From Treponema sp. UBA3813 (GTDB taxonomy: Bacteria > Spirochaetota > Spirochaetia > Treponematales > Treponemataceae): a stretch of DNA of 54,973 nucleotides. Position 1 is the first letter of the stretch; the number at the start of each line of letters is the position of its first letter. The DNA lies in contig DFEB01000013.1 in NCBI GenBank assembly GCA_002368605.1, positions 1 to 54,973 on the forward strand. Direction: 5' to 3'. Shown here one piece after another: positions 1 to 54,973 of the stretch. Below the pieces are notes generated by a model. The model was not told where the DNA came from. It was given only the letters and a program-made list of their open reading frames with translations, and did not search any database. The translations under genes and the position numbers were made by a program.

Positions 1-82
1 TGGCCATATCCTCGTTCCCGCCGTGGCGGCGGAGCCTCACATGCTTCCTTCCCCCCTTTCCTTTTTTTCCGGTATTTTATAT
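1..82. other. Spacer upstream of the 5S rRNA
   Basis: No gene is visible here. The stretch lies directly before the 5S rRNA and ends in a pyrimidine-rich run and an AT-rich segment. By position it is probably the 23S-5S spacer of an rRNA operon that continues to the left, but no 23S sequence can be identified with certainty in these bases. Confidence 0.4.
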
Positions 83-191
83 GCCGGTGGCCATGGTGGG
101 GTGGATATACCCGTTCCCGTTCCGAACACGGAAGTCAAGCGCCCCTACGCCGATGATACTCCAGACCGGGGGAAAGTAGGCAGCCGCCGGC
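83..191 (+). rRNA. rrf: 5S ribosomal RNA
   Basis: Structural RNA of the large ribosomal subunit. The terminal helix is visible: GCCGGTGGC at 83-91 pairs with GCCGCCGGC at 183-191 (one G-U pair). The conserved loop motif CCGAACACGGAAGTCAAG lies at about 122-139, followed by the CGCCGATGATACT segment and the GAAAGTAGGCAGC 3' part. The length of about 109 nt is slightly short but within the range of spirochaete 5S RNAs. A run of eight T follows immediately (192-199), so the terminal helix may itself serve as the transcription terminator of the rRNA operon. Boundaries are set by the helix and could be off by a few bases. Confidence 0.93.
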
Positions 192-198
192 TTTTTTT

Positions 199-311
199 TG
201 TTTTAAATGGCCCCCTGCGGGGAGAGGCCGGGGGGCGGCAGGTCAGAGCGGCGGCTGTGGCAGACGGCCGCGCGTCAGTAAGCCGTAGGCCGGCAGGGGG
301 CTCGTGTTCGC
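199..311. repeat. GC-rich palindromic element after 5S rRNA
   Basis: The 160 bases between the 5S RNA and the PBP1A gene hold no gene. Most of it is a very GC-rich block bounded by a perfect 9-bp inverted repeat, GCCCCCTGC at 210-218 and GCAGGGGGC at 293-301. Smaller GCGGC/GCCGC pairings lie inside. Composition is far from the flanking AT-rich DNA. It may be a folded RNA or a dispersed palindromic repeat; I do not recognise a named family. Confidence 0.45.
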
Positions 312-359
312 TGAGATAAAAATGACTTATAGGGATAGAGAAGAATCTTTTTAATTTTC

Positions 360-2915
360 CTAGTCTAACAAGTAATTGTAATCAGGAGCGTTTCCGAATT
401 CGTCTTCTTTCAGGAAGTCATAAATTGATGAGCCTGTATTATTTGTGAAAATATTGTTTCCTTCTAAGTCAAACGAAAGTGGTGTAGAATCTCTTATGAT
501 AAGGTCACTGGCAAATCCTGCACGATACAAATCTTGCTCAAGTCGATATAGTCCTAAAAGTCGTCCTGTTGAGTTTCCTGAGTGTACCGTACATAATTCT
601 GTGGGCTGTGTGCCTTCAAGGAATGTAAGCGTGATTTTTCCTTCATTGCAGTCATCTGTTGGAAGATTGCCGCTTGCAGAACAAACTGTGACATCAACAG
701 TCCCGCTTGCTGGTGCTGTAAAATTCTTATAAGGCAGTCCGTCGTGGGCTTTTTGCATAAAACTTGCCATTGCATAGCCTGCAAGAGTTGAACCTGTCAG
801 TTTTAAGCCAAGTGATTGACCTGGTTTATCGAATCCGAACCAGAAAACAGATGTGTAATAAGGTGTAAAGCATGCGGCCCATGCATCTGCCCAGTTTTGT
901 GTTGTTCCGGTTTTTCCTGCTGCAGGAATTGTATATTTTCTGCCATTTTCGTTTCTGTATGTAAATTTCGAGCCGTTTCCTGTAGGACCTGCAAGCGTAC
1001 CAGACTTTACTGTGTTTTCAAGAATCTTTGTCATTACATAGGCTGTTTGAGGTGTGATAACTTGTGTCGCCGCGCCTTTTGCAATTTGCTTTTGGCGGAC
1101 ATCTTTTTCCGGATTTAAGAAAACATTTCCATTTTTGTCTTCGACACTGCGAATAGCTATAGGAATAACTTCTTTTCCTCCATTTGCAAAAATTGCATAG
1201 GCATGGGCTACTTCAATTGGACGGACAGAACATACGCCGAGTCCTATTGGGTAGCCTGGTACAAAACCTCTGTTCGGGACTTCTTCTTCTGGAATTCCGA
1301 GTAATTCAATTGCCCTGTTGATAGCTGTATCAAATCCTATTCCATCAAGAATCTTTAGTGATGGAACATTCATTGAGTGAGCCAGTGCGTACCAAAGTTC
1401 TACATCACCTTTCCATTCACCACGGAAATTCTGTGGAATGTAAGGCTTTCCGTCTGCAGTGTGGAATACGATTGGAGTGTCAGAAATAATTGTGCTTGGA
1501 GTGTATTGCCTAGAGTCTATGGCAGCGCTGTAGTAAAGTGGCTTAAAAGAGGAGCCGGGCTGGAGTTTTGCCTGAACTGCTCGTATGAACTGATTTTCGC
1601 CGTCAAATTTGCTTCCTCCGACAAGAGAGGTTATGTAACCTGTGGAGTTCTCAAGGGCAATCATTGTTCCTTCAATGACATTCTTTCCTACATTTGATTT
1701 AGCCACAGCATTCGCCCTATTTGCAACGCTTATTTTTAGGGAATCAATTCCGCACACAAGAGACATGACATCAACGATAGGGTTGATTGTCTTTGTATAA
1801 GTTGAAAGCGCTATGACCTCGTTTCTCTGCTGAGAGAATTTTAACTCTCCAAGATTGAAAGTTAGTGTCAGAAGCTCTGTAAGCGGTGTGTATATTTTGA
1901 GCGCTTCGTTTTCTCGTTCGCTGTTTCCTCGCTGATAAGTGCGGTTTGCATAGGCAATGTAATGCTCCATCGTATTCTGTGCCGCAATCTGATTTTTAAG
2001 ATTGAGCGTAGTGTTGACGGTAAAGCCTGATGAATAAATATCATCTGTTCCGTATACCATACCTGCGAGTTCTCGACGGACATATTCTGAGAACCAGGGA
2101 GCATTGTCGTCTCGTGTGACGATTGCCGTGTTTCCAGTGCGGGTATAGTCAAAATTAGCCCAATAATTGTCAAAAGATGTATTTGCTTGTTCTTCTGTGA
2201 TTAAGCCTGACTCGACCATAGTGGCAAGAACATACTGTTGTCTGTCCATTGCTCGATCAGGATGCTCGAATGGGTTGTAGTGGGCTGGATTTGAGAGCTG
2301 AACGACAAGGAGAGCGGCTTCTGCTGGCGTTATTTCACTGGCATCATGCCCGAAATAGAGTTTGCTTGCCGCATTGACACCGTATGTTCCCATTCCAAAG
2401 TAAATTTTGTTTAGATAAAGCTCAAGAATTTCATTTTTTGAAAATCGTCTCTCCATCTGAATTGCCCACCACAATTCCTTGAGCTTTCGTTTGTATGATT
2501 TGTCTGTTCGGTCACAGTAAAGAGTACCCGCAATCTGTTGGGTCAGAGTTGAGCCACCTCCTAAAGAAAGATGTAGGGCCTGACCTACAACGGCACGGAA
2601 AAGTGCTTTTATTGAGAAGCCGTGGTGAGTGTAGAAAATTCGGTCTTCGCGAGAAACGAGGGCATCAATCATGTGCTGGGGAAGATGGTTGATGCTGATA
2701 ATTTCTCGTTTTTCTTCGCTGGCAAATTCAGTGATAAGCTCACCGTTTATGTCGAGGATTCGTGTTGGGAGTGCCGTGTCAAACTCTGTGAAGTTTTCGT
2801 TGTCTATTATGAATTTTGTATTTGAGAGGGCCAATCCAAGAGATGCGCCAAAAACGGCCGCAAAGAAAAAAAGCCCTGAAATCATAAGAATTGTAAATTT
2901 GCTCGTTTTTTTCAT
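360..2915 (-). CDS. Penicillin-binding protein 1A (transglycosylase/transpeptidase)
   Basis: Bifunctional class A penicillin-binding protein of 851 residues that polymerises and cross-links peptidoglycan at the outer face of the inner membrane. An N-terminal membrane anchor (residues about 8-30) is followed by the GT51 glycosyltransferase domain with its signature motifs: SREDRIFY with the catalytic Glu near residue 90, GGGSTLTQQ, and NEILELYLNKIYFG. The transpeptidase domain has the SxxK motif in GSSFKPLYY (about residue 455), an SMN motif and KTGTT (about residue 667). All catalytic residues are present and the length is normal. The start is preceded by a -10-like TATTCT only 7 nt upstream and no ribosome binding site, suggesting a leaderless message. 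It is the last minus-strand gene before the 5S RNA. The family (mrcA/ponA) is certain; the exact paralogue name is not. Confidence 0.95.
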   Translation of the reverse strand: MKKTSKFTILMISGLFFFAAVFGASLGLALSNTKFIIDNENFTEFDTALPTRILDINGELITEFASEEKREIISINHLPQHMIDALVSREDRIFYTHHGFSIKALFRAVVGQALHLSLGGGSTLTQQIAGTLYCDRTDKSYKRKLKELWWAIQMERRFSKNEILELYLNKIYFGMGTYGVNAASKLYFGHDASEITPAEAALLVVQLSNPAHYNPFEHPDRAMDRQQYVLATMVESGLITEEQANTSFDNYWANFDYTRTGNTAIVTRDDNAPWFSEYVRRELAGMVYGTDDIYSSGFTVNTTLNLKNQIAAQNTMEHYIAYANRTYQRGNSERENEALKIYTPLTELLTLTFNLGELKFSQQRNEVIALSTYTKTINPIVDVMSLVCGIDSLKISVANRANAVAKSNVGKNVIEGTMIALENSTGYITSLVGGSKFDGENQFIRAVQAKLQPGSSFKPLYYSAAIDSRQYTPSTIISDTPIVFHTADGKPYIPQNFRGEWKGDVELWYALAHSMNVPSLKILDGIGFDTAINRAIELLGIPEEEVPNRGFVPGYPIGLGVCSVRPIEVAHAYAIFANGGKEVIPIAIRSVEDKNGNVFLNPEKDVRQKQIAKGAATQVITPQTAYVMTKILENTVKSGTLAGPTGNGSKFTYRNENGRKYTIPAAGKTGTTQNWADAWAACFTPYYTSVFWFGFDKPGQSLGLKLTGSTLAGYAMASFMQKAHDGLPYKNFTAPASGTVDVTVCSASGNLPTDDCNEGKITLTFLEGTQPTELCTVHSGNSTGRLLGLYRLEQDLYRAGFASDLIIRDSTPLSFDLEGNNIFTNNTGSSIYDFLKEDEFGNAPDYNYLLD

Positions 2916-2922
2916 TTATTAT

Positions 2923-2950
2923 AGAATACAATTTCTCAAAACTTCTGTAA
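2923..2950 (-). promoter_or_regulatory. Candidate promoter of PBP1A gene
   Basis: On the minus strand TTACAG (2950-2945) and TATTCT (2928-2923) are separated by 16 nt. The -10 ends 7 nt before the ATG at 2915, so transcription would start at or next to the start codon. A second hexamer TATAAT at 2923-2918 is too close to the ATG to be the main -10. Confidence 0.4.
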
Positions 2951-2974
2951 AGGCACTGTGTTAATGGGTTTTTA

Positions 2975-3068
2975 AAAGAAAAGGGCTGTCTTGCGACAGC
3001 CCAGTTGCCCATCAGGCAAGTCGGGCGCCAATGGGTGGGAGGGGATAATTGCGCGCCCGACTTTTATA
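2975..3068 (-). terminator. Hairpin cluster, terminator downstream of the PEGA-like gene
   Basis: Three hairpins in a row. GGGCTGTC/GACAGCCC (2983-2990 with 2995-3002, 4-nt loop) is followed on the minus strand by TTTTCTTTT, a good intrinsic terminator for the gene at 3130-4158. A small TTGCC/GGCAA hairpin (3005-3019) and a 10-bp stem AGTCGGGCGC/GCGCCCGACT (3019-3028 with 3053-3062) lie beside it, the latter followed by T residues on the plus strand. Confidence 0.7.
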
Positions 3069-3129
3069 TTATCGCTATAAAAGGCAGAAATCTTTAGAGA
3101 TTTGAATTAATTTTATTGAAAATGATGCC

Positions 3130-4158
3130 CTAATTTTCTTCTGTGATGGTTGCGTCAATATTTAGGTTTACAGAATAGGTTCGTCCGTTCATTGCTGAGA
3201 CGGTTTTTATTATTTCGTAGTCGCCAAGAATGAAATTTACTGTATGTTCTCCCTGTGTGACGACAATTGCTTCGTTTGTAACTTTGACAAGTTCTCCGTC
3301 AAGATAGACTTGTGTATTTCGTGGGCAGAGAAGTTTTATAAGTGGTTCAATTCCCCTTAGTTTGACGGAAACGCCCGTATTTTTAGCTTGTTCAATGCGG
3401 AAAGTACGCAACTCATTTCGATATGAATCGCTGACAATTGAAAGATGATGCTCCCCGGTCGTGAGGATTTTTTGAGAGTAATCGTTTGCAGGCACATCAT
3501 CAATGAAAACAGAATATTTTTTTTCTTCGTTTGATGGGGGAGTTATTGAAAGAGTGAGAGAACCTTTGTTTTTTAGAACGGGTTTTGCTGTTATTTCTAG
3601 AATAGAATTTTCAAGAGATTCTGGAACACCCTTCATGACCATCATGAAACGAAGAAATATGCCTGTCTGCTTTGAATTTTGAGCCAGACTTGTTTTGAAA
3701 TTGTCTGACAAGGGGAGCTTTACTGAATAAGGATTGTCTTTGATTGAAAAGTCAGAGGAAATCGGGACATAAATGGTTAGGGTAAAATTGCCCGGAATTG
3801 TATTGAGGTAAACTCTTTCCCCATGATAATTTTTCTTTTTCTCGCTGGGAATTGGGTCGAGTTTTTCGTAGAGCATGTATGCGACTGAATCACGCCATGT
3901 AACGATATCTTCAGGAACTTTTAGGGTGAGCTCAATTCCGCTGACATAGGTTAAGTCTGAGGGAAGCGTAATCCACAGGGCATCGTTTATGCCTGATGAA
4001 ACCGTAATTTTTTCGTCAATGTTTGTGAAAGTGATTGGAACTAGTTTTCTGATACGGAAATTTTCTGCGGATAGAGAAAGCGTGGCTCCCAAAAGAATGG
4101 CGCCCAAAGAGAGAAAAAATTTGCAATTCTTTAGCGGCGAATTTAAAAATCTCTGCAT
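3130..4158 (-). CDS. Exported protein with PEGA-like C-terminal repeats
   Basis: Uncharacterised 342-residue protein. The first about 30 residues form a Sec signal peptide: basic start, hydrophobic core SLGAILLGATLSLS, then an AEN cleavage region. The central part is beta-rich with no recognised domain. The last about 120 residues contain two PEGA-like units (YSVFIDDVPA...TGEHHLSIV and TQVYLDGELVKV...TQGEHTVNFILGDYEIIKTV), a surface-associated beta fold often found in exported proteins. No catalytic motif is seen. It probably acts in the periplasm or envelope. A TATACT hexamer at 4180-4175 suggests its own promoter with a leader of about ten bases. It is separated from the peptidase gene by about 100 bases. 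Function is unknown; the PEGA reading rests on pattern only. Confidence 0.7.
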   Translation of the reverse strand: MQRFLNSPLKNCKFFLSLGAILLGATLSLSAENFRIRKLVPITFTNIDEKITVSSGINDALWITLPSDLTYVSGIELTLKVPEDIVTWRDSVAYMLYEKLDPIPSEKKKNYHGERVYLNTIPGNFTLTIYVPISSDFSIKDNPYSVKLPLSDNFKTSLAQNSKQTGIFLRFMMVMKGVPESLENSILEITAKPVLKNKGSLTLSITPPSNEEKKYSVFIDDVPANDYSQKILTTGEHHLSIVSDSYRNELRTFRIEQAKNTGVSVKLRGIEPLIKLLCPRNTQVYLDGELVKVTNEAIVVTQGEHTVNFILGDYEIIKTVSAMNGRTYSVNLNIDATITEEN

Positions 4159-4264
4159 ATACCGTCTGTCTCTTAGTATAGTACAGGCTTTGTTTTTTTT
4201 CTATGGATAAAGCCCCTAATTGCTGAAAATAAAATGAAAAAAGCCTTTGAAAAACAGAAAAAAC

Positions 4265-5413
4265 CTAAAATTTCCGAATTTGTTTTGCCGGGTCGGTGGG
4301 AGTTCCGTTTTCCCTGACTTCAAAATGCAGGTGGGGGCCGGTGGAGGCTCCTGTGGTTCCCACTAAGCCGATTACCTCGCCGCTTGTGACGGTCTGACCT
4401 GGACTGACGAGTATTTTTGAGAGATGGGCGTAGCGGCTTACGGTGTTTCCATTGTGCTTTATGTCGATGTATTTTCCGTAGAGAGGGTGATTTTGCTCAG
4501 CGGTGATGACGATTCCGCTTTTACAGGCGTAGACTTCACTTCCGATGGGGGCCGCAAGGTCGATTCCGGCGTGGAATTTCCATGTGCCTGAAACAGGACT
4601 GGTTCGGTAGCCGAATTCAGATGTGATGATTTTTTTGCTCAAGGGAAGCTGCATTCCCTTGTCGTGGAAGAAGGCGATTTGCGTGGGGGAGAATGTGCGG
4701 TCCGGGAGAAAGTAAAATTCCTGACCGTCGATGTCATAGACTGTGGTTTTCTCTGTGATGAAGGGGGCGTATTCTTTCTGGAGTAGGATTTCAAGGGCGG
4801 ACTCGGCTTTTTTGGGGATGAAAAGCCCTTGCGGGACCGGGAGAATCAGTTCCATGCCTGCGTGAAGGTCTTCCGGCGATGAAATGCGGTTTATTGTGGC
4901 GAGGCTGCCCTGACCTGTCTGGAAGCGGGCGTAGAGTCCGTGGAAAGTGTCCAGATATTTTTCCTTGTCGCTTACGACTTTGTAAGTGTAAAAAAGTGAA
5001 GCCGGCTTGTCGCGGATTTTTTCGGGCGGAAAATTTGAGGGCAGATTTTTGATTTTTCGGTAGCTTTCCATGTCTTTCTGGTATTGCTGCCAGATTCCGT
5101 TTTCGCGGGAGATTATTTCCCTCTCCTCATCGCTTTTGGCTGTGCGGGGAGAGACGAATTTTGGGTTTCCGATACGGGGAAGGGATTCCCTGGTGATAAA
5201 AAGAGCTTCCGCTGAAGGGGGCTCTTCCCCGGTGAAGGGAAGCTCTGATGAATCTTGGGAAAAAAGCGGAAAAACTGTGAGAAAAATGAGGGGAAAGAGA
5301 AAATACCGCCCCGCCGTGTAGCCCCGAAGCTGCTGCAGGCAGTGAGCGTGAGCGAAGGGCGGAAGGGCGGCAGAGAGAAAAATTTTGCGCCAGAAATGGA
5401 AAAAAAACTTCAT
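4265..5413 (-). CDS. LysM and M23 family metallopeptidase
   Basis: Predicted peptidoglycan-directed endopeptidase or hydrolase-activator, 382 residues. The C-terminal domain is a complete M23 (LytM/lysostaphin) peptidase: FHAGIDLAAP, then RYAHLS and HLHFEVRENG supply the zinc-binding His/Asp and catalytic His. A degenerate LysM segment (ATINRISSPEDLHAGMELILP) lies before it. I place the start at ATG 5413-5411 because it overlaps the stop of the upstream membrane-protein gene in the classic ATGA arrangement; longer forms would run through that gene. The signal peptide is odd: MKFFFHF is separated from the hydrophobic core RYFLFPLIFLTVFPLFSQ by about 26 residues encoded by a dispersed repeat (5317-5396) that is also found near ruvC. 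The protein is probably exported; whether secretion still works with the insertion is not known. Confidence 0.85.
   Translation of the reverse strand: MKFFFHFWRKIFLSAALPPFAHAHCLQQLRGYTAGRYFLFPLIFLTVFPLFSQDSSELPFTGEEPPSAEALFITRESLPRIGNPKFVSPRTAKSDEEREIISRENGIWQQYQKDMESYRKIKNLPSNFPPEKIRDKPASLFYTYKVVSDKEKYLDTFHGLYARFQTGQGSLATINRISSPEDLHAGMELILPVPQGLFIPKKAESALEILLQKEYAPFITEKTTVYDIDGQEFYFLPDRTFSPTQIAFFHDKGMQLPLSKKIITSEFGYRTSPVSGTWKFHAGIDLAAPIGSEVYACKSGIVITAEQNHPLYGKYIDIKHNGNTVSRYAHLSKILVSPGQTVTSGEVIGLVGTTGASTGPHLHFEVRENGTPTDPAKQIRKF
5317..5396. repeat. Dispersed intergenic-type repeat, copy A, inside coding sequence
   Basis: This 80-base stretch shares TGTAGCCCCG, a GCAGTG segment, GAGCGTGAGCGAAGGGCG and TTGCGCCAGAA in the same order with 41570-41653. 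Here it lies within the signal-peptide region of the M23 peptidase gene and is read in frame on the minus strand (residues such as ALPPFAHAHCLQQLRGY). Confidence 0.8.
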
Positions 5414-5766
5414 GCTGATTCTGAGGCGAGTTCCTGCCTGTTGGATTTGAGAAAATGTGAGCTTAAAACGAAGGCTGCCACCGTTGAGGCAAGAAAAATG
5501 AGGGCAAGAACGCGCCTTCCTGAGAAAATCGAGGTGAAAAAAGCGGCGATTCCTGCGGAGATGATTAAAAATTTGACCGAAAAAAAGACGGCTGATTTTG
5601 CACCCTGCTTTTTGATTTGCCTGAAGACAAGAAAAGCTAAAAGTGCGAGAATCAGGGCGCTTACGGTAAAAGTGTAGGCGGCTTGGAAGTTCCTTGCGAA
5701 AAAGCAGAGTGGGTAGGCAGACAGCGAGCATACAAGCGCGCAGATGACAAGCAGCAAAATAAACAT
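5410..5766 (-). CDS. Small integral membrane protein, unknown function
   Basis: A 118-residue protein with about four predicted hydrophobic segments (MFILLLVICALVCSLSAY, TVSALILALLAFLVF, FSVKFLIISAGIAAFFTSIF and LALIFLASTVAAFVL), connected by short basic loops (RQIKKQ, SGRR). I do not recognise the family. I chose the ATG at 5766; an upstream TTG at 5784 would add six residues but has no better ribosome binding site. The stop overlaps the start of the M23 peptidase gene (ATGA), so the two are almost certainly translated from one message and this protein may assist envelope or cell-wall work. That link is inference from position only. Confidence 0.65.
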   Translation of the reverse strand: MFILLLVICALVCSLSAYPLCFFARNFQAAYTFTVSALILALLAFLVFRQIKKQGAKSAVFFSVKFLIISAGIAAFFTSIFSGRRVLALIFLASTVAAFVLSSHFLKSNRQELASESA

Positions 5767-5787
5767 GCTCTTATTGTAAAACAAAAA

Positions 5788-5819
5788 AATGAAAAAAAAA
5801 AGACTGCCTTGTGGCAGCC
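5788..5819 (-). terminator. Intrinsic terminator after the ferredoxin gene
   Basis: On the minus strand GGCTGCC ACAA GGCAGTC (5819-5802, one G-U pair) is followed directly by a run of ten or more T residues. It ends the ferredoxin transcript; the membrane protein/peptidase pair downstream would depend on read-through or its own promoter. Confidence 0.8.
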
Positions 5820-5837
5820 TTGCTATAAAGAATGAAC

Positions 5838-6011
5838 TTATGCCTCAGAAATTGCTGAAGCTGGGCATTCAGAAGCGCATGTTCCGCAGCTTACGCATTT
5901 TCCAGCGTCGATTTCGCGGTGTCCGTCGTTCTCTGAAATTGCTCCAACCGGGCAGTCCGGCTCACAAGTTCCACAGTTTACGCAAACGCTTGGATCGATT
6001 TTCATTGCCAT
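5838..6011 (-). CDS. 2[4Fe-4S] ferredoxin
   Basis: A short gene of 57 codons that encodes a bacterial-type low-potential electron carrier. Two copies of the cluster-binding motif are present: CVNCGTCEPDCPVGAI and CVSCGTCASECPASAI, each CxxCxxCxxxCP, so all eight cysteines for two [4Fe-4S] clusters are there. The length matches clostridial-type ferredoxins. The start ATG at 6011 follows GAGGTAC at a suitable distance; a second ATG two codons later is possible. It is monocistronic, with a strong terminator just behind. Its likely role is fermentative electron transfer (for example pyruvate:ferredoxin oxidoreductase or hydrogenase partners), known for the family but not shown by the neighbours. 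Confidence 0.93.
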   Translation of the reverse strand: MAMKIDPSVCVNCGTCEPDCPVGAISENDGHREIDAGKCVSCGTCASECPASAISEA

Positions 6012-6082
6012 AATTTGTACCTCTTAAAAATGGTTTATGATGTCATTGTAATATCGGAAAATGTGAAAAACAAGGGTTTGAA

Positions 6083-6126
6083 GAACGAATTAGACAAGGC
6101 TAACGAACGAATTAGAGTAGGCTAAC
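6083..6126. repeat. Tandem duplication of a 22-bp unit
   Basis: Two adjacent copies, GAACGAATTAGACAAGGCTAAC (6083-6104) and a second (6105-6126) that differs only in AC-to-GT within the middle (GAACGAATTAGAGTAGG...). They sit between the divergent ferredoxin and deoC genes, where operator sites would be expected, and could be a pair of regulator binding sites or simple slippage. Confidence 0.7.
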
Positions 6127-6139
6127 AGATGATCCGAGG

Positions 6140-6168
6140 TTTAAAAAAAAATCCACCCGTGCTAAAAT
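6140..6168 (+). promoter_or_regulatory. Candidate deoC promoter (leaderless layout)
   Basis: TAAAAT at 6163-6168 is a good -10 and ends 7 nt before the deoC ATG at 6176. There is no Shine-Dalgarno sequence in the gap. The -35 region (TTTAAA at 6140-6145, 17-nt spacer) is weak. Confidence 0.45.
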
Positions 6169-6175
6169 CTTTCTT

Positions 6176-6895
6176 ATGGAAAAGAACTCTGAGAATATTG
6201 CGAAAATTGCGGCTATGATTGACCACACGAATTTGAATCCCTGTGCGAGAAAGGCCGATATTGAAAAACTTTGCGCTGAGGCTAAGGAATACGGCTTTGC
6301 CTCTGTCTGCGTGAATCCTTCTTATGTGCCTCTGGCTTCGGAACTTTTGGCCGGAAGCGATGTTAAAGTCTGCACGGTTGTGGGCTTTCCTTTGGGGGCA
6401 AATACCATTGATGATAAGGCGGCTCAGGCCGGAGTGACAGTCTATGACGGAGCGCGGGAAGTTGATATGGTCGTCAACCTGGGACTTGTCAAGGACGGAC
6501 AATGGGACGATGTTTTTGAAGAGATTTATGCCGTGCGCTGTGCGGTAAACGATGTGATGATTCCCGGAGACCCGAAAATCATCCTCAAAGTGATTCTTGA
6601 AACCTGCTATCTTTCTGATGAAGAAATAATTAAATGCTGCGAGTGTGCCGAAAAAGCAGGGGCTGATTTCGTCAAGACTTCAACGGGCTTTGCGATTCTA
6701 AAAGGCCCTGACGGAAAACTTCTGCCCAACGGAGCGACGACTCACGCTGTTTCCCTCATGCGAAAGACTGTGGGCGGGCGTCTGGGCGTAAAGGCAAGCG
6801 GCGGAATCCATAACTGGGAAGAGGCCGTGGCCATGGTAGACTCTGGTGCCAGCCGAATCGGAGCCAGCGCGGGAGTTCAGATAATTAGCAATTAG
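6176..6895 (+). CDS. deoC: Deoxyribose-phosphate aldolase
   Basis: Cytoplasmic class I aldolase that splits 2-deoxy-D-ribose 5-phosphate into glyceraldehyde 3-phosphate and acetaldehyde, the last step of deoxynucleoside catabolism. At 239 residues it has the usual length. IDHTNLNP, VCTVVGFPLGA and DMVVNLG mark the barrel, and the Schiff-base lysine is in FVKTSTGF (K167). GVKASGGI completes the phosphate-binding part. It is the first gene of a plus-strand cluster with recO and udp; the nucleoside phosphorylase two genes on supplies sugar phosphates for the same pathway. The final codons and stop (QIISN*) are formed by an AT-rich ATAATTAGCAATTAGC motif that recurs at the ends of recJ and neuB. 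Confidence 0.96.
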   Translation: MEKNSENIAKIAAMIDHTNLNPCARKADIEKLCAEAKEYGFASVCVNPSYVPLASELLAGSDVKVCTVVGFPLGANTIDDKAAQAGVTVYDGAREVDMVVNLGLVKDGQWDDVFEEIYAVRCAVNDVMIPGDPKIILKVILETCYLSDEEIIKCCECAEKAGADFVKTSTGFAILKGPDGKLLPNGATTHAVSLMRKTVGGRLGVKASGGIHNWEEAVAMVDSGASRIGASAGVQIISN

Positions 6896-6910
6896 CTGTG
6901 GTTTCGGTTT

Positions 6911-7687
6911 ATGAGAAATTTTTCTACTTCAGCTTTGATTCTCTCGGTGGCCATGAGTGGCGAAAATAACCGGCGGGTTACGATTTTTTCGCCGGAGGAG
7001 GGGATTTTCTTCGCGACGCTTTACGGCGGGCCTAAATCCAAGCTCCGTTCCCTTGTTTCTCCGATGAATTCGGGGATTCTGTATCTCTACCGGGACGAAG
7101 TGAAAAATCAGACGAAAATCACTGACTTTGATGTTAAGAATTATCATCTTTCATTCAGGGAAAATCTTTTTAAGACTTATGCCGCTTCCTTTGCCACGGA
7201 AATTCTGATTAAGACCAAATGCGCCGGCTCTCCCGCCGAAAGCTGGAAAATCCTAAATGGATTTTTGGACGGAATCGAGCTTTCCGGGGAAGAGGAGTCA
7301 AGGCTGGGGCTGGTGCGCTTTTTGTGGCGTTATCTTTCTCTTTTGGGCGTTAAACCAGACACGGCGAATTGTCTTTCCTGCGGCTCTTCACTTCATGCTG
7401 GAAAATTCACGGATGATGCCTTATCATGGAGATACAGCTTTTCCAGATTGGAGAACGGCTTTGTCTGCCCGGATTGCGCTTCGGGAGATAGAAAGGCGGA
7501 TTTCACGCTCTCAAAGGCGGCCTTGACTTACCTTGAGGCGGTGACGAGCCTTAGTCCCAAGGCGGTAAGGGAAATCGTCATCTCTCAGTCTGCATTCCTT
7601 GAGATGAAGGCTCTTTCATACTCCCTTATCGAGCAGGCTTGCGGAACTAAGCTCAAGTCTCTTGAAAGCGGCGTAGGGATTTTATAG
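6911..7687 (+). CDS. recO: DNA repair protein RecO
   Basis: Recombination mediator that helps load RecA on single-stranded DNA together with RecF/RecR and anneals SSB-coated strands. The 258-residue protein has the N-terminal OB fold (STSALILSVAMSGENNRRVTIFSPEEG, with the typical GGPKSKLRSLVSP segment), a helical middle and a four-cysteine zinc site (CLSCGSS ... FVCPDCASG). Length is typical. It begins 16 bases after deoC and has no clear ribosome binding site; translation may be coupled to or depend on the upstream gene. Its position between two nucleoside-salvage genes is not functionally explained. Confidence 0.9.
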   Translation: MRNFSTSALILSVAMSGENNRRVTIFSPEEGIFFATLYGGPKSKLRSLVSPMNSGILYLYRDEVKNQTKITDFDVKNYHLSFRENLFKTYAASFATEILIKTKCAGSPAESWKILNGFLDGIELSGEEESRLGLVRFLWRYLSLLGVKPDTANCLSCGSSLHAGKFTDDALSWRYSFSRLENGFVCPDCASGDRKADFTLSKAALTYLEAVTSLSPKAVREIVISQSAFLEMKALSYSLIEQACGTKLKSLESGVGIL

Positions 7688-7741
7688 ATTTCTTGCGGAA
7701 GTCTGCTTGCTCTGCGAGAAAACGAAAAATAGGAGGAAATT

Positions 7742-8530
7742 ATGGTTGATTACACAGAAGGTTCAGGAAAACAGTATCACACGGGAGTGGGGCCAGCTGA
7801 CATCGGAAAATATGTCATTATGCCGGGAGATCCTAAACGATGCGCAAAGATTGCAGAACACTTTGACAACGCAAAACTTGTGGCTGATGTCCGGGAATAT
7901 GTCACTTATACCGGAACTCTTGAGGGAGTGCCTGTTTCTGTCACTTCAACGGGAATCGGCGGCCCTTCGGCTTCCATCGCCATTGATGAGCTTGCCAAAT
8001 GCGGCGCCCACACTTTCCTTCGAGTTGGAACTTGCGGCGGTATGCAGGAAGATGTAATGGGCGGCGATATCGTTATTGCGACGGGCGCCGTTCGTATGGA
8101 AGGCACCAGCCGGGAATTTGCTCCAATTGAGTATCCGGCAGTAGCCAACATAGATTGCGTGAACGCTCTTGCCGCAGCAGCAAAAAAACTTAATGTGTCA
8201 AATCATGTAGGCGTGGTTCAGTGCAAGGATTCGTTTTTCGGTCAGCACGAGCCTGAGATTATGCCGGTGAGCTACGAGCTTGAGAATAAATGGCAGGCAT
8301 GGCTCCGCATGGGCTGTCTTGCAAGCGAAATGGAAAGCGCGGCTCTCTTTATTGCCGGTCTTTTCCTCAGAGTGCGGGTCGGCTCATGCTTCCTCGTGGT
8401 GGCAAATCAGGAGCGGGCAAAAAAAGGTCTTCCCAACAAGCAGGCTCACGACACCGAGGTTGCGATAACTGTCGCGGTAGAGGCCCTTCGCAGCTTGATT
8501 TTAAAAGACAAGGCTGACGGAAAGATTTAA
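7742..8530 (+). CDS. udp: Uridine phosphorylase family nucleoside phosphorylase
   Basis: Cytoplasmic enzyme that cleaves a nucleoside with phosphate to give free base and (deoxy)ribose 1-phosphate. The 262-residue sequence is typical of the NP-I family, uridine phosphorylase branch: [13 protein letters not shown] (phosphate-binding), [26 protein letters not shown], and the substrate-binding [13 protein letters not shown] motif. A strong AGGAGG ribosome binding site lies seven bases before the ATG. It shares a cluster with deoC, so uridine or deoxyuridine breakdown is a reasonable pathway. Specificity (uridine against other pyrimidine or purine nucleosides) cannot be fixed by eye. Confidence 0.9.
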
Positions 8531-8640
8531 GCGCGGCTGGACAGATGGACGCGGATAAAATCATGCGGCCATGCGCGCACAGCTCTTCTGGAGTCTTCTA
8601 CTCTAAAATATATGTTTATCCTTTTTTCGTTTTGTGTTAT

Positions 8641-8670
8641 CCTATCTGTGAAAATCTGTGTTAATCTGTG
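8641..8670. repeat. Three 10-bp direct repeats with ATCTGTG core
   Basis: Three consecutive 10-mers, CCTATCTGTG, AAAATCTGTG and TTAATCTGTG, end 8 nt before the recJ ATG. The spacing equals one helical turn, so the cores lie on one face of the DNA. The rest of the 150-base gap (8531-8640) shows nothing certain. Similar ATCTGTG-type runs are a recurrent intergenic pattern in unrelated bacteria. Confidence 0.7.
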
Positions 8671-8678
8671 GATAAATA

Positions 8679-10829
8679 ATGAAAAATTGGATTAAAAAAC
8701 ATATAAGCCGCGCTGATGTGGGGGATTTGTATGACCGTTTTGGGGTGAATGCCCTTACGGCTTCAATCCTCGCACGGCGGGGCATCACTGAAGGGAAGGA
8801 TGTGCAGTTCTTTCTTGAGGACGATTTGCGTTTCCTCCACAATCCCTTTCTTTTCAATAATATGGAAGATGCCGTTGACCGAATATTGCAGGCCAAAGAC
8901 GAGGGCGAAAAAGTCCTGATTTTTGGTGACCGGGATGTTGACGGAATTACGGCTACCACTGTTCTTTATGACTATCTTACTTCTATCGGAATTGATGTCT
9001 CATGGCGCCTTCCCGGCGGAACCGACCCCTACGGTCTCAATAAAAATGCCGTGGATGATTTTGAGAAAAACTACGGCTCCCTGGTCATTACGGTGGACTG
9101 CGGAATCTCCAATGTGGAAGAAATCGCTTATGCTGCCTCAAAGGGCATGGATGTAATCGTGCTTGACCATCACACGCCGCCGGAAGTTCTTCCCAGCCCT
9201 GCCATTATCGTAAATCCCAAATGCGAGGACAGCGGATATCCTTTCAAAGATATTTCTGGCTGTGCCGTGGTTTACAAGGTGGTGACAGCCCTCCGCTTTG
9301 CGGCAAGCGAACTTTACAAGAATGAAATCGCCCTTCTTACGGCTTCTTTGTCTGAAAACAGCGGGGAATGTAAGATTGAAGTCCTTAAATTGCAGAATTT
9401 GGTCGAAAAAGGCTCTCTTACTGAGACTGTCAGGGCGGGAACTTCCCTTTCTTCTACAAAACTGATTGATTTTTTGCGCGGTCAGCAGATTTTTGTCTGG
9501 GATGAAAAATCTACGGCTTCTCTTTTGGCGCAGGTTTTCGGAAATGGCGCGGAATTCAACTTCCTCGATATCCGCCCTGAAGTGGCAAAACTCATTCCCT
9601 CTATGGCAAATGCCAGCCTTTCACTCTTAAAATCAAAGTCAAAACTTGCCCGCTACAATCCTTCTCAGAATTCAGAAATCAACGCTTTTTACAATATTTT
9701 CGTCACCTTTATGAATGCCCAGCTTGCAAGGCAGTTTCCCCAGAACGAAAAAGCCAACGAACGGGATTTGCAGCTGGTGGCTCTTGCGGCTCTTGCCGAC
9801 ATCATGCCGCTTAAAAACGAGAACCGAATCTTTATCCGTCACGGCGTCGAGTCAATGAACAAGGGTAGGGCAAGGGATGGCTTAAAGGAACTTCTTTCGA
9901 TGCAGAATTTGCTGGGAAAGAGGATTACGGCGACCGATTTGTCATGGAACATAAATCCCGCTTTGAACGCGACAGGCCGGCTTGGTCAGCCAGAAATAGG
10001 CCTTGAGCTTTTCCTTGAAAAGGATCCTTCAAAGAGGACTGAAATCGCCCAGAAAATCATCGAGATGAATAACCAGCGCAAGGAACTTGGCAACGAGGGC
10101 TGGAATTTTGCCGCCATGCAAGCCAGGCAAAGCATCGAAAAATACGGGGGAAAACTCTGCGTGATAATCGATGATTCAGGCGAGCAGAGGATTAACCGGG
10201 GGGTCTCAGGAACGATTGCGGGAAAACTCGTGAATATTTACGATATACCTGCCATGGCAATTACCTTTGTTGACGAAAATGCCATAGGCTCCATGCGGAG
10301 CTGCCGGGGATTTGAGGTTCTTTCCCTGCTGGATAAGATGGCGGACTTGTTCGTGAGTTACGGCGGTCACGCTTATGCGGCGGGCTTTACCTTCAAAAAA
10401 GAGCGCCTCCATGAATTTCTTGCCGCTTTGGACAAATTCGCCCCTGAAATTCAGCTTTCTTCTTCGGAGTCAGAGCAGATTAATGTGGATGCGGAAATTC
10501 CCCCGGATTATTTGAAGCCGGATTTGCTTGCCATTGTGGATGATTTTGAGCCTTATGGTGAGGAAAACCGTGAGCTTACCTTCATGAGCAAAAATCTCCG
10601 CATTTCAGATGCCATGATTATCGGAAAGACCGAGCGTCAGCACTTGAAACTTACCTTTGATTTGGGGCGGACTAAGTGGCCTGCCATGTTCTGGGGCGGA
10701 GCTGAAAGTCTTGGCCGGGATTTTGACAAGGGTGACACGGTGGACCTGCTTTATCAGGTGAGCCGAAACACTTTCAACGGCGTTGAGACTCCTCAGCTGA
10801 TTATCACGGACATTCGGAAGAGTTTTTGA
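8679..10829 (+). CDS. recJ: Single-stranded-DNA exonuclease RecJ
   Basis: 5'-3' exonuclease on single-stranded DNA used in recombination and mismatch repair. DHH-family motifs are intact: GDRDVDGITA (residues about 82-91), VITVDCGISN, VIVLDHHTPP (Asp163 and following His pair) and the DHHA1 motif SYGGHAYAAGF, followed by an OB-type C-terminal region. At 716 residues it is about 140 longer than usual RecJ. The extra sequence lies at about residues 210-355, between GCAVVYKVVTAL and LQLVALAALADIMPL, inside the DHH domain; it is helical-looking and matches nothing I know. No ribosome binding site is seen; three ATCTGTG repeats precede the start. The stop codon abuts an AT-rich repeat motif. Confidence 0.93.
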   Translation: MKNWIKKHISRADVGDLYDRFGVNALTASILARRGITEGKDVQFFLEDDLRFLHNPFLFNNMEDAVDRILQAKDEGEKVLIFGDRDVDGITATTVLYDYLTSIGIDVSWRLPGGTDPYGLNKNAVDDFEKNYGSLVITVDCGISNVEEIAYAASKGMDVIVLDHHTPPEVLPSPAIIVNPKCEDSGYPFKDISGCAVVYKVVTALRFAASELYKNEIALLTASLSENSGECKIEVLKLQNLVEKGSLTETVRAGTSLSSTKLIDFLRGQQIFVWDEKSTASLLAQVFGNGAEFNFLDIRPEVAKLIPSMANASLSLLKSKSKLARYNPSQNSEINAFYNIFVTFMNAQLARQFPQNEKANERDLQLVALAALADIMPLKNENRIFIRHGVESMNKGRARDGLKELLSMQNLLGKRITATDLSWNINPALNATGRLGQPEIGLELFLEKDPSKRTEIAQKIIEMNNQRKELGNEGWNFAAMQARQSIEKYGGKLCVIIDDSGEQRINRGVSGTIAGKLVNIYDIPAMAITFVDENAIGSMRSCRGFEVLSLLDKMADLFVSYGGHAYAAGFTFKKERLHEFLAALDKFAPEIQLSSSESEQINVDAEIPPDYLKPDLLAIVDDFEPYGEENRELTFMSKNLRISDAMIIGKTERQHLKLTFDLGRTKWPAMFWGGAESLGRDFDKGDTVDLLYQVSRNTFNGVETPQLIITDIRKSF

Positions 10830-10867
10830 TAATTAGCAATGAGCAATTATCGATTAGGAGTTAAAAT

Positions 10868-11818
10868 TTGTCTGTTACTACTGAGCAACTGGTGACTTTG
10901 AGCGAGCATATTTCTTATCTTTCCATGCCGACGAACATCGGTTTTATCAGATTTTTTGACGGGGCGGGGAAAGACTGCGTCTACCTCATTGATTCAGGAA
11001 ACGACGAGACTACAGGAGCCAGAATCCTTGATTTTATCAAGGCGAATTTTCCTGATGCGACCCTTAAGGCGATTATCAACACCCACTCCCATGCCGACCA
11101 TTGCGGGGGAAATTCCTACCTCGTGCGGGAGACAGGCTGCGAAGTCTGGGCTTCAAGGGGCGAGGCCTATCTTATGGAATATCCTACGATTGAAACTCAG
11201 CTTATTTGGGGCGGAACTCCCATTCATGACTTGCGCTCAAAATATCTTCTGGCAAATCCCTGCCGAGTGCAGAAAGTTTTTGACGGCGAGGAAGAGTTTT
11301 TCTTTCACTGCATGGAAGGGGAGATTTCCCTTAAAGTGATTTCCCTTCCGGGGCATTATGTGGATCAGGTGGGATTTTTGCTCACTGACACTGACGGAAA
11401 AAAGGTCATGTTTGCAGGCGATGTGCTTTCTGGCCGCAATTCAATACGAAAGCACTGGATTCAGTATCTTCTGGACGAGACGAAAACAAAAGAATCCTTG
11501 TTTAAAATCCAGACTGTTGAGGCGGATTTTTTCATTCCGGGGCACGGTGACATCGTGGATAATATTGAGGGAATTGCCGAGCTTAATTTACTTGCAATCC
11601 TTGAGACCGAAGACATGATTGTGGACGAGCTTAAAAGCCCTAAAACGACCGAAGAGCTTTTAAAATCCGTGGCAGACAGAAGCGGAATCGTCCTGAAAAC
11701 CAGCCAGTTCTGCCTGATTGGAAGCACTCTCCGTTCATATCTCTCAGGTTTGTACGAAAACGGCCGGATTGATTATGTAATCGAAGAAAATCGTATGGTT
11801 TGGAAGCGTAAATCTTGA
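10868..11818 (+). CDS. Metallo-beta-lactamase fold hydrolase
   Basis: Cytoplasmic protein of 316 residues with the metal-binding motif THSHADHCGG, followed by the downstream ligands in LPGHYVDQVGF, FAGDVLSG and IPGHGD. This is the complete dinuclear zinc site of the metallo-beta-lactamase superfamily (hydroxyacylglutathione hydrolase/RNase Z-like enzymes). The C-terminal about 80 residues look like a winged-helix add-on (TTEELLKSVADRSGIVLKTSQFCLIGSTLRSYLSGLYENGRIDY), as in LACTB2-type proteins. The start is a TTG preceded by TTAGGAG at good spacing. Substrate unknown. Confidence 0.85.
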   Translation: MSVTTEQLVTLSEHISYLSMPTNIGFIRFFDGAGKDCVYLIDSGNDETTGARILDFIKANFPDATLKAIINTHSHADHCGGNSYLVRETGCEVWASRGEAYLMEYPTIETQLIWGGTPIHDLRSKYLLANPCRVQKVFDGEEEFFFHCMEGEISLKVISLPGHYVDQVGFLLTDTDGKKVMFAGDVLSGRNSIRKHWIQYLLDETKTKESLFKIQTVEADFFIPGHGDIVDNIEGIAELNLLAILETEDMIVDELKSPKTTEELLKSVADRSGIVLKTSQFCLIGSTLRSYLSGLYENGRIDYVIEENRMVWKRKS

Positions 11819-11843
11819 CATAAATTTTGAAAAACGCTATCCT
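11815..11843 (+). promoter_or_regulatory. Promoter of the rimP-nusA-infB operon
   Basis: TTGACA (11815-11820) and TATCCT (11838-11843) are separated by exactly 17 bases. The -35 overlaps the stop codon of the preceding gene. Transcription should begin near 11850, giving a leader of about 95 bases. Confidence 0.8.
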
Positions 11844-11870
11844 AATCTCAACATTTTAATAGAAATATTT

Positions 11871-11903
11871 AAATGGGCTCGCAGAAACGAGTCCATTTTT
11901 ATT
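11871..11903 (+). terminator. Hairpin plus T-tract in the rimP operon leader (possible attenuator)
   Basis: AAATGGGCTCG (11871-11881) pairs with CGAGTCCATTT (11888-11898) around a 6-base loop, an 11-bp stem with one G-U pair, followed by TTTTTATTTT. It has the form of an intrinsic terminator but lies between the operon promoter and its first gene, so it may act as an attenuator rather than end the upstream gene. Confidence 0.75.
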
Positions 11904-11945
11904 TTAGGAAGATTTCCTCTTTGTTGAGGGGTGCATTGGGAGCGT

Positions 11946-12419
11946 ATGGATTATATTCCTTTGGATTCTTATCCGCATTATACAGAATGTGAAAAAATCG
12001 TGAGCCAGCTTGGCTTCCATCTTGTGGAGCTTAAAATCTCTCCTCAGAATGGGGTTACGCAGATTCTCGCTACGATTACAGGAAAAGATGCAGGTGTGAA
12101 TATCGGTGTAAACGATTGTTCCCGTGTGCATAAAGTTCTGCTTCCGGCTCTTGAAGAAATTCTTGGCACAGACAATACATACATGGAGCTTACTTCGCCG
12201 GGAATGGAGCGTAATATAAAGAATGCGGCGGAATTTCAGCTGTTCTTGGGACGTGAAATTCGCGTTTATGACAAAAGAGTCACAGATTGGGTTGGCGGAG
12301 TATTAAAATCTGCTGACGATAAATCACTCATGTTGGAAGAAGCAAAAGAAGACGGCTCGGCTGAGCAAAAAAAGATTTCTTTTGACGATATAGCTAAAGC
12401 AAAATTTATTCATCTGTAA
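11946..12419 (+). CDS. rimP: Ribosome maturation factor RimP
   Basis: Assembly factor for the 30S subunit. The 157-residue protein shows the N-terminal domain (YTECEKIVSQLGFHLVELKIS ... VNDCSRVHKVLLPALEEILG) and the conserved hinge motif YMELTSPGMERNIK before the Sm-like C-terminal domain. I chose ATG 11946 with GGGAG just upstream; a GTG at 11931 would add five residues. It is the first gene of the translation operon and stands in its usual place before nusA. Confidence 0.93.
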   Translation: MDYIPLDSYPHYTECEKIVSQLGFHLVELKISPQNGVTQILATITGKDAGVNIGVNDCSRVHKVLLPALEEILGTDNTYMELTSPGMERNIKNAAEFQLFLGREIRVYDKRVTDWVGGVLKSADDKSLMLEEAKEDGSAEQKKISFDDIAKAKFIHL

Positions 12420-12449
12420 ACATCGTTTTACAGAAGAGGAGATGGCAGT

Positions 12450-13910
12450 ATGTCAGAAATGGCAGAGGCAATCCGTGAATTGACTCAGGATAAAGGCTTT
12501 TCATTGGATTCGGTCAAACAGACTATTGAAAACACTTTGCGGGCAGCTTACAAGCGTACTTTTGGTACTGCGGACAACTGCATTGTTACTTTCGCTGACG
12601 ATATGTCAGATGTTACGGTTGCGTCACGAAAGACAATCGTTGACGGCGTTTATGACCCGGTCACAGAGATTGAACTTGAAGAAGCGAAACAGCTTTCTGA
12701 AGAGTGTGAGTTGGGTGATGAAATCGATATCATCGTTGATCCAAAAACATTTGATCGTTCTGCTGTCTCTGTTGGAAAACAGGAAACTCACAAAGGCTTG
12801 AATGAATCATTTAAAGATAAACTCTATAACGAGTATAAGGACAAGGTTGGCGAGATTATTATCGGTTATTTCCAGCGTGAATACAATGGCAACATTTATG
12901 TTGATTTGGGAAAGGTCGAAGGTGTCCTTCCCAAAAAATACCAGTCACCTCGTGAGGTTTACCAGAAAAATGACCGAATTAAGGCTTTTATTGTTGATCT
13001 CAAACGAATTTCTTCTGGATTGCAGCTTGTTTTGAGCCGAAGTGACCCGAAATTCGTTCAGTCTATCCTTGAACTTGAGGTTCCGGAAATTCAGGATAAA
13101 ACCGTTGAAATTAAGAGAATTGTGCGTGATGCCGGATACCGTACGAAAATCGCTGTCGCTACCACTAAAGAAGATGTTGATCCTGTTGGCTCATGTGTTG
13201 GTCCAAAAGGTATGCGTATTCAGAATGTTATCCGTGAACTTGAAGGTGAAAAAATCGATGTTCTCCGTTATTCTGACGATCCTGTCGTTTTCATTAAGAA
13301 TGCCCTTTCTCCAGCAGAAGTTAACCGCGTCGTTATTCTTGATGATGAGAAAAAAACAGCACTTGCTATCGTTGATGACGAGCAGTTTTCTGTGGCAATC
13401 GGCAAAAACGGTCAGAATGTCCGCTTGGCAAACCGCTTGTGCGACTGGAGTATCGATGTTAAGACGGAAGAACAGGCTGCAGAACTTGATTTAACTGAAA
13501 TCACTTCTCGACGGGCCGCAGAATTGTTCAGTAATAATGCTACGGTTGAGCCTGATGAGATTTCTGTCGTAGCTGACCTTCCAGGTGTTAATCAGGAAGT
13601 TGCAGCAAAACTGGCGGAGGCTGGCTACGAAGATATCGAAAAATTCATCGAAGCCTACGAAAACGGAGAGTTGGCTAATCTTGAGGGCCTTACTTCAGAA
13701 GAACTTGAAGAAGTCTCAAAGATTGTTCATAGTAATGTCGAATTTGTAGAGGAAGAAGAATCTGAGGAAGCTGCTGAGTCAGAAAAAGAAACAGAAGCAG
13801 AGTCTGAGGAAGAGTATTTCTGCCCTGAGTGTGGTGCAAAAATCACGCTTGATATGACGCATTGCCCGAAATGCGGTATAGAATTCGAATTTGAAGAGGA
13901 CGAGGAATAA
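12450..13910 (+). CDS. nusA: Transcription factor NusA with C-terminal zinc ribbon
   Basis: RNA-polymerase-binding factor for pausing, termination and antitermination. The order is N-terminal polymerase-binding domain, S1 domain (EYNGNIYVDLGKVEGVLPKKYQ), KH1 and KH2 (VGSCVGPKGMRIQNVIREL and VAIGKNGQNVRLANRL), then one helix-hairpin-helix unit (ADLPGVNQEVAAKLAEAGY) and an acidic stretch. The last 31 residues form a CxxC-x10-CxxC zinc ribbon (Cys458, 461, 472, 475) that ordinary NusA proteins lack. The sequence is uninterrupted and in frame, so the ribbon belongs to the gene. A GAGGAG ribosome binding site precedes the ATG. It lies 30 bases after rimP and 38 before infB. Confidence 0.95.
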   Translation: MSEMAEAIRELTQDKGFSLDSVKQTIENTLRAAYKRTFGTADNCIVTFADDMSDVTVASRKTIVDGVYDPVTEIELEEAKQLSEECELGDEIDIIVDPKTFDRSAVSVGKQETHKGLNESFKDKLYNEYKDKVGEIIIGYFQREYNGNIYVDLGKVEGVLPKKYQSPREVYQKNDRIKAFIVDLKRISSGLQLVLSRSDPKFVQSILELEVPEIQDKTVEIKRIVRDAGYRTKIAVATTKEDVDPVGSCVGPKGMRIQNVIRELEGEKIDVLRYSDDPVVFIKNALSPAEVNRVVILDDEKKTALAIVDDEQFSVAIGKNGQNVRLANRLCDWSIDVKTEEQAAELDLTEITSRRAAELFSNNATVEPDEISVVADLPGVNQEVAAKLAEAGYEDIEKFIEAYENGELANLEGLTSEELEEVSKIVHSNVEFVEEEESEEAAESEKETEAESEEEYFCPECGAKITLDMTHCPKCGIEFEFEEDEE

Positions 13911-13948
13911 GAGAATTCCTTAGGATTTTAAGAGGATAATAGAGGAAT

Positions 13949-16615
13949 ATGGCGGAAGAAGCAGAAAAAAAACCAGAATTTGTTTTACGAAAAAAAGAAA
14001 AAAAGCCTGAGACTGCTGCAGAGAGTGCTAAAGCAGAATCTTCTGCACCGGCAAAAAAGAAAATTGTCATTAAAAAGAAGAATCCTGCGGGCGGTGAAGG
14101 CAAAGCTGACTTAAGTTCAGAAGAGCGGTCAAAAAACGGCGTTCATGTCGTTGTTAAAAAGTCTGCTCCTGCTTCTTCTGCCGCTTCAAAATCTTCAGAA
14201 CAGACGGAAAAGCCTCGTTCAGATGCGTCTCGCAACTCAAAATCATTTGAACTTAATACTGCCCGTCCGAATGTAAAAGCCGGAAATCTTTCTGGCGGAC
14301 GACAGAACGGTTATAATCGTGGTGGCTACAATAATAATCGCACTGGCTATAGCCAGAATGGGCAGCGAAGCGGTGGTTTTACGGGGGCTCAGGCTCGCGA
14401 AGGCTACCAGAATCGTGAGCGCGATAATAACCGTCAGGGGGGCTTTAACCGTGGTGGCTTCGGCAGTCAGAACGGGAATCGTCCTCAGGGTGGCTTTAAC
14501 CGTGGCGGATTCAACAACGGTCAGGGACGGCCTGGGTTCAATAACAATGGCGGACGGCCTGGTTTTGGCGGTCAGGGAGGGAATCGTCCGGGCTTTGGAG
14601 GCTCTCGTCCATCTGGCGGTGGATTTGCTCCCCGTGGAGGATTTGCCCCGGCTCCAATGCCCGTGCCTCAGGCTGGTAAAAAGCAATTTAAAGGCAAAAA
14701 ACAAGTTTATAATCGCAAGGATAAAGAGGAACTCTTCGATGAAGAGGAGCTTTACAAGAAGAAGCAGGTGACTCCTGCATCAGTAGTTCCAAAACAAATC
14801 GATATCATGGAGTCAATCTCTGTATCTGACTTGGCTCGCAAAATGAATCTTAAGGCTGGTGATATCATCGCAAAACTCATGGGAATGGGTATGATGGTCA
14901 CAATCAACCAGTCAATCGACAGTGATACGGCAACTCTTCTTGCCGCTGAATACGATTGTGAAGTCCATCTCGTTTCGCTTTACGACGAGACTGTCATTGA
15001 ACATGATGTGGGACAGGAAGAGAATCTTAAATTCCGACCGCCAATCGTTACCGTTATGGGCCATGTCGACCACGGTAAAACTAAGACTTTGGATGCAATC
15101 CGAAAAACCAATGTTGCCGCTGGCGAGGCCGGTGGTATCACTCAGAAAATCGGTGCTTATCAGGTTCATACAGAAAAGGGAACGATTACCTTCCTTGACA
15201 CTCCTGGTCACGAAGCGTTTACTATGATGCGTGCCCGCGGTGCTCAGATTACGGATATCGTAGTCCTTGTTGTCGCGGCTGATGACGGCGTTATGCCTCA
15301 GACTCTCGAAGCTTTGAGCCACGCAAAGGATGCAAAGGTTCCGATTATCGTTGCAGTCAACAAAATTGATAAACCAGACGCAAATCCTGAGAATGTCATG
15401 ACTCAGCTCTCAAATCAGGGGCTTACTCCTGAAGAGTGGGGCGGTGACACTCAGTATGTTAAGATTTCTGCCCTCAAAGGTCAGGGAATCGACGACCTTC
15501 TTGACGCAATCCTCTTGCAGGCGGAAGTCCTTGAGCTTAAAGCCCAGTATGATACCCGCGCAGAAGGAAAAGTCATTGAGTCTCGCGTAGATCAGGGACG
15601 AGGTGTTGTGGCTTCTGTAGTTGTTCAGAGCGGTACACTTAAGGTCGGCGACCCATTTGTCGCTGGCATTTACTCAGGCCGTGTCCGTGCTATGTTCAAT
15701 GACCGTGGCGAAAAGGTCAACGAAGCCCTTCCGAGTATGCCTGTTGAGGTTCTCGGTCTTGACGATATGCCTAATGCTGGCGACCCCTTCCAGGTCACAG
15801 AAAGCGAAAAGGATGCCCGTGCCATTTCTGCCAAACGACAGGAACTCAAGCGCTTTGAGGCTGCCAAGGCTGTCAAAAAGGTCAATCTTGAAAACCTTGT
15901 CTCAACGATTCAGGCAAGCGAAATTAAAGAACTTAAAGTCATCATTAAAGCTGACTTGCAGGGTTCTGCTGAGGCCCTCAAAACCAGTCTCGAAAAACTT
16001 TCTACTCCGGAAATCCGCTTGAATGTAATTCATTCTTCTGCAGGTGCAATCAACGAATCGGATGTTACTTTGGCCGCCGCCGACGGAAACGCAATCCTTA
16101 TCGGATTCAATGTCCGCCCGACTCCAAAGGCAAAACTTCTTGCCGAGCAGGAAAAGGTCGATATCCGAAAATACAACATCATTTACAAGTGTGTCGAAGA
16201 AATCACCCTTGCAATGGAAGGAATGCTCAAGCCTGATACAAAAGAAGAAGTCACCGGTCAGGTGGAAGTCCGAAATACCTTCCGTGTCCCCAAAGTCGGC
16301 GTTATCGCTGGTTGTTATGTCACGGAAGGCGTTGTCAAACGAACAAGTTCCGTCAACCTTATCCGCGACGGAATCGTCAAATACACTGGCAAAATCACTT
16401 CTCTCAAACGCTTTAAGGACGATGCAAAAGAAGTCACTTACGGATTTGAGTGCGGTATCGGTCTTGAAAACTGGCAGGATATTCAGGAAGGCGATATTTT
16501 CGAAGTCTTCGAGTATGTTGAGATTGCCCGAAAACTGGGTGACTCAATCGCTAAAGAAAAGGAAGCTGCCGCTAAGGCTGCCAGCGAAGGCACAGAAACT
16601 TCTTCTGAGGAGTAG
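13949..16615 (+). CDS. infB: Translation initiation factor IF-2
   Basis: GTPase that delivers initiator tRNA to the 30S subunit and promotes subunit joining. The 888-residue protein carries a charged N-terminal region, a low-complexity segment at about residues 114-247 rich in Gly, Asn, Arg and Phe (GGFNRGGF-type repeats, RGG-box-like), then the IF2 N-domain helix-turn unit ([20 protein letters not shown]) and the G domain with [14 protein letters not shown] and NKID, followed by the beta-barrel and C-terminal domains. The catalytic core is normal. The RGG-like segment is unusual in composition and could bind RNA; that is inference. The gene ends 3 bases before rbfA. Confidence 0.97.
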
Positions 16616-16618
16616 TCT

Positions 16619-17002
16619 ATGGGCGAATTCCGTATGCTCAAGCTTGGAGAGCAAATCCGCGAGGAAATCTCCAAGTTGATTATGCTGCAAAAGGTAAAAG
16701 ATCCTCGTGTCTCAACATTCCTTACGATTAATCGTGTTGAGGTTGCGCGGGATTTGGCCTATGCCACAGTCTATGTCTCTTCATTTTTGAACGAGTCGCA
16801 GGTAAAAAAAGGTGTTGAGGGACTTAATTCTGCCGCAGGCTTTATTCAGTCTTCAATCGCAAAAAAACTTTCGATTTATAAATTCCCTAAGCTTACTTTT
16901 GTGGTCGATACCAGCATAAAAGAAGGCTTTGACATGGTGAACAAACTTAATCGCCTGGAAGAAGAGGAAAAAGCTGCTCAGAATGAAAAAGAAAGCGAAT
17001 AA
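16619..17002 (+). CDS. rbfA: Ribosome-binding factor A
   Basis: Late 30S maturation factor with a single KH-type fold. The 127-residue sequence has the typical start (RMLKLGEQIREEISKLIM), the KDPRVSTFLTINRVEVARDLAYATVYVS core and a charged C-terminal tail. It starts 3 bases after infB and overlaps the next gene by 20 bases, so the three are translationally linked in the usual bacterial order. Confidence 0.93.
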   Translation: MGEFRMLKLGEQIREEISKLIMLQKVKDPRVSTFLTINRVEVARDLAYATVYVSSFLNESQVKKGVEGLNSAAGFIQSSIAKKLSIYKFPKLTFVVDTSIKEGFDMVNKLNRLEEEEKAAQNEKESE

Positions 17003-18734
17003 CGAGATTTCCGGCCTGCTTCTGCTAAAAAAACAAGCCGGAAAAACAAGTTTCTCTTCTCTTTCTTCAGTTAAGCGCGCTCTTGGAACCACGAAAGTCG
17101 GTCACACGGGCACGCTTGATTCCTTTGCCGACGGACTTTTAGTTGTCCTTGTCGGCCATCTTACCCATTTAGTTCCCCATATCACAAATTTTGACAAATC
17201 TTACCGGGCCTTAATCGAATTTGGCTCAGAGACAGATACCTTAGATCCCACTGGTCAAATTATAAAAAACGGAAAAATCCCCACAAAAGAAGAAGTTCTT
17301 GCCGTTTTGCCAAGTTTTTTGGGTGAAATTGAACAGATTCCCCCGGCTTACAGCGCCCTTCATGTTGACGGAAAGAGGGCTAGTGATTTAGTCCGGGAAG
17401 GAAAAAGCGTTGAGCTTAAAGCCCGTAAAATCACGATTTCTTCTATAGAATTGCTTGATTTTTATGAGAATTTTGCCCTTATCGAAGTTTCCTGCTCAAA
17501 AGGAACTTACATCCGCTCCCTTGCGCGGGATATTGCCGAAAAATGCGGTACTGTGGCTCATTTAAAAGAGTTGCGGCGCACTAGGGTTGGGCCCTTCAGT
17601 CTTGAAGTTGCCCTTGACGAGGATCATATTTCTTCTGAATCCCTTATTCCCATGACGGCGGATTTGGCATCTCGCTGCGGCATGGACAATTTCCTTCTTT
17701 CAAGCAAGGCCGTACCTGATTTTAATAATGGCCGACCTTTGCGTTCGTCGGCCTTTGTCCGCGATTTTAATTCTGATTCTTCAAAAAAGGAAATCGCTGT
17801 TTTTTATCCTGATTACAAATTTGCAGGGGTTATTACCCGTTCTTTCCTCAATAATCGCGAAAAATTTTCTTACGGATTTGTGATTCATTCCGAGCCGAAA
17901 ATGAAAATCTATTCATGGGAACAAATCGCTCAGGGAAAATTCAATCCTGAATTTCGAGATAAAGGCGTTTCCCTTACCATCGGAAGTTTTGACGGATCCC
18001 ATTTAGGCCATCGCGCGCTTTTTGAAGCGGTTCTTTCCCAAAAAGAGAAGGGGCTTGTTCCCGGCGTGCTCACATTCACGAAATCTCTCAGAGGATATAA
18101 AAATCCTAAAGAGTATGAGGGGGATGTGGTTTCCCTTTCGCAAAAAATTGAAAATCTGAAAGAAGCGGGCTTTGAATTTGCCGTTATCGTTGACTTTTCT
18201 TCGGATTTCGCTAAAATTGAAGGACATGATTTTCTTTCTTTGCTGGTAAGGAATTGCGGCCTCAAGTATCTTGCTGAAGGCACTGATTTCCACTGCGGCT
18301 ACAAAGGCTCTACCGGTATGGAAGATATCAAAAAATATGCAGAAGAGCTTGCTTTTTCGGTCGATACTGTTCAATCGGTAATCCTTGATGGTGAGAGGGT
18401 TTCTTCTTCCCGAATCCGAAAATGCATTCTTGCAAAAGAATTCGCTCAGGTCAAAACCATGCTCTTAAAGCCCTTTGAGCTTGATTGCACTGGCTGGGCA
18501 TGGAAGCGTGAGGGAGAAAGGCTCATTTCTTCTGTAAAAAAAGGCGCGCAGCTCTTGCCGCCCAATGGAAATTACTCAGTCCGGGTGATTTTCGCTGATT
18601 TTTGTCAAAAAACTGGTGAAGCACAAAACGACCGTGCTGCCATATCTGATTGTACATTAGAGAATGGGAATCTTCGCCTCGCATTCTCTGATAATTTAAT
18701 CAGTGGCTTTGTTCGGTCAGTTCAGTTCTTATAA
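16983..18734 (+). CDS. Fused tRNA pseudouridine-55 synthase (TruB) and FAD synthase
   Basis: A 583-residue two-enzyme fusion. Residues 1 to about 300 are TruB, which makes pseudouridine 55 in tRNA: KVGHTGTLDSFADGLL holds the catalytic Asp46, and SYRA and GTYIRSLARDIAEKCG are present. Residues from about 307 (an internal Met, MKIYSWEQIAQ) to 583 match the FMN adenylyltransferase part of RibF: TIGSFDGSHLGHRALF with the HxGH motif, EGTDFHCGYKGSTG and SSSRIRKCI. The riboflavin kinase domain that normally follows is reduced to about 100 residues, retaining PPNGNYSVRV but lacking the GRxxGxPTxN motif, so kinase activity is doubtful. In most bacteria truB and ribF are separate, often neighbouring, genes. 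The reading frame is open across the joint. Confidence 0.92.
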   Translation: MKKKANNEISGLLLLKKQAGKTSFSSLSSVKRALGTTKVGHTGTLDSFADGLLVVLVGHLTHLVPHITNFDKSYRALIEFGSETDTLDPTGQIIKNGKIPTKEEVLAVLPSFLGEIEQIPPAYSALHVDGKRASDLVREGKSVELKARKITISSIELLDFYENFALIEVSCSKGTYIRSLARDIAEKCGTVAHLKELRRTRVGPFSLEVALDEDHISSESLIPMTADLASRCGMDNFLLSSKAVPDFNNGRPLRSSAFVRDFNSDSSKKEIAVFYPDYKFAGVITRSFLNNREKFSYGFVIHSEPKMKIYSWEQIAQGKFNPEFRDKGVSLTIGSFDGSHLGHRALFEAVLSQKEKGLVPGVLTFTKSLRGYKNPKEYEGDVVSLSQKIENLKEAGFEFAVIVDFSSDFAKIEGHDFLSLLVRNCGLKYLAEGTDFHCGYKGSTGMEDIKKYAEELAFSVDTVQSVILDGERVSSSRIRKCILAKEFAQVKTMLLKPFELDCTGWAWKREGERLISSVKKGAQLLPPNGNYSVRVIFADFCQKTGEAQNDRAAISDCTLENGNLRLAFSDNLISGFVRSVQFL

Positions 18735-18767
18735 GCCAGGAAAATTTTATTTTTTAAGGAGTAAGTA

Positions 18768-19037
18768 ATGGCACTTACAAAAGAAACAACAGCTGCTGTA
18801 GTCAGCAAATTCGGCGCAAACGAGGCCGACACAGGTAACACACGAGTTCAGATTGCTCTTCTCACTGAGCGAATCAAACAGCTCACAACACACACTCAGA
18901 ACTTCCCGAAAGACACAAACTGCAAACGCGCTTTGCTCAAAGTCATCGGTGCTCGCCGCTCTCTTCTCAAATATCTCCAGAGAAAAGACCTCGAAGGCTA
19001 CCGTGCACTTATCAAAGAACTCGGCCTCCGCAAATAA
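18768..19037 (+). CDS. rpsO: 30S ribosomal protein S15
   Basis: Primary-binding protein of the 16S rRNA central domain, 89 residues, the standard length. The helices LTKETTAAVVSKFG, GNTRVQIALLTERIKQLTTH and GARRSLLKYLQRKD are all recognisable. AAGGAG lies at good distance before the ATG. It sits directly before pnp, as in most bacteria, where the two are co-regulated. Confidence 0.97.
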   Translation: MALTKETTAAVVSKFGANEADTGNTRVQIALLTERIKQLTTHTQNFPKDTNCKRALLKVIGARRSLLKYLQRKDLEGYRALIKELGLRK

Positions 19038-19053
19038 GTCTCGGAGGTGAGAA

Positions 19054-21159
19054 ATGGCTATTAATCGAGTAACTTACAAAATCGGTAACGAAGAACTTAT
19101 TCTCGAAACAGGAAAACTCGGCAAACAGGCTAACGGTTGTGTCTACGCTCAGTATGCTGGAGCCGCAATCGTTGCTACAGTTTGTTGTTCTTCTGAAGTA
19201 AAAGAAGGCTTGGACTTCGTTCCGGTAACAGTTGAATACAACGAAAAATACTATGCCGCCGGCAAAATCCCTGGCGGTTTCATCAAACGCGAAGGACGAC
19301 CAAAGGACAAGGAAATCTTGGTTTCCCGCCTCATTGACCGACCTATGCGCCCTCTCTTTGAAGTAAGCTTTGGCCGTGAAATCCAGATTGTTCCGACTTG
19401 TGTTTCATCAGACGGAATCAATCCGCCGGATATTCTGGCTGTAATCGCTTCAAGTGCGGCAGTCTCAATTTCTGACATTCCTTTCCATGGCCCGGTTGCC
19501 GCTGCCCGCGTCGCTTACATTGACGGCGAGTATGTCATCAATCCGACATTCCAGCAGCAGGAAAAGGCTCAGCTTGAAATCGTAGTTGCCGGTACAAAAG
19601 ACGGCTTTACTATGGTTGAGGGTGGCGCAAATGAAGTCTCAGAAGACATCATGCTTGGCGCTCTCGAAAAGGCTCAGGGCTTCATCACGGCAATGTGTGA
19701 ACTCCAGGAGCAGCTTGTTGCTAAATGCGGCAAGGAAAAGCTTCCTCTCGCTCCTCTTAATGTTGAGCTTGAGAATAAAGAAGCAATTATTGCTGAGGCA
19801 ACTCCTCTTCTCGAAAAGGCTTGTTTTCAGGACGGCAAAATGAACCGAGGAAAGGCAATTTCTGAGGTTAAAAAACAGGTCGTTGCAAATCACGCAGAGC
19901 AGCTTTCTGACGAAATCCAGAAAAAGCTCTTCGATGCTTGCTTCGATGACATTCAGTACAATTTGCTCCGTAAGTCAATCCTTGACAAAGGTTTGCGAAT
20001 TGACGGACGCAAATGCAACGAAATCCGCCCAATTACTTGTGAGGTCAATGTCCTGCCGCGGCCACATGGCTCGGCTCTCTTCACTCGTGGCGAAACTCAG
20101 TCTCTGGCTGTCACCACTTTGGGAACTGCCCTTGACGCACAGGTTCTTGACGACATCGACGGAGAGCGAAGCGAAAACTTCATCCTCCACTACAACTTCC
20201 CGCCATATTCTGTTGGCGAGACTGGCCGCCTTACCACAGGCCGCCGCGAAATCGGTCACGGAAACTTGGCTCGCCGCTCGCTCGCTCCGATGATTCCTCC
20301 AATGTCAGAATTCCCCTACACAATCCGTGTGGTTTCTGAAATCTTGGAGTCAAACGGCTCATCTAGCCAGGCTTCAACCTGTGGCGGCTGTCTTTCACTC
20401 TTGGCAGCTGGCGTTCCAATGAAAAAGATGGTCGCTGGTATCGCAATGGGCTTGATTACAGAGCCAGAGGGCGACAATCCTTACGGCCGCTACGAGATTC
20501 TTTCTGACATTTTGGGTGAGGAAGATCACTTGGGCGACATGGACTTCAAGGTTGCCGGTACAAAAGACGGTATCACTGGTTTCCAGATGGACATCAAGAT
20601 TGCCGGCGTTACCACTGAAATCATGAAAAAGGCTCTTGCTCAGGCAAAAGAAGGCCGCTTGCACATCCTGTCAATCATGGAGAAGTGCATCGATAAGCCT
20701 CAGCCAATCAGCCCCTTTGCACCGAAAATCCTCACCATGAAGATTGCTCCCGATAAGATCGGTGCTCTCATTGGTCCTGGCGGAAAGAACATTAAGGCTC
20801 TCTGCGCTCAGTACGGCGTTACAATCAACACTGAGGACGACGGAACTGTTCAGATTTACGGCAAAACCGGAAAATCTGCGGAAGAAGCAAAAATTGCTGT
20901 CAAAGGCATCTGTGAGGATCCTGAGGTCGGCGTAATTTACAACGGAACTGTCAAAAGAATCATGGAATTCGGCGCATTCGTTGAAATCTTGCCGGGAAAA
21001 GAAGGCCTCTGTCACATCTCAAAACTTTCTCGCGGTCGCGTAGAAAAGGTAACTGATGTGCTCAAAGAAGGCCAGCAGATTCCTGTTAAGCTCCTTGAAG
21101 TCGACAAGCAGGGTCGCCTTAATCTTTCTTACATCGACGCAATCGAAGCTCAGAAATAA
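19054..21159 (+). CDS. pnp: Polyribonucleotide nucleotidyltransferase (PNPase)
   Basis: Trimeric 3'-5' phosphorolytic exoribonuclease for RNA turnover. The 701-residue protein contains two RNase PH domains (first with GGFIKREGRPKDKEILVSRLIDRP, second with RPHGSALFTRGETQSL and VVSEILESNGSSSQASTCGG), a linker, a KH domain (IGALIGPGGKNIKAL) and an S1 domain (GTVKRIMEFGAFVEILPGKEGLCHIS). All are complete. CGGAGGTGAG gives a strong ribosome binding site. It is the last gene before a strong terminator, so it closes the rimP-nusA-infB transcript. Confidence 0.97.
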   Translation: MAINRVTYKIGNEELILETGKLGKQANGCVYAQYAGAAIVATVCCSSEVKEGLDFVPVTVEYNEKYYAAGKIPGGFIKREGRPKDKEILVSRLIDRPMRPLFEVSFGREIQIVPTCVSSDGINPPDILAVIASSAAVSISDIPFHGPVAAARVAYIDGEYVINPTFQQQEKAQLEIVVAGTKDGFTMVEGGANEVSEDIMLGALEKAQGFITAMCELQEQLVAKCGKEKLPLAPLNVELENKEAIIAEATPLLEKACFQDGKMNRGKAISEVKKQVVANHAEQLSDEIQKKLFDACFDDIQYNLLRKSILDKGLRIDGRKCNEIRPITCEVNVLPRPHGSALFTRGETQSLAVTTLGTALDAQVLDDIDGERSENFILHYNFPPYSVGETGRLTTGRREIGHGNLARRSLAPMIPPMSEFPYTIRVVSEILESNGSSSQASTCGGCLSLLAAGVPMKKMVAGIAMGLITEPEGDNPYGRYEILSDILGEEDHLGDMDFKVAGTKDGITGFQMDIKIAGVTTEIMKKALAQAKEGRLHILSIMEKCIDKPQPISPFAPKILTMKIAPDKIGALIGPGGKNIKALCAQYGVTINTEDDGTVQIYGKTGKSAEEAKIAVKGICEDPEVGVIYNGTVKRIMEFGAFVEILPGKEGLCHISKLSRGRVEKVTDVLKEGQQIPVKLLEVDKQGRLNLSYIDAIEAQK

Positions 21160-21183
21160 AAGCTGATTTGCACCTGAAGTGCA

Positions 21184-21207
21184 CCCCACAGAAATGTGGG
21201 GTTTTTT
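21184..21207 (+). terminator. Intrinsic terminator after pnp
   Basis: CCCCACA (21184-21190) and TGTGGGG (21195-21201) form a 7-bp GC-rich stem with a GAAA tetraloop, followed by six T residues. It ends the long translation operon. Confidence 0.92.
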
Positions 21208-21224
21208 ATTTTCCAATTCTAAGC

Positions 21225-21230
21225 TATAAT
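21225..21230 (+). promoter_or_regulatory. -10 element of dut (leaderless layout)
   Basis: A perfect TATAAT ends 8 nt before the dut ATG at 21239, and no Shine-Dalgarno sequence is present. The -35 region falls in the T tract of the pnp terminator and is only AT-rich. Confidence 0.55.
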
Positions 21231-21238
21231 TTAGAAAT

Positions 21239-21691
21239 ATGAGTATAACTAATAAAGTTGAGATTAAGTGTCTTGCTTCTCAGGGTGCAATTGTTCCTGA
21301 GTATAAGACAAGCGGGGCTGCAGGAGCCGATGTATGTGCCTATCTTTCTGAAGATGTCGTGATAAAAAAAGGCTGTCGCGCAATGATTCCCACTGGGCTT
21401 TGTTTTTCAATTCCTCAAGGTTTTGAAATTCAAGTTCGTCCTCGTTCAGGCTTGGCCGCGAAAAATGGCGTAACTGTTCTTAACACTCCCGGAACAATTG
21501 ATTCAGATTACAGGGGCGAAGTAAAAGTCATACTTATCAATCTCGGAGATGAAGACTTTGTCGTTAAAAATGGTGACCGAATTGCGCAAATTGTAGTTGC
21601 TCCAGTGACCATCGGCTTATTCCAGCTTGTCTCTGAACTTGATGAGACTGAACGAGGAAGTGGCGGATTTGGCTCTACTGGTAAAAACTAA
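21239..21691 (+). CDS. dut: Deoxyuridine 5'-triphosphate nucleotidohydrolase (dUTPase)
   Basis: Trimeric enzyme that hydrolyses dUTP to dUMP and keeps uracil out of DNA. The five motifs appear in order in 150 residues: [39 protein letters not shown] and the Gly-rich C-terminal arm [10 protein letters not shown]. The message is probably leaderless because TATAAT lies 8 nt before the start. It is followed after 6 bases by the lptF-like gene and probably shares its transcript. Confidence 0.96.
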
Positions 21692-21697
21692 AACAAG

Positions 21698-23122
21698 ATG
21701 CTGGGGATTATCTGGAAGCTGCTAGGCTTTCTTTCAGAAAAAAAAGCAGACTATCTCAAAAAAGTAAGGCGATTACGAGCTTTATATCCCGTAAAAAGAA
21801 TTTTTGTCTCTATTATTTATTACCGAAGAACATGGCTTCGCAGTAATGCAAAAAAACAACTTGAGGAATACTGTCGCCTTATTGCTTTTAAATACAGTGA
21901 ATTTAATTTTTTAAATACTGCAGCCCATTACCTGTCTTTATTTGCCAAAAAATGTCACCTTGAAAAGGCATCGCTCTATATCGGCGACTCGATGCAGGAA
22001 GATACTGGAATAAACAGGCATGTTTTTTTCAGATATATAATGAAAGAACTTTTTTTATATTTTTTTATTGCCTTTTTGTTCTTTTTTATGGTTTTTTTTG
22101 TTAATCAAATCCTTCTTGCCGCAAAGGATATTCTTGGAAAACATGTACATGTCGTGTATGTATTGCGCCTCATCGCTTATTCTCTTCCTATGGTTATTGC
22201 GCAGTCGGCGCCTTTTGCCACTCTTGTTGGATTCCTTATGTGTCTAGGTCGATTGGCTTCTGAAAATGAAATCCTTATTTTTAGGGCGAGCGGACTGAGT
22301 TATCGTATTATTTTCCGACCTGTTCTTATTCTTGGTTTTTTGATTTCTATTGCTTCTTTTTTTGTAAATGACTATCTTCTTCCGCTTGGAAAAATAAATT
22401 ACAATAAATTGTATCGTTCGATTATCACATCAAATCCTGCGGTTGAACTTGAGCCCCATTCAATCAAAAGGACGAATGACAAGACCTTGGTTATCGGAGA
22501 TGTTTCTGGTGAGAATGTCAGCGACCTTATTTTTTTTGATACAGATGAAGAGGGTGGTCAGCGGATAATTGTTGCGGATGATTCCCTTGTCAAAAAGTCA
22601 ACGATTCCTGGCGTTCTCATGAGATTGCTGATGAATGATGCGAGTGTCCTTATGTTTGAAAAAAACAAAAAAAACAATTATGAAGTTCTTACTTCGCAGT
22701 CTGTCGAACTGAATATTTTTGAGTCTTCCCTTATGGAAAACGATCATATTATCATTCCTGGTGAGATGACCTCTTACGATTTATACAAGGAGATAAAAAT
22801 TTTGCGTCAGGATTCTGAAGCCAGCGAAAAAAAGAAAAATCGTTATAATCTTGAAATGGCAAAAAAATTCTCCGTTCCATTTGGCTCGGTTTTCTTTGCC
22901 CTTTTGGCTATGCCTTTGGCCTTGATTTTTGGAAAACATAATGGGCAGACAATTGGGCTTATAATCGGTCTTTTTATTTCTGTTTTGTATTGGGCTGTTA
23001 GTATCGTAGGTCAAATTTTCAGTTCTAGAACTGGTATGTACGGAGTGTCTGTAATGTGGCTTCCGAATCTGATAATATTTTTTACCGGAATCATCTTTTA
23101 TATGAGGCTGCTTCGTAAATGA
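21698..23122 (+). CDS. LptF/LptG (YjgP/YjgQ) family permease with N-terminal extension
   Basis: Inner-membrane permease subunit, 474 residues. The family moves lipopolysaccharide or related glycolipids from the inner membrane toward the outer membrane with the LptB ATPase. From about residue 105 (FFRYIMKELFLYFFIAFLFFFMVFF) it follows the YjgP/YjgQ pattern: three N-terminal membrane segments with PMVIAQSAPFATLVGFLMCLGRLASENEI, a periplasmic beta-jellyroll part and three C-terminal membrane segments. The first about 100 residues are an extra basic, helical, soluble-looking domain that typical LptF lacks. No good internal start with a ribosome binding site explains it away. It overlaps its partner by 4 bases. 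The cargo in this organism is unknown. Confidence 0.88.
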   Translation: MLGIIWKLLGFLSEKKADYLKKVRRLRALYPVKRIFVSIIYYRRTWLRSNAKKQLEEYCRLIAFKYSEFNFLNTAAHYLSLFAKKCHLEKASLYIGDSMQEDTGINRHVFFRYIMKELFLYFFIAFLFFFMVFFVNQILLAAKDILGKHVHVVYVLRLIAYSLPMVIAQSAPFATLVGFLMCLGRLASENEILIFRASGLSYRIIFRPVLILGFLISIASFFVNDYLLPLGKINYNKLYRSIITSNPAVELEPHSIKRTNDKTLVIGDVSGENVSDLIFFDTDEEGGQRIIVADDSLVKKSTIPGVLMRLLMNDASVLMFEKNKKNNYEVLTSQSVELNIFESSLMENDHIIIPGEMTSYDLYKEIKILRQDSEASEKKKNRYNLEMAKKFSVPFGSVFFALLAMPLALIFGKHNGQTIGLIIGLFISVLYWAVSIVGQIFSSRTGMYGVSVMWLPNLIIFFTGIIFYMRLLRK

Positions 23123-24189
23123 AAATTGTTGAATATCTCTTTCGAAAAGTGATTCCTCTGTTTATAGGCGCCCTTGTTTTTTTTGCCCTTGTCCTTGTTC
23201 TGGTTGATTTAATGATGAATCTATGGAGTTTTATATCAAATGCTGTACCCGGAAAGACTGTTTTTCGGATTATGGCTTTGTATATTCCTAAGTGCCTGTG
23301 GTATGCGACTCCTATTGCCGTCCTTTTTGCCGTATCCTACACTTTAAGTGATTTGTATGCGAACAATGAGTTGATTGCTATTTTTGCATCGGGAATTTCT
23401 TTATTACGCTTCACAGCTCCCTTGCTTATCTTTGCTTTTTTAATGAGTTTTGCCCTTTTTTTCTTTGATGATAAAGTTGTCGTTCCTACTTATGCCAAAA
23501 AAACAGCTGAGCAGGAAATGGTTTTGAAAGGAGACAAGGATTTAAACAATGATAAAATCGTCATTCTTAGCGAGAATGGAAATGTTGCATACAAGGCTGA
23601 ATATTACGATGACGATGCGAAAAAACTTATATCTCTTTTTGTTGTTTTAAGGAATACTGATAAGACTCTGAATGCTGTCATTCATGCGGATTCTGCCTCT
23701 TGGCGTGATGGAAAATGGATTTTATCTGGGGCTGTGCAATACAAAAAAAGTGATGATGGCATAAGGGCAGAACCTGTATCAGTTGAAAATCTTGAGCGAC
23801 TTACGGAGGTTCCTGAAACTTTTCAAAATAATGTAATCAGTGTTGAGACGGTTGATTCTGCCACTGCGAAAGTCTATATCGAGCATTTGCAAAAATCAGG
23901 TTTGCCATTCGCAGAGCCACTAAGCCTTTACTACAAGAAATTTTCATTTCCTTTTATCCTGTTCATAGTCGTTTTTTTATCGGTTGGGTTGAGCGGTAAG
24001 ACTCGGAAAAATGTTATGCTCACAAGTCTGGCTTTTTGTATAAGCGCGGCTGTTTTGTTTTATATCACGCAAATGATAACGATGCTGCTTGCAAAGTTTG
24101 AATATATATCTCCTTTTTCTGGTGCCTGGTTCCCTGTCTTCATGTTCATCATAATAGCGGCGGTATTTTTACGATATGCTAGAACTTAA
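23119..24189 (+). CDS. LptF/LptG (YjgP/YjgQ) family permease
   Basis: Second permease subunit, 356 residues, of normal family length. It has an N-terminal membrane segment (FRKVIPLFIGALVFFALVLV), the conserved LWYATPIAVLFAVSYTLSDLYANNELIAIFASG stretch, a periplasmic beta-rich part and three C-terminal membrane helices. The ATG overlaps the stop of the preceding permease gene (ATGA), so the two are made together and probably form the heterodimer known for LptF and LptG. Which of the two corresponds to LptF and which to LptG is assigned by order only. Confidence 0.88.
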   Translation: MKIVEYLFRKVIPLFIGALVFFALVLVLVDLMMNLWSFISNAVPGKTVFRIMALYIPKCLWYATPIAVLFAVSYTLSDLYANNELIAIFASGISLLRFTAPLLIFAFLMSFALFFFDDKVVVPTYAKKTAEQEMVLKGDKDLNNDKIVILSENGNVAYKAEYYDDDAKKLISLFVVLRNTDKTLNAVIHADSASWRDGKWILSGAVQYKKSDDGIRAEPVSVENLERLTEVPETFQNNVISVETVDSATAKVYIEHLQKSGLPFAEPLSLYYKKFSFPFILFIVVFLSVGLSGKTRKNVMLTSLAFCISAAVLFYITQMITMLLAKFEYISPFSGAWFPVFMFIIIAAVFLRYART

Positions 24190-24213
24190 TTAAACATCAT
24201 TTCTGGCACTTGA

Positions 24214-25419
<1,206 letters not shown>

Positions 25420-25436
25420 AAACGGGAAATGATTAA

Positions 25437-27053
25437 ATGAAAAGAGCGGTTTTATTTTTGACAGGATTTTTTCTCATTGGAAGTGCTTTTGCACAGGAGG
25501 CTGATTTTGACGCTGTTTCCGGGGCGGATGCACCAGCGGAAGAGAGCGCAAAAAAATCTCTGGGCGAGAAACTTGCGGGGGTGAGCGATGTGCCTTCTGC
25601 AAAAAGACCAAAATCTCCTGACTCTGATAAAGTCGCTGAACTCAATAATACAGACCCCGAAGCCAATGAAAAAAACGGCGACATCCTAAAATTCGGTCTT
25701 GAAGAGGATATTTCTGAGCTTTTGGATACCATGACCAAAAACAAAGATGTCCGCTTTGTCAATGAAGTCTACGATTTGTTTCAGGAGACAAAATCCCTTG
25801 CCTTACGGGAAAAAATCCTCAATTATTTTAAAACTATCGAAGACCCCTGCCTTGAAGATTACGCCGTCATGGTTTTGAACGACCCTTATGACGAAAAATC
25901 TTCTACAGTAAATGCCTGTTTCTCTTACATTCAGATGGCAAAAACAAAAGAGGCTTCTCCTGCGGTTATCACTTTGCTTGAAAGCGACAATGAGGAATAT
26001 TTTACCGGAGCTCTTGAGACTCTTGGAAAAATCGGCGGGGCGAATGAAGCCCTTTACATAACCGAATATCTGGAGCGGGATGATTTGACCGTTGCCCAGC
26101 GGCAGAGTCTTGTCCGCGTTTTGGGGCAGCTCCATGCCCTGGAGACCTATGACAAACTGGTGGAATATGCCGAAGATAAGGATGAAAATGCCTTTGTCCG
26201 CATGTACAGTGCCGAAGCAATCGGTGTAATGGAAAAGCCTGAGGCCGAGGAAGTCCTTGTTGATTTGTTTGAGGACGAGAATCCGAATCTAAGACAGTAT
26301 GTGATTAAGGGAATCAAGCATTTTAAGAATAAAGAAGCTGATGATATTTTGATTCAGGGCTTGAAAGATTCTCACTACAAAGTCCGGCAGGAAGCAATCA
26401 CTGCAATTAAAGAAAACGATGTCAAAACTGCCGATGAGTATTTAATCTATCGCGCTAAAAATGACCCGGTGCAGGTCGTCAAAAACGACTCTATCACCGC
26501 TCTTGCAAAGCTCAACACTTCAAAGGGAAATGAATATCTTCTTTCTCAGATTACCGAAAAGAAAGTTCCTGACGCACAGAAGTCCCGCGTGGCGAAAGTT
26601 CTCCTTGAAGAGGGGCGGGGCGTAAGTGAAATCGTTGCTCTTGCCCAAGAAACTGTCAAAGACGACAAACGAAAGCAGCTCCGTTACGCCTTGGGAAAAG
26701 AAATGGCAAAATACGAAAATTCTGCCTTCGCCGATGTTACCCTGGAATATCTTAAAAGCAAGGATAATTCTACCACAGGAACAGGCCTTGATATGTGGGC
26801 GAGAGGGCGTTATTCAAACTGTAATGATGAAGTGAATGCCCTGGCAGACAAAGCAGACCTTAACGCAAAAAATAAAAACCAGCTGGCAATCAAGGCTGCC
26901 CGCCTGCTTGGACGGGATTTGGACAAACAGACAGAAGCCAAAGACAAGGAGCGGGAAGAAGCTGATGCCGCCAAAAAAGCAAAAAAAGATACGAAAAAAA
27001 CGCCGAAGCCAGAAGTAAGTGACCCTGGTGCGGGAATCGGTGACGCAAAGTAA
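25437..27053 (+). CDS. Exported HEAT-repeat protein
   Basis: Protein of 538 residues with a clear signal peptide (MKRAVLFLTGFFLIGSAFAQ, cleavage after AFA). The body from about residue 90 to 450 is built of alpha-helical HEAT-like repeats of about 30-35 residues (for example AVITLLESDNEEYFTGALETLGKIGG and SAEAIGVMEKPEAEEVLVDLFEDENPN), a protein-interaction scaffold. The C-terminal 50 residues are highly charged (KDKEREEADAAKKAKKDTKK). No enzyme motif is seen. It likely works in the periplasm as a binding platform. It lies close behind tgt but with no obvious functional link. Confidence 0.8.
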   Translation: MKRAVLFLTGFFLIGSAFAQEADFDAVSGADAPAEESAKKSLGEKLAGVSDVPSAKRPKSPDSDKVAELNNTDPEANEKNGDILKFGLEEDISELLDTMTKNKDVRFVNEVYDLFQETKSLALREKILNYFKTIEDPCLEDYAVMVLNDPYDEKSSTVNACFSYIQMAKTKEASPAVITLLESDNEEYFTGALETLGKIGGANEALYITEYLERDDLTVAQRQSLVRVLGQLHALETYDKLVEYAEDKDENAFVRMYSAEAIGVMEKPEAEEVLVDLFEDENPNLRQYVIKGIKHFKNKEADDILIQGLKDSHYKVRQEAITAIKENDVKTADEYLIYRAKNDPVQVVKNDSITALAKLNTSKGNEYLLSQITEKKVPDAQKSRVAKVLLEEGRGVSEIVALAQETVKDDKRKQLRYALGKEMAKYENSAFADVTLEYLKSKDNSTTGTGLDMWARGRYSNCNDEVNALADKADLNAKNKNQLAIKAARLLGRDLDKQTEAKDKEREEADAAKKAKKDTKKTPKPEVSDPGAGIGDAK

Positions 27054-27116
27054 GTTTTTTTTTCACTATTCCAAACTGTTTTTTAACAATTCCTTTTTTT
27101 TTGAGTGATTTTTTAT

Positions 27117-27144
27117 TTGACAATTTGAATTTTCGTTTTAGAAT
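27117..27144 (+). promoter_or_regulatory. Promoter of the ABC importer lipoprotein gene
   Basis: TTGACA (27117-27122) and TAGAAT (27139-27144) with a 16-nt spacer. The transcript would have a leader of about 65 bases before the TTG start at 27214. The gap 27054-27116 before it is AT-rich with several T runs, one of which may terminate the upstream transcript. Confidence 0.75.
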
Positions 27145-27213
27145 AGAAATTGAACGAATAAATAATCTCCGGTTAAATTGCTGCTAATCGGACAAAATAA
27201 AGGAGGTATTATT

Positions 27214-28536
27214 TTGAAAAAATCACTTATTTGTTTAACTTTGGGCGCTTTGGCTATGCTGGGCATGTCATGCAACGAAAAAAAAGCTGCCGTTGCAGAA
27301 AAATCTGAGGTTCAGAAAATCATCGAGCAGGCAGAGACAATGTCTTTTGATGAGCTTTGTAAAAAGGCTATCGAAGAGTCAAAATCTGCAAAAATCAAGG
27401 GAATTGGTAACTCAAGCCGTGGTAAAACGGCTGGTGCTGCTTTCATCAATTACCTTAAATCCCTTGACGCTTCCTATGAAGGCACAATTGAGTGGTCTCA
27501 GCCAAAGAACAACTCAATCTTCACCACACTTTCTGTTGATTACAAGTCTACCAATCCTGAATATTTCATGACTTTGATTCAGGACGGAAATCAGATTCAG
27601 TCAAAGATGATGGATACGGGAATTCTCCGCACATTCATCCCGAAAGAGTGGGCAGAGGCAAACAAACTTTCAAAAGAGAATTATCCTGAACTCCTGTCAC
27701 TGCAGACTCTGAACAAGGTCTTTATGTTCAACACTGTGGGCGGCGCTGATTTCAAGAACTGCTGGGATTTCGTCTACAATGGCGCAAAAGGTATGTACAT
27801 GGATGTCAACTCAGAGCTTGTAGGAAAGAACTTCCTCTACATGCTTTCTTCTGACAAATACTCAACCTGGCTCAAAAACGCTTTCGATGCCTTGGATGCA
27901 GACAAAAAAGCCTTCTTCCAGCCAACAATCGACGAATGTGCTACTGTCGCAAAGAATTACGGCATCACTGGCGCAAACGCAAAATATGGTCTTGCCTGGA
28001 CAAAACTCTGGGTTCAGAACTACAACGCTATGACTGATGACGGCCCAATCTGTAACGAGCTTGTCTCAAAATCTGCTGCCGGCGAATTTGCCCTCATTGT
28101 TTACTCAAAACTCCGCTCTGTCGCCGAGACAAACGAATCTTCTGTAAACAATGTTGCTGTTGCCGCTTACAACGACGGCTACAAAGGTATCGGCGGTTAC
28201 GGATATTGCCACTACCTTGAAGTCATGGATTCTTCTCCATATCCGTGGACAGCATGTGCTTTCATCTCATTCATGGTAACAAAACTTGACGGATTTGCTG
28301 CATGGGGTAAAGATATGGGCGGTTACTCTGCTAACCCGATCCTTGCCGCTGAGAACGAGGCAAAATATCACCACAGCACAGCCGGTGGAAGTGACTTCCC
28401 TGTTAAGAACGACCGTGGTTTTGAATGGTGGTCAAGCGAGAAGGGCGGAGCTCTTGTAATCGAAGACCCGAAATATTGCGCGGAAGTCTCAATCGAGCTT
28501 GGTGACTGGATTGATTCACTTCGCGGCGGACGCTAA
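27214..28536 (+). CDS. Lipoprotein substrate-binding protein of an ABC importer
   Basis: Periplasm-facing lipoprotein of 440 residues that captures the ligand for the permease/ATPase encoded next. I place the start at TTG 27214, six bases after a perfect AGGAGG-containing site; the signal peptide KKSLICLTLGALAMLGMSC ends in a lipobox with the acylated Cys. The mature part resembles type 2 periplasmic binding proteins of the iron/spermidine/thiamine class (an early GNSSRGKTAGAAFINYL segment, a later YCHYLEVMDSSPYPWTACAFISFM region). The ligand cannot be read from the sequence; ferric iron or a small organic solute are both possible. It has its own promoter and a terminator after it, consistent with higher expression than the membrane parts. 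Confidence 0.82.
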   Translation: MKKSLICLTLGALAMLGMSCNEKKAAVAEKSEVQKIIEQAETMSFDELCKKAIEESKSAKIKGIGNSSRGKTAGAAFINYLKSLDASYEGTIEWSQPKNNSIFTTLSVDYKSTNPEYFMTLIQDGNQIQSKMMDTGILRTFIPKEWAEANKLSKENYPELLSLQTLNKVFMFNTVGGADFKNCWDFVYNGAKGMYMDVNSELVGKNFLYMLSSDKYSTWLKNAFDALDADKKAFFQPTIDECATVAKNYGITGANAKYGLAWTKLWVQNYNAMTDDGPICNELVSKSAAGEFALIVYSKLRSVAETNESSVNNVAVAAYNDGYKGIGGYGYCHYLEVMDSSPYPWTACAFISFMVTKLDGFAAWGKDMGGYSANPILAAENEAKYHHSTAGGSDFPVKNDRGFEWWSSEKGGALVIEDPKYCAEVSIELGDWIDSLRGGR

Positions 28537-28545
28537 TCTCTTATA

Positions 28546-28614
28546 AATCAACCCTGCCGTCTTTTTAGGCGGGGCTTTCGTCAGTATTCCCCGACTAGTT
28601 CGGGGAATCTTTTT
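28546..28614 (+). terminator. Tandem hairpins after the binding-protein gene
   Basis: A weaker hairpin (CCCTGCC with GGCGGGG) is followed by a strong one, ATTCCCCGA (28586-28594) with TTCGGGGAAT (28599-28608), then TCTTTTT. It should reduce transcription into the permease gene. A further ATGCCG/CGGCAT hairpin follows up to 28640. Confidence 0.85.
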
Positions 28615-28661
28615 ATAATGCCGGCTTTATCGCGGCATTTCTTTCAACAAAAGGACGATAC

Positions 28662-30494
28662 ATGGCTCAGACGATAACTATGGCAAGACCCTATCTGTCG
28701 CAGCAGAGAATGAATCAAGTTAAGACTTTTTTCTCCAAGCCTCAGAATGTGATTTTGCTTCTCTTCGGTATTGTGCTTTCCATTACCACTATTGCGCCGA
28801 TTGTCTATCTTGCAAAGGACACTGTTGCAGTTCATGCAGGAACAATTGACTCGGTGCGAACGGGCTTAAAGGAAGGCCAGTACACGCTCTACAACTGGAT
28901 TGATTTGTTTACGGGAAAACTTGCCCGGATTAACCTTTGGCTTCCCTTGCTGAACACGGTTATCCTCGCGGTTTTGACTTGTTTTATTTCTATTGTATAC
29001 GGCGGTGTTTTCGCTTACCTCGTAACGCGCACGAATCTCAAATTCAAGCAGTATTTGAGCTCGATTTTTATTTTCCCTTATATCATGCCTCAGTGGACTC
29101 TGGCAATGGTTTGGCGAAATGCTTTCAACTCGAATGCTGTCACTCACGGTGCAGACGGACTTTTAGCCTCGCTTTTTAACATTCACATGCCTCTTTGGTG
29201 GTGTCAGGGACTTTTCCCCAGTGCGGTGGTCCTTGGTCTTCACTATGCGCCTTTCGCTTACATTCTGATTGGCGGTATCTTCCGCAATATGGACGCAAAC
29301 CTTGAGGAAGCGGCAACGATTCTCGACACGCCAAAATGGAAGAGTTTCCTTTGCGTTACCCTTCCGCTGGTAAAGCCTGCGATTCTCTCTACGATTCTTC
29401 TTGTTTTCGGAAGCGCCATGGGAAGTTACCCGGTTCCTCATTATTTGGGACTCACCACTCTTTCAACGAAATATGTGGCTTTGTCCAGCGCAAGGGCGGG
29501 AGAGGCCAGCATTATCGCCGTCATCATGATGATTTTCGGCGTGGCCATTCTCATGCTCAATCAGTCCAGCACTTCCAGCCGTAAGAATTACACCACGGTT
29601 ACCGGAAAGTCAGGTCAGATTTCAAAGGCTAATCTTGGAAAGGTCGGAAAGTATGCAGTTGCCTGTATTTTTATCGTGCTCACTCTCCTTACCAGCATTT
29701 ACCCCATTCTCTCTTTCGGCGTTGAGACTTTCCTTCCGAATCCTGGGGATTACAGCTTCTTGAAGACCGGGGATTTTTCTCATCTAACCACAAAATGGTG
29801 GACGACTTCGGACACTCAGGGCGAATACGGTCTTTTCGGTCAGCTGGGTATGCTTCACAATGTGCAGATTTGGAAAGCCTTTGCAGGTCAGCTTTATGTG
29901 GCCGTGGTTTGCGCTCTCTGCGCCGGCACTATCGGAACTCTGGTGGGATATGCGGTCAGTAAGCATCGCCGGAGCAAGGCCGCTGCCTATGTAAATTCCG
30001 TGGCCTTCCTTCCTTATCTTATGCCGTCTCTCTCGGTGGGCGTTGCCTTCCTCATTTTCGGAAAAGCTCTTTCCATCGGCGGAACTTTCCTTATCCTAAT
30101 GCTCACTGGTACGGTCAAATACATTCCTTTTGCCAGCCGCGCTTCCCTAAATTCCATGCTGCAAATTTCAGGTGAAATCGAGGAAGCCGCCATCATTCAG
30201 GATATTCCCTGGGTAAAGCGAATGTTCGGAATCATCATACCAATTCAGAAAAGCACGATTATTTCAAGCTTCCTTCTTCCGTTCATGACTTGTCTGCGCG
30301 AGCTCACGCTCTTCATGCTGCTCTGCGACCAGTTCAAGATTATGACTACGGCAATGGACTATTTCGACGAGATGGGCTTGTATGCTTTCTCTAGCGGAAT
30401 GAACTTGATTTTGATTGTCACAATCCTTATTTTCAATGCGCTCATCAACAAACTCACTGGTGCCAGCATTGATAAAGGTGTAGGAGGAAAATAA
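28662..30494 (+). CDS. ABC importer permease, two fused transmembrane domains
   Basis: Inner-membrane permease of 610 residues with about twelve membrane segments in two homologous halves, as in FbpB/AfuB-like iron permeases and related transporters. Each half carries the EAA loop that docks the ATPase: NLEEAATILDTPKWKSFLCVTLPLVKPAI in the first and EIEEAAIIQDIPWVKRMFGIIIPIQKS in the second. AAGGA precedes the ATG. The stop and the ATG of the ATPase gene overlap (TAATG). The fused architecture means one polypeptide forms the whole channel. Confidence 0.9.
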   Translation: MAQTITMARPYLSQQRMNQVKTFFSKPQNVILLLFGIVLSITTIAPIVYLAKDTVAVHAGTIDSVRTGLKEGQYTLYNWIDLFTGKLARINLWLPLLNTVILAVLTCFISIVYGGVFAYLVTRTNLKFKQYLSSIFIFPYIMPQWTLAMVWRNAFNSNAVTHGADGLLASLFNIHMPLWWCQGLFPSAVVLGLHYAPFAYILIGGIFRNMDANLEEAATILDTPKWKSFLCVTLPLVKPAILSTILLVFGSAMGSYPVPHYLGLTTLSTKYVALSSARAGEASIIAVIMMIFGVAILMLNQSSTSSRKNYTTVTGKSGQISKANLGKVGKYAVACIFIVLTLLTSIYPILSFGVETFLPNPGDYSFLKTGDFSHLTTKWWTTSDTQGEYGLFGQLGMLHNVQIWKAFAGQLYVAVVCALCAGTIGTLVGYAVSKHRRSKAAAYVNSVAFLPYLMPSLSVGVAFLIFGKALSIGGTFLILMLTGTVKYIPFASRASLNSMLQISGEIEEAAIIQDIPWVKRMFGIIIPIQKSTIISSFLLPFMTCLRELTLFMLLCDQFKIMTTAMDYFDEMGLYAFSSGMNLILIVTILIFNALINKLTGASIDKGVGGK

Positions 30495-32146
30495 TGCCAC
30501 AGATAAAACTTACTAATGTTACGAAACGCTGGGGAAAATTCTACGGCGTAGATAGATTGAATCTTCTCATTGACGATAATGCTTTCGTCACCCTGCTTGG
30601 TCCTTCCGGCTGCGGTAAGACGACCACACTCCGCATGATTGCGGGCCTTGAGACTCCAACCAGCGGCCGAATCGAAATCGGTGATATGGTTGTTTACGAC
30701 AGCGAGCAGGGAATCAACATTCCGGCAAACAAGCGAAAGGTCGGATTCTTGTTCCAGAACTATGCGCTCTGGCCGAACATGACTGTTTATAAAAATATTT
30801 CTTTCGGTCTTAGCAATATCTGTGAGGAACTTCCTGTTTACAACTGGGAGGCAAAAACTTCTGCAAGAATCGCTCAAATCTTGGAAAATCCTTCAAAAAT
30901 TGTCGCTGTGATTGATGAGTCAAAGGACAAGAACGGCAAGATTGACGAGGAAAAGGCTCTGATGAAGCTCATTGATACATTCGAGATTTCAATGTTCAGT
31001 GCCAAAAAGATTTTTGCTATGGGGCTGCACAAAAGCGCGGACTCAATCGGAGTTGCAAAAGATCAGGCTGCAAGGCTCAAATCTAAGGTTGATTCGATTG
31101 TGACTGCCGAAAAGGCAAAGGGCTTTTCTTTCACTGATGAATGGCAGATTGTTCAGGACGGAAAGCCTTTGGTCAAGGAAAGAAAACTCACTGAAGAGGA
31201 AATTGACCTTGCCGTACGAAAAGTTTCTCGTGTCGTAAAAATCGGAATGTTCATGGACAGATATCCGGCTGAGCTTTCGGGCGGTCAGCAGCAGCGTGTT
31301 GCAATCGCACGAACTCTTGCCCCGGAGCCTAGCGTTCTCTTTCATGGATGAGCCTCTTTCAAACCTTGATGCAAAACTTCGTCTTGAAATGCGTTATGAA
31401 TTGCAGCGACTTCACATTGAGACTGGAAGTACTTTTGTCTATGTAACTCACGACCAGATGGAAGCTATGACACTTGCTACAAAAATCTGCTCTGATTAAC
31501 AACGGCGTTTTGCAGCAGTACGAGCCACCGCTTGCAGGTCTATAATCATCCGAACAATCTTTTTGTCGCGGACTTCGTTGGAAATCCTTCTATTAACTTC
31601 ATCAATGCTAAGGGCGAGCAGGATTCCTCCGGCGCTCTCAAACTGAAAGTCTTCGACGGCGAGGAAATCACCTTCACGCCAAGCGGAAATTTCAGCCTGG
31701 CAGACTGGTACAAGAGCCGTGATGAGGGAATTGAGCAGGAAAAGGAAAAAGAGAGGCTTCTCTCCCAGGAAAAAGGCTATGTGGAAAAGGCCAACAAAGA
31801 TGAAGTCTTTAAATACCCGGTTGCCCGCGTAAATGACGAGCAGGGCTTTGCCGAAAAAGAAGAGGCTGCCCTTTCAAACGGGGACTTCGTTCTCGGCGTT
31901 CGCCCTGAATTCATTCAGATTGGCGAAAAGGGCATGTTCAGCGCGGAAATTTGCGGTGCCATGCCGACCGGCCTTGAGTCAACAATTAAATTGAAGATAA
32001 AAGATTATCTTCTTACCAGCGTCGTCTTTGGCGGCGTAACCTTTGAGATTGGCTCAAAGCACGCGATAAACTTCACTGGCAGCAACATTCTGCTTTTTGA
32101 CAGAAAGAGCGGAAAGTGCATCACCAGCGGAAGTTTGTCGAAGTAG
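30494..32146 (+). pseudogene. ABC transporter ATP-binding protein, interrupted by three 1-base insertions
   Basis: ATPase partner of the permease. The N-terminal part reads well: Walker A GPSGCGKTTT, Q-loop FLFQNYALWPN, signature [14 protein letters not shown]. At about 31343 (CTCTTT-C-ATGG) one extra base breaks the frame just before the Walker B MDEP; the H-loop VTHDQMEAM follows in the next frame. A second extra base at about 31491 and a third at about 31531 bring it back to the original frame, where NHPNNLFVADFVGNPS and the TOBE-like C-terminus continue to 32146. As written the protein stops after 285 residues without Walker B. It may be a real pseudogene or a cluster of sequence errors; the sites are not homopolymers. 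Separately, about 130 extra residues lie between Q-loop and signature, with an EF-hand-like SKDKNGKIDEEK. The stop is 3 bases from the convergent hrpA. Confidence 0.85.
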
Positions 32147-32149
32147 GAT

Positions 32150-34735
32150 TTACTCGTACAATCCGCTCAACATTCTGTAGACGGCGTTGATTCTCTCTTT
32201 GCCGTCTACGGAGAAGTCCACTTGCTCGTCCACGAGGCTTTCCAGACTAGAAAGGCTTTCGTTGAGGGCGGTGGCAAATCCCCGGCTCATCTTGAACCAG
32301 TAAGTTCCCCGTCCGTCGGTAAAGAGGGCGATGAAGGCATATTCTTTTGTCTTTTTTGACATGGTGATTCTAAGGACTTTTTGGAGTTCTCCCACCAGTC
32401 TGTCTGCCGAGCCTTCCTCGTGAATGTCAAAATTCCTTTTAATCAGCGATTTTTCATCGATTGGGTTGAGATTTAAATTCTTTACGACCTTAGAGACCAG
32501 CTCCAGTTTTTCACCTGCCAGTAATCCCGCTCCGTGAAGCAGGACTTTTGAGCGTATGGGAGCAAAGGCCGCCATCTTATTTGTGTCTTTTTCGGCTTGG
32601 AGGGCTGCCTTGAATTTGTTGTAGGGAAGGATAAGCATTTTCTTTCCTTTTTGCTTTTCAAATTCAAAGATTTCTCCGCCGATGATGATTTCGTTTTCGT
32701 TCTTTTCTTTTGCTTTTCTGCCGCCAAAGTGACCGTCATCCCGGCCCAAAAGTTTTCCTTTGATTGCGCTGAAAGTTGAGCCCTTGTATTCAAGATTTCC
32801 TGTGAGGCTTCGGCTTCGCTTTCCCCGCATGGCGTTGAGTTTTGCTTCCAAGTCCGGGGAGATTTTTGCCAGCAGTGCTTTTGTCAGCGGTGAGACCGAC
32901 ATGGCGAAAGTCCGGCTTGTGCGAACGATTTCCCCGGCTACGATAAAGAGGGGATCCGTCCGGAACATTGAAGAGCCTGGGTGAATGGAAATGTGCTCGG
33001 CCGTGAGGGAACGGTAATTTTCCCGGCCTTCACGAACGCATACGAACTGAATCATGCCGCTTGCGATACAGCAAAGATAGTCGTCCATGCTGCCGCCGCT
33101 TCCGATTGGAATCCCTAAGTCTCCGATTTCTTCTTCAAGCTGCGCCGTAATGTTTGCAATCTCTGCCATAACCCGCTCGTCAAGATAATTATTCTGGCAG
33201 AAGCGCAGGGGATTTTTCATTGACTGGTAGGTGCGGAAGAGTTTTACATAAGAGACAAAATCTCCCTGAATGTCACGGAATGCGTGATGGGCTTTTCTGG
33301 CGTCGCTTTCTTCTCCAGGCGGCAGAATGAAAGGCGAGTGAGTGCTCATAAAGGCGGCGGCAATCACGGTCTCTTCAAGAACTTCCGGGTAGCGCATGAT
33401 ACTTTCGACCAAAATGCGGCTTACGCGAGGCTCCAGTGGGAATTCAACCATGAGCTTACCGATAGAAGAAAGTGTGTGGTCTTCGTTAAGGGCACCCATC
33501 TGATTCAATGTTTCAACCGCGCCCCGAATGTCTTCTTTTTGAGGCGGTGAGATAAAGTCAAAGTTGTCAAAATCAGTGATGCCAAGCTCGCTCATACGGA
33601 GAACGACCTCGCTCAAATCAGTGCGGTAAATTTCTTCGGTGGTGTATTCCGGGCGGCTGTCAAAATCTTTGCGGCTGTAGAGCCGGTAGCAGGTTCCAGC
33701 CTGAGTGCGTCCGGCCCGGCCCCGCCTTTGGTTAGAGCTTGCCTTTGAGACCGGCGTTTCGTTCAGGCTTGAAGTGAAAGTCTTGGGGCTGTAGAAATTG
33801 AGTTTTGCCAGTCCTGAGTCAATGACCGTTGTGATTCCGTTAATCGTGACAGAAGTTTCGGCGATGTTTGTGGAAAGCACGACCTTTTTTTTGCCAAAAG
33901 GAGCGCTGTCAAAAACCCGCTCCTGCTCTTCTTTTGGTAAGCGTCCGTAGAGAGGGATAATGTGAATCTTAGAATGAAAATCTGAGTATTGAAGACGCTT
34001 CATGCAGTCTTTTATGATTTTTTCGCCGGGCAGGAAGACTAAGATGTCGCCGTCCTCGTGGTTGTCCAAAACGCGGTCAATGGTCTTTTCGATTTTTGAA
34101 AGAAGATACTCGCAGCCAGTGGCCGTTGCCGTGGTGGTGGGCTGGCCTTTAAGCGGCGGGTCATAGACCATGGTGACAGGGAAAGTCTGGGTGTCAATGG
34201 TGACGATGGGGCAGTTCCCGAAATAGGCGGAAAAGGCTTCAGCGTTCATGGTCGCGCTGGAGACAATCACCTTAAAATCCGGGCGGGCGGCAAGGACTCG
34301 CTTGAGCAATCCCAGAACAAAGTCGATGTTAAGGCTTCGCTCGTGGGCCTCGTCCACCATGATGACCGAATATTTTGTCATCCATGGATCCAGCTTCATT
34401 TCCTGAAGCAAAATACCGTCGGTCATGATTTTGATTTTTGTCGTTGTGTCGGTTTTATCCTCAAAGCGCATTTTGTAGCCGACAAGACCGGGGTAAGAAG
34501 TTTTAAGCTGTTTTGCGATGAATTCCGAGACAGAAAGGGCAGCGATTCTGCGGGGCTGGGTGACGGCAATAACGCCGTTTTCTGAATAGCCGGCCTCATG
34601 CAGAATCACCGGAATCTGGGTAGTTTTTCCGCTTCCCGTGGGTGACTGAACGACAATCACCTGATTGGTTCGTAAGCACTCTAAAATCTTTTCTTTTTGT
34701 TCATAAACGGGAAGTTTTTTGTAATCGATAGACAT
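32150..34735 (-). CDS. hrpA: ATP-dependent RNA helicase, DEAH family (HrpA-like)
   Basis: Superfamily 2 helicase of 861 residues. Motifs: SPTGSGKTTQIP (I), TQPRRIAALSVSEFIA (Ia), VDEAHERSLNIDF (II, DEAH), VSSATMNAEAF (III), STNIAETSVTINGITTVIDSG (V) and SNQRRGRAGRTQAGTCYRLYS (VI), followed by the winged-helix/ratchet (HA2) region. The enzyme unwinds structured RNA; in other bacteria HrpA resolves colliding ribosomes or processes mRNA. It is shorter than E. coli HrpA (about 1300) and closer to HrpB in size, so HrpB is an alternative name. TATAAT six bases before the ATG and no ribosome binding site point to a leaderless message. Confidence 0.9.
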   Translation of the reverse strand: MSIDYKKLPVYEQKEKILECLRTNQVIVVQSPTGSGKTTQIPVILHEAGYSENGVIAVTQPRRIAALSVSEFIAKQLKTSYPGLVGYKMRFEDKTDTTTKIKIMTDGILLQEMKLDPWMTKYSVIMVDEAHERSLNIDFVLGLLKRVLAARPDFKVIVSSATMNAEAFSAYFGNCPIVTIDTQTFPVTMVYDPPLKGQPTTTATATGCEYLLSKIEKTIDRVLDNHEDGDILVFLPGEKIIKDCMKRLQYSDFHSKIHIIPLYGRLPKEEQERVFDSAPFGKKKVVLSTNIAETSVTINGITTVIDSGLAKLNFYSPKTFTSSLNETPVSKASSNQRRGRAGRTQAGTCYRLYSRKDFDSRPEYTTEEIYRTDLSEVVLRMSELGITDFDNFDFISPPQKEDIRGAVETLNQMGALNEDHTLSSIGKLMVEFPLEPRVSRILVESIMRYPEVLEETVIAAAFMSTHSPFILPPGEESDARKAHHAFRDIQGDFVSYVKLFRTYQSMKNPLRFCQNNYLDERVMAEIANITAQLEEEIGDLGIPIGSGGSMDDYLCCIASGMIQFVCVREGRENYRSLTAEHISIHPGSSMFRTDPLFIVAGEIVRTSRTFAMSVSPLTKALLAKISPDLEAKLNAMRGKRSRSLTGNLEYKGSTFSAIKGKLLGRDDGHFGGRKAKEKNENEIIIGGEIFEFEKQKGKKMLILPYNKFKAALQAEKDTNKMAAFAPIRSKVLLHGAGLLAGEKLELVSKVVKNLNLNPIDEKSLIKRNFDIHEEGSADRLVGELQKVLRITMSKKTKEYAFIALFTDGRGTYWFKMSRGFATALNESLSSLESLVDEQVDFSVDGKERINAVYRMLSGLYE

Positions 34736-34741
34736 AGGAGA

Positions 34742-34770
34742 ATTATAGAAGAAAACAGTGAAGTTTACAA
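34742..34770 (-). promoter_or_regulatory. hrpA promoter (leaderless layout)
   Basis: On the minus strand TTGTAA (34770-34765) and TATAAT (34747-34742) are 17 bases apart; only six bases separate the -10 from the ATG at 34735. The interval contains TCTCC rather than a Shine-Dalgarno sequence. Confidence 0.65.
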
Positions 34771-34774
34771 TAAA

Positions 34775-35929
34775 TTATGGGTTCAGCACTTTCTCCATCA
34801 GTTTCTTCCGCTCTGTCAGATATTTAGCCCAGTTTACGATTTCTGCCCGGTCAAGGGTCTTAATGAAATCATCGTCCAGTTTTTTGATGACAAATTGCCA
34901 TGATGGGGTGATGTAAGTCGTAATCAAATGTGGCTCGTATCCTGAGAAAATGACGCTTCCGTCTGATTTTTTTTCTGCCTTCATTTTTAGAATCAGGCCG
35001 TCGCCGGTGTTGTCGCGGGCTGTTTCCGGGGCAGTGAATTGGGGATTCGTGCGCTGGGCCGAGATTGTGTTTCCGTTTGAGTACATGATGAAAGCCTTTC
35101 GCTCTTTTTGACCGAGGTTTTTTGTGTAATAGCTTGAAGCCGCCGTCTCTTCAAAAGGTTTTACGATATGGGGGTGATTTGCCCAGATGATGTCTGCCTT
35201 ACATTCTTCGATGAGCTTTTTATAGAAATTGCGATGATTTTCGGTGATTTTAAGCACATATTCAGGCTCGTCAGTGTGAATCGACAGGACAAAAAGGTCA
35301 CATTTTGACTTTTCCTGCAAATCTTTGAGTTCTTCCATAAGCTGAGCCCGTTTTTTTTCGGTGGAAGGGTAGTAATCGATGTAAGAGGAATAGTCATTCT
35401 GATTTAGAATTTCTGTAATCGCTACAAAAAGCACTTTCCATCCTTTCTTTTCGATGATTTTATAAGTGAGTGCATCTCCTGATTTTTCTTTGAGACCGCA
35501 TGTCCAAATCCCTTTGTGACTGTCGAAATATTTTTTCGTCTCTTTGATTCCTTCAAGGTACTGGTCGTTGGTGTGATTGTTTGCCAGTGAGAAAACATTG
35601 AATCCGGCAGCGATGGCCGCTTCCACATATTCAGAGTGCATGTTGAACTGGGGGTAGGTGCTCCATGGAAGTGAATTTGCTACGGGAGCTTCCACATTGG
35701 CAAAAGATAAATCCCCGGAGGAGACAAGGGGCGCAACATCGCGCCAAATTCGGGCATAATCTGTGTTTTTATAATTTGGAGTGTGTGCCATGATATCACC
35801 GGCAAAAATGAGTGAGAGCGTGTTTTCAGAGTTTTCATTTTTGGAAAGATAGTTTGTCGTTCCGCAAGAAGAAAGTAAAGCGAGAGAAATTATGGCAAAA
35901 ATCTGAAAAAATCGTCTCTTGCAAATCAT
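34775..35929 (-). CDS. CapA-family lipoprotein (metallophosphatase-like)
   Basis: Predicted lipoprotein of 384 residues; the signal MICKRRFFQIFAIISLALLSSC ends in a lipobox. The remainder matches the CapA/PgsA family: LSLIFAGDIMAHTP, SFANVEAPVA, FNVFSLANNHTNDQYLEGI and a later ANHPHIVKPFE, which give the metal-binding Asp/His/Asn pattern of a calcineurin-like phosphoesterase fold. Family members take part in poly-gamma-glutamate or capsule formation, but many homologues are uncharacterised. TATAAT lies six bases before the ATG. It follows neuB at a distance of 68 bases on the same strand; a role in surface polymer modification would suit both but is not proven. Confidence 0.85.
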   Translation of the reverse strand: MICKRRFFQIFAIISLALLSSCGTTNYLSKNENSENTLSLIFAGDIMAHTPNYKNTDYARIWRDVAPLVSSGDLSFANVEAPVANSLPWSTYPQFNMHSEYVEAAIAAGFNVFSLANNHTNDQYLEGIKETKKYFDSHKGIWTCGLKEKSGDALTYKIIEKKGWKVLFVAITEILNQNDYSSYIDYYPSTEKKRAQLMEELKDLQEKSKCDLFVLSIHTDEPEYVLKITENHRNFYKKLIEECKADIIWANHPHIVKPFEETAASSYYTKNLGQKERKAFIMYSNGNTISAQRTNPQFTAPETARDNTGDGLILKMKAEKKSDGSVIFSGYEPHLITTYITPSWQFVIKKLDDDFIKTLDRAEIVNWAKYLTERKKLMEKVLNP

Positions 35930-35935
35930 TCTTTA

Positions 35936-35941
35936 ATTATA
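35936..35941 (-). promoter_or_regulatory. -10 element of the CapA-like gene (leaderless layout)
   Basis: TATAAT (35941-35936) ends six bases before the ATG at 35929, with no ribosome binding site between. The -35 region is poor (TGGTGA at 35964-35959). Confidence 0.5.
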
Positions 35942-35975
35942 AAGGAAAAATCAAAAAATCACCATCGAGAAAAAT

Positions 35976-36010
35976 AGCAATTAGCAGTTCGCAATTATCA
36001 ATTATGAATT
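35976..36010. repeat. AT-rich dispersed motif at the end of neuB
   Basis: AGCAATTAGCAGTTCGCAATTATCAATTATG-type sequence. Related strings lie at 6881-6896 (end of deoC) and 10828-10857 (end of recJ). In each case it touches or forms the stop codon of the gene. Confidence 0.55.
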
Positions 36011-37092
36011 GTAAAATCTTCCCATTGCAGGCCCGCTCCATTCTCTACATCGCGTGTGAGTTTTGCCCCGATCACTTTGTCTAAAAATCTGGGATGCAGG
36101 CCTACGGAAAGGACTTTTTCGGTTCTCAAGACACCGATATCTTCTATATTAATGACTTCTCCGGCTTTCATTGAGCGCATGAGGTGAAGGCTTCGGTTCG
36201 TTCGGCCGTAATTGGCTTCTTCGGCAGGGGCAAGCTTTTTAACGCCGTCGCCCATGATTTTTTCCACCCGCTCTCCGTACTCAGACTTCAGCTGATTTAA
36301 AATGTAATCTCTTGCATTGCCGTACTGACGGAAAGCCGCCTCGCATTGCCGTACACAGTGGCTCATGAGAGAGAATTGCTCGCCGGTTAAGGCCACCGGG
36401 TCGTCCAAGCCGTCTGTTTCCTTTGAAAGGGTGATGTGCTTTTCTATCATTGTGCCGCCAAGAGCCGCCGCTATCGAGGGAACTAAAACCGGGTCAAGGG
36501 AATGGTCGCTTACTCCGCAGGGAATGCCGAAAACCCGTGAAAGATTTGGAATCAGCTTTAGGTTATATTCTTCTTCCGGGGCAGGGTAGCTTGTGATGCA
36601 GTGCAGGAGAGTGACATTCTCCCGGCCTAAAATTGACAGGGCTTCTTCAATGTCAGAAAGATGGGAGACACCAGAGGAAATGACCAGGGGAATATCTTGA
36701 TTCTTCCGTAATTCGGCAAGTTTTTTTAGCAGTGGAATGTGATTCAGCTCTGGAGAGGCGATTTTTACCGCGTCCGGCTTAATGGAAAGCAATTCTTCAA
36801 GGGAACGGATGCCAAAGGGAGAGCACATGAAGAGCGCGCCCTTTTCGTGGGTATATTTCAAACATTCTTCAAAAAAAGAAGGCTTCACTTCCAGTTCCTT
36901 GAAACGCTGGTACAGAGGAATCTTTCCGGTGGGCAACTTCACGAATCCTGTGTCGGGATGCAAAATCTCGTCAGCATAAACCCACTGGAATTTAACATAA
37001 TCCGCTCCGCTTTCTACGGCGCAGTCAATGAGACGCTTGGCTTTTTCCAAATTTCCGCCGTGGGATGTTCCGATTTCTGCGATAATTTTCAT
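35998..37092 (-). CDS. neuB: N-acetylneuraminate synthase family protein (NeuB/SpsE)
   Basis: Condenses phosphoenolpyruvate with an N-acetylated hexosamine to make a nine-carbon sialic-acid-type sugar. The 364-residue protein has the NeuB barrel (MKIIAEIGTSHGGNLEKAKRLIDCAVESGADYVKFQ, VKIASPELNHIPLLKKLA, GVSDHSLDP, GGTMIEKHITL) and the C-terminal antifreeze-like SAF domain (RSLHLMRSMKAGEVINIEDIGVLR...). Both are complete. Relatives make pseudaminic or legionaminic acid, used for flagellin or surface glycans, so the exact sugar is open. No other sialic-acid genes are adjacent. It has GAGGAAATC before the ATG and a short leader from the shared divergent promoter. Confidence 0.88.
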   Translation of the reverse strand: MKIIAEIGTSHGGNLEKAKRLIDCAVESGADYVKFQWVYADEILHPDTGFVKLPTGKIPLYQRFKELEVKPSFFEECLKYTHEKGALFMCSPFGIRSLEELLSIKPDAVKIASPELNHIPLLKKLAELRKNQDIPLVISSGVSHLSDIEEALSILGRENVTLLHCITSYPAPEEEYNLKLIPNLSRVFGIPCGVSDHSLDPVLVPSIAAALGGTMIEKHITLSKETDGLDDPVALTGEQFSLMSHCVRQCEAAFRQYGNARDYILNQLKSEYGERVEKIMGDGVKKLAPAEEANYGRTNRSLHLMRSMKAGEVINIEDIGVLRTEKVLSVGLHPRFLDKVIGAKLTRDVENGAGLQWEDFTIHN

Positions 37093-37111
37093 GATTTCCT
37101 CGCCTTTTTTT

Positions 37112-37142
37112 ATTGTATCACAAAGATTTTGTGTGATACAAT
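37112..37142. promoter_or_regulatory. Symmetric overlapping divergent promoter (neuB / TIGR03546)
   Basis: ATTGTATCACAAA and its near mirror TTTGTGTGATACAAT form a palindrome. On the plus strand TTGTAT (37113-37118) and TACAAT (37137-37142) have an 18-nt spacer; on the minus strand TTGTAT (37141-37136) and TACAAT (37117-37112) also have 18. Each -10 doubles as the other promoter's -35. Plus-strand transcription would begin at the ATG at 37149. Confidence 0.65.
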
Positions 37143-37148
37143 GTCGTC

Positions 37149-37661
37149 ATGATAAAATCAATCGTAAATTTATTCAAAGCATTGAATGCGAATGTAAACC
37201 CCGGAGAAATTGCCCATGCTTTCTCCTGTGGAATTCTTCTTGGACTCATGCCTAAAGACAATCTCCTTTGGTGGCTGCTTTTTGTTTTCATCCTTTTTAT
37301 CCGAATTAACAAACCAATGTATGTTATCATGATTTTAATCGGGGCAACTTTCTCGCCGGTGATGGACGCTTTATTTGATACTGTCGGATATTCCTTCCTA
37401 ACGATTCCTGCATTTTCGGGACTTTTTGGCACTCTTCTTGAAATCCCCTTTGTAGGATTTACAAAATTCAATAATTCTGTTGTGGCAGGCTCTTTTTTAT
37501 GCGGCATTGTATTATATGTTCCCCTTTATTTCCTTGGTCGGCTTTTTGTCTCTCTTTGGCGCAAACATATTGCAGCGGCAATTCGTCATTCAAAACTGGC
37601 GAAACTTATTTCAAATCTTCCTGTGCTCAGTAAAATCGCAGGTATGGTAGGAGGCGAGTAA
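37149..37661 (+). CDS. TIGR03546-type small membrane protein
   Basis: Integral membrane protein of 170 residues with about four hydrophobic segments (GLMPKDNLLWWLLFVFILFI, KPMYVIMILIGATFSPVMDALF, FSGLFGTLLEIPFVGF, VAGSFLCGIVLYVPLYFLG). The motif FSCGILLGLMPKDNLLW is typical of the TIGR03546 family (DUF2062-like), which is known to occur in outer-membrane-bearing bacteria beside TIGR03545. That partner begins one base after the stop. Function is unknown. The -10 TACAAT ends six bases before the ATG, so the transcript is probably leaderless. Confidence 0.8.
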   Translation: MIKSIVNLFKALNANVNPGEIAHAFSCGILLGLMPKDNLLWWLLFVFILFIRINKPMYVIMILIGATFSPVMDALFDTVGYSFLTIPAFSGLFGTLLEIPFVGFTKFNNSVVAGSFLCGIVLYVPLYFLGRLFVSLWRKHIAAAIRHSKLAKLISNLPVLSKIAGMVGGE

Positions 37662-37662
37662 G

Positions 37663-39927
37663 ATGAAAACTGAAAATGAAAAATTAAAAACAGAAACAAA
37701 AAAAGAAAAAAAAGCAAAGAAACCTGAGAAAATGCTCGGCATAAAAAAACTTCCAGGGCTTTTTAAAAAATCATATACACAAAAAAAATTCGATAAACTT
37801 CTTTCAAAAGTATATGTTCCTGAGGATAAGGCTCTTATTCAGTCTATGTTCTCAGAAAAAATCACGAAGGGAAAAACTGAAAAACTTCGGGTTCCCCGTG
37901 ACTATCAGTTTCCGAAAAAGCAGCGTAAATCTCTCAAGCTCCTTGCAAAGAATATCAAAAAGAATAAAGGCAGAATTAAGCTGCTCCCTTTTATAGCGGT
38001 GGTCGTATTTATCGCCGTTATCGGAATCACCGTCACGATTTTTAAGAATCCAGTAGCAAAAATGGCAATTCGTTCTACCATGCAGGGGATTTTCGGAGCA
38101 AAATGCGATATTGAAAGCGTGAATGTCGAAATCTTTGGCGCTCGCCTTACTGTCCGAAATCTTGCCCAAGCAAATGCCGATTCACCAATGAAAAATATCT
38201 TCCAGTTTGACAAACTCGACCTGGATTTCAATCTTACTCAGCTTTTACGGGCACGCTTCCATGTACAAAATATCGAAATAACAGGAATTGCCCTCAATAC
38301 TGACCGAAAGACAAGCGGTGCGCTTCCGGTCAAACCAAAGTCAGCAAAAGAAAAAGAAGAAAAAAACGATTCGACTGGATTTTATGATGCTCTCAAGGCC
38401 CGTTCGGCTAATTCTCTTGATGGAGCAAAAGAAAGCATCACGGAACTGCTTGCAAAATATGACCCGCAGGCTCTTATTGCGAATGTAAAAGAAAACATAA
38501 AAACAAAGGCTGTTGCTGAAGAAGTTGAGGTTGAACTCAAAAAAATGCTGGAAGTCTGGCAATCAAAACCTGCTGAGCTCCAAGGGGATGTCGAAACTTT
38601 TAAGGCTAATTCTGAAAAACTCGCGAAACTTGATGCAAAAAGTCTGAAGACTCCTGAAGAAATAAAAGATGCGATTACCAGTATTCAGTCCGCGCTTGAC
38701 AGTGGCAAAAAAGTAAGGGACTCTGTTGATTCGACCATAAAATCTTTTGATTCAGATAAAAACAAAGTCAGTGAATTGAAGGCAAAGGTTGAGGAGGCTG
38801 TTGCAAGTGACAAAGCGCTTATTCAGTCTCAAATTCCAGATTTGTCAGTCTCAAATGCTAAAAATGTGCTTTCTGGAATTTTTGATGATTTTGCATATTC
38901 AATGTTGGGAAAGTATTATCCCTATCTGAAACAGGCAATCTCTTATGCTTCGTCAATGAAGAGCAACGGTTCTGATTCGGATCAGGCAAAAGAATCTGTT
39001 AAAAAAGAAAAGAAAAAGGCTCGGAAGGAGTCAAAACGATATGCTGGCCGAAATGTATATTGGCGTGCGGATCGAGTACCAAAACTTCTTATTGAAAATC
39101 TTCATGGAAGCGGAACTGGAATTGACTTGCTTGTCACGAATATTTCAAGCGATATGGATAAGGTTGGAAAACCGCTCATTGCAAAGGGCGTGTATACGGC
39201 TTCTAGCAGGACTCACAATGCAGGCCTTACGATTGATGCCCGCTCTGCAAGTAAGGAGCCGCTTATAGCCGGAAACTACTCGGCAGATAAATTCCCGGTC
39301 AACATGTCTTTCGGAGAGCCGGTTGAAAAACCGGGAGTCCCGTCATTTGCTGGAACGACTTCTTTGACTGCGAAATTAACGGCAGATGCAGATTACAGCT
39401 TTACGGTGGGAGCGGCTCTTTCCATGAGTCCTGTGACTATTTCAAATAATCCGATTACTCCTGAATTTGCGAATAGAATTTATTCGGGTGCACTTTCTGC
39501 CGTAAAAGCGATGAATGTGAGCGCAAATGCAGGCTTTAGCGAGCAGAAAGGTCTTGATTTGGATATATCAACTGATGCGGATAAGGTGATTATGGAGGCG
39601 CTCAAAAAACTTGCTGCCCAAGAACTAGATTCTGTCAAGCAGGAAGCTATCGCAAAAGTCACAGAGGAATTAAATTCATACACGGCGGGATTAACTGGCA
39701 AATTTGGTGATTTTAATGATATAGCGTCAAAACTTAAGGATTCTCAAAGTCTTACAGATGAACTAAATAAACAGCTTGAGGCTAAAAAGGCTGAATTGCA
39801 GAAGCAGCTGACAGGGGCTGCAACGAATGCGGCCAAAGACGCGGCTTCAAAGGCTCTTGGTAATTCTGAGGCAGGAAAGGCGGCTTCAAATGTGGCCGGA
39901 AGCTTGCTTAAAGGCTTCGGCAGATAA
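37663..39927 (+). CDS. TIGR03545-type large envelope protein (AsmA-like)
   Basis: A 754-residue protein with a strongly basic N-terminus (many Lys up to residue 110), one membrane helix (KLLPFIAVVVFIAVIGITVTIF, about residues 106-127) and a long periplasmic part. After the helix, IRSTMQGIFGAKCDIESVNVEIFGARLTVRNLAQANADSPMKNIFQFDKLDLDFNLTQLLRARFHVQNIEITG resembles the N-terminal unit of AsmA/TamB-type lipid-transport proteins. A coiled-coil-rich centre and an Ala/Lys-rich C-terminal segment follow. It corresponds to the family described as TIGR03545, always near TIGR03546. Lipid transfer between membranes is a guess from the AsmA-like part. Confidence 0.8.
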   Translation: MKTENEKLKTETKKEKKAKKPEKMLGIKKLPGLFKKSYTQKKFDKLLSKVYVPEDKALIQSMFSEKITKGKTEKLRVPRDYQFPKKQRKSLKLLAKNIKKNKGRIKLLPFIAVVVFIAVIGITVTIFKNPVAKMAIRSTMQGIFGAKCDIESVNVEIFGARLTVRNLAQANADSPMKNIFQFDKLDLDFNLTQLLRARFHVQNIEITGIALNTDRKTSGALPVKPKSAKEKEEKNDSTGFYDALKARSANSLDGAKESITELLAKYDPQALIANVKENIKTKAVAEEVEVELKKMLEVWQSKPAELQGDVETFKANSEKLAKLDAKSLKTPEEIKDAITSIQSALDSGKKVRDSVDSTIKSFDSDKNKVSELKAKVEEAVASDKALIQSQIPDLSVSNAKNVLSGIFDDFAYSMLGKYYPYLKQAISYASSMKSNGSDSDQAKESVKKEKKKARKESKRYAGRNVYWRADRVPKLLIENLHGSGTGIDLLVTNISSDMDKVGKPLIAKGVYTASSRTHNAGLTIDARSASKEPLIAGNYSADKFPVNMSFGEPVEKPGVPSFAGTTSLTAKLTADADYSFTVGAALSMSPVTISNNPITPEFANRIYSGALSAVKAMNVSANAGFSEQKGLDLDISTDADKVIMEALKKLAAQELDSVKQEAIAKVTEELNSYTAGLTGKFGDFNDIASKLKDSQSLTDELNKQLEAKKAELQKQLTGAATNAAKDAASKALGNSEAGKAASNVAGSLLKGFGR

Positions 39928-40014
39928 AAGATAGGCAAATAGAAGATATTTACACGATTTTCTATTTGTGATATCCTTTATTATTCATTTTGTAATTTTA
40001 TTTTGTAGGAGGCA

Positions 40015-40113
40015 TTTTGTGCCTTACATCCTTGTAAGTCACAAAACGGCCAAGATTTTACCGTCGGTAAAATCTTGCAAATCCGTCGCCTCCATGCGAC
40101 GCCGCTAACGCGG
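40015..40113 (+). repeat. Array of four hairpins before yebC
   Basis: Four consecutive perfect or near-perfect stems: TTTTGTG/CACAAAA with inner CTTAC/GTAAG (40015-40046); CAAGATTTTACCG/CGGTAAAATCTTG (40051-40077); GTCGC/GCGAC (40085-40100); CCGC/GCGG (40102-40113). They fill the gap between the TIGR03545 gene and yebC and could be a structured mRNA leader or a dispersed palindromic element. The stretch 39928-40000 before it is AT-rich with no clear promoter. Confidence 0.8.
40019..40108 (+). CDS. Candidate leader ORF of 29 codons upstream of yebC
   Basis: AGGAGG at 40007-40012 is followed after six bases by GTG, which opens a 29-codon frame (begins MPYILVSHKTAKILP, ends ASMRRR, then TAA). 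It spans the four-hairpin array and stops 25 bases before the yebC ATG, which has its own ribosome binding site ATAGGAG. The peptide is basic and has no recognised domain. The position and the excellent ribosome binding site suggest a regulatory leader peptide, but the array may instead be an inserted repeat that separated the site from its old start codon. Confidence 0.4.
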   Translation: MPYILVSHKTAKILPSVKSCKSVASMRRR

Positions 40114-40133
40114 TGTTTCTATAGGAGTGTTCC

Positions 40134-40877
40134 ATGTCTGGACATAATAAATGGTCGACCATTAAACATGCTAAGGGCGCAGCAGACGCAAAACGCGGCG
40201 CATTGTTCACAAAATTGATTAAAGAAATTTCTATCGCAGCAAGCATGGGCGGCGGAGATCCAAACGCTAATCCACGCCTTCGTGCAGCTATCGTTAAGGC
40301 ACGCGCTGCCTCAATGCCGAAAGACAACATCGAGCGAGCAATCAAAAAGGGTACTGGTGAGCTTGGTGGCGGCACATTCGAAGAATTGGTTTACGAAGGA
40401 TACGCTGCCGGTGGCGTTGCAGTTCTCGTTGAGGTTCTCACAGACAACCACAACCGCGCTGCTGCAAATGTCCGCAATATCTTCACAAAAACAGGCGGAA
40501 ACTTGGGAACAACTGGTTCTGTAAGCCGCATGTTCGACCGCAAAGGCGTTATCGAATACGACGCAGAAAAAGTTTCAGAAGACGAAGTTATGGAAGCCGC
40601 TCTCGAAGCTGGTGCTGAAGACATCGTAAGCGAAGACGGAATCATCACCGTTACGACAGCTCCAAACGACTTCACGACTGTCGTTGAGGCTCTTGAGCCA
40701 AAAGGCTGGGAAACACTCTCTGCCGAGGTTTCAATGGTTCCACAGGCTTACACAGCAGTCGATAAAGACACAGCTGCAAAAGTCCAGAAGCTCATCGACC
40801 GCCTTGAAGAAGACGACGATGTTCAGAATGTTTGGACCACAGTAGAATACCCAGACGACTTCGACCCAGAGGCCTAA
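40134..40877 (+). CDS. yebC: YebC/PmpR family protein
   Basis: Cytoplasmic protein of 247 residues, the standard length. The N-terminal signature [32 protein letters not shown] and the core [47 protein letters not shown] are unmistakable. The family was long named as DNA-binding regulators; later work links members to translation of difficult sequences such as polyproline. It stands directly before ruvC, as in many bacteria. Possible control through the hairpin array and leader ORF upstream is inferred from layout. Confidence 0.95.
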
Positions 40878-40907
40878 GCCAACTGATTCTATTTAAGAGT
40901 TGAAGTT

Positions 40908-40941
40908 AAAAGCTACGAGAGTTTTCTTGTAGCTTTTTTTT
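40908..40941 (+). terminator. Intrinsic terminator after yebC
   Basis: AAAAGCTAC (40908-40916) pairs with GTAGCTTTT (40929-40937), followed by more T residues. It separates yebC from ruvC. Confidence 0.85.
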
Positions 40942-40957
40942 TATTAAATAGTGAAAG

Positions 40958-41053
40958 CAAGAAACAGGCGGAAGCGGGGTTGCGGCAAAAACTCGCTTGA
41001 GCTTTGCTCACCGCGAGTTTTATGGCGTGTTCCCGCTGGGAGACTGTTTCTTG
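40958..41053. repeat. 96-nt nested palindrome upstream of ruvC
   Basis: CAAGAAACAG (40958-40967) is matched by CTGTTTCTTG (41044-41053); inside lie AGCGGG/CCCGCT (40973-40978, 41032-41037), AAACTCGC/GCGAGTTT (40989-40996, 41013-41020) and TGAGC/GCTCA at the centre. The whole block can fold into one long hairpin or extrude as a cruciform. It has GC-rich composition unlike the AT-rich bases around it. Confidence 0.8.
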
Positions 41054-41076
41054 TAACCGCAAGTTGATCTAAAAAG

Positions 41077-41574
41077 ATGCAAAAACGGCGTGTAATTGGC
41101 ATTGACCCTGGCCTTGCCCATACAGGCTTTGGCATAATCGATGCAATAGGAAATAATATTCGTCTCGTAAGCTATGGCGTGATTGAAACTCCTTCCACCG
41201 AAGAGCATGGAACTCGCTTGCTGGCGATTTATAACCGCTTGCTGTCTGTTTTGCTTGAATTTAAGCCGGAAGAGTCCGCCATGGAAGAGCTTTATTTTGC
41301 CCGCAATGTCTCTAGCGCCCTTTCTGTCGCCGAGGCTAAGGGGGTGGTGACCATGTGCCTTAGCCAGCAAGCCCTTCCTTTGAGCATGTACCGCCCCAAT
41401 CAGATAAAATACGCCGTCACGGGAACTAAGACCGCCGACAAAAAGACCGTGGAGCAGTATGTGAAAATCCTCCTGAATCTTGAGGTTGAGCCGAAACCTG
41501 ACCACGCCGCAGATGCCCTTGCAGCCGCCATTACCCATGTTTTTTCTAGTGTGAATGCCGCGCCGGGATTGTAG
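41077..41574 (+). CDS. ruvC: Holliday-junction endonuclease RuvC
   Basis: Resolvase that cuts four-way recombination junctions with RuvAB. The 165-residue protein has the RNase H-like core: VIGIDPGLAHTGFGII (first catalytic Asp), MEELYFARNVSSALSVAEAKGV (Glu) and KPDHAADALAAAITH (the two C-terminal Asp). Length is typical. No ribosome binding site is obvious before the ATG. The stop codon TAG is part of a dispersed repeat (41570-41653), so the natural C-terminus may have been replaced on insertion of that element. It is followed by the tmRNA gene. Confidence 0.94.
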   Translation: MQKRRVIGIDPGLAHTGFGIIDAIGNNIRLVSYGVIETPSTEEHGTRLLAIYNRLLSVLLEFKPEESAMEELYFARNVSSALSVAEAKGVVTMCLSQQALPLSMYRPNQIKYAVTGTKTADKKTVEQYVKILLNLEVEPKPDHAADALAAAITHVFSSVNAAPGL

Positions 41575-41653
41575 CCCCGTAGTTGCGAAACGCAGTGTAG
41601 CAATGAGCGTGAGCGAAGGGCGAAAAGCCCGTAGAAAATAAATTGCGCCAGAA
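41570..41653. repeat. Dispersed repeat, copy B, at the ruvC stop codon
   Basis: Shares TGTAGCCCCG, GCAGTG, GAGCGTGAGCGAAGGGCG and TTGCGCCAGAA in order with copy A at 5317-5396. This copy carries a few extra bases in the middle. The TAG of TGTAGCCCC is the ruvC stop. Confidence 0.8.
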
Positions 41654-41704
41654 GAATCTTGACTTTGAGCTCTTTCATCAGTATATTTATGAAGAAATAC
41701 AGAC

Positions 41705-42079
41705 GGGGGTGCACCGGTTTCGACGATTGTGATCAAGGCACTTACGGCATGTGGGAGTCAAGGTTCCCAAAACTGAGAAAACAATAACTGCAATTTTCGA
41801 AAGAAAAGAAGAAGAAGTCGAAGAGGCTTCTTTCGCAGAAGCTCTCGCTGCATAGCTTGAGCCGGAACTCGTAGGGTGCTGTTCCTAACTTTACGACTTC
41901 CGTCACAAACAGGGACTTGCTGCGCGTAATTTTTGGGGTGCGCGCGGGACTTTTACTCAGAATACGGAGGAGACGCTTGTTATGCTGCTACCTGCTCCCG
42001 ACAACTACCTCGCATAACTAAACATGTAGATGTATTTGGCTTCCACTTTCGGACGGGGGTTCAATTCCCCCCATCTCCA
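41705..42079 (+). ncRNA. ssrA: Transfer-messenger RNA (tmRNA)
   Basis: RNA that frees stalled ribosomes and tags the incomplete protein for degradation. The 5' end GGGGGTGCACCGGTTTCGAC (41705-41724) is the classic tmRNA start; GGGGGTG pairs with CATCTCC (42072-42078) as the acceptor stem, with discriminator A at 42079. The T arm GGACGGGGGTTCAATTCCCCCC is present. CCA is not encoded. The tag reading frame ends in ...FAEALAA then TAG (41853-41855). If translation resumes at the GCA at 41790, right after the usual ATAACT context, the tag is 21 residues, rich in Glu (KEEEVEEA), longer than most. Pseudoknot regions fill 41860-42040. Confidence 0.95.
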
Positions 42080-42168
42080 AAAATCCCGTAGAATTTTTCC
42101 CCTTGAAAAAGAGTTGGTCTTGCTCAGGATTTGAGCGAAGACATTCGTGTCGTAGAGGTAAAGTAGGC

Positions 42169-42531
42169 TTGGACTTAAAAGAAATCATGGAGCAGCGAGT
42201 CTTTGCGGTTGCGGGCGACACGCTGAACGAAGAAAAATATGCCCACAAAATCAAGCATGGTCTTTTGGCTCAGGGCTACACGGTACATGCCGTGGGCAAG
42301 GAACTGGCTAGTTTTAACGACATCCCCGGCGAAATTGACATCATCGACTTGTGCGTCAATCCGGCCAAGGGGCTTGCGCTCATAAAGGAATGCAAAAAAG
42401 ATTTTAAATGCATCGTAATTCAGCCCGGCGCAGAAAGCGAGGAATTGCTGGCATATCTGAACGAGCGGGGGCTTCCTTATATTCAGGGATGTTTGCTTGT
42501 GGGACTGAGCGTGTATGGACGGGGGAAGTAG
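42169..42531 (+). CDS. CoA-binding domain protein (YccU-like)
   Basis: Small Rossmann-type protein of 120 residues, family of CoA-binding proteins such as YccU. RVFAVAGDTLNEEKYAHKIKHGLLAQGYTVHAVGKE and IDIIDLCVNPAKGLALIKEC show the alternating strand-helix pattern; the usual GxSxxxxR loop is changed to AGDTLNEEKYA. I chose TTG 42169, preceded by AGAGG, because MDLKEIMEQRVFAVAG aligns with the family start; a later ATG at 42187 or an earlier frame into the tmRNA flank are alternatives. Its stop abuts that of the convergent hydrolase gene with no bases between. Biochemical role unknown. Confidence 0.75.
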   Translation: MDLKEIMEQRVFAVAGDTLNEEKYAHKIKHGLLAQGYTVHAVGKELASFNDIPGEIDIIDLCVNPAKGLALIKECKKDFKCIVIQPGAESEELLAYLNERGLPYIQGCLLVGLSVYGRGK

Positions 42532-43221
42532 TCAGTCCCCCAAAATCCACTTAATTCCCTTTGCCAGTCGCGCTTGGTTGTCTGCAAAGTGGTTCCCTTT
42601 GTTCAACTCAAAAATTGTCTTGATTCCCTGAGTTTTGTAAAAGTCGGCGAGGATTTCCGCATTGTTCTGGACGGTGGCCAGCAGGGGATTTTTGGTTTTT
42701 GATTCTTTGTCGCCAAGGGAAAGATAGATGCTGTCGGGCTTTGTGGCAAAGGGCGTGGTCTTGGCAAAATCAACAAAGCGGGGAAACCATGCGGAGGGAG
42801 AGGCGGCTATAAATCGGGAAAAGGCTTTTGTTTTGTGGGCGGCATAGAGGGCAAAGAGGCCTGCAAGGGAATATCCTGCGAGGGCGATGTATGGCGGCGG
42901 AGAAAGTTTTTGTAAAATCTCAGGAAGCGCTTGGCTGACAATGAAGGCAAGGTAGGAATCTGCTTTGCCGGAAAATGGCGGTTCGTTTTTGCGGAGGGGC
43001 GGAATCTCCCAGGGAGAAAGGTCGTCGTTCCAGTCCATGCCGGAAATGCAGGCGAGGGTGAATGGCGGGCAGTCCAGGGCGGCGCATTCTTTCCAAAGGG
43101 AATCGGCTTCGCCTGCGAATGTGTTCACGAGGACGATGGGAAGGCTTTCTGTGGCGGAAGTCGTGATGCTGATGTTTTTTCCGTCAAGTTCAAAAATTTC
43201 TGTTTTAAAAGATTCTGCCAT
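42532..43221 (-). CDS. Alpha/beta-hydrolase fold esterase-like protein
   Basis: Predicted cytoplasmic hydrolase of 229 residues. The nucleophile elbow is ALAGYSLAGLFALYAA (GxSxxG), with strand ITTSATESLPIVLVNTFAG before it, ASPSAWFPRF after it and the catalytic His in ELNKGNHFAD near the C-terminus. The arrangement recalls the enterochelin-esterase/YbbA (IroE) group, whose members cleave siderophores or act on small esters; substrate here unknown. GGAGAAAAA precedes the ATG and TATAAT lies at 43262-43257, with a GCAAGC/GCTTGC hairpin in the short leader. Confidence 0.8.
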   Translation of the reverse strand: MAESFKTEIFELDGKNISITTSATESLPIVLVNTFAGEADSLWKECAALDCPPFTLACISGMDWNDDLSPWEIPPLRKNEPPFSGKADSYLAFIVSQALPEILQKLSPPPYIALAGYSLAGLFALYAAHKTKAFSRFIAASPSAWFPRFVDFAKTTPFATKPDSIYLSLGDKESKTKNPLLATVQNNAEILADFYKTQGIKTIFELNKGNHFADNQARLAKGIKWILGD

Positions 43222-43256
43222 TTTTTCTCCAATGCAAGCTCGCTTGCCTAAGATTT

Positions 43257-43262
43257 ATTATA
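43257..43262 (-). promoter_or_regulatory. -10 element of the hydrolase gene
   Basis: TATAAT on the minus strand, about 35 bases before the ATG at 43221. The leader between contains a small hairpin (GCAAGCGAGCTTGC) and GGAG. No convincing -35 was found. Confidence 0.45.
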
Positions 43263-43301
43263 TAGAAGCTCGAAAAACTTCAGTTTTTTGAAGTTCCTAT
43301 T

Positions 43302-43544
43302 TTACACCTTGACTTCGATTTCGTCTTTAGCCAAAAGGGTGTCTGGCGTAACTTCACATTCCACGGCGATGTTTTTTACTCCGGCGGCTTTGGCTTCCTT
43401 GAGGGCGTCGGTTACGAACTTCGTATTATGTGATTCTATTTCTTTTGCAACAGTTTTTCCAAAACTCTTTCGAGCTTCTTAAAATCATTGCACCGCTTTT
43501 TCAGCATACTGCTGCAATTTGGCTTTTAATCTTTCCTGTTCCAT
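43302..43544 (-). pseudogene. Degenerate small gene with two in-frame stops
   Basis: Reading from ATG 43544: MEQERLKAKLQQYAEKAVQ, then TGA, one codon, TAA, and in the same frame a further 58 codons (EARKSFGKTVAKEIESHN..., ...EVTPDTLLAKDEIEVKV) to a stop at 43302. The second part looks like a genuine C-terminus with normal composition but has no start codon. The simplest reading is an inactivated gene of about 80 codons. A one-base shift after the first part also gives a plausible short coiled-coil end (DFKKLERVLEKLLQKK). I do not recognise the family. Confidence 0.5.
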
Positions 43545-43552
43545 CTTTACCC

Positions 43553-43588
43553 ACAAAAAAAGCCGTCTCAGCGAACTGAACGGCTTTA
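43553..43588 (-). terminator. Intrinsic terminator on the minus strand
   Basis: AAAGCCGT and ACGGCTTT form a stem around a 13-base loop; on the minus strand it is followed by TTTTTTT. It lies upstream of the degenerate gene and would end whatever transcript comes from the repeat region to its right. Confidence 0.75.
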
Positions 43589-43590
43589 TC

Positions 43591-43690
43591 GATTCCACTT
43601 GACGGCAGGACTCTCCGCTTTTAAAGTTCCCACTCACAGTAGGGTACACTGCTTTTAAAGATTCCACTTAGGGTAGGACTCACCACTAAT
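43591..43690. repeat. Three tandem imperfect repeats of about 34 bp
   Basis: Units start at 43591, 43626 and 43660: G(A/T)TCC-CACT, then a variable GA/CA/AG, GGTAGGACT-like core and CTTTTAAA at the end. They are directly adjacent with no spacers. Unit lengths are 35, 34 and about 31 bases. Confidence 0.7.
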
Positions 43691-44177
43691 TGAAATATAA
43701 TACAGATTTTTTTGTAAGTCAATTATAAATTATCATATTTTGTTTCTGACCATTCAAAGATGATAATGTTGCTGAAGATGCTATTGAAAGGTTGTGAAGA
43801 GAAATTTGTAAACTACATTATAAGCGACAAGTGTCTATTTTTCTATGAGCAATGAGAAATGTAATGCTGTTTAGACGACAGATTCGGGAAATGTGCCTAG
43901 AAAATTGCCTACTATCAGCATTCTTGCAATAGGCAGTCAATGTTCTGCTGATAGCCTTGTAGAGTTTTACTGGCACGCTTTGACAACTTGTCCAACAGCC
44001 TGTGCCCACATTTGTGGTCGACTGACTCAATGAGACAGCGAGCACTTTTGATATCCTTTTTGTAAGTTTGAGTTTAAATTCCTTCTCCCCTTTTTCTGTA
44101 AGGTTTTTATCGCATGTATCGGAACAATCCACAATTAGCGGAATAATAGGATGTGGGTTAGCGGAATGATGGGGCAT
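43691..44177. other. 487-base stretch without a recognisable gene
   Basis: A minus-strand open frame of 119 codons (43818-44177) begins within it, but its sequence is low in coding character, switches sense to another frame (SVDHKCGHRLLDKLSKRASKTLQGYQQN reads more protein-like one frame over) and has no ribosome binding site. This looks like a decayed gene, possibly a mobile-element remnant, but I could not match it to any transposase. The left 130 bases are AT-rich and empty. Confidence 0.4.
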
Positions 44178-45737
44178 TTACTTTATAAATGCTTCTTCTG
44201 GAAAAACTTCATCAAAAGAATTTTGAATTGCGATTTTATCTTCTTCGACATTATCGATTTTATCGATATATAAACGAATTGCGTTGGCCCACTCGTGAAT
44301 ATGATTGAATTCCGTCTTTTTCACATTGATTTTCTGCATCAAAGCAACAAATTCTGAAAGATATTGACTGAGATATTTTCCGCCGAAATATCTGTGCTCA
44401 AATGCTTTTCGGTAAAAATCAAGACCTGTCTCAAACTCATGACAAAGAACATGATATTTTCCTTTGAACCAATTATAGAAGAAATTCCTGCATTTGTCTA
44501 AAACCGAATCAAATTGGGAAAATATGAAATCCATTTCTTTTTCAGTTATGATTTTATTCTCATACATTCCGTACCCTTTCCATGTCGAAAGTTCCATAAA
44601 AGTTTCGTAAATTATCTGATATGCTTTTAGTTCTTTTTGCAGCTCTTTTTCTTCTATTACTGGAAAATGTATTGTTTTTAGCGGAATATAATACAATGAA
44701 TGGCACTCATACATTTCAGCTGGTGTAAGACCAATTTCCTTATCAAACGCATCATAAATATATTCACTTATCAGATTCTTGCTTTTGTTTGTCGGCAAGA
44801 CAAGGAAACGCATAAGCGAAAACATAGGATTCTGAAATTCGCAGTCGTGATATTTTCGAAAATCTTTTACAACAAATACATACCGATAAAAACAACGAAG
44901 TCCGTCTTGAACAATATCTTTGAATTTTAATGAAACCAAGTTTTGTTCTTCGAGACTTCGGAAGAAATTTGAAAAGAAAAATCCTAAGAATAAATTTGTC
45001 TTAAAAAGATAGTAGTTGCTTTTAGATTCTTTGAATTCAATGTTTTCTGGACAGGGGGATGCGAAAATCGTCTTTATGATTTTCCATGACGGTGTTGCAC
45101 CTTTTTCAATCCAGTCGTTTATAGATTTAGCATAATTTGTTCTTGTTGTTTTTTCAGTATTGTCATTTTCATCTTTCAATGAATTCCAGTAGTTAAATAA
45201 ATCTGATTTAGGATTTTTAATTTCATCAAATATAAAGGCAAAGCAATCAGGAATGAGTTTAATGTTTTGGCTGTAATTCGTAGGTTTCCAAAAATCAAAC
45301 ATTCCAAGTGTCAGTTGAAGAGTATATCCCCAATCCTTTCCTTCTTTCTTTTCAAGATAGTCGTATATTTCTCTATATATAAGTGCGATGCAATACATAA
45401 CCTGTAATTCAACTTCATTTTGAGTTGGATTATTATAAGGATTTGTGTTTGTTATTAAGGCGAGCAAATCATAGTAAAGCGTAGGAATAATGTAGTTATG
45501 AGCCTTATTCATAAAATTATGCTCCATTGCCCATTTGCAGAAATTTACTAAAAGCATTTCAAATTGTCTGAGGGTGTCTATTCTGATTCCATCCTCTTTT
45601 TCAAGACGCTGAATTATTTTCTTTGTGCTTGCCTTTTCTTTTTCTGGAACTGATTCAAGCAAAGCATCATGTCCTATTCCATCAGCAAAGAGTTTCACTA
45701 TCTGACCGATTCTGATTGTTCCATACTGTGTTTCCAT
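44178..45737 (-). CDS. Hypothetical protein of 519 residues
   Basis: I do not recognise this gene. The start at ATG 45737 has AAGGGG upstream; a longer frame exists but lacks support. The protein is rich in Lys, Glu, Phe, Tyr and Ile, appears mainly helical, has no signal peptide, no clear membrane segment and no NTPase or nuclease motif that I can see. The N-terminal 45 residues (TIRIGQIVKLFADGIGHDALLESVPEKEKASTKKII) could be a small DNA-binding or dimerisation unit. It starts 4 bases after the Cys/His mini-protein gene and is surely co-transcribed with it. The AT-rich codon use and accessory surroundings suggest horizontal acquisition; a defence or mobile-element role is only a guess. Confidence 0.7.
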   Translation of the reverse strand: METQYGTIRIGQIVKLFADGIGHDALLESVPEKEKASTKKIIQRLEKEDGIRIDTLRQFEMLLVNFCKWAMEHNFMNKAHNYIIPTLYYDLLALITNTNPYNNPTQNEVELQVMYCIALIYREIYDYLEKKEGKDWGYTLQLTLGMFDFWKPTNYSQNIKLIPDCFAFIFDEIKNPKSDLFNYWNSLKDENDNTEKTTRTNYAKSINDWIEKGATPSWKIIKTIFASPCPENIEFKESKSNYYLFKTNLFLGFFFSNFFRSLEEQNLVSLKFKDIVQDGLRCFYRYVFVVKDFRKYHDCEFQNPMFSLMRFLVLPTNKSKNLISEYIYDAFDKEIGLTPAEMYECHSLYYIPLKTIHFPVIEEKELQKELKAYQIIYETFMELSTWKGYGMYENKIITEKEMDFIFSQFDSVLDKCRNFFYNWFKGKYHVLCHEFETGLDFYRKAFEHRYFGGKYLSQYLSEFVALMQKINVKKTEFNHIHEWANAIRLYIDKIDNVEEDKIAIQNSFDEVFPEEAFIK

Positions 45738-45741
45738 AATC

Positions 45742-46128
45742 TTAATACCCCTTGCTACTCGTAAGATGATAGCCGTTTCCCTGCGGACACTTGTACACAA
45801 AAAGCGCAATGCCTGCGCGTTTTCTTATATTTACCATTTTTTCGGCATCTTGTGCAGTCGGGTAGGCATCTTTCTTTTTACCGTTGTGGTCGGTGCAAGA
45901 ACAGGTTGAGGAAAGTTTTTCACAGTAAAACTCTGTCGGTTTTAAATGATACTTTCCACAAGTTTTACACTGATATGCTGTCAGCGCGATTCCACTTTGC
46001 GTATACTGATAATCTGCGCTTTCTTGAGCTTCTGAAAGATTCCTATAAACAGAAAGTGGATTGCCCGATTTTGAAAAGCAAGTTTCGCTTTTGTGGGCGA
46101 TGTAGATGTTTGAAATGTTCATTTTCAT
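45742..46128 (-). CDS. Small protein with duplicated Cys/His (CxxCG-YHL) motif
   Basis: Protein of 128 residues beginning at ATG 46128 behind AAGGAG with good spacing. It has an internal duplication: YRNLSEAQESADYQYTQSGIALTAYQCKTCGKYHLK and YPTAQDAEKMVNIRKRAGIALFVYKCPQGNGYHLTS align residue by residue. The first unit keeps CxxC plus His, as in small phage-type zinc-finger proteins ending in CP-CG-WHLT; the second has lost one Cys. A separate CSCTDHNGKKK loop joins them. It probably binds zinc and perhaps nucleic acid. It is the first gene of a pair with the 519-residue protein. Confidence 0.7.
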   Translation of the reverse strand: MKMNISNIYIAHKSETCFSKSGNPLSVYRNLSEAQESADYQYTQSGIALTAYQCKTCGKYHLKPTEFYCEKLSSTCSCTDHNGKKKDAYPTAQDAEKMVNIRKRAGIALFVYKCPQGNGYHLTSSKGY

Positions 46129-46224
46129 AAGACAGCTCCTTAGAATAAGTTTTAGGTGAATTATAAGGAGATTTTTCTGAGCGGCATATGACTTTTTGGG
46201 GACAATTTTCTGTTTATACATAAA

Positions 46225-46268
46225 TATCCCCGCCCGAAGATTCCTCCTCAGGTGGGGATAACATTTTT
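46225..46268 (+). terminator. Hairpin with T tract, plus orientation
   Basis: TATCCCCGCC (46225-46234) pairs with GGTGGGGATA (46251-46260, one G-U), then ACATTTTT. No plus-strand gene precedes it, so it may belong to a lost gene. Confidence 0.5.
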
Positions 46269-46281
46269 ACATCAATTCAAT

Positions 46282-46500
46282 CTACACCCGCGAAAAGGAA
46301 GCCTTTTCGATTTCGCTCTTTAGCTCGCTGCTGGGCGTGAACAGAATGCGCTTGGCAGTTATGCTTGAGGCATCCACATCTTCCGGCTTTTCAAAGCCCT
46401 TTGACGAGAACGAAAGCTTTACCCGGCCAAAGTTCCAAAAACGTCCGATGGTTTGGGGAATTCTCGCCGTGTTTTTTGCGAGCGGACTGAGGTTTTCCCC
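46282..46500 (-). pseudogene. Possible C-terminal gene remnant
   Basis: A minus-strand frame of about 70 codons (LSPLAKNTARIPQTIGRF ... SSELKSEIEKASFSRV) with protein-like composition runs to a stop at 46282. The frame has no start codon of its own with a ribosome binding site and begins at a CCCCAC/GTGGGG hairpin. I do not recognise it. It may be the tail of a lost gene, or chance. Confidence 0.3.
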
Positions 46501-46558
46501 ACAAAAGAGTGGGGTTGTGGTATAATGTTCTATTATTGTAGGTATGGAGAAAAAAGCT

Positions 46559-46948
46559 ATGACTAAACCCAAACCCCTGCAAATCCGCAACAACACAATA
46601 GATTTCCTCACATTAACTCGGCAATCCGGCGGAGTCTGGGAAAATTTAGCTTGTGCAAATTTTGCACAAGTTGCCGATAACGGGAAAACATATCAATACA
46701 AATTCTACGGCCTAAAAGCCGTCATTGCGGTTTGATGTAAAGTCAACTCTCAGGCGGCTGTTGAGTTCTGGCAGTGGGCGACCCGTGTGTTGGATAAGCC
46801 GCTGCTTGAAAACGGTCTGATTTTTGACGAAGCGTTTTTTGCCCACCTATTTTCAGAGATTCATGAAATCCGCTCTATAACCCATGCAAACTTCATCCAT
46901 TTCATGCTACACTATCCCCATCCCCCAATACAAGGAGCCCTCACATGA
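46559..46948 (+). pseudogene. RhuM-family protein, decayed
   Basis: The start MTKPKPLQIRNNTIDFLTLTRQSGG is the typical beginning of RhuM-type (virulence RhuM/KilA-N-associated) proteins. The sequence then jumps to VADNGKTYQYKFYGLKAVIAV, which in intact relatives lies about 60-80 residues later, so an internal deletion has occurred. An in-frame TGA (46733-46735) follows, and the same frame continues with KVNSQAAVEFWQWATRVLD and DEAFFAHLFSEIHEIRS, again pieces of the family, to a stop at 46946-46948. TATAAT lies at 46521-46526 and GGAG precedes ATG 46559. The promoter remains but the product is broken. Confidence 0.75.
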
Positions 46949-47041
46949 CTAAAGTCTACTGTTACGCCCCCTTCTGGTGACCGATGATGCGGTTTGCACT
47001 GGATTCAAAGAAGGGGAATGGAGGGCGGCGCTGAAAGTGTA
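46945..47041 (+). pseudogene. Fragment of a second small decayed gene
   Basis: AAGGAG and an ATG at 46945 overlap the RhuM remnant's last stop (ATGA). The frame gives MTKVYCYAPFW then stops; one frame over, LVTDDAVCTGFKEGEWRAALKV reads to a stop at about 47041. This looks like the start and end of one gene joined by a deletion. Family not recognised. Confidence 0.4.
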
Positions 47042-47089
47042 GGGGTGGGGTGCTATGTCACCTTATCTATATAAGTTTTTCCCAAAATG

Positions 47090-47109
47090 CGCTATACTTA
47101 GCGTATAAT
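47090..47109 (+). promoter_or_regulatory. Promoter region of the DUF5655 gene
   Basis: TATAAT at 47104-47109 lies 17 bases before the ATG. CGCTA (47090-47094) and TAGCG (47099-47103) form a small palindrome just ahead of it. The -35 is weak. Confidence 0.45.
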
Positions 47110-47126
47110 TTAATTCAGAGGTTGCT

Positions 47127-48023
47127 ATGGCTGACATCAAATTGTTCAACATAAAAGGTTCTGTTCAGGAATTGCAGAGCGGGACAGTCAATTTGGAAAA
47201 AGAACTTCAGACTGTCATCGAACGCAATATGAAAACCTTTTTTGAAATAACTTTTTTGGCAAGTGAATATTCCACGACAAACGGCGGAAGGATGGACAGC
47301 CTCGGAATTGATGAAAATTTCTGTCCGGTCATTTTTGAATACAAACGAGATGTAAAAGAAAATGTCATAAATCAAGGTCTCTTTTACTTGGATTGGCTTC
47401 TTGACCACAAGGACAGTTTTAAATTGCTTGTTCTTGAAAAAGTCGGCTCAAAAGTTGCTGAACAAATTGACTGGTCAATGCCCCGCGTTATCTGCATAGC
47501 TAATGATTTTACAAAATACGATGAGTCAGCCATAAAGCAGATGAACCGAAATATCACTTTGATTCGCTACAGAAAGTTTGAAGGCGATTTGTTGATGTTT
47601 GAGCAGGTGAATGAAAATGTCATACGCATCTCTTCTGAGAATGCAGATGCAAACAAAAAAAGAAAATCGAATGACAAGACTTTTGAACAACAGTATGAAA
47701 GTGTGCCTGATAAAATCAAGAACTTATATGATGATGTTCGGAACTATATTCTTGCGCTTGGCGATGATATTACCGAAACAAAGTTAAAGTTATACACGGC
47801 TTTTAAGAAAATGAAGAATATCATTTGCGCTGAACTTTCTCCCTCGAAAATCACTCTGTATTTAAAACTTCCAGTTGATTCTATTTCTTATGAGACAGGT
47901 TTTTCCCGTGACGCTTCCAATGTCGGCCATTGGGGAACTGGCGATGTTGAACTGACGATAAAAGAGAGCGCTGATTTTCAAAAAGCAAAGTCCCTTATTG
48001 AGCGGGCATATTCTGAAAACTAA
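47127..48023 (+). CDS. DUF5655-type protein with nuclease-like N-terminal domain
   Basis: Cytoplasmic protein of 298 residues. The N-terminal half carries a PD-(D/E)xK-like core, GGRMDSLGIDENFCPVIFEYKRD (Asp then Glu-x-Lys), resembling NucS/DUF91 nucleases. The C-terminal about 130 residues (VPDKIKNLYDDVRNYILALGDDITETKLKLYTAFKKMKNIICAELSPSKITLYLKLP ... FSRDASNVGHWGTGDVELTIKESADF) match the DUF5655 pattern. Such proteins are uncharacterised; a DNA-related role is inferred from the core only. GAGG precedes the ATG; a TATAAT at 47104-47109 and an inverted CGCTA/TAGCG pair beside it form the likely promoter with a possible operator. Confidence 0.75.
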   Translation: MADIKLFNIKGSVQELQSGTVNLEKELQTVIERNMKTFFEITFLASEYSTTNGGRMDSLGIDENFCPVIFEYKRDVKENVINQGLFYLDWLLDHKDSFKLLVLEKVGSKVAEQIDWSMPRVICIANDFTKYDESAIKQMNRNITLIRYRKFEGDLLMFEQVNENVIRISSENADANKKRKSNDKTFEQQYESVPDKIKNLYDDVRNYILALGDDITETKLKLYTAFKKMKNIICAELSPSKITLYLKLPVDSISYETGFSRDASNVGHWGTGDVELTIKESADFQKAKSLIERAYSEN

Positions 48024-48036
48024 GAGGCAATTCCCA

Positions 48037-48396
48037 ATGATCCAAATCTTCGGCACAAACAAAAATTTCGACTGCAAGGCGGCCCAGCGTTTTTTTAAGG
48101 AGCGGCGCGTTCCATTTCAGTTCATCGACCTTAAAGAAAAAGAGATGTCCTCTGGCGAGTTCGATTCCGTTCTTTCTGCCCTTGCAAAATCAGAGGGAAG
48201 CCGGGCGGCGGCAATAGAGGCTTTGACCGACACAAAATCAAAGGATTACTCAAGCATCGCCTATCTTGACGACAGCGAAAAAGAAGAAAAACTTTTTGAA
48301 AACCAGGCTAAACTCTTAAAACAGCCCGTCTGCCGAAACGGAAAAACCGAAGCCACTGTTGGCATGGCGCAGAAAGTCTGGGAAGGCTGGAAGTAA
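48037..48396 (+). CDS. ArsC/Spx/YffB family thioredoxin-fold protein
   Basis: Small protein of 119 residues from ATG 48037, preceded by GAGG. MIQIFGTNKNFDCKAAQRFFKERRVPFQFIDLKEK is the standard start of arsenate-reductase-like proteins, with the single active-site Cys in NFDCKAA; KLLKQPVCRNGKTEATVGMAQKVWEGW is the conserved C-terminal part with the cis-Pro and Arg. It is more like YffB/Spx-type members than true arsenate reductase, and no arsenic genes are near. Redox or glutathione-linked function is likely; the substrate is not known. Confidence 0.85.
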   Translation: MIQIFGTNKNFDCKAAQRFFKERRVPFQFIDLKEKEMSSGEFDSVLSALAKSEGSRAAAIEALTDTKSKDYSSIAYLDDSEKEEKLFENQAKLLKQPVCRNGKTEATVGMAQKVWEGWK

Positions 48397-48415
48397 AGGG
48401 CAGGAAGAATCATAG

Positions 48416-48892
48416 ATGCAAAAAATTGGAATGGAAAAAGAAAACATTGTCGGCATAGTTGCAAACAGTTTGCTTTTAGGAGGTTGCGTTTGCGCTTTGA
48501 TTGCGATGTGTCTTTTGCAGGCCGGAATAATTCCCATTATAATTTCTGTTTTTTTTATCCTGTTGTTCTTATTCGGTATCATAGTTGAAAGCCGGGAATC
48601 CATTCTTTATGACGAGTCTCATTTTGAAGTAAGAAGTTTTGCTGGAAAAGAAAAAATCGACTACGGGGATATCGTAAAAATTTCCCGCGTGTATATCCGG
48701 CTTACGGCAAGGGCTGGCGGGCATTGGCGTTATTATGTTTACATTAAAGCAGATGACGAAATTAAAAAAGTAATAGTTCCCTTTCCTCAGTTTATAGAAA
48801 ACGTTCACTTGCAGGATTTGTTTTCAAAAATCAAATTTGCAAATTCCCAAGTCCAATGGGCTCTGCCTGTAAACATTCAGAGTAATCGTTAA
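48416..48892 (+). CDS. Small membrane protein, PH-like domain
   Basis: Protein of 158 residues (start ATG 48416; ATG 48431 is also possible). Two membrane helices at the N-terminus (GIVANSLLLGGCVCALIAMCLL and GIIPIIISVFFILLFLFGIIV) are followed by a beta-rich cytoplasmic part (ESILYDESHFEVRSFAGKEKIDYGDIVKISRVYIRL...) that resembles bacterial PH-like domains. Function unknown. It lies 20 bases behind the ArsC-like gene and ends 7 bases from the stop of the convergent glycosylase gene. Confidence 0.65.
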   Translation: MQKIGMEKENIVGIVANSLLLGGCVCALIAMCLLQAGIIPIIISVFFILLFLFGIIVESRESILYDESHFEVRSFAGKEKIDYGDIVKISRVYIRLTARAGGHWRYYVYIKADDEIKKVIVPFPQFIENVHLQDLFSKIKFANSQVQWALPVNIQSNR

Positions 48893-48899
48893 AACTATC

Positions 48900-49472
48900 T
48901 TATAGAATATAAACCGAATATGCTTCAATCAGCTTTTCCAGTGACCATGCGGCATTTGCGGGGCTGGTGCTGGGAAGGCATTGGCTTGTTAGATTGAAGC
49001 GTTCTTCGTAAGTGTCGGCACAGTGCTTCTGCCAGAGGGCAAAGGCGGTCTTTCCCGTGCAGAAAACGCGGCGGATTTTGCTCTGCTCAAAAATCTTCGT
49101 AAAGTCATTGGGCGTTGCGCTTCTAATACTTGCGTCCGCTGCCCCCTCAATCTCGCAGGAGGCAAGCACATCCCAGAGGGCGATATGATGGCGAATTAGA
49201 AAATCCCGCCTTTCTTTAATCGCTGCGGCTAGGTCGGCTCTTTCCTGCATGGCCGCTTTTGCTGTGGAAAATCCCTTGTTCGTGTATGTCATTTTCTCGC
49301 CAAAGACTGCGGGTAGCACCCGCCAAAATCTGTTCTGGGCGTGCATGTAGAAAAATCCCGCATTCCGGCTGGCGGGGGAGGGCATGGTTCCAAGCAAAAG
49401 AATCCTGCTTTCACTGTTCCACACTGGCGGAATGGGGTGTGTGATTTTTTCGGCAAGAGAGGATGTGCTCAT
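48900..49472 (-). CDS. DNA-deoxyinosine glycosylase (UDG family 6)
   Basis: DNA repair enzyme that removes hypoxanthine (deaminated adenine) from DNA. The 190-residue protein shows SRILLLGTMPSPASRNAGFFYMHAQNRFWRVL (family signature with the catalytic-pocket residues) and the C-terminal QCLPSTSPANAAW motif of the uracil-DNA glycosylase superfamily. Length is normal. TATACT ends six bases before the ATG, with no ribosome binding site, so the message is probably leaderless. Confidence 0.88.
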   Translation of the reverse strand: MSTSSLAEKITHPIPPVWNSESRILLLGTMPSPASRNAGFFYMHAQNRFWRVLPAVFGEKMTYTNKGFSTAKAAMQERADLAAAIKERRDFLIRHHIALWDVLASCEIEGAADASIRSATPNDFTKIFEQSKIRRVFCTGKTAFALWQKHCADTYEERFNLTSQCLPSTSPANAAWSLEKLIEAYSVYIL

Positions 49473-49478
49473 GGGAAA

Positions 49479-49484
49479 AGTATA
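49479..49484 (-). promoter_or_regulatory. -10 element of the glycosylase gene (leaderless layout)
   Basis: TATACT (49484-49479) ends six bases before ATG 49472. The -35 area (TTTCTT) is weak. Confidence 0.5.
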
Positions 49485-49649
49485 GCAGAAAAATCAGCGA
49501 AAAGAAAACGATGCTTTGTATGGGGATTTTGTGGGTTTTGTGGTGATTTGTTCACCCAGCGATTTTCCAAGCAGATTGGCGAGCGATTCCTGGCTTATAC
49601 GAAAGAATTCCGAAAAGATGGCGTCATTTTCTGTCTGCCGGTTTATATG

Positions 49650-49680
49650 ATTCCCTTTGTGTGAGGGAATTTTTGTTTTC
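49650..49680 (+). terminator. Plus-strand terminator with no intact gene before it
   Basis: ATTCCCT (49650-49656) and AGGGAAT (49664-49670) form a stem followed by TTTTTGTTTT. The 210-base gap 49485-49698 holds no intact gene, only a short plus-strand frame (FTQRFSKQIGERFLAYTKEF...) that stops inside the hairpin and could be a remnant. Confidence 0.65.
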
Positions 49681-49698
49681 CTTGTCAGCAAGTTGAAC

Positions 49699-50640
49699 TT
49701 ACCCCACATACTCCGCCACTATGCTCTGCACGGGAGTCAGGTAACTCGCGCCAAACATGTTCAGGTGGTTCAAGAGGTGGTAGAGATTGTAGAGGTCACG
49801 GCGGTCTTCATAGCCAGCCTGCATTTTGTGCGCTTCCTTGTAGGCAGCGTAGAATGAAGGGGGAAAACCGCCGAAAAGTTCCGTCATGGCAAGATCTGCC
49901 TCGGCGTGCCCTACATAGGCGGCGCTGTCAATCAAAATCGCTTTGCCCTCATTGTTGGCAAGAACATTGCCGTCCCACAAGTCACCGTGGAGAAGGCTGG
50001 GCTTTTCCGGCTCGGTTAGGAAGTTGTCCAAGTGGTCGAGCAGCTTTGTGTTCTGTCTGCGGTCGCTGTCAGAAAAATAGCGGTCGGCGGCCTTGAACTG
50101 AGGAAGTAGCCGCCTGTCGCGGAAAAAGGAAATCCAGTCTGCGGTGGGCGTGTTGTCTTGAGGCCTCGCTCCGATAAAATTATTCTGGAAGAAGCCGAAT
50201 TGCTTTGTGCCGGCATTTTCAGCGGATTCTAGGGGGAGAAATGATTTTGTGTCAGCCTTGTGCATGGTGGCAAGTTCACGGGCAAAGGTCTCAAAGTAGT
50301 CGGCTCTTTTTTTGCCGCTTTCGATAAAGTTCATAAGAAGGAAACTGTAGCCAACTTCCTCACCGTCGTCCGTTCCCGTGCAGAGAAGGTGCGGCGTGCC
50401 GATTGCTCCAGTCTCTGCGATTGCGGAAAGACAGGCGGCCTCGGCGGTAAAAAAGGCGGCGTTTTCCTTTGCGTTTGCCTTCATAAAAATGCGGTCGCCT
50501 GTGGTCAGCGTGAGGGCATAGGCCTTGTTGATGTCGCCGCCAGAAAGGCGGTCAGTGCGGGTTATTTTTACTGAAGTGCCAAAAAGCGAGACAAGGGCAT
50601 TTGCCAGTGAAGTGTAGTGGGGAATTGATGCGAGATTCAT
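49699..50640 (-). CDS. Fructosamine/ketosamine-3-kinase family protein
   Basis: Protein of 313 residues with an aminoglycoside-phosphotransferase-like kinase fold. Signatures of the fructosamine kinase family are present: RLSGGDINKAYALTLTTGDRIFMKANAKENAAFFTAEAACL (nucleotide binding with the Lys), LLHGDLWDGNVL (catalytic loop Asp) and AILIDSAAYVGHAEADLAM (metal-binding Asp). The family phosphorylates sugar-amine adducts on proteins so that they break down. A CTGACA/TAGCAT promoter ends six bases before the ATG. Confidence 0.9.
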   Translation of the reverse strand: MNLASIPHYTSLANALVSLFGTSVKITRTDRLSGGDINKAYALTLTTGDRIFMKANAKENAAFFTAEAACLSAIAETGAIGTPHLLCTGTDDGEEVGYSFLLMNFIESGKKRADYFETFARELATMHKADTKSFLPLESAENAGTKQFGFFQNNFIGARPQDNTPTADWISFFRDRRLLPQFKAADRYFSDSDRRQNTKLLDHLDNFLTEPEKPSLLHGDLWDGNVLANNEGKAILIDSAAYVGHAEADLAMTELFGGFPPSFYAAYKEAHKMQAGYEDRRDLYNLYHLLNHLNMFGASYLTPVQSIVAEYVG

Positions 50641-50646
50641 ATCTGT

Positions 50647-50675
50647 ATGCTAGCGTTTTTTACGGGATTTGTCAG
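50647..50675 (-). promoter_or_regulatory. Candidate promoter of the fructosamine kinase gene
   Basis: CTGACA (50675-50670) and TAGCAT (50652-50647) with a 17-nt spacer; the -10 ends six bases before ATG 50640, giving a leaderless layout. Confidence 0.5.
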
Positions 50676-50735
50676 GGGCTTTCTCCCTTGCGCTTTTCCT
50701 CTCTCTGCGTCACAATACTCAGGCAAGGAAAGAAA

Positions 50736-51146
50736 ATGAACGCACGCGAACTGCATGAATCAATCGTCAATAATACTCAGGTGACTTTTTCCCGGAGCGG
50801 GGGAAAGGGAGGGCAGAATGTGAACAAGGTGAACACCAAGGTGCATCTTTCCCTGCCGATCAGTTTTGTGGGCGGACTGACTGATGAGGAGCGGGAGCGG
50901 CTACGGCTCAAACTGAGTGCGATTATCAACGGAGAGGACTGCATTTTTCTTTCGGTGGACGATGAGCGCTTTCAGGAAATAAACCGGAAGATTGCCTTTG
51001 ACAGGCTTGAAAGTCGGATTGTGAATGCTCTTTATGTTCCCAAAAAGCGGAAAAAGACAAAGCCGACCAAGGCCAGCAAGGAGCGAAAACTTAAATTAAA
51101 GAAGATTCGGAGTGAGATTAAAAAGAGCAGGGCAAAGATTTTTTAA
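50736..51146 (+). CDS. arfB: Alternative ribosome-rescue factor, ArfB/ICT1 type
   Basis: Peptidyl-tRNA hydrolase that releases stalled ribosomes without a stop codon. The 136-residue protein from ATG 50736 (AAGGAAAG upstream) contains the GGQ motif in FSRSGGKGGQNVNKVNTKV, and a basic C-terminal tail (KKRKKTKPTKASKERKLKLKKIRSEIKKSRAKIF) of the type that enters the empty mRNA channel. Both parts are needed and present. The upstream reading frame to 50601 is not part of the gene. With tmRNA 9 kb away this gives two rescue routes. Confidence 0.9.
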   Translation: MNARELHESIVNNTQVTFSRSGGKGGQNVNKVNTKVHLSLPISFVGGLTDEERERLRLKLSAIINGEDCIFLSVDDERFQEINRKIAFDRLESRIVNALYVPKKRKKTKPTKASKERKLKLKKIRSEIKKSRAKIF

Positions 51147-51671
51147 CTTTCAGCCGCCTTGCCTAGAATCTTTTGGGCGGCTTTTGCGACTTCTTCCTTA
51201 AGTTCCGGCGGATTTAAAACCTTTGCCCTGCCTGCAAAACTCAAAACCCATGCCACGGTCTGGTCAATCTGATTCGTCTTAAATGAAAGGTAGACGCTGC
51301 CGTCGGCATTTTCCAGCAAAACCTGATTTTTGTGCCAGATTCGCTCGGTCACGAAAGTCTTGAGGCTGCTTTCAAATTCAATTTCCACGGTAAAAGAGTC
51401 TCCGCTGTTGTTCCAGACTCCCATCTCTGGGTCAAGGTGATTTTCAATCTTAAAGTCTCTTGGAACCGAAAAAGATTTTTCAGTGATTTCGCATTTTCGG
51501 ATTCTTGGCATGGCGTAAAGCCCCTTCCAGCGGCGTGTTCTTGTACTGGTCCAGCAGGGGTAGAATCGTCGAAAGCGTCAAAAGTTCCCCCTCCGCCAGC
51601 ATAACCTGGCCCATAAAATAAGCCTTGTCCGCTGCGACAGACCGTTTTGTATAATATTGTGGAAAATTAGG
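51143..51671 (-). pseudogene. WYL-domain transcriptional regulator, decayed
   Basis: Two pieces of a WYL-family regulator survive on the minus strand. Upstream (51671-51511): AYFMGQVMLAEGELLTLSTILPLLDQYKNTPLEGALRH, matching the typical segment between the HTH and the WYL domain. Then the frame changes and RKCEITEKSFSVPRDFKIENHLDPEMGVWNNSGDSFTVEIEF ... VLSFAGRAKVLNPPELKEEVAKAAQKIL, the C-terminal WCX domain, runs to a stop at 51143. The HTH and the WYL core itself are missing. A deletion and frameshift have destroyed the gene. The stop overlaps the arfB stop by 3 bases. It lies directly before hsdR; WYL proteins often control defence loci. Confidence 0.75.
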
Positions 51672-51707
51672 TCAGTTTATGGTATTCTATGACGATGGGG
51701 TCAAAAA

Positions 51708-54700
51708 TTGAGCAAAATATATAACGAAAAAACTCGTGTTCAAATGCCAGCCCTTATTCACCTTACAAGGCTTGGCTACACTTATATCGGTAAACTGTAT
51801 CATCTTGGTACAGAAGGTCAGTCTCAGAAAACAGCAGGCACAAGTTTTGATGCAGACACAAACATTTTGCTCTATGAATTTCAAAAGGCTTTTGCCCGCT
51901 TAAACCCTTCAAAGAAAGACGACTGGCTTGCTGTTTTTAGTGACATCAAAAAAGAGCTGAACGATGATGATTTAGGAAAGCAGTTTTATGAACGCCTAAT
52001 TTCTGTTTCTCCTTATAAACTAATTGATTTTGATAATCCTAATAACAATGATTACTACTGCACTGCAGAGTTTACCTGTCGTAATGGCGAAGATGAATTC
52101 CGCCCAGATATTACTCTTTTTATAAACGGACTTCCGCTTGTTTTTATTGAAGTAAAGAAAACTAACAACGTTGGAGGCATGATTGCGGAAGCTAACCGCA
52201 TGAATAATGACCGCTTACCTAATAAAAAATTCCGTCGTTTTATAAACATCACTCAGCTGATGATTTTTTCTAATAATATGGAATATTCTGCACTTGGCGG
52301 TATTGTTCCAATTGAAGGGGCTTTTTATTGTACTGGCGCGCGAAAAAAAGCTTTCTTTAACTGCTTTAGAGAAGATAATTTTACTGCCCAGCCTATACCA
52401 ACTTTTAATGCAAATTATCATTATAAGCCGATAGACCAGGAAATTGAAAAAGAGATTCTTACAGATTTTAACTGTCAGGTAATCAAGCAGTCTCCAGAGT
52501 TTCAGACGAACCTTGATATTTATACACCGACAAACCGTATTCTTACTTCTATGTGCAGCCCTGAACGATTGCTCTTTATTCTGAAATATGGAATTGCTTA
52601 TGTAAAATCTGAACGCGAAATAGATGGCAAAATTGAAGTAACTGACCAGAAGCACATTATGCGCTATCAGCAGATGTTTGCGGCTCTTGCTATTCGTGAC
52701 GCGCTTGAAAATGGAAAGAAATCTGGAATTGTTTGGCATACACAAGGCTCTGGAAAAACCGCTCTTTCATATTATCTTACCCGAATACTTACAGATTATT
52801 TTGCAAAGCATAATAAAGTTACCAAGTTTTATTTTATTGTTGACCGCTTGGATTTATTGGAACAGGCAAAGCAGGAGTTTGAAGCTCGCGGACTTTCTAT
52901 AAATACTGCTAACAGTAAAACAGAACTTATGGAACAGTTCCGTACAAATCAGAGCCAGCAGGGAGTTACCGGTAAAGCTGAAATTACAGTTGTAAACATT
53001 CAGAAAGTTGAAGAGGACCAGAACAAAGTTCAGGTAAAAGACTACGCAACCAATCTTCAACGTATATTTATAATTGATGAAGCACACCGAGGTTATAAAC
53101 CTGACGGATGTTTCCTTGCAAATCTTTTTAATGCAGATCCTGATTCAATTAAAATTGCTCTTACTGGAACTCCAATTCTTAAAGAAGAAAAATCTAGCTG
53201 CTCAGTTTTCGGTGATTATTTCCATGCATACTATTATGATAAATCAATTTCAGATGGATATACATTAAAAATCCTACGAGAAGAAATTGAAACCTCTTAC
53301 CGCAAGCGACTTACAGAAGCTTACCAGAAACTTGAAAAACTTGTTACTAAGGGCGAACTAAAAAAAGAAGATATTATCAGCCATGATTCTTATGTTAAAG
53401 AATTGCTCCGCTACATTATAAAAGACCTTGTTACATTCAGACTGTTACAGGGTGACCCGACACTTGGCGGAATGATTATCTGCGAAACAAGTGAACAGGC
53501 TCGAAAGCTCTATCAGTATTTTGATGAGATTCAGAATGAACTGCATGAAACTGAAAATATGACTTCTACTTTGAAGCCGGGACTCATTCTTTATGATAGT
53601 GATGATAAAGAAACCAGAAAGCAGATAGTAAAAGACTTCAAGAAGAATTTTACGATAGACATTCTGATTGTCTACAACATGCTGCTTACAGGTTTTGACG
53701 CGCCTCGCCTTAAGCGGCTTTATTTTGGAAGAAAGCTCCGCGACCATGGTCTGCTTCAGGCAATAACCCGTGTGAACCGTCCGTATAATTCTGAATACGG
53801 TGAGCAGCGTTACGGAACCGTAATCGACTTTGCGGACATCAAGGCGAATTTTGAAGAGATAAACAACAAGTACATAAAAGAATTCCAGAAGTTTAGTAGC
53901 GAAGATGAAACCGGACTTGAGAATCTTCCAGATATGTTTACTCAAGTACTGGAACAAAAAGAAAATATCATTAAGCAGATGAAGGAAGCTCGGCAGACTC
54001 TTTCTAACTATGATATAAGTAATGCAGAAATCTTTGACCAGGAAATAACTGAAATTGAAGACAAGAAAGAACTCTTTGAACTTCGAACAGCTTTGACTAA
54101 TGCAAAGAATATGTTCAATCTTGTGCGCACTTTTGGTGATGAAGATTTAAAAGCGACCTTTGCTAAACTTGTAATTGAAAAACTTCCCGATATGCTCTCT
54201 GCTGTTCAGTCACGAATCAATGAAATAAATACAATTGAAGCATTTGAAACAAGTGATGAAACTAAGATGCTTATCAACGAAACAATGATGAACATTCAGT
54301 TCAACTTTTCTATGATAAACAAAGAAGAACTAAAGCTTGTCGATAACGGTTCGGAATTACAGGAAAAGCTTTCTAAAACACTGCATGAAATCCGTGATTA
54401 TTACGACCCGGAAGACCCGCAGTTTATTACTTTAGCAGAAGCGTTTAAGCAGAGATTCAAGGAACACAAGTTCAAGCCGGAAAGCCTTGCACAGTACACC
54501 GAAGAAAACAAAGCAATGGATGATATCTACAAAAAGATTCGAACGCTTCGAAGAAAAGATGACGCGCTCCTTTCCCGCTATCATGGCGACAAAAAGTTTG
54601 TACGTGTTCACAAACGAATTGTAGAAGAAAACACAAGAAGAACAGAACGACATGCTCAGCCAATTATTTCAACAATGACAGATGATATTGTGGCTGCAAT

Positions 54701-54911
54701 GATGACTGTAAAACAAATCATAGATCAGCAGGTTTATGACAGAAATGATATATTGAAGAAAGACACTTATTTTGCAGAAACAGTCTGGTCACTTATAGAT
54801 GACAGTCTTTATAAACTGAATATCAAATCAGAAGTAGAAGACTGTGATTTTATTCAATCCAGAGTAAGCAAACAATATCTTAATCAATACCATGATTACT
54901 ATTTAGCATAA
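51708..54911 (+). CDS. hsdR: Type I restriction enzyme, R subunit
   Basis: Motor and nuclease subunit of a type I restriction-modification complex, 1067 residues, full length. The N-terminal nuclease core is EFRPDITLFINGLPLVFIEVKK (Asp, then Glu-x-Lys); the SF2 translocase motifs follow: GIVWHTQGSGKTALSYYL (Walker A), FIIDEAHRG (DEAH), IALTGTPIL, and QAITRVNRPY (motif VI). A long helical C-terminal region for assembly with HsdM/HsdS completes it. The start is TTG 51708 (MSKIYNEKTRVQMPALIHLTRLGY is the usual beginning of the family), with GGGG upstream. The M and S subunits must lie outside the window or begin with the next gene. Confidence 0.95.
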   Translation: MSKIYNEKTRVQMPALIHLTRLGYTYIGKLYHLGTEGQSQKTAGTSFDADTNILLYEFQKAFARLNPSKKDDWLAVFSDIKKELNDDDLGKQFYERLISVSPYKLIDFDNPNNNDYYCTAEFTCRNGEDEFRPDITLFINGLPLVFIEVKKTNNVGGMIAEANRMNNDRLPNKKFRRFINITQLMIFSNNMEYSALGGIVPIEGAFYCTGARKKAFFNCFREDNFTAQPIPTFNANYHYKPIDQEIEKEILTDFNCQVIKQSPEFQTNLDIYTPTNRILTSMCSPERLLFILKYGIAYVKSEREIDGKIEVTDQKHIMRYQQMFAALAIRDALENGKKSGIVWHTQGSGKTALSYYLTRILTDYFAKHNKVTKFYFIVDRLDLLEQAKQEFEARGLSINTANSKTELMEQFRTNQSQQGVTGKAEITVVNIQKVEEDQNKVQVKDYATNLQRIFIIDEAHRGYKPDGCFLANLFNADPDSIKIALTGTPILKEEKSSCSVFGDYFHAYYYDKSISDGYTLKILREEIETSYRKRLTEAYQKLEKLVTKGELKKEDIISHDSYVKELLRYIIKDLVTFRLLQGDPTLGGMIICETSEQARKLYQYFDEIQNELHETENMTSTLKPGLILYDSDDKETRKQIVKDFKKNFTIDILIVYNMLLTGFDAPRLKRLYFGRKLRDHGLLQAITRVNRPYNSEYGEQRYGTVIDFADIKANFEEINNKYIKEFQKFSSEDETGLENLPDMFTQVLEQKENIIKQMKEARQTLSNYDISNAEIFDQEITEIEDKKELFELRTALTNAKNMFNLVRTFGDEDLKATFAKLVIEKLPDMLSAVQSRINEINTIEAFETSDETKMLINETMMNIQFNFSMINKEELKLVDNGSELQEKLSKTLHEIRDYYDPEDPQFITLAEAFKQRFKEHKFKPESLAQYTEENKAMDDIYKKIRTLRRKDDALLSRYHGDKKFVRVHKRIVEENTRRTERHAQPIISTMTDDIVAAMMTVKQIIDQQVYDRNDILKKDTYFAETVWSLIDDSLYKLNIKSEVEDCDFIQSRVSKQYLNQYHDYYLA

Positions 54912-54923
54912 AAAGCTATTATC

Positions 54924-54944
54924 ATTCCGAACTCGATTCGGAAT
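54924..54944. other. Hairpin between hsdR and the next gene
   Basis: ATTCCGAA and TTCGGAAT form an 8-bp stem with a 5-base loop, not followed by a T run. It may be an mRNA-stability or weak attenuation element. Confidence 0.5.
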
Positions 54945-54960
54945 CTATACGAGGGGAAAT

Positions 54961-54973
54961 ATGAACATCAGAG
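54961..54973 (+). CDS. Start of a gene cut by the window edge
   Basis: An ATG at 54961 follows GAGGGGAAAT, a good ribosome binding site, 50 bases behind hsdR. Only four codons (MNIR) are visible. By position it is likely the next gene of the restriction locus (hsdM, hsdS or an accessory gene), but the sequence is too short to tell. Confidence 0.5.

What the first reader, a model, noticed from the sequence alone, without database searches (positions are those of the whole stretch)
2913..50675. Recurrent leaderless promoter layout at first-in-transcript genes
At nine genes a -10-like hexamer ends 6-8 nt before the start codon with no Shine-Dalgarno sequence: PBP1A (TATTCT, 7 nt), deoC (TAAAAT, 7), dut (TATAAT, 8), tgt (TACAAT, 7), hrpA (TATAAT, 6), CapA-like (TATAAT, 6), TIGR03546 (TACAAT, 6), deoxyinosine glycosylase (TATACT, 6) and fructosamine kinase (TAGCAT, 6). 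Transcription would begin at or within a base or two of the start codon. In contrast most genes inside operons (udp, nusA, infB, rpsO, pnp, yebC, ABC genes) have strong ribosome binding sites. This points to two translation-start classes; leaderless initiation is known in actinobacteria and archaea but is not, to my knowledge, described as common in treponemes.
Basis: partly seen in the sequence, partly recalled or inferred. Interest (0 to 1): 0.78.

Follow-up and report, generated by a model that had tools for sequence, protein, structure and literature searches.

The report
Treponema genes transcribed from start codon
In this gut Treponema, roughly one in seven genes that lie first behind a promoter appears to start its messenger RNA at the start codon itself, with no ribosome-binding leader; this way of starting is known in other bacteria, and here it is kept in close relatives and swaps with the ordinary way when gene neighbourhoods change.

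Summary
All nine hexamers lie where stated and none has a Shine-Dalgarno (SD) sequence. The layout is a genome-wide class. In 660 kb (25%) of the genome a strict -10 hexamer 6-8 nt before the start codon occurs at 42 of 284 promoter-proximal genes (shuffle mean 5.7, maximum 12) and 5 of 149 operon-internal genes. Genome-wide, TATAAT-N6-ATG occurs 71 times against 7 for the reversed pattern. The class carries sigma70 marks that were not selected for, uses ATG only (52 of 52), and has an SD in 1 of 42, against 107 of 242 other promoter-proximal genes. Orthologues in relatives often keep the spacing. hrpA shows it in 10 of 11 close relatives but in 4 of 69 others, where 54 of 69 have an SD. Best reading: sigma70 promoters placed so that the mRNA begins at, or 1-2 nt from, the AUG. 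No 5' ends were mapped, so leaderlessness is inferred. The kind is known: Zheng 2011 lists leaderless genes in 6 of 18 Spirochaetes genomes, and Leptospira dRNA-seq found many. "First-in-transcript genes" overstates it: about 13-16% of them show the layout.

The parts
2923..2928 (-). -10 TATTCT, 7 nt before the PBP1A ATG (2915)
   Evidence: TAxxxT (at least 4 of 6) at gaps 6-8 in 13 of 20 orthologues, SD in 1 of 20
6163..6168 (+). -10 TAAAAT, 7 nt before the deoC ATG (6176)
   Evidence: strict -10 at 6-8 in 7 of 16 scorable orthologues of 20 fetched, SD in 5
21225..21230 (+). -10 TATAAT, 8 nt before the dut ATG (21239)
   Evidence: gaps 6, 6, 8 in 3 of 4 close relatives in which dut was found; across the phylum 0 of 20 by the promoter model, 2 of 20 by the strict hexamer
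24258..24263 (+). -10 TACAAT, 7 nt before the tgt ATG (24271)
   Evidence: homology starts near this ATG; strict -10 in 1 and SD in 17 of 20 genus orthologues
34742..34747 (-). -10 TATAAT, 6 nt before the hrpA ATG (34735)
   Evidence: gap 6 or 7 in 10 of 11 loci with HrpA at least 86% identical
34765..34770 (-). -35 TTGTAA of hrpA, 17-nt spacer
   Evidence: TTGTAA within 45 nt of the start in 9 of the same 11 loci
35936..35941 (-). -10 TATAAT, 6 nt before the CapA-like ATG (35929)
   Evidence: promoter model at least 10 at gap 6 in 5 and gap 8 in 1 of 8 close relatives with an alignable N-terminus
37137..37142 (+). -10 TACAAT, 6 nt before the TIGR03546 ATG (37149), within a palindrome
   Evidence: kept at gap 6 in 3 of 3 close relatives in which the gene was found; 0 of 30 loci in other genomes of the family
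49479..49484 (-). -10 TATACT, 6 nt before the deoxyinosine glycosylase ATG (49472)
   Evidence: strict -10 at 6-8 in 8 of 22 scored orthologue loci, SD in 5
50647..50652 (-). -10 TAGCAT, 6 nt before the fructosamine kinase ATG (50640)
   Evidence: promoter model at least 6, always at gap 6, in 12 of 20 scored loci (one is this genome's own second copy), SD in 1 of 20

Best explanation
These are ordinary sigma70-type promoters (-35 TTG.CA, 17-nt spacer, often an extended TGn, TATAAT) whose -10 element sits 6-8 nt before an ATG. RNA polymerase would therefore start the transcript at the A of ATG or 1-2 nt before it. The mRNA is leaderless or nearly so and is translated without an SD, presumably by direct loading of a 70S ribosome on the 5' AUG. 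Genes inside operons cannot use this route and keep an SD. A gene changes class when it gains or loses its own promoter, as hrpA does among relatives. Shown by sequence: the spacing peak, promoter marks, ATG-only starts, SD depletion, retention in close relatives, and different classes in orthologues. Inferred: the exact 5' end, the 70S loading, and the direction of the class changes.
For: Strict -10 at gaps 6-8 in 42 of 284 promoter-proximal genes, shuffle mean 5.7, and 5 of 149 internal genes. Whole genome: TATAAT-N6-ATG 71 against reversed control 7; TATAAT-N12-ATG 24 against 10. Marks not used in selection: T 23 nt before the -10 in 88%, G of the TG in 55%; TTG at a 16-18 nt spacer in 12 of 42 against 5% of 1301 coding hexamers. 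A promoter model trained on 118 sites from other genomes finds 50 of 284 own genes at gaps 6-8 against 1.5 per position elsewhere. Starts ATG in 52 of 52; SD 1 of 42 against 107 of 242. Starts look genuine: 30 of 42 have no in-frame upstream start; a downstream SD plus start occurs in 2 of 42 against 31 of 242; early-codon composition equals that of SD-led genes. hrpA: layout in 10 of 11 close loci, none with a long co-directional frame ending at its start; in the other 69 loci, layout in 4, SD in 54, such a frame in 55. Other orthologues. Controls: E. coli 2 of 86 (shuffle 0.9); Deinococcus deserti plasmid with the looser TANNNT rule 10 of 52 against 1.1.
Against: No 5' ends were mapped. SD depletion partly follows from the -10 occupying the SD position, although promoter-proximal genes with a strict -10 at 20-50 nt carry an SD in 39 of 71. 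The strict rule failed on the D. deserti positive control (0 of 52), so it misses degenerate sites. My gene caller gave the annotated E. coli start for 33 of 41 genes in the one stretch compared. TIGR03546 (0 of 30) and dut (0 of 20 by the promoter model) do not show the layout outside the close clade. A survey of six Spirochaetes gave a negative mean (-3.25) on the component its authors link to Pribnow-like signals (PMC5397173, passages).
Confidence: 0.9

Rival explanations
1. Chance AT-rich hexamers near starts: promoters are elsewhere and translation is non-SD (S1 or unstructured leaders).
For: The genome is AT-rich (43% GC in the sample) and only 38% of promoter-proximal genes have an SD by my rule.
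Against: The count at gaps 6-8 exceeds every one of 100 shuffles, and the selected sites carry a -35 and extended -10 that were not selected for.
Confidence: 0.03
2. Start codons are misassigned: the promoters are real but transcripts have short leaders and translation starts at a downstream codon.
For: The caller misses some starts (33 of 41 exact in E. coli).
Against: A downstream SD plus start is rarer than in control genes (2 of 42 against 31 of 242). Many orthologues align from residue 1 or within a few residues of it for PBP1A, hrpA and the kinase, and near the chosen ATG for tgt. Early-codon composition matches SD-led genes.
Confidence: 0.05
3. Very short leaders (about 2-5 nt) rather than truly leaderless mRNAs, because the polymerase may start nearer the -10.
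For: Gaps of 7-8, and of 9 in some PBP1A and tgt orthologues, leave room for 1-3 nt.
Against: The commonest gap is 6, within the usual -10 to +1 distance (recalled), and the class is ATG-only.
Confidence: 0.2

Closest known systems
TA-led (leaderless) genes of Zheng et al. 2011 (PMC3160421; passages)
   Same: TANNNT about 12 bp before the start, above dinucleotide shuffles, tied to operon-proximal genes while distal genes are SD-led; substitution between the two signals among orthologues (measured there in Actinobacteria).
   Different: They report 1.8-6.9% of genes in 6 of 18 Spirochaetes genomes; here 52 of 502 genes by a strict rule (8.6% after subtracting shuffles). The rules differ, so this is not a strict comparison. 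The words Treponema, Leptospira and Borrelia do not occur in the main text held.
Leptospira interrogans leaderless transcripts (PMC5243855; passages)
   Same: A spirochaete with many transcripts starting within 10 nt of the start codon, mapped by dRNA-seq.
   Different: That paper reports no promoter motif apart from sigma54; here a clear sigma70 consensus accompanies the sites. No 5' ends are mapped here.
Actinobacterial and Deinococcus leaderless mRNAs (Zheng 2011 table; otherwise recalled)
   Same: -10 element close before the start in a genome that also has SD-led genes; the D. deserti plasmid shows the excess at gaps 6-8 with TANNNT.
   Different: Higher fractions there (means of 19.2% and 39.4% of genes in that table).

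Membership tests
Leaderless (TA-led) gene class | Pribnow-like hexamer about 12 bp before the start, above shuffled sequence | tested here: met
   42 of 284 against shuffle mean 5.7, maximum 12; 71 against 7 genome-wide
Leaderless (TA-led) gene class | no Shine-Dalgarno sequence | tested here: met
   SD in 1 of 42 against 107 of 242
Leaderless (TA-led) gene class | promoter-proximal rather than operon-internal | tested here: met
   42 of 284 against 5 of 149, Fisher p 1.4e-4; classes by gene spacing only
Leaderless (TA-led) gene class | AUG start codon (recalled requirement) | tested here: met
   52 of 52 ATG; other promoter-proximal genes 222 ATG, 13 TTG, 7 GTG; not significant on its own, since ATG dominates
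Leaderless (TA-led) gene class | mapped 5' end at the start codon | not testable with these tools
   no RNA data held
sigma70 promoter | -35 element at 17 +/- 1 nt and/or extended -10 | tested here: met

The most novel reading that the evidence does not exclude
Leaderless initiation is a standing second initiation class in the Treponema lineage, stronger in this genus than in most other spirochaetes sampled and weak in a reduced 1.14-Mb relative. Genes pass in and out of it as operons break and form, so initiation class follows promoter position rather than gene function. hrpA, with the leaderless layout in the T. ruminis group and SD-led behind another gene in most of the other loci, is a natural experiment.
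Probability: 0.6. Interest if true: 0.5.

Novelty: new member of a known kind. Interest (0 to 1): 0.42.

Why it matters
Gene finders and expression studies in these treponemes that assume an SD leader would misplace starts or promoters for up to about a tenth of genes. Because promoter and start are one unit here, each such gene has a predictable transcription start, which yields a sigma70 consensus for a genus where two searches listed no genome-wide start map. Differences among close relatives make gain and loss of leaderless initiation, and its link to operon breakage, directly testable.

Tried and rejected
Orthologue tables for CapA-like, dut and TIGR03546, and for the kinase and glycosylase, were wrong: genome-search loci are not reoriented. 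One search replaces them. CapA-like orthologues outside the close clade could not be scored because N-termini diverge. The glycosylase table is noisy for a like reason. Strict -10 scoring is blind in GC-rich genomes (D. deserti 0 of 52; 10 of 52 with TANNNT). The definition of a first gene changed between calls (gap >40, >60, >50); the final numbers use >50 nt or a divergent neighbour, and internal means <=25 nt. In one search two genes of 504, and three, were dropped because the upstream stretch ran off a contig end. Searches for mapped Treponema transcription starts listed nothing that I could use; only the listings were seen. Early-codon composition and folding energy differed little between leaderless-layout and SD-led genes and were not tested, so no downstream-box claim is made.
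Full report
OBSERVATION. All nine hexamer/spacing pairs are in the sequence as described, and none of the nine starts has an SD (tgt). The window is a whole contig (C34, 54,973 bases) of an 83-contig, 2.60-Mb, 88.5% complete genome. Its nearest relatives by HrpA (92-99% identical) include rumen/omasum Treponema MAGs and Treponema ruminis RU1.

IS IT MORE THAN CHANCE? I sampled 660 kb (window plus 40 stretches) with a simple codon-based gene caller whose starts are chosen without looking upstream. Against E. coli annotation it agreed exactly for 33 of 41 genes in the one stretch compared. It called 504 genes: 284 promoter-proximal and 149 operon-internal by spacing. A strict -10 (TAxxxT, at least 5 of 6 to TATAAT) is counted 18, 16 and 8 times at gaps 6, 7 and 8 before promoter-proximal starts, and 1-5 times at each other gap from 0 to 29. 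As genes this is 42 of 284; 100 dinucleotide shuffles gave mean 5.7 and maximum 12. Internal genes: 5 of 149. Over all genes it is 52 of 502 against 9.1, a net 8.6%; over promoter-proximal genes a net 12.8%. Independent of gene calling, the whole genome holds 71 TATAAT-N6-ATG against 7 for the reversed pattern; TATAAT-N12-ATG gives 24 against 10. An earlier, less complete calling on the 80 HrpA loci gave hits at gaps 6-8 of 18 in 67 first genes of the T. ruminis group and 66 in 419 of the rest, and 0 in 22 and 6 in 240 internal genes.

ARE THEY PROMOTERS? Aligning the 42 promoter-proximal sites on the hexamer shows signals that were not selected for: T in 88% at 23 nt upstream of the hexamer (the first base of a -35 at 17-nt spacing), and T then G (60%, 55%) at the extended -10 position. 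TTG at spacers 16-18 occurs in 12 of 42, against 5% of 1301 strict hexamers inside coding sequence and 7% of shuffles. A model trained on 118 sites from other genomes (consensus .TTG.CA..........T.T..G.TATAAT) and applied to the own genome finds 50 of 284 promoter-proximal genes at gaps 6-8, about 1.5 per position elsewhere, and 3 hits at 6-8 among 149 internal genes.

ARE THE STARTS RIGHT? All 52 are ATG. SD occurs in 1 of 42 against 107 of 242 other promoter-proximal genes, and in 39 of 71 promoter-proximal genes whose strict -10 lies 20-50 nt away. No in-frame upstream start exists in 30 of 42; a downstream SD plus start within 90 nt exists in 2 of 42 against 31 of 242. Early codons are as A-rich as in SD-led genes (0.44 both; genes with neither signal 0.34). 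For tgt, homology starts at residues 11-14 in 30 of 37 listed matches, around the ATG at residue 13.

CONSERVATION AND CLASS CHANGE. hrpA: of 80 loci, the 11 with HrpA at least 86% identical have the strict -10 at gap 6 or 7 in 10, TTGTAA upstream in 9, an SD in 1, and in none does a co-directional open frame of 300 nt or more end within -28 to +40 of the start. The other 69 have the layout in 4 (one at gap 6, three at gap 8), an SD in 54 and such a frame in 55. PBP1A: 13 of 20 orthologues with TAxxxT (at least 4 of 6) at 6-8, SD in 1 of 20. Kinase: the promoter model passes in 12 of 20 scored loci, always at gap 6, SD in 1 of 20; a TCGACA -35 recurs. deoC: 7 of 16 scorable of 20 fetched, SD in 5. 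Glycosylase: 8 of 22, SD in 5. CapA-like: 6 of 8 alignable close relatives at gaps 6-8 with diverged flanks. tgt: 1 strict and 2 relaxed of 20, SD in 17; L023 and L024 share gap 7, L027 and L037 have gap 9. Against: TIGR03546 0 of 30 (SD in 22) and dut 0 of 20 by the promoter model, 2 of 20 by the strict hexamer (SD in 10), outside the close clade, although 3 of 3 and 3 of 4 close relatives in which they were found have the layout. So some genes hold the layout widely in the genus and others differ in class between relatives.

DISTRIBUTION. Samples of 100-140 kb from 16 relatives, strict rule: enriched in G083 (own genus, 9 of 47), G050 (8 of 40), G042 (6 of 52), G054 (6 of 45) and G027 (another family of the order, 7 of 48); with looser rules G042 and G054 fall within their shuffle range. 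G020 (69% GC) has 1 of 33, but 5 of 33 against 0.5 by TANNNT. Weak: G041 (5 of 58 against 2.1), G033 (2 of 36 against 0.6) and G044 (1 of 61 against 0.3; by TANNNT 5 of 44 against 1.3, maximum 4, so some degenerate signal remains). None of the seven genomes outside the order exceeds its shuffle maximum. E. coli: 2 of 86 against 0.9. Whole-genome counts of TATAAT-N6-ATG against the reversed control in 55 further genomes that I picked: own 71/7; same genus (6) 452/138; other genera of the family (23) 1316/622; other families of the order (10) 308/136; outside the order (16) 994/869. The own ratio is the highest among genomes with any control hit; G018 (10/0) and G020 (7/0) have none. In the family 18 of 29 others reach a ratio of 2, G041 among them (98/38), so its weak sample result may understate it. 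Three of the 16 outside genomes also reach 2 (G112 4/1, G119 15/3, G128 20/10). G044 has 1 against 4.

MECHANISM. The -10 to +1 distance of sigma70 promoters is usually 6-8 nt (recalled), so transcription should start at the A of ATG or within a base or two. Such mRNAs are taken to load 70S ribosomes on the 5' AUG (recalled; also stated in a passage of PMC5397173); that step is not tested here.

KNOWN OR NEW. Zheng et al. 2011 (PMC3160421; passages) describe this signal, its link to operon-proximal genes and its exchange with SD among orthologues, and list Spirochaetes at 6 of 18 genomes, mean 3.9% (1.8-6.9). The 2017 dRNA-seq study of Leptospira interrogans (PMC5243855; passages) mapped many transcripts starting within 10 nt of the start codon. 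PMC5397173 (passages) saw no such bias as a mean over six Spirochaetes. Searches 'leaderless' + 'Treponema' (14 papers) and 'leaderless mRNA' + 'Treponema' (1 paper) listed none whose title or shown abstract start is about leaderless mRNA in Treponema; apart from one reference-list passage I did not read those papers, and most subscription journals are not held. I file this as a new member of a known kind.

Noticed in passing
window 37113-37141: A perfect palindrome TTGTATCACA-N9-TGTGATACAA lies between the divergent genes at 37092 (-) and 37149 (+). Its arms hold the TACAAT of the leaderless-layout start and, on the other strand, a TACAAT upstream of an SD-led start. Of the 412 loci then held, only own ones and L023 have it exactly; L037 and L050 have degenerate arms. 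It could be an operator shared by two promoters.
   Followed up: partly
G000:C64:3-809 (L322): A second fructosamine-kinase-like gene, 64% identical, cut by the contig end; TAATAT at gap 6 before its start.
   Followed up: no
window 37686-37716 and G000:C37:30771-30801 (L002): A 31-base stretch 90% identical between two contigs, near the start of the gene at 37663.
   Followed up: no
G044 (1,139,633 bases): This reduced genome has almost no TATAAT-N6-ATG (1, control 4) and an SD fraction of only 0.19 among 16 internal genes sampled, so its initiation signals may differ from those of its relatives.
   Followed up: no
window about 42060-42100: Sequence resembling the 3' end of a tRNA gene just upstream of 42103 (read by eye; tRNA finder not run).
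   Followed up: no
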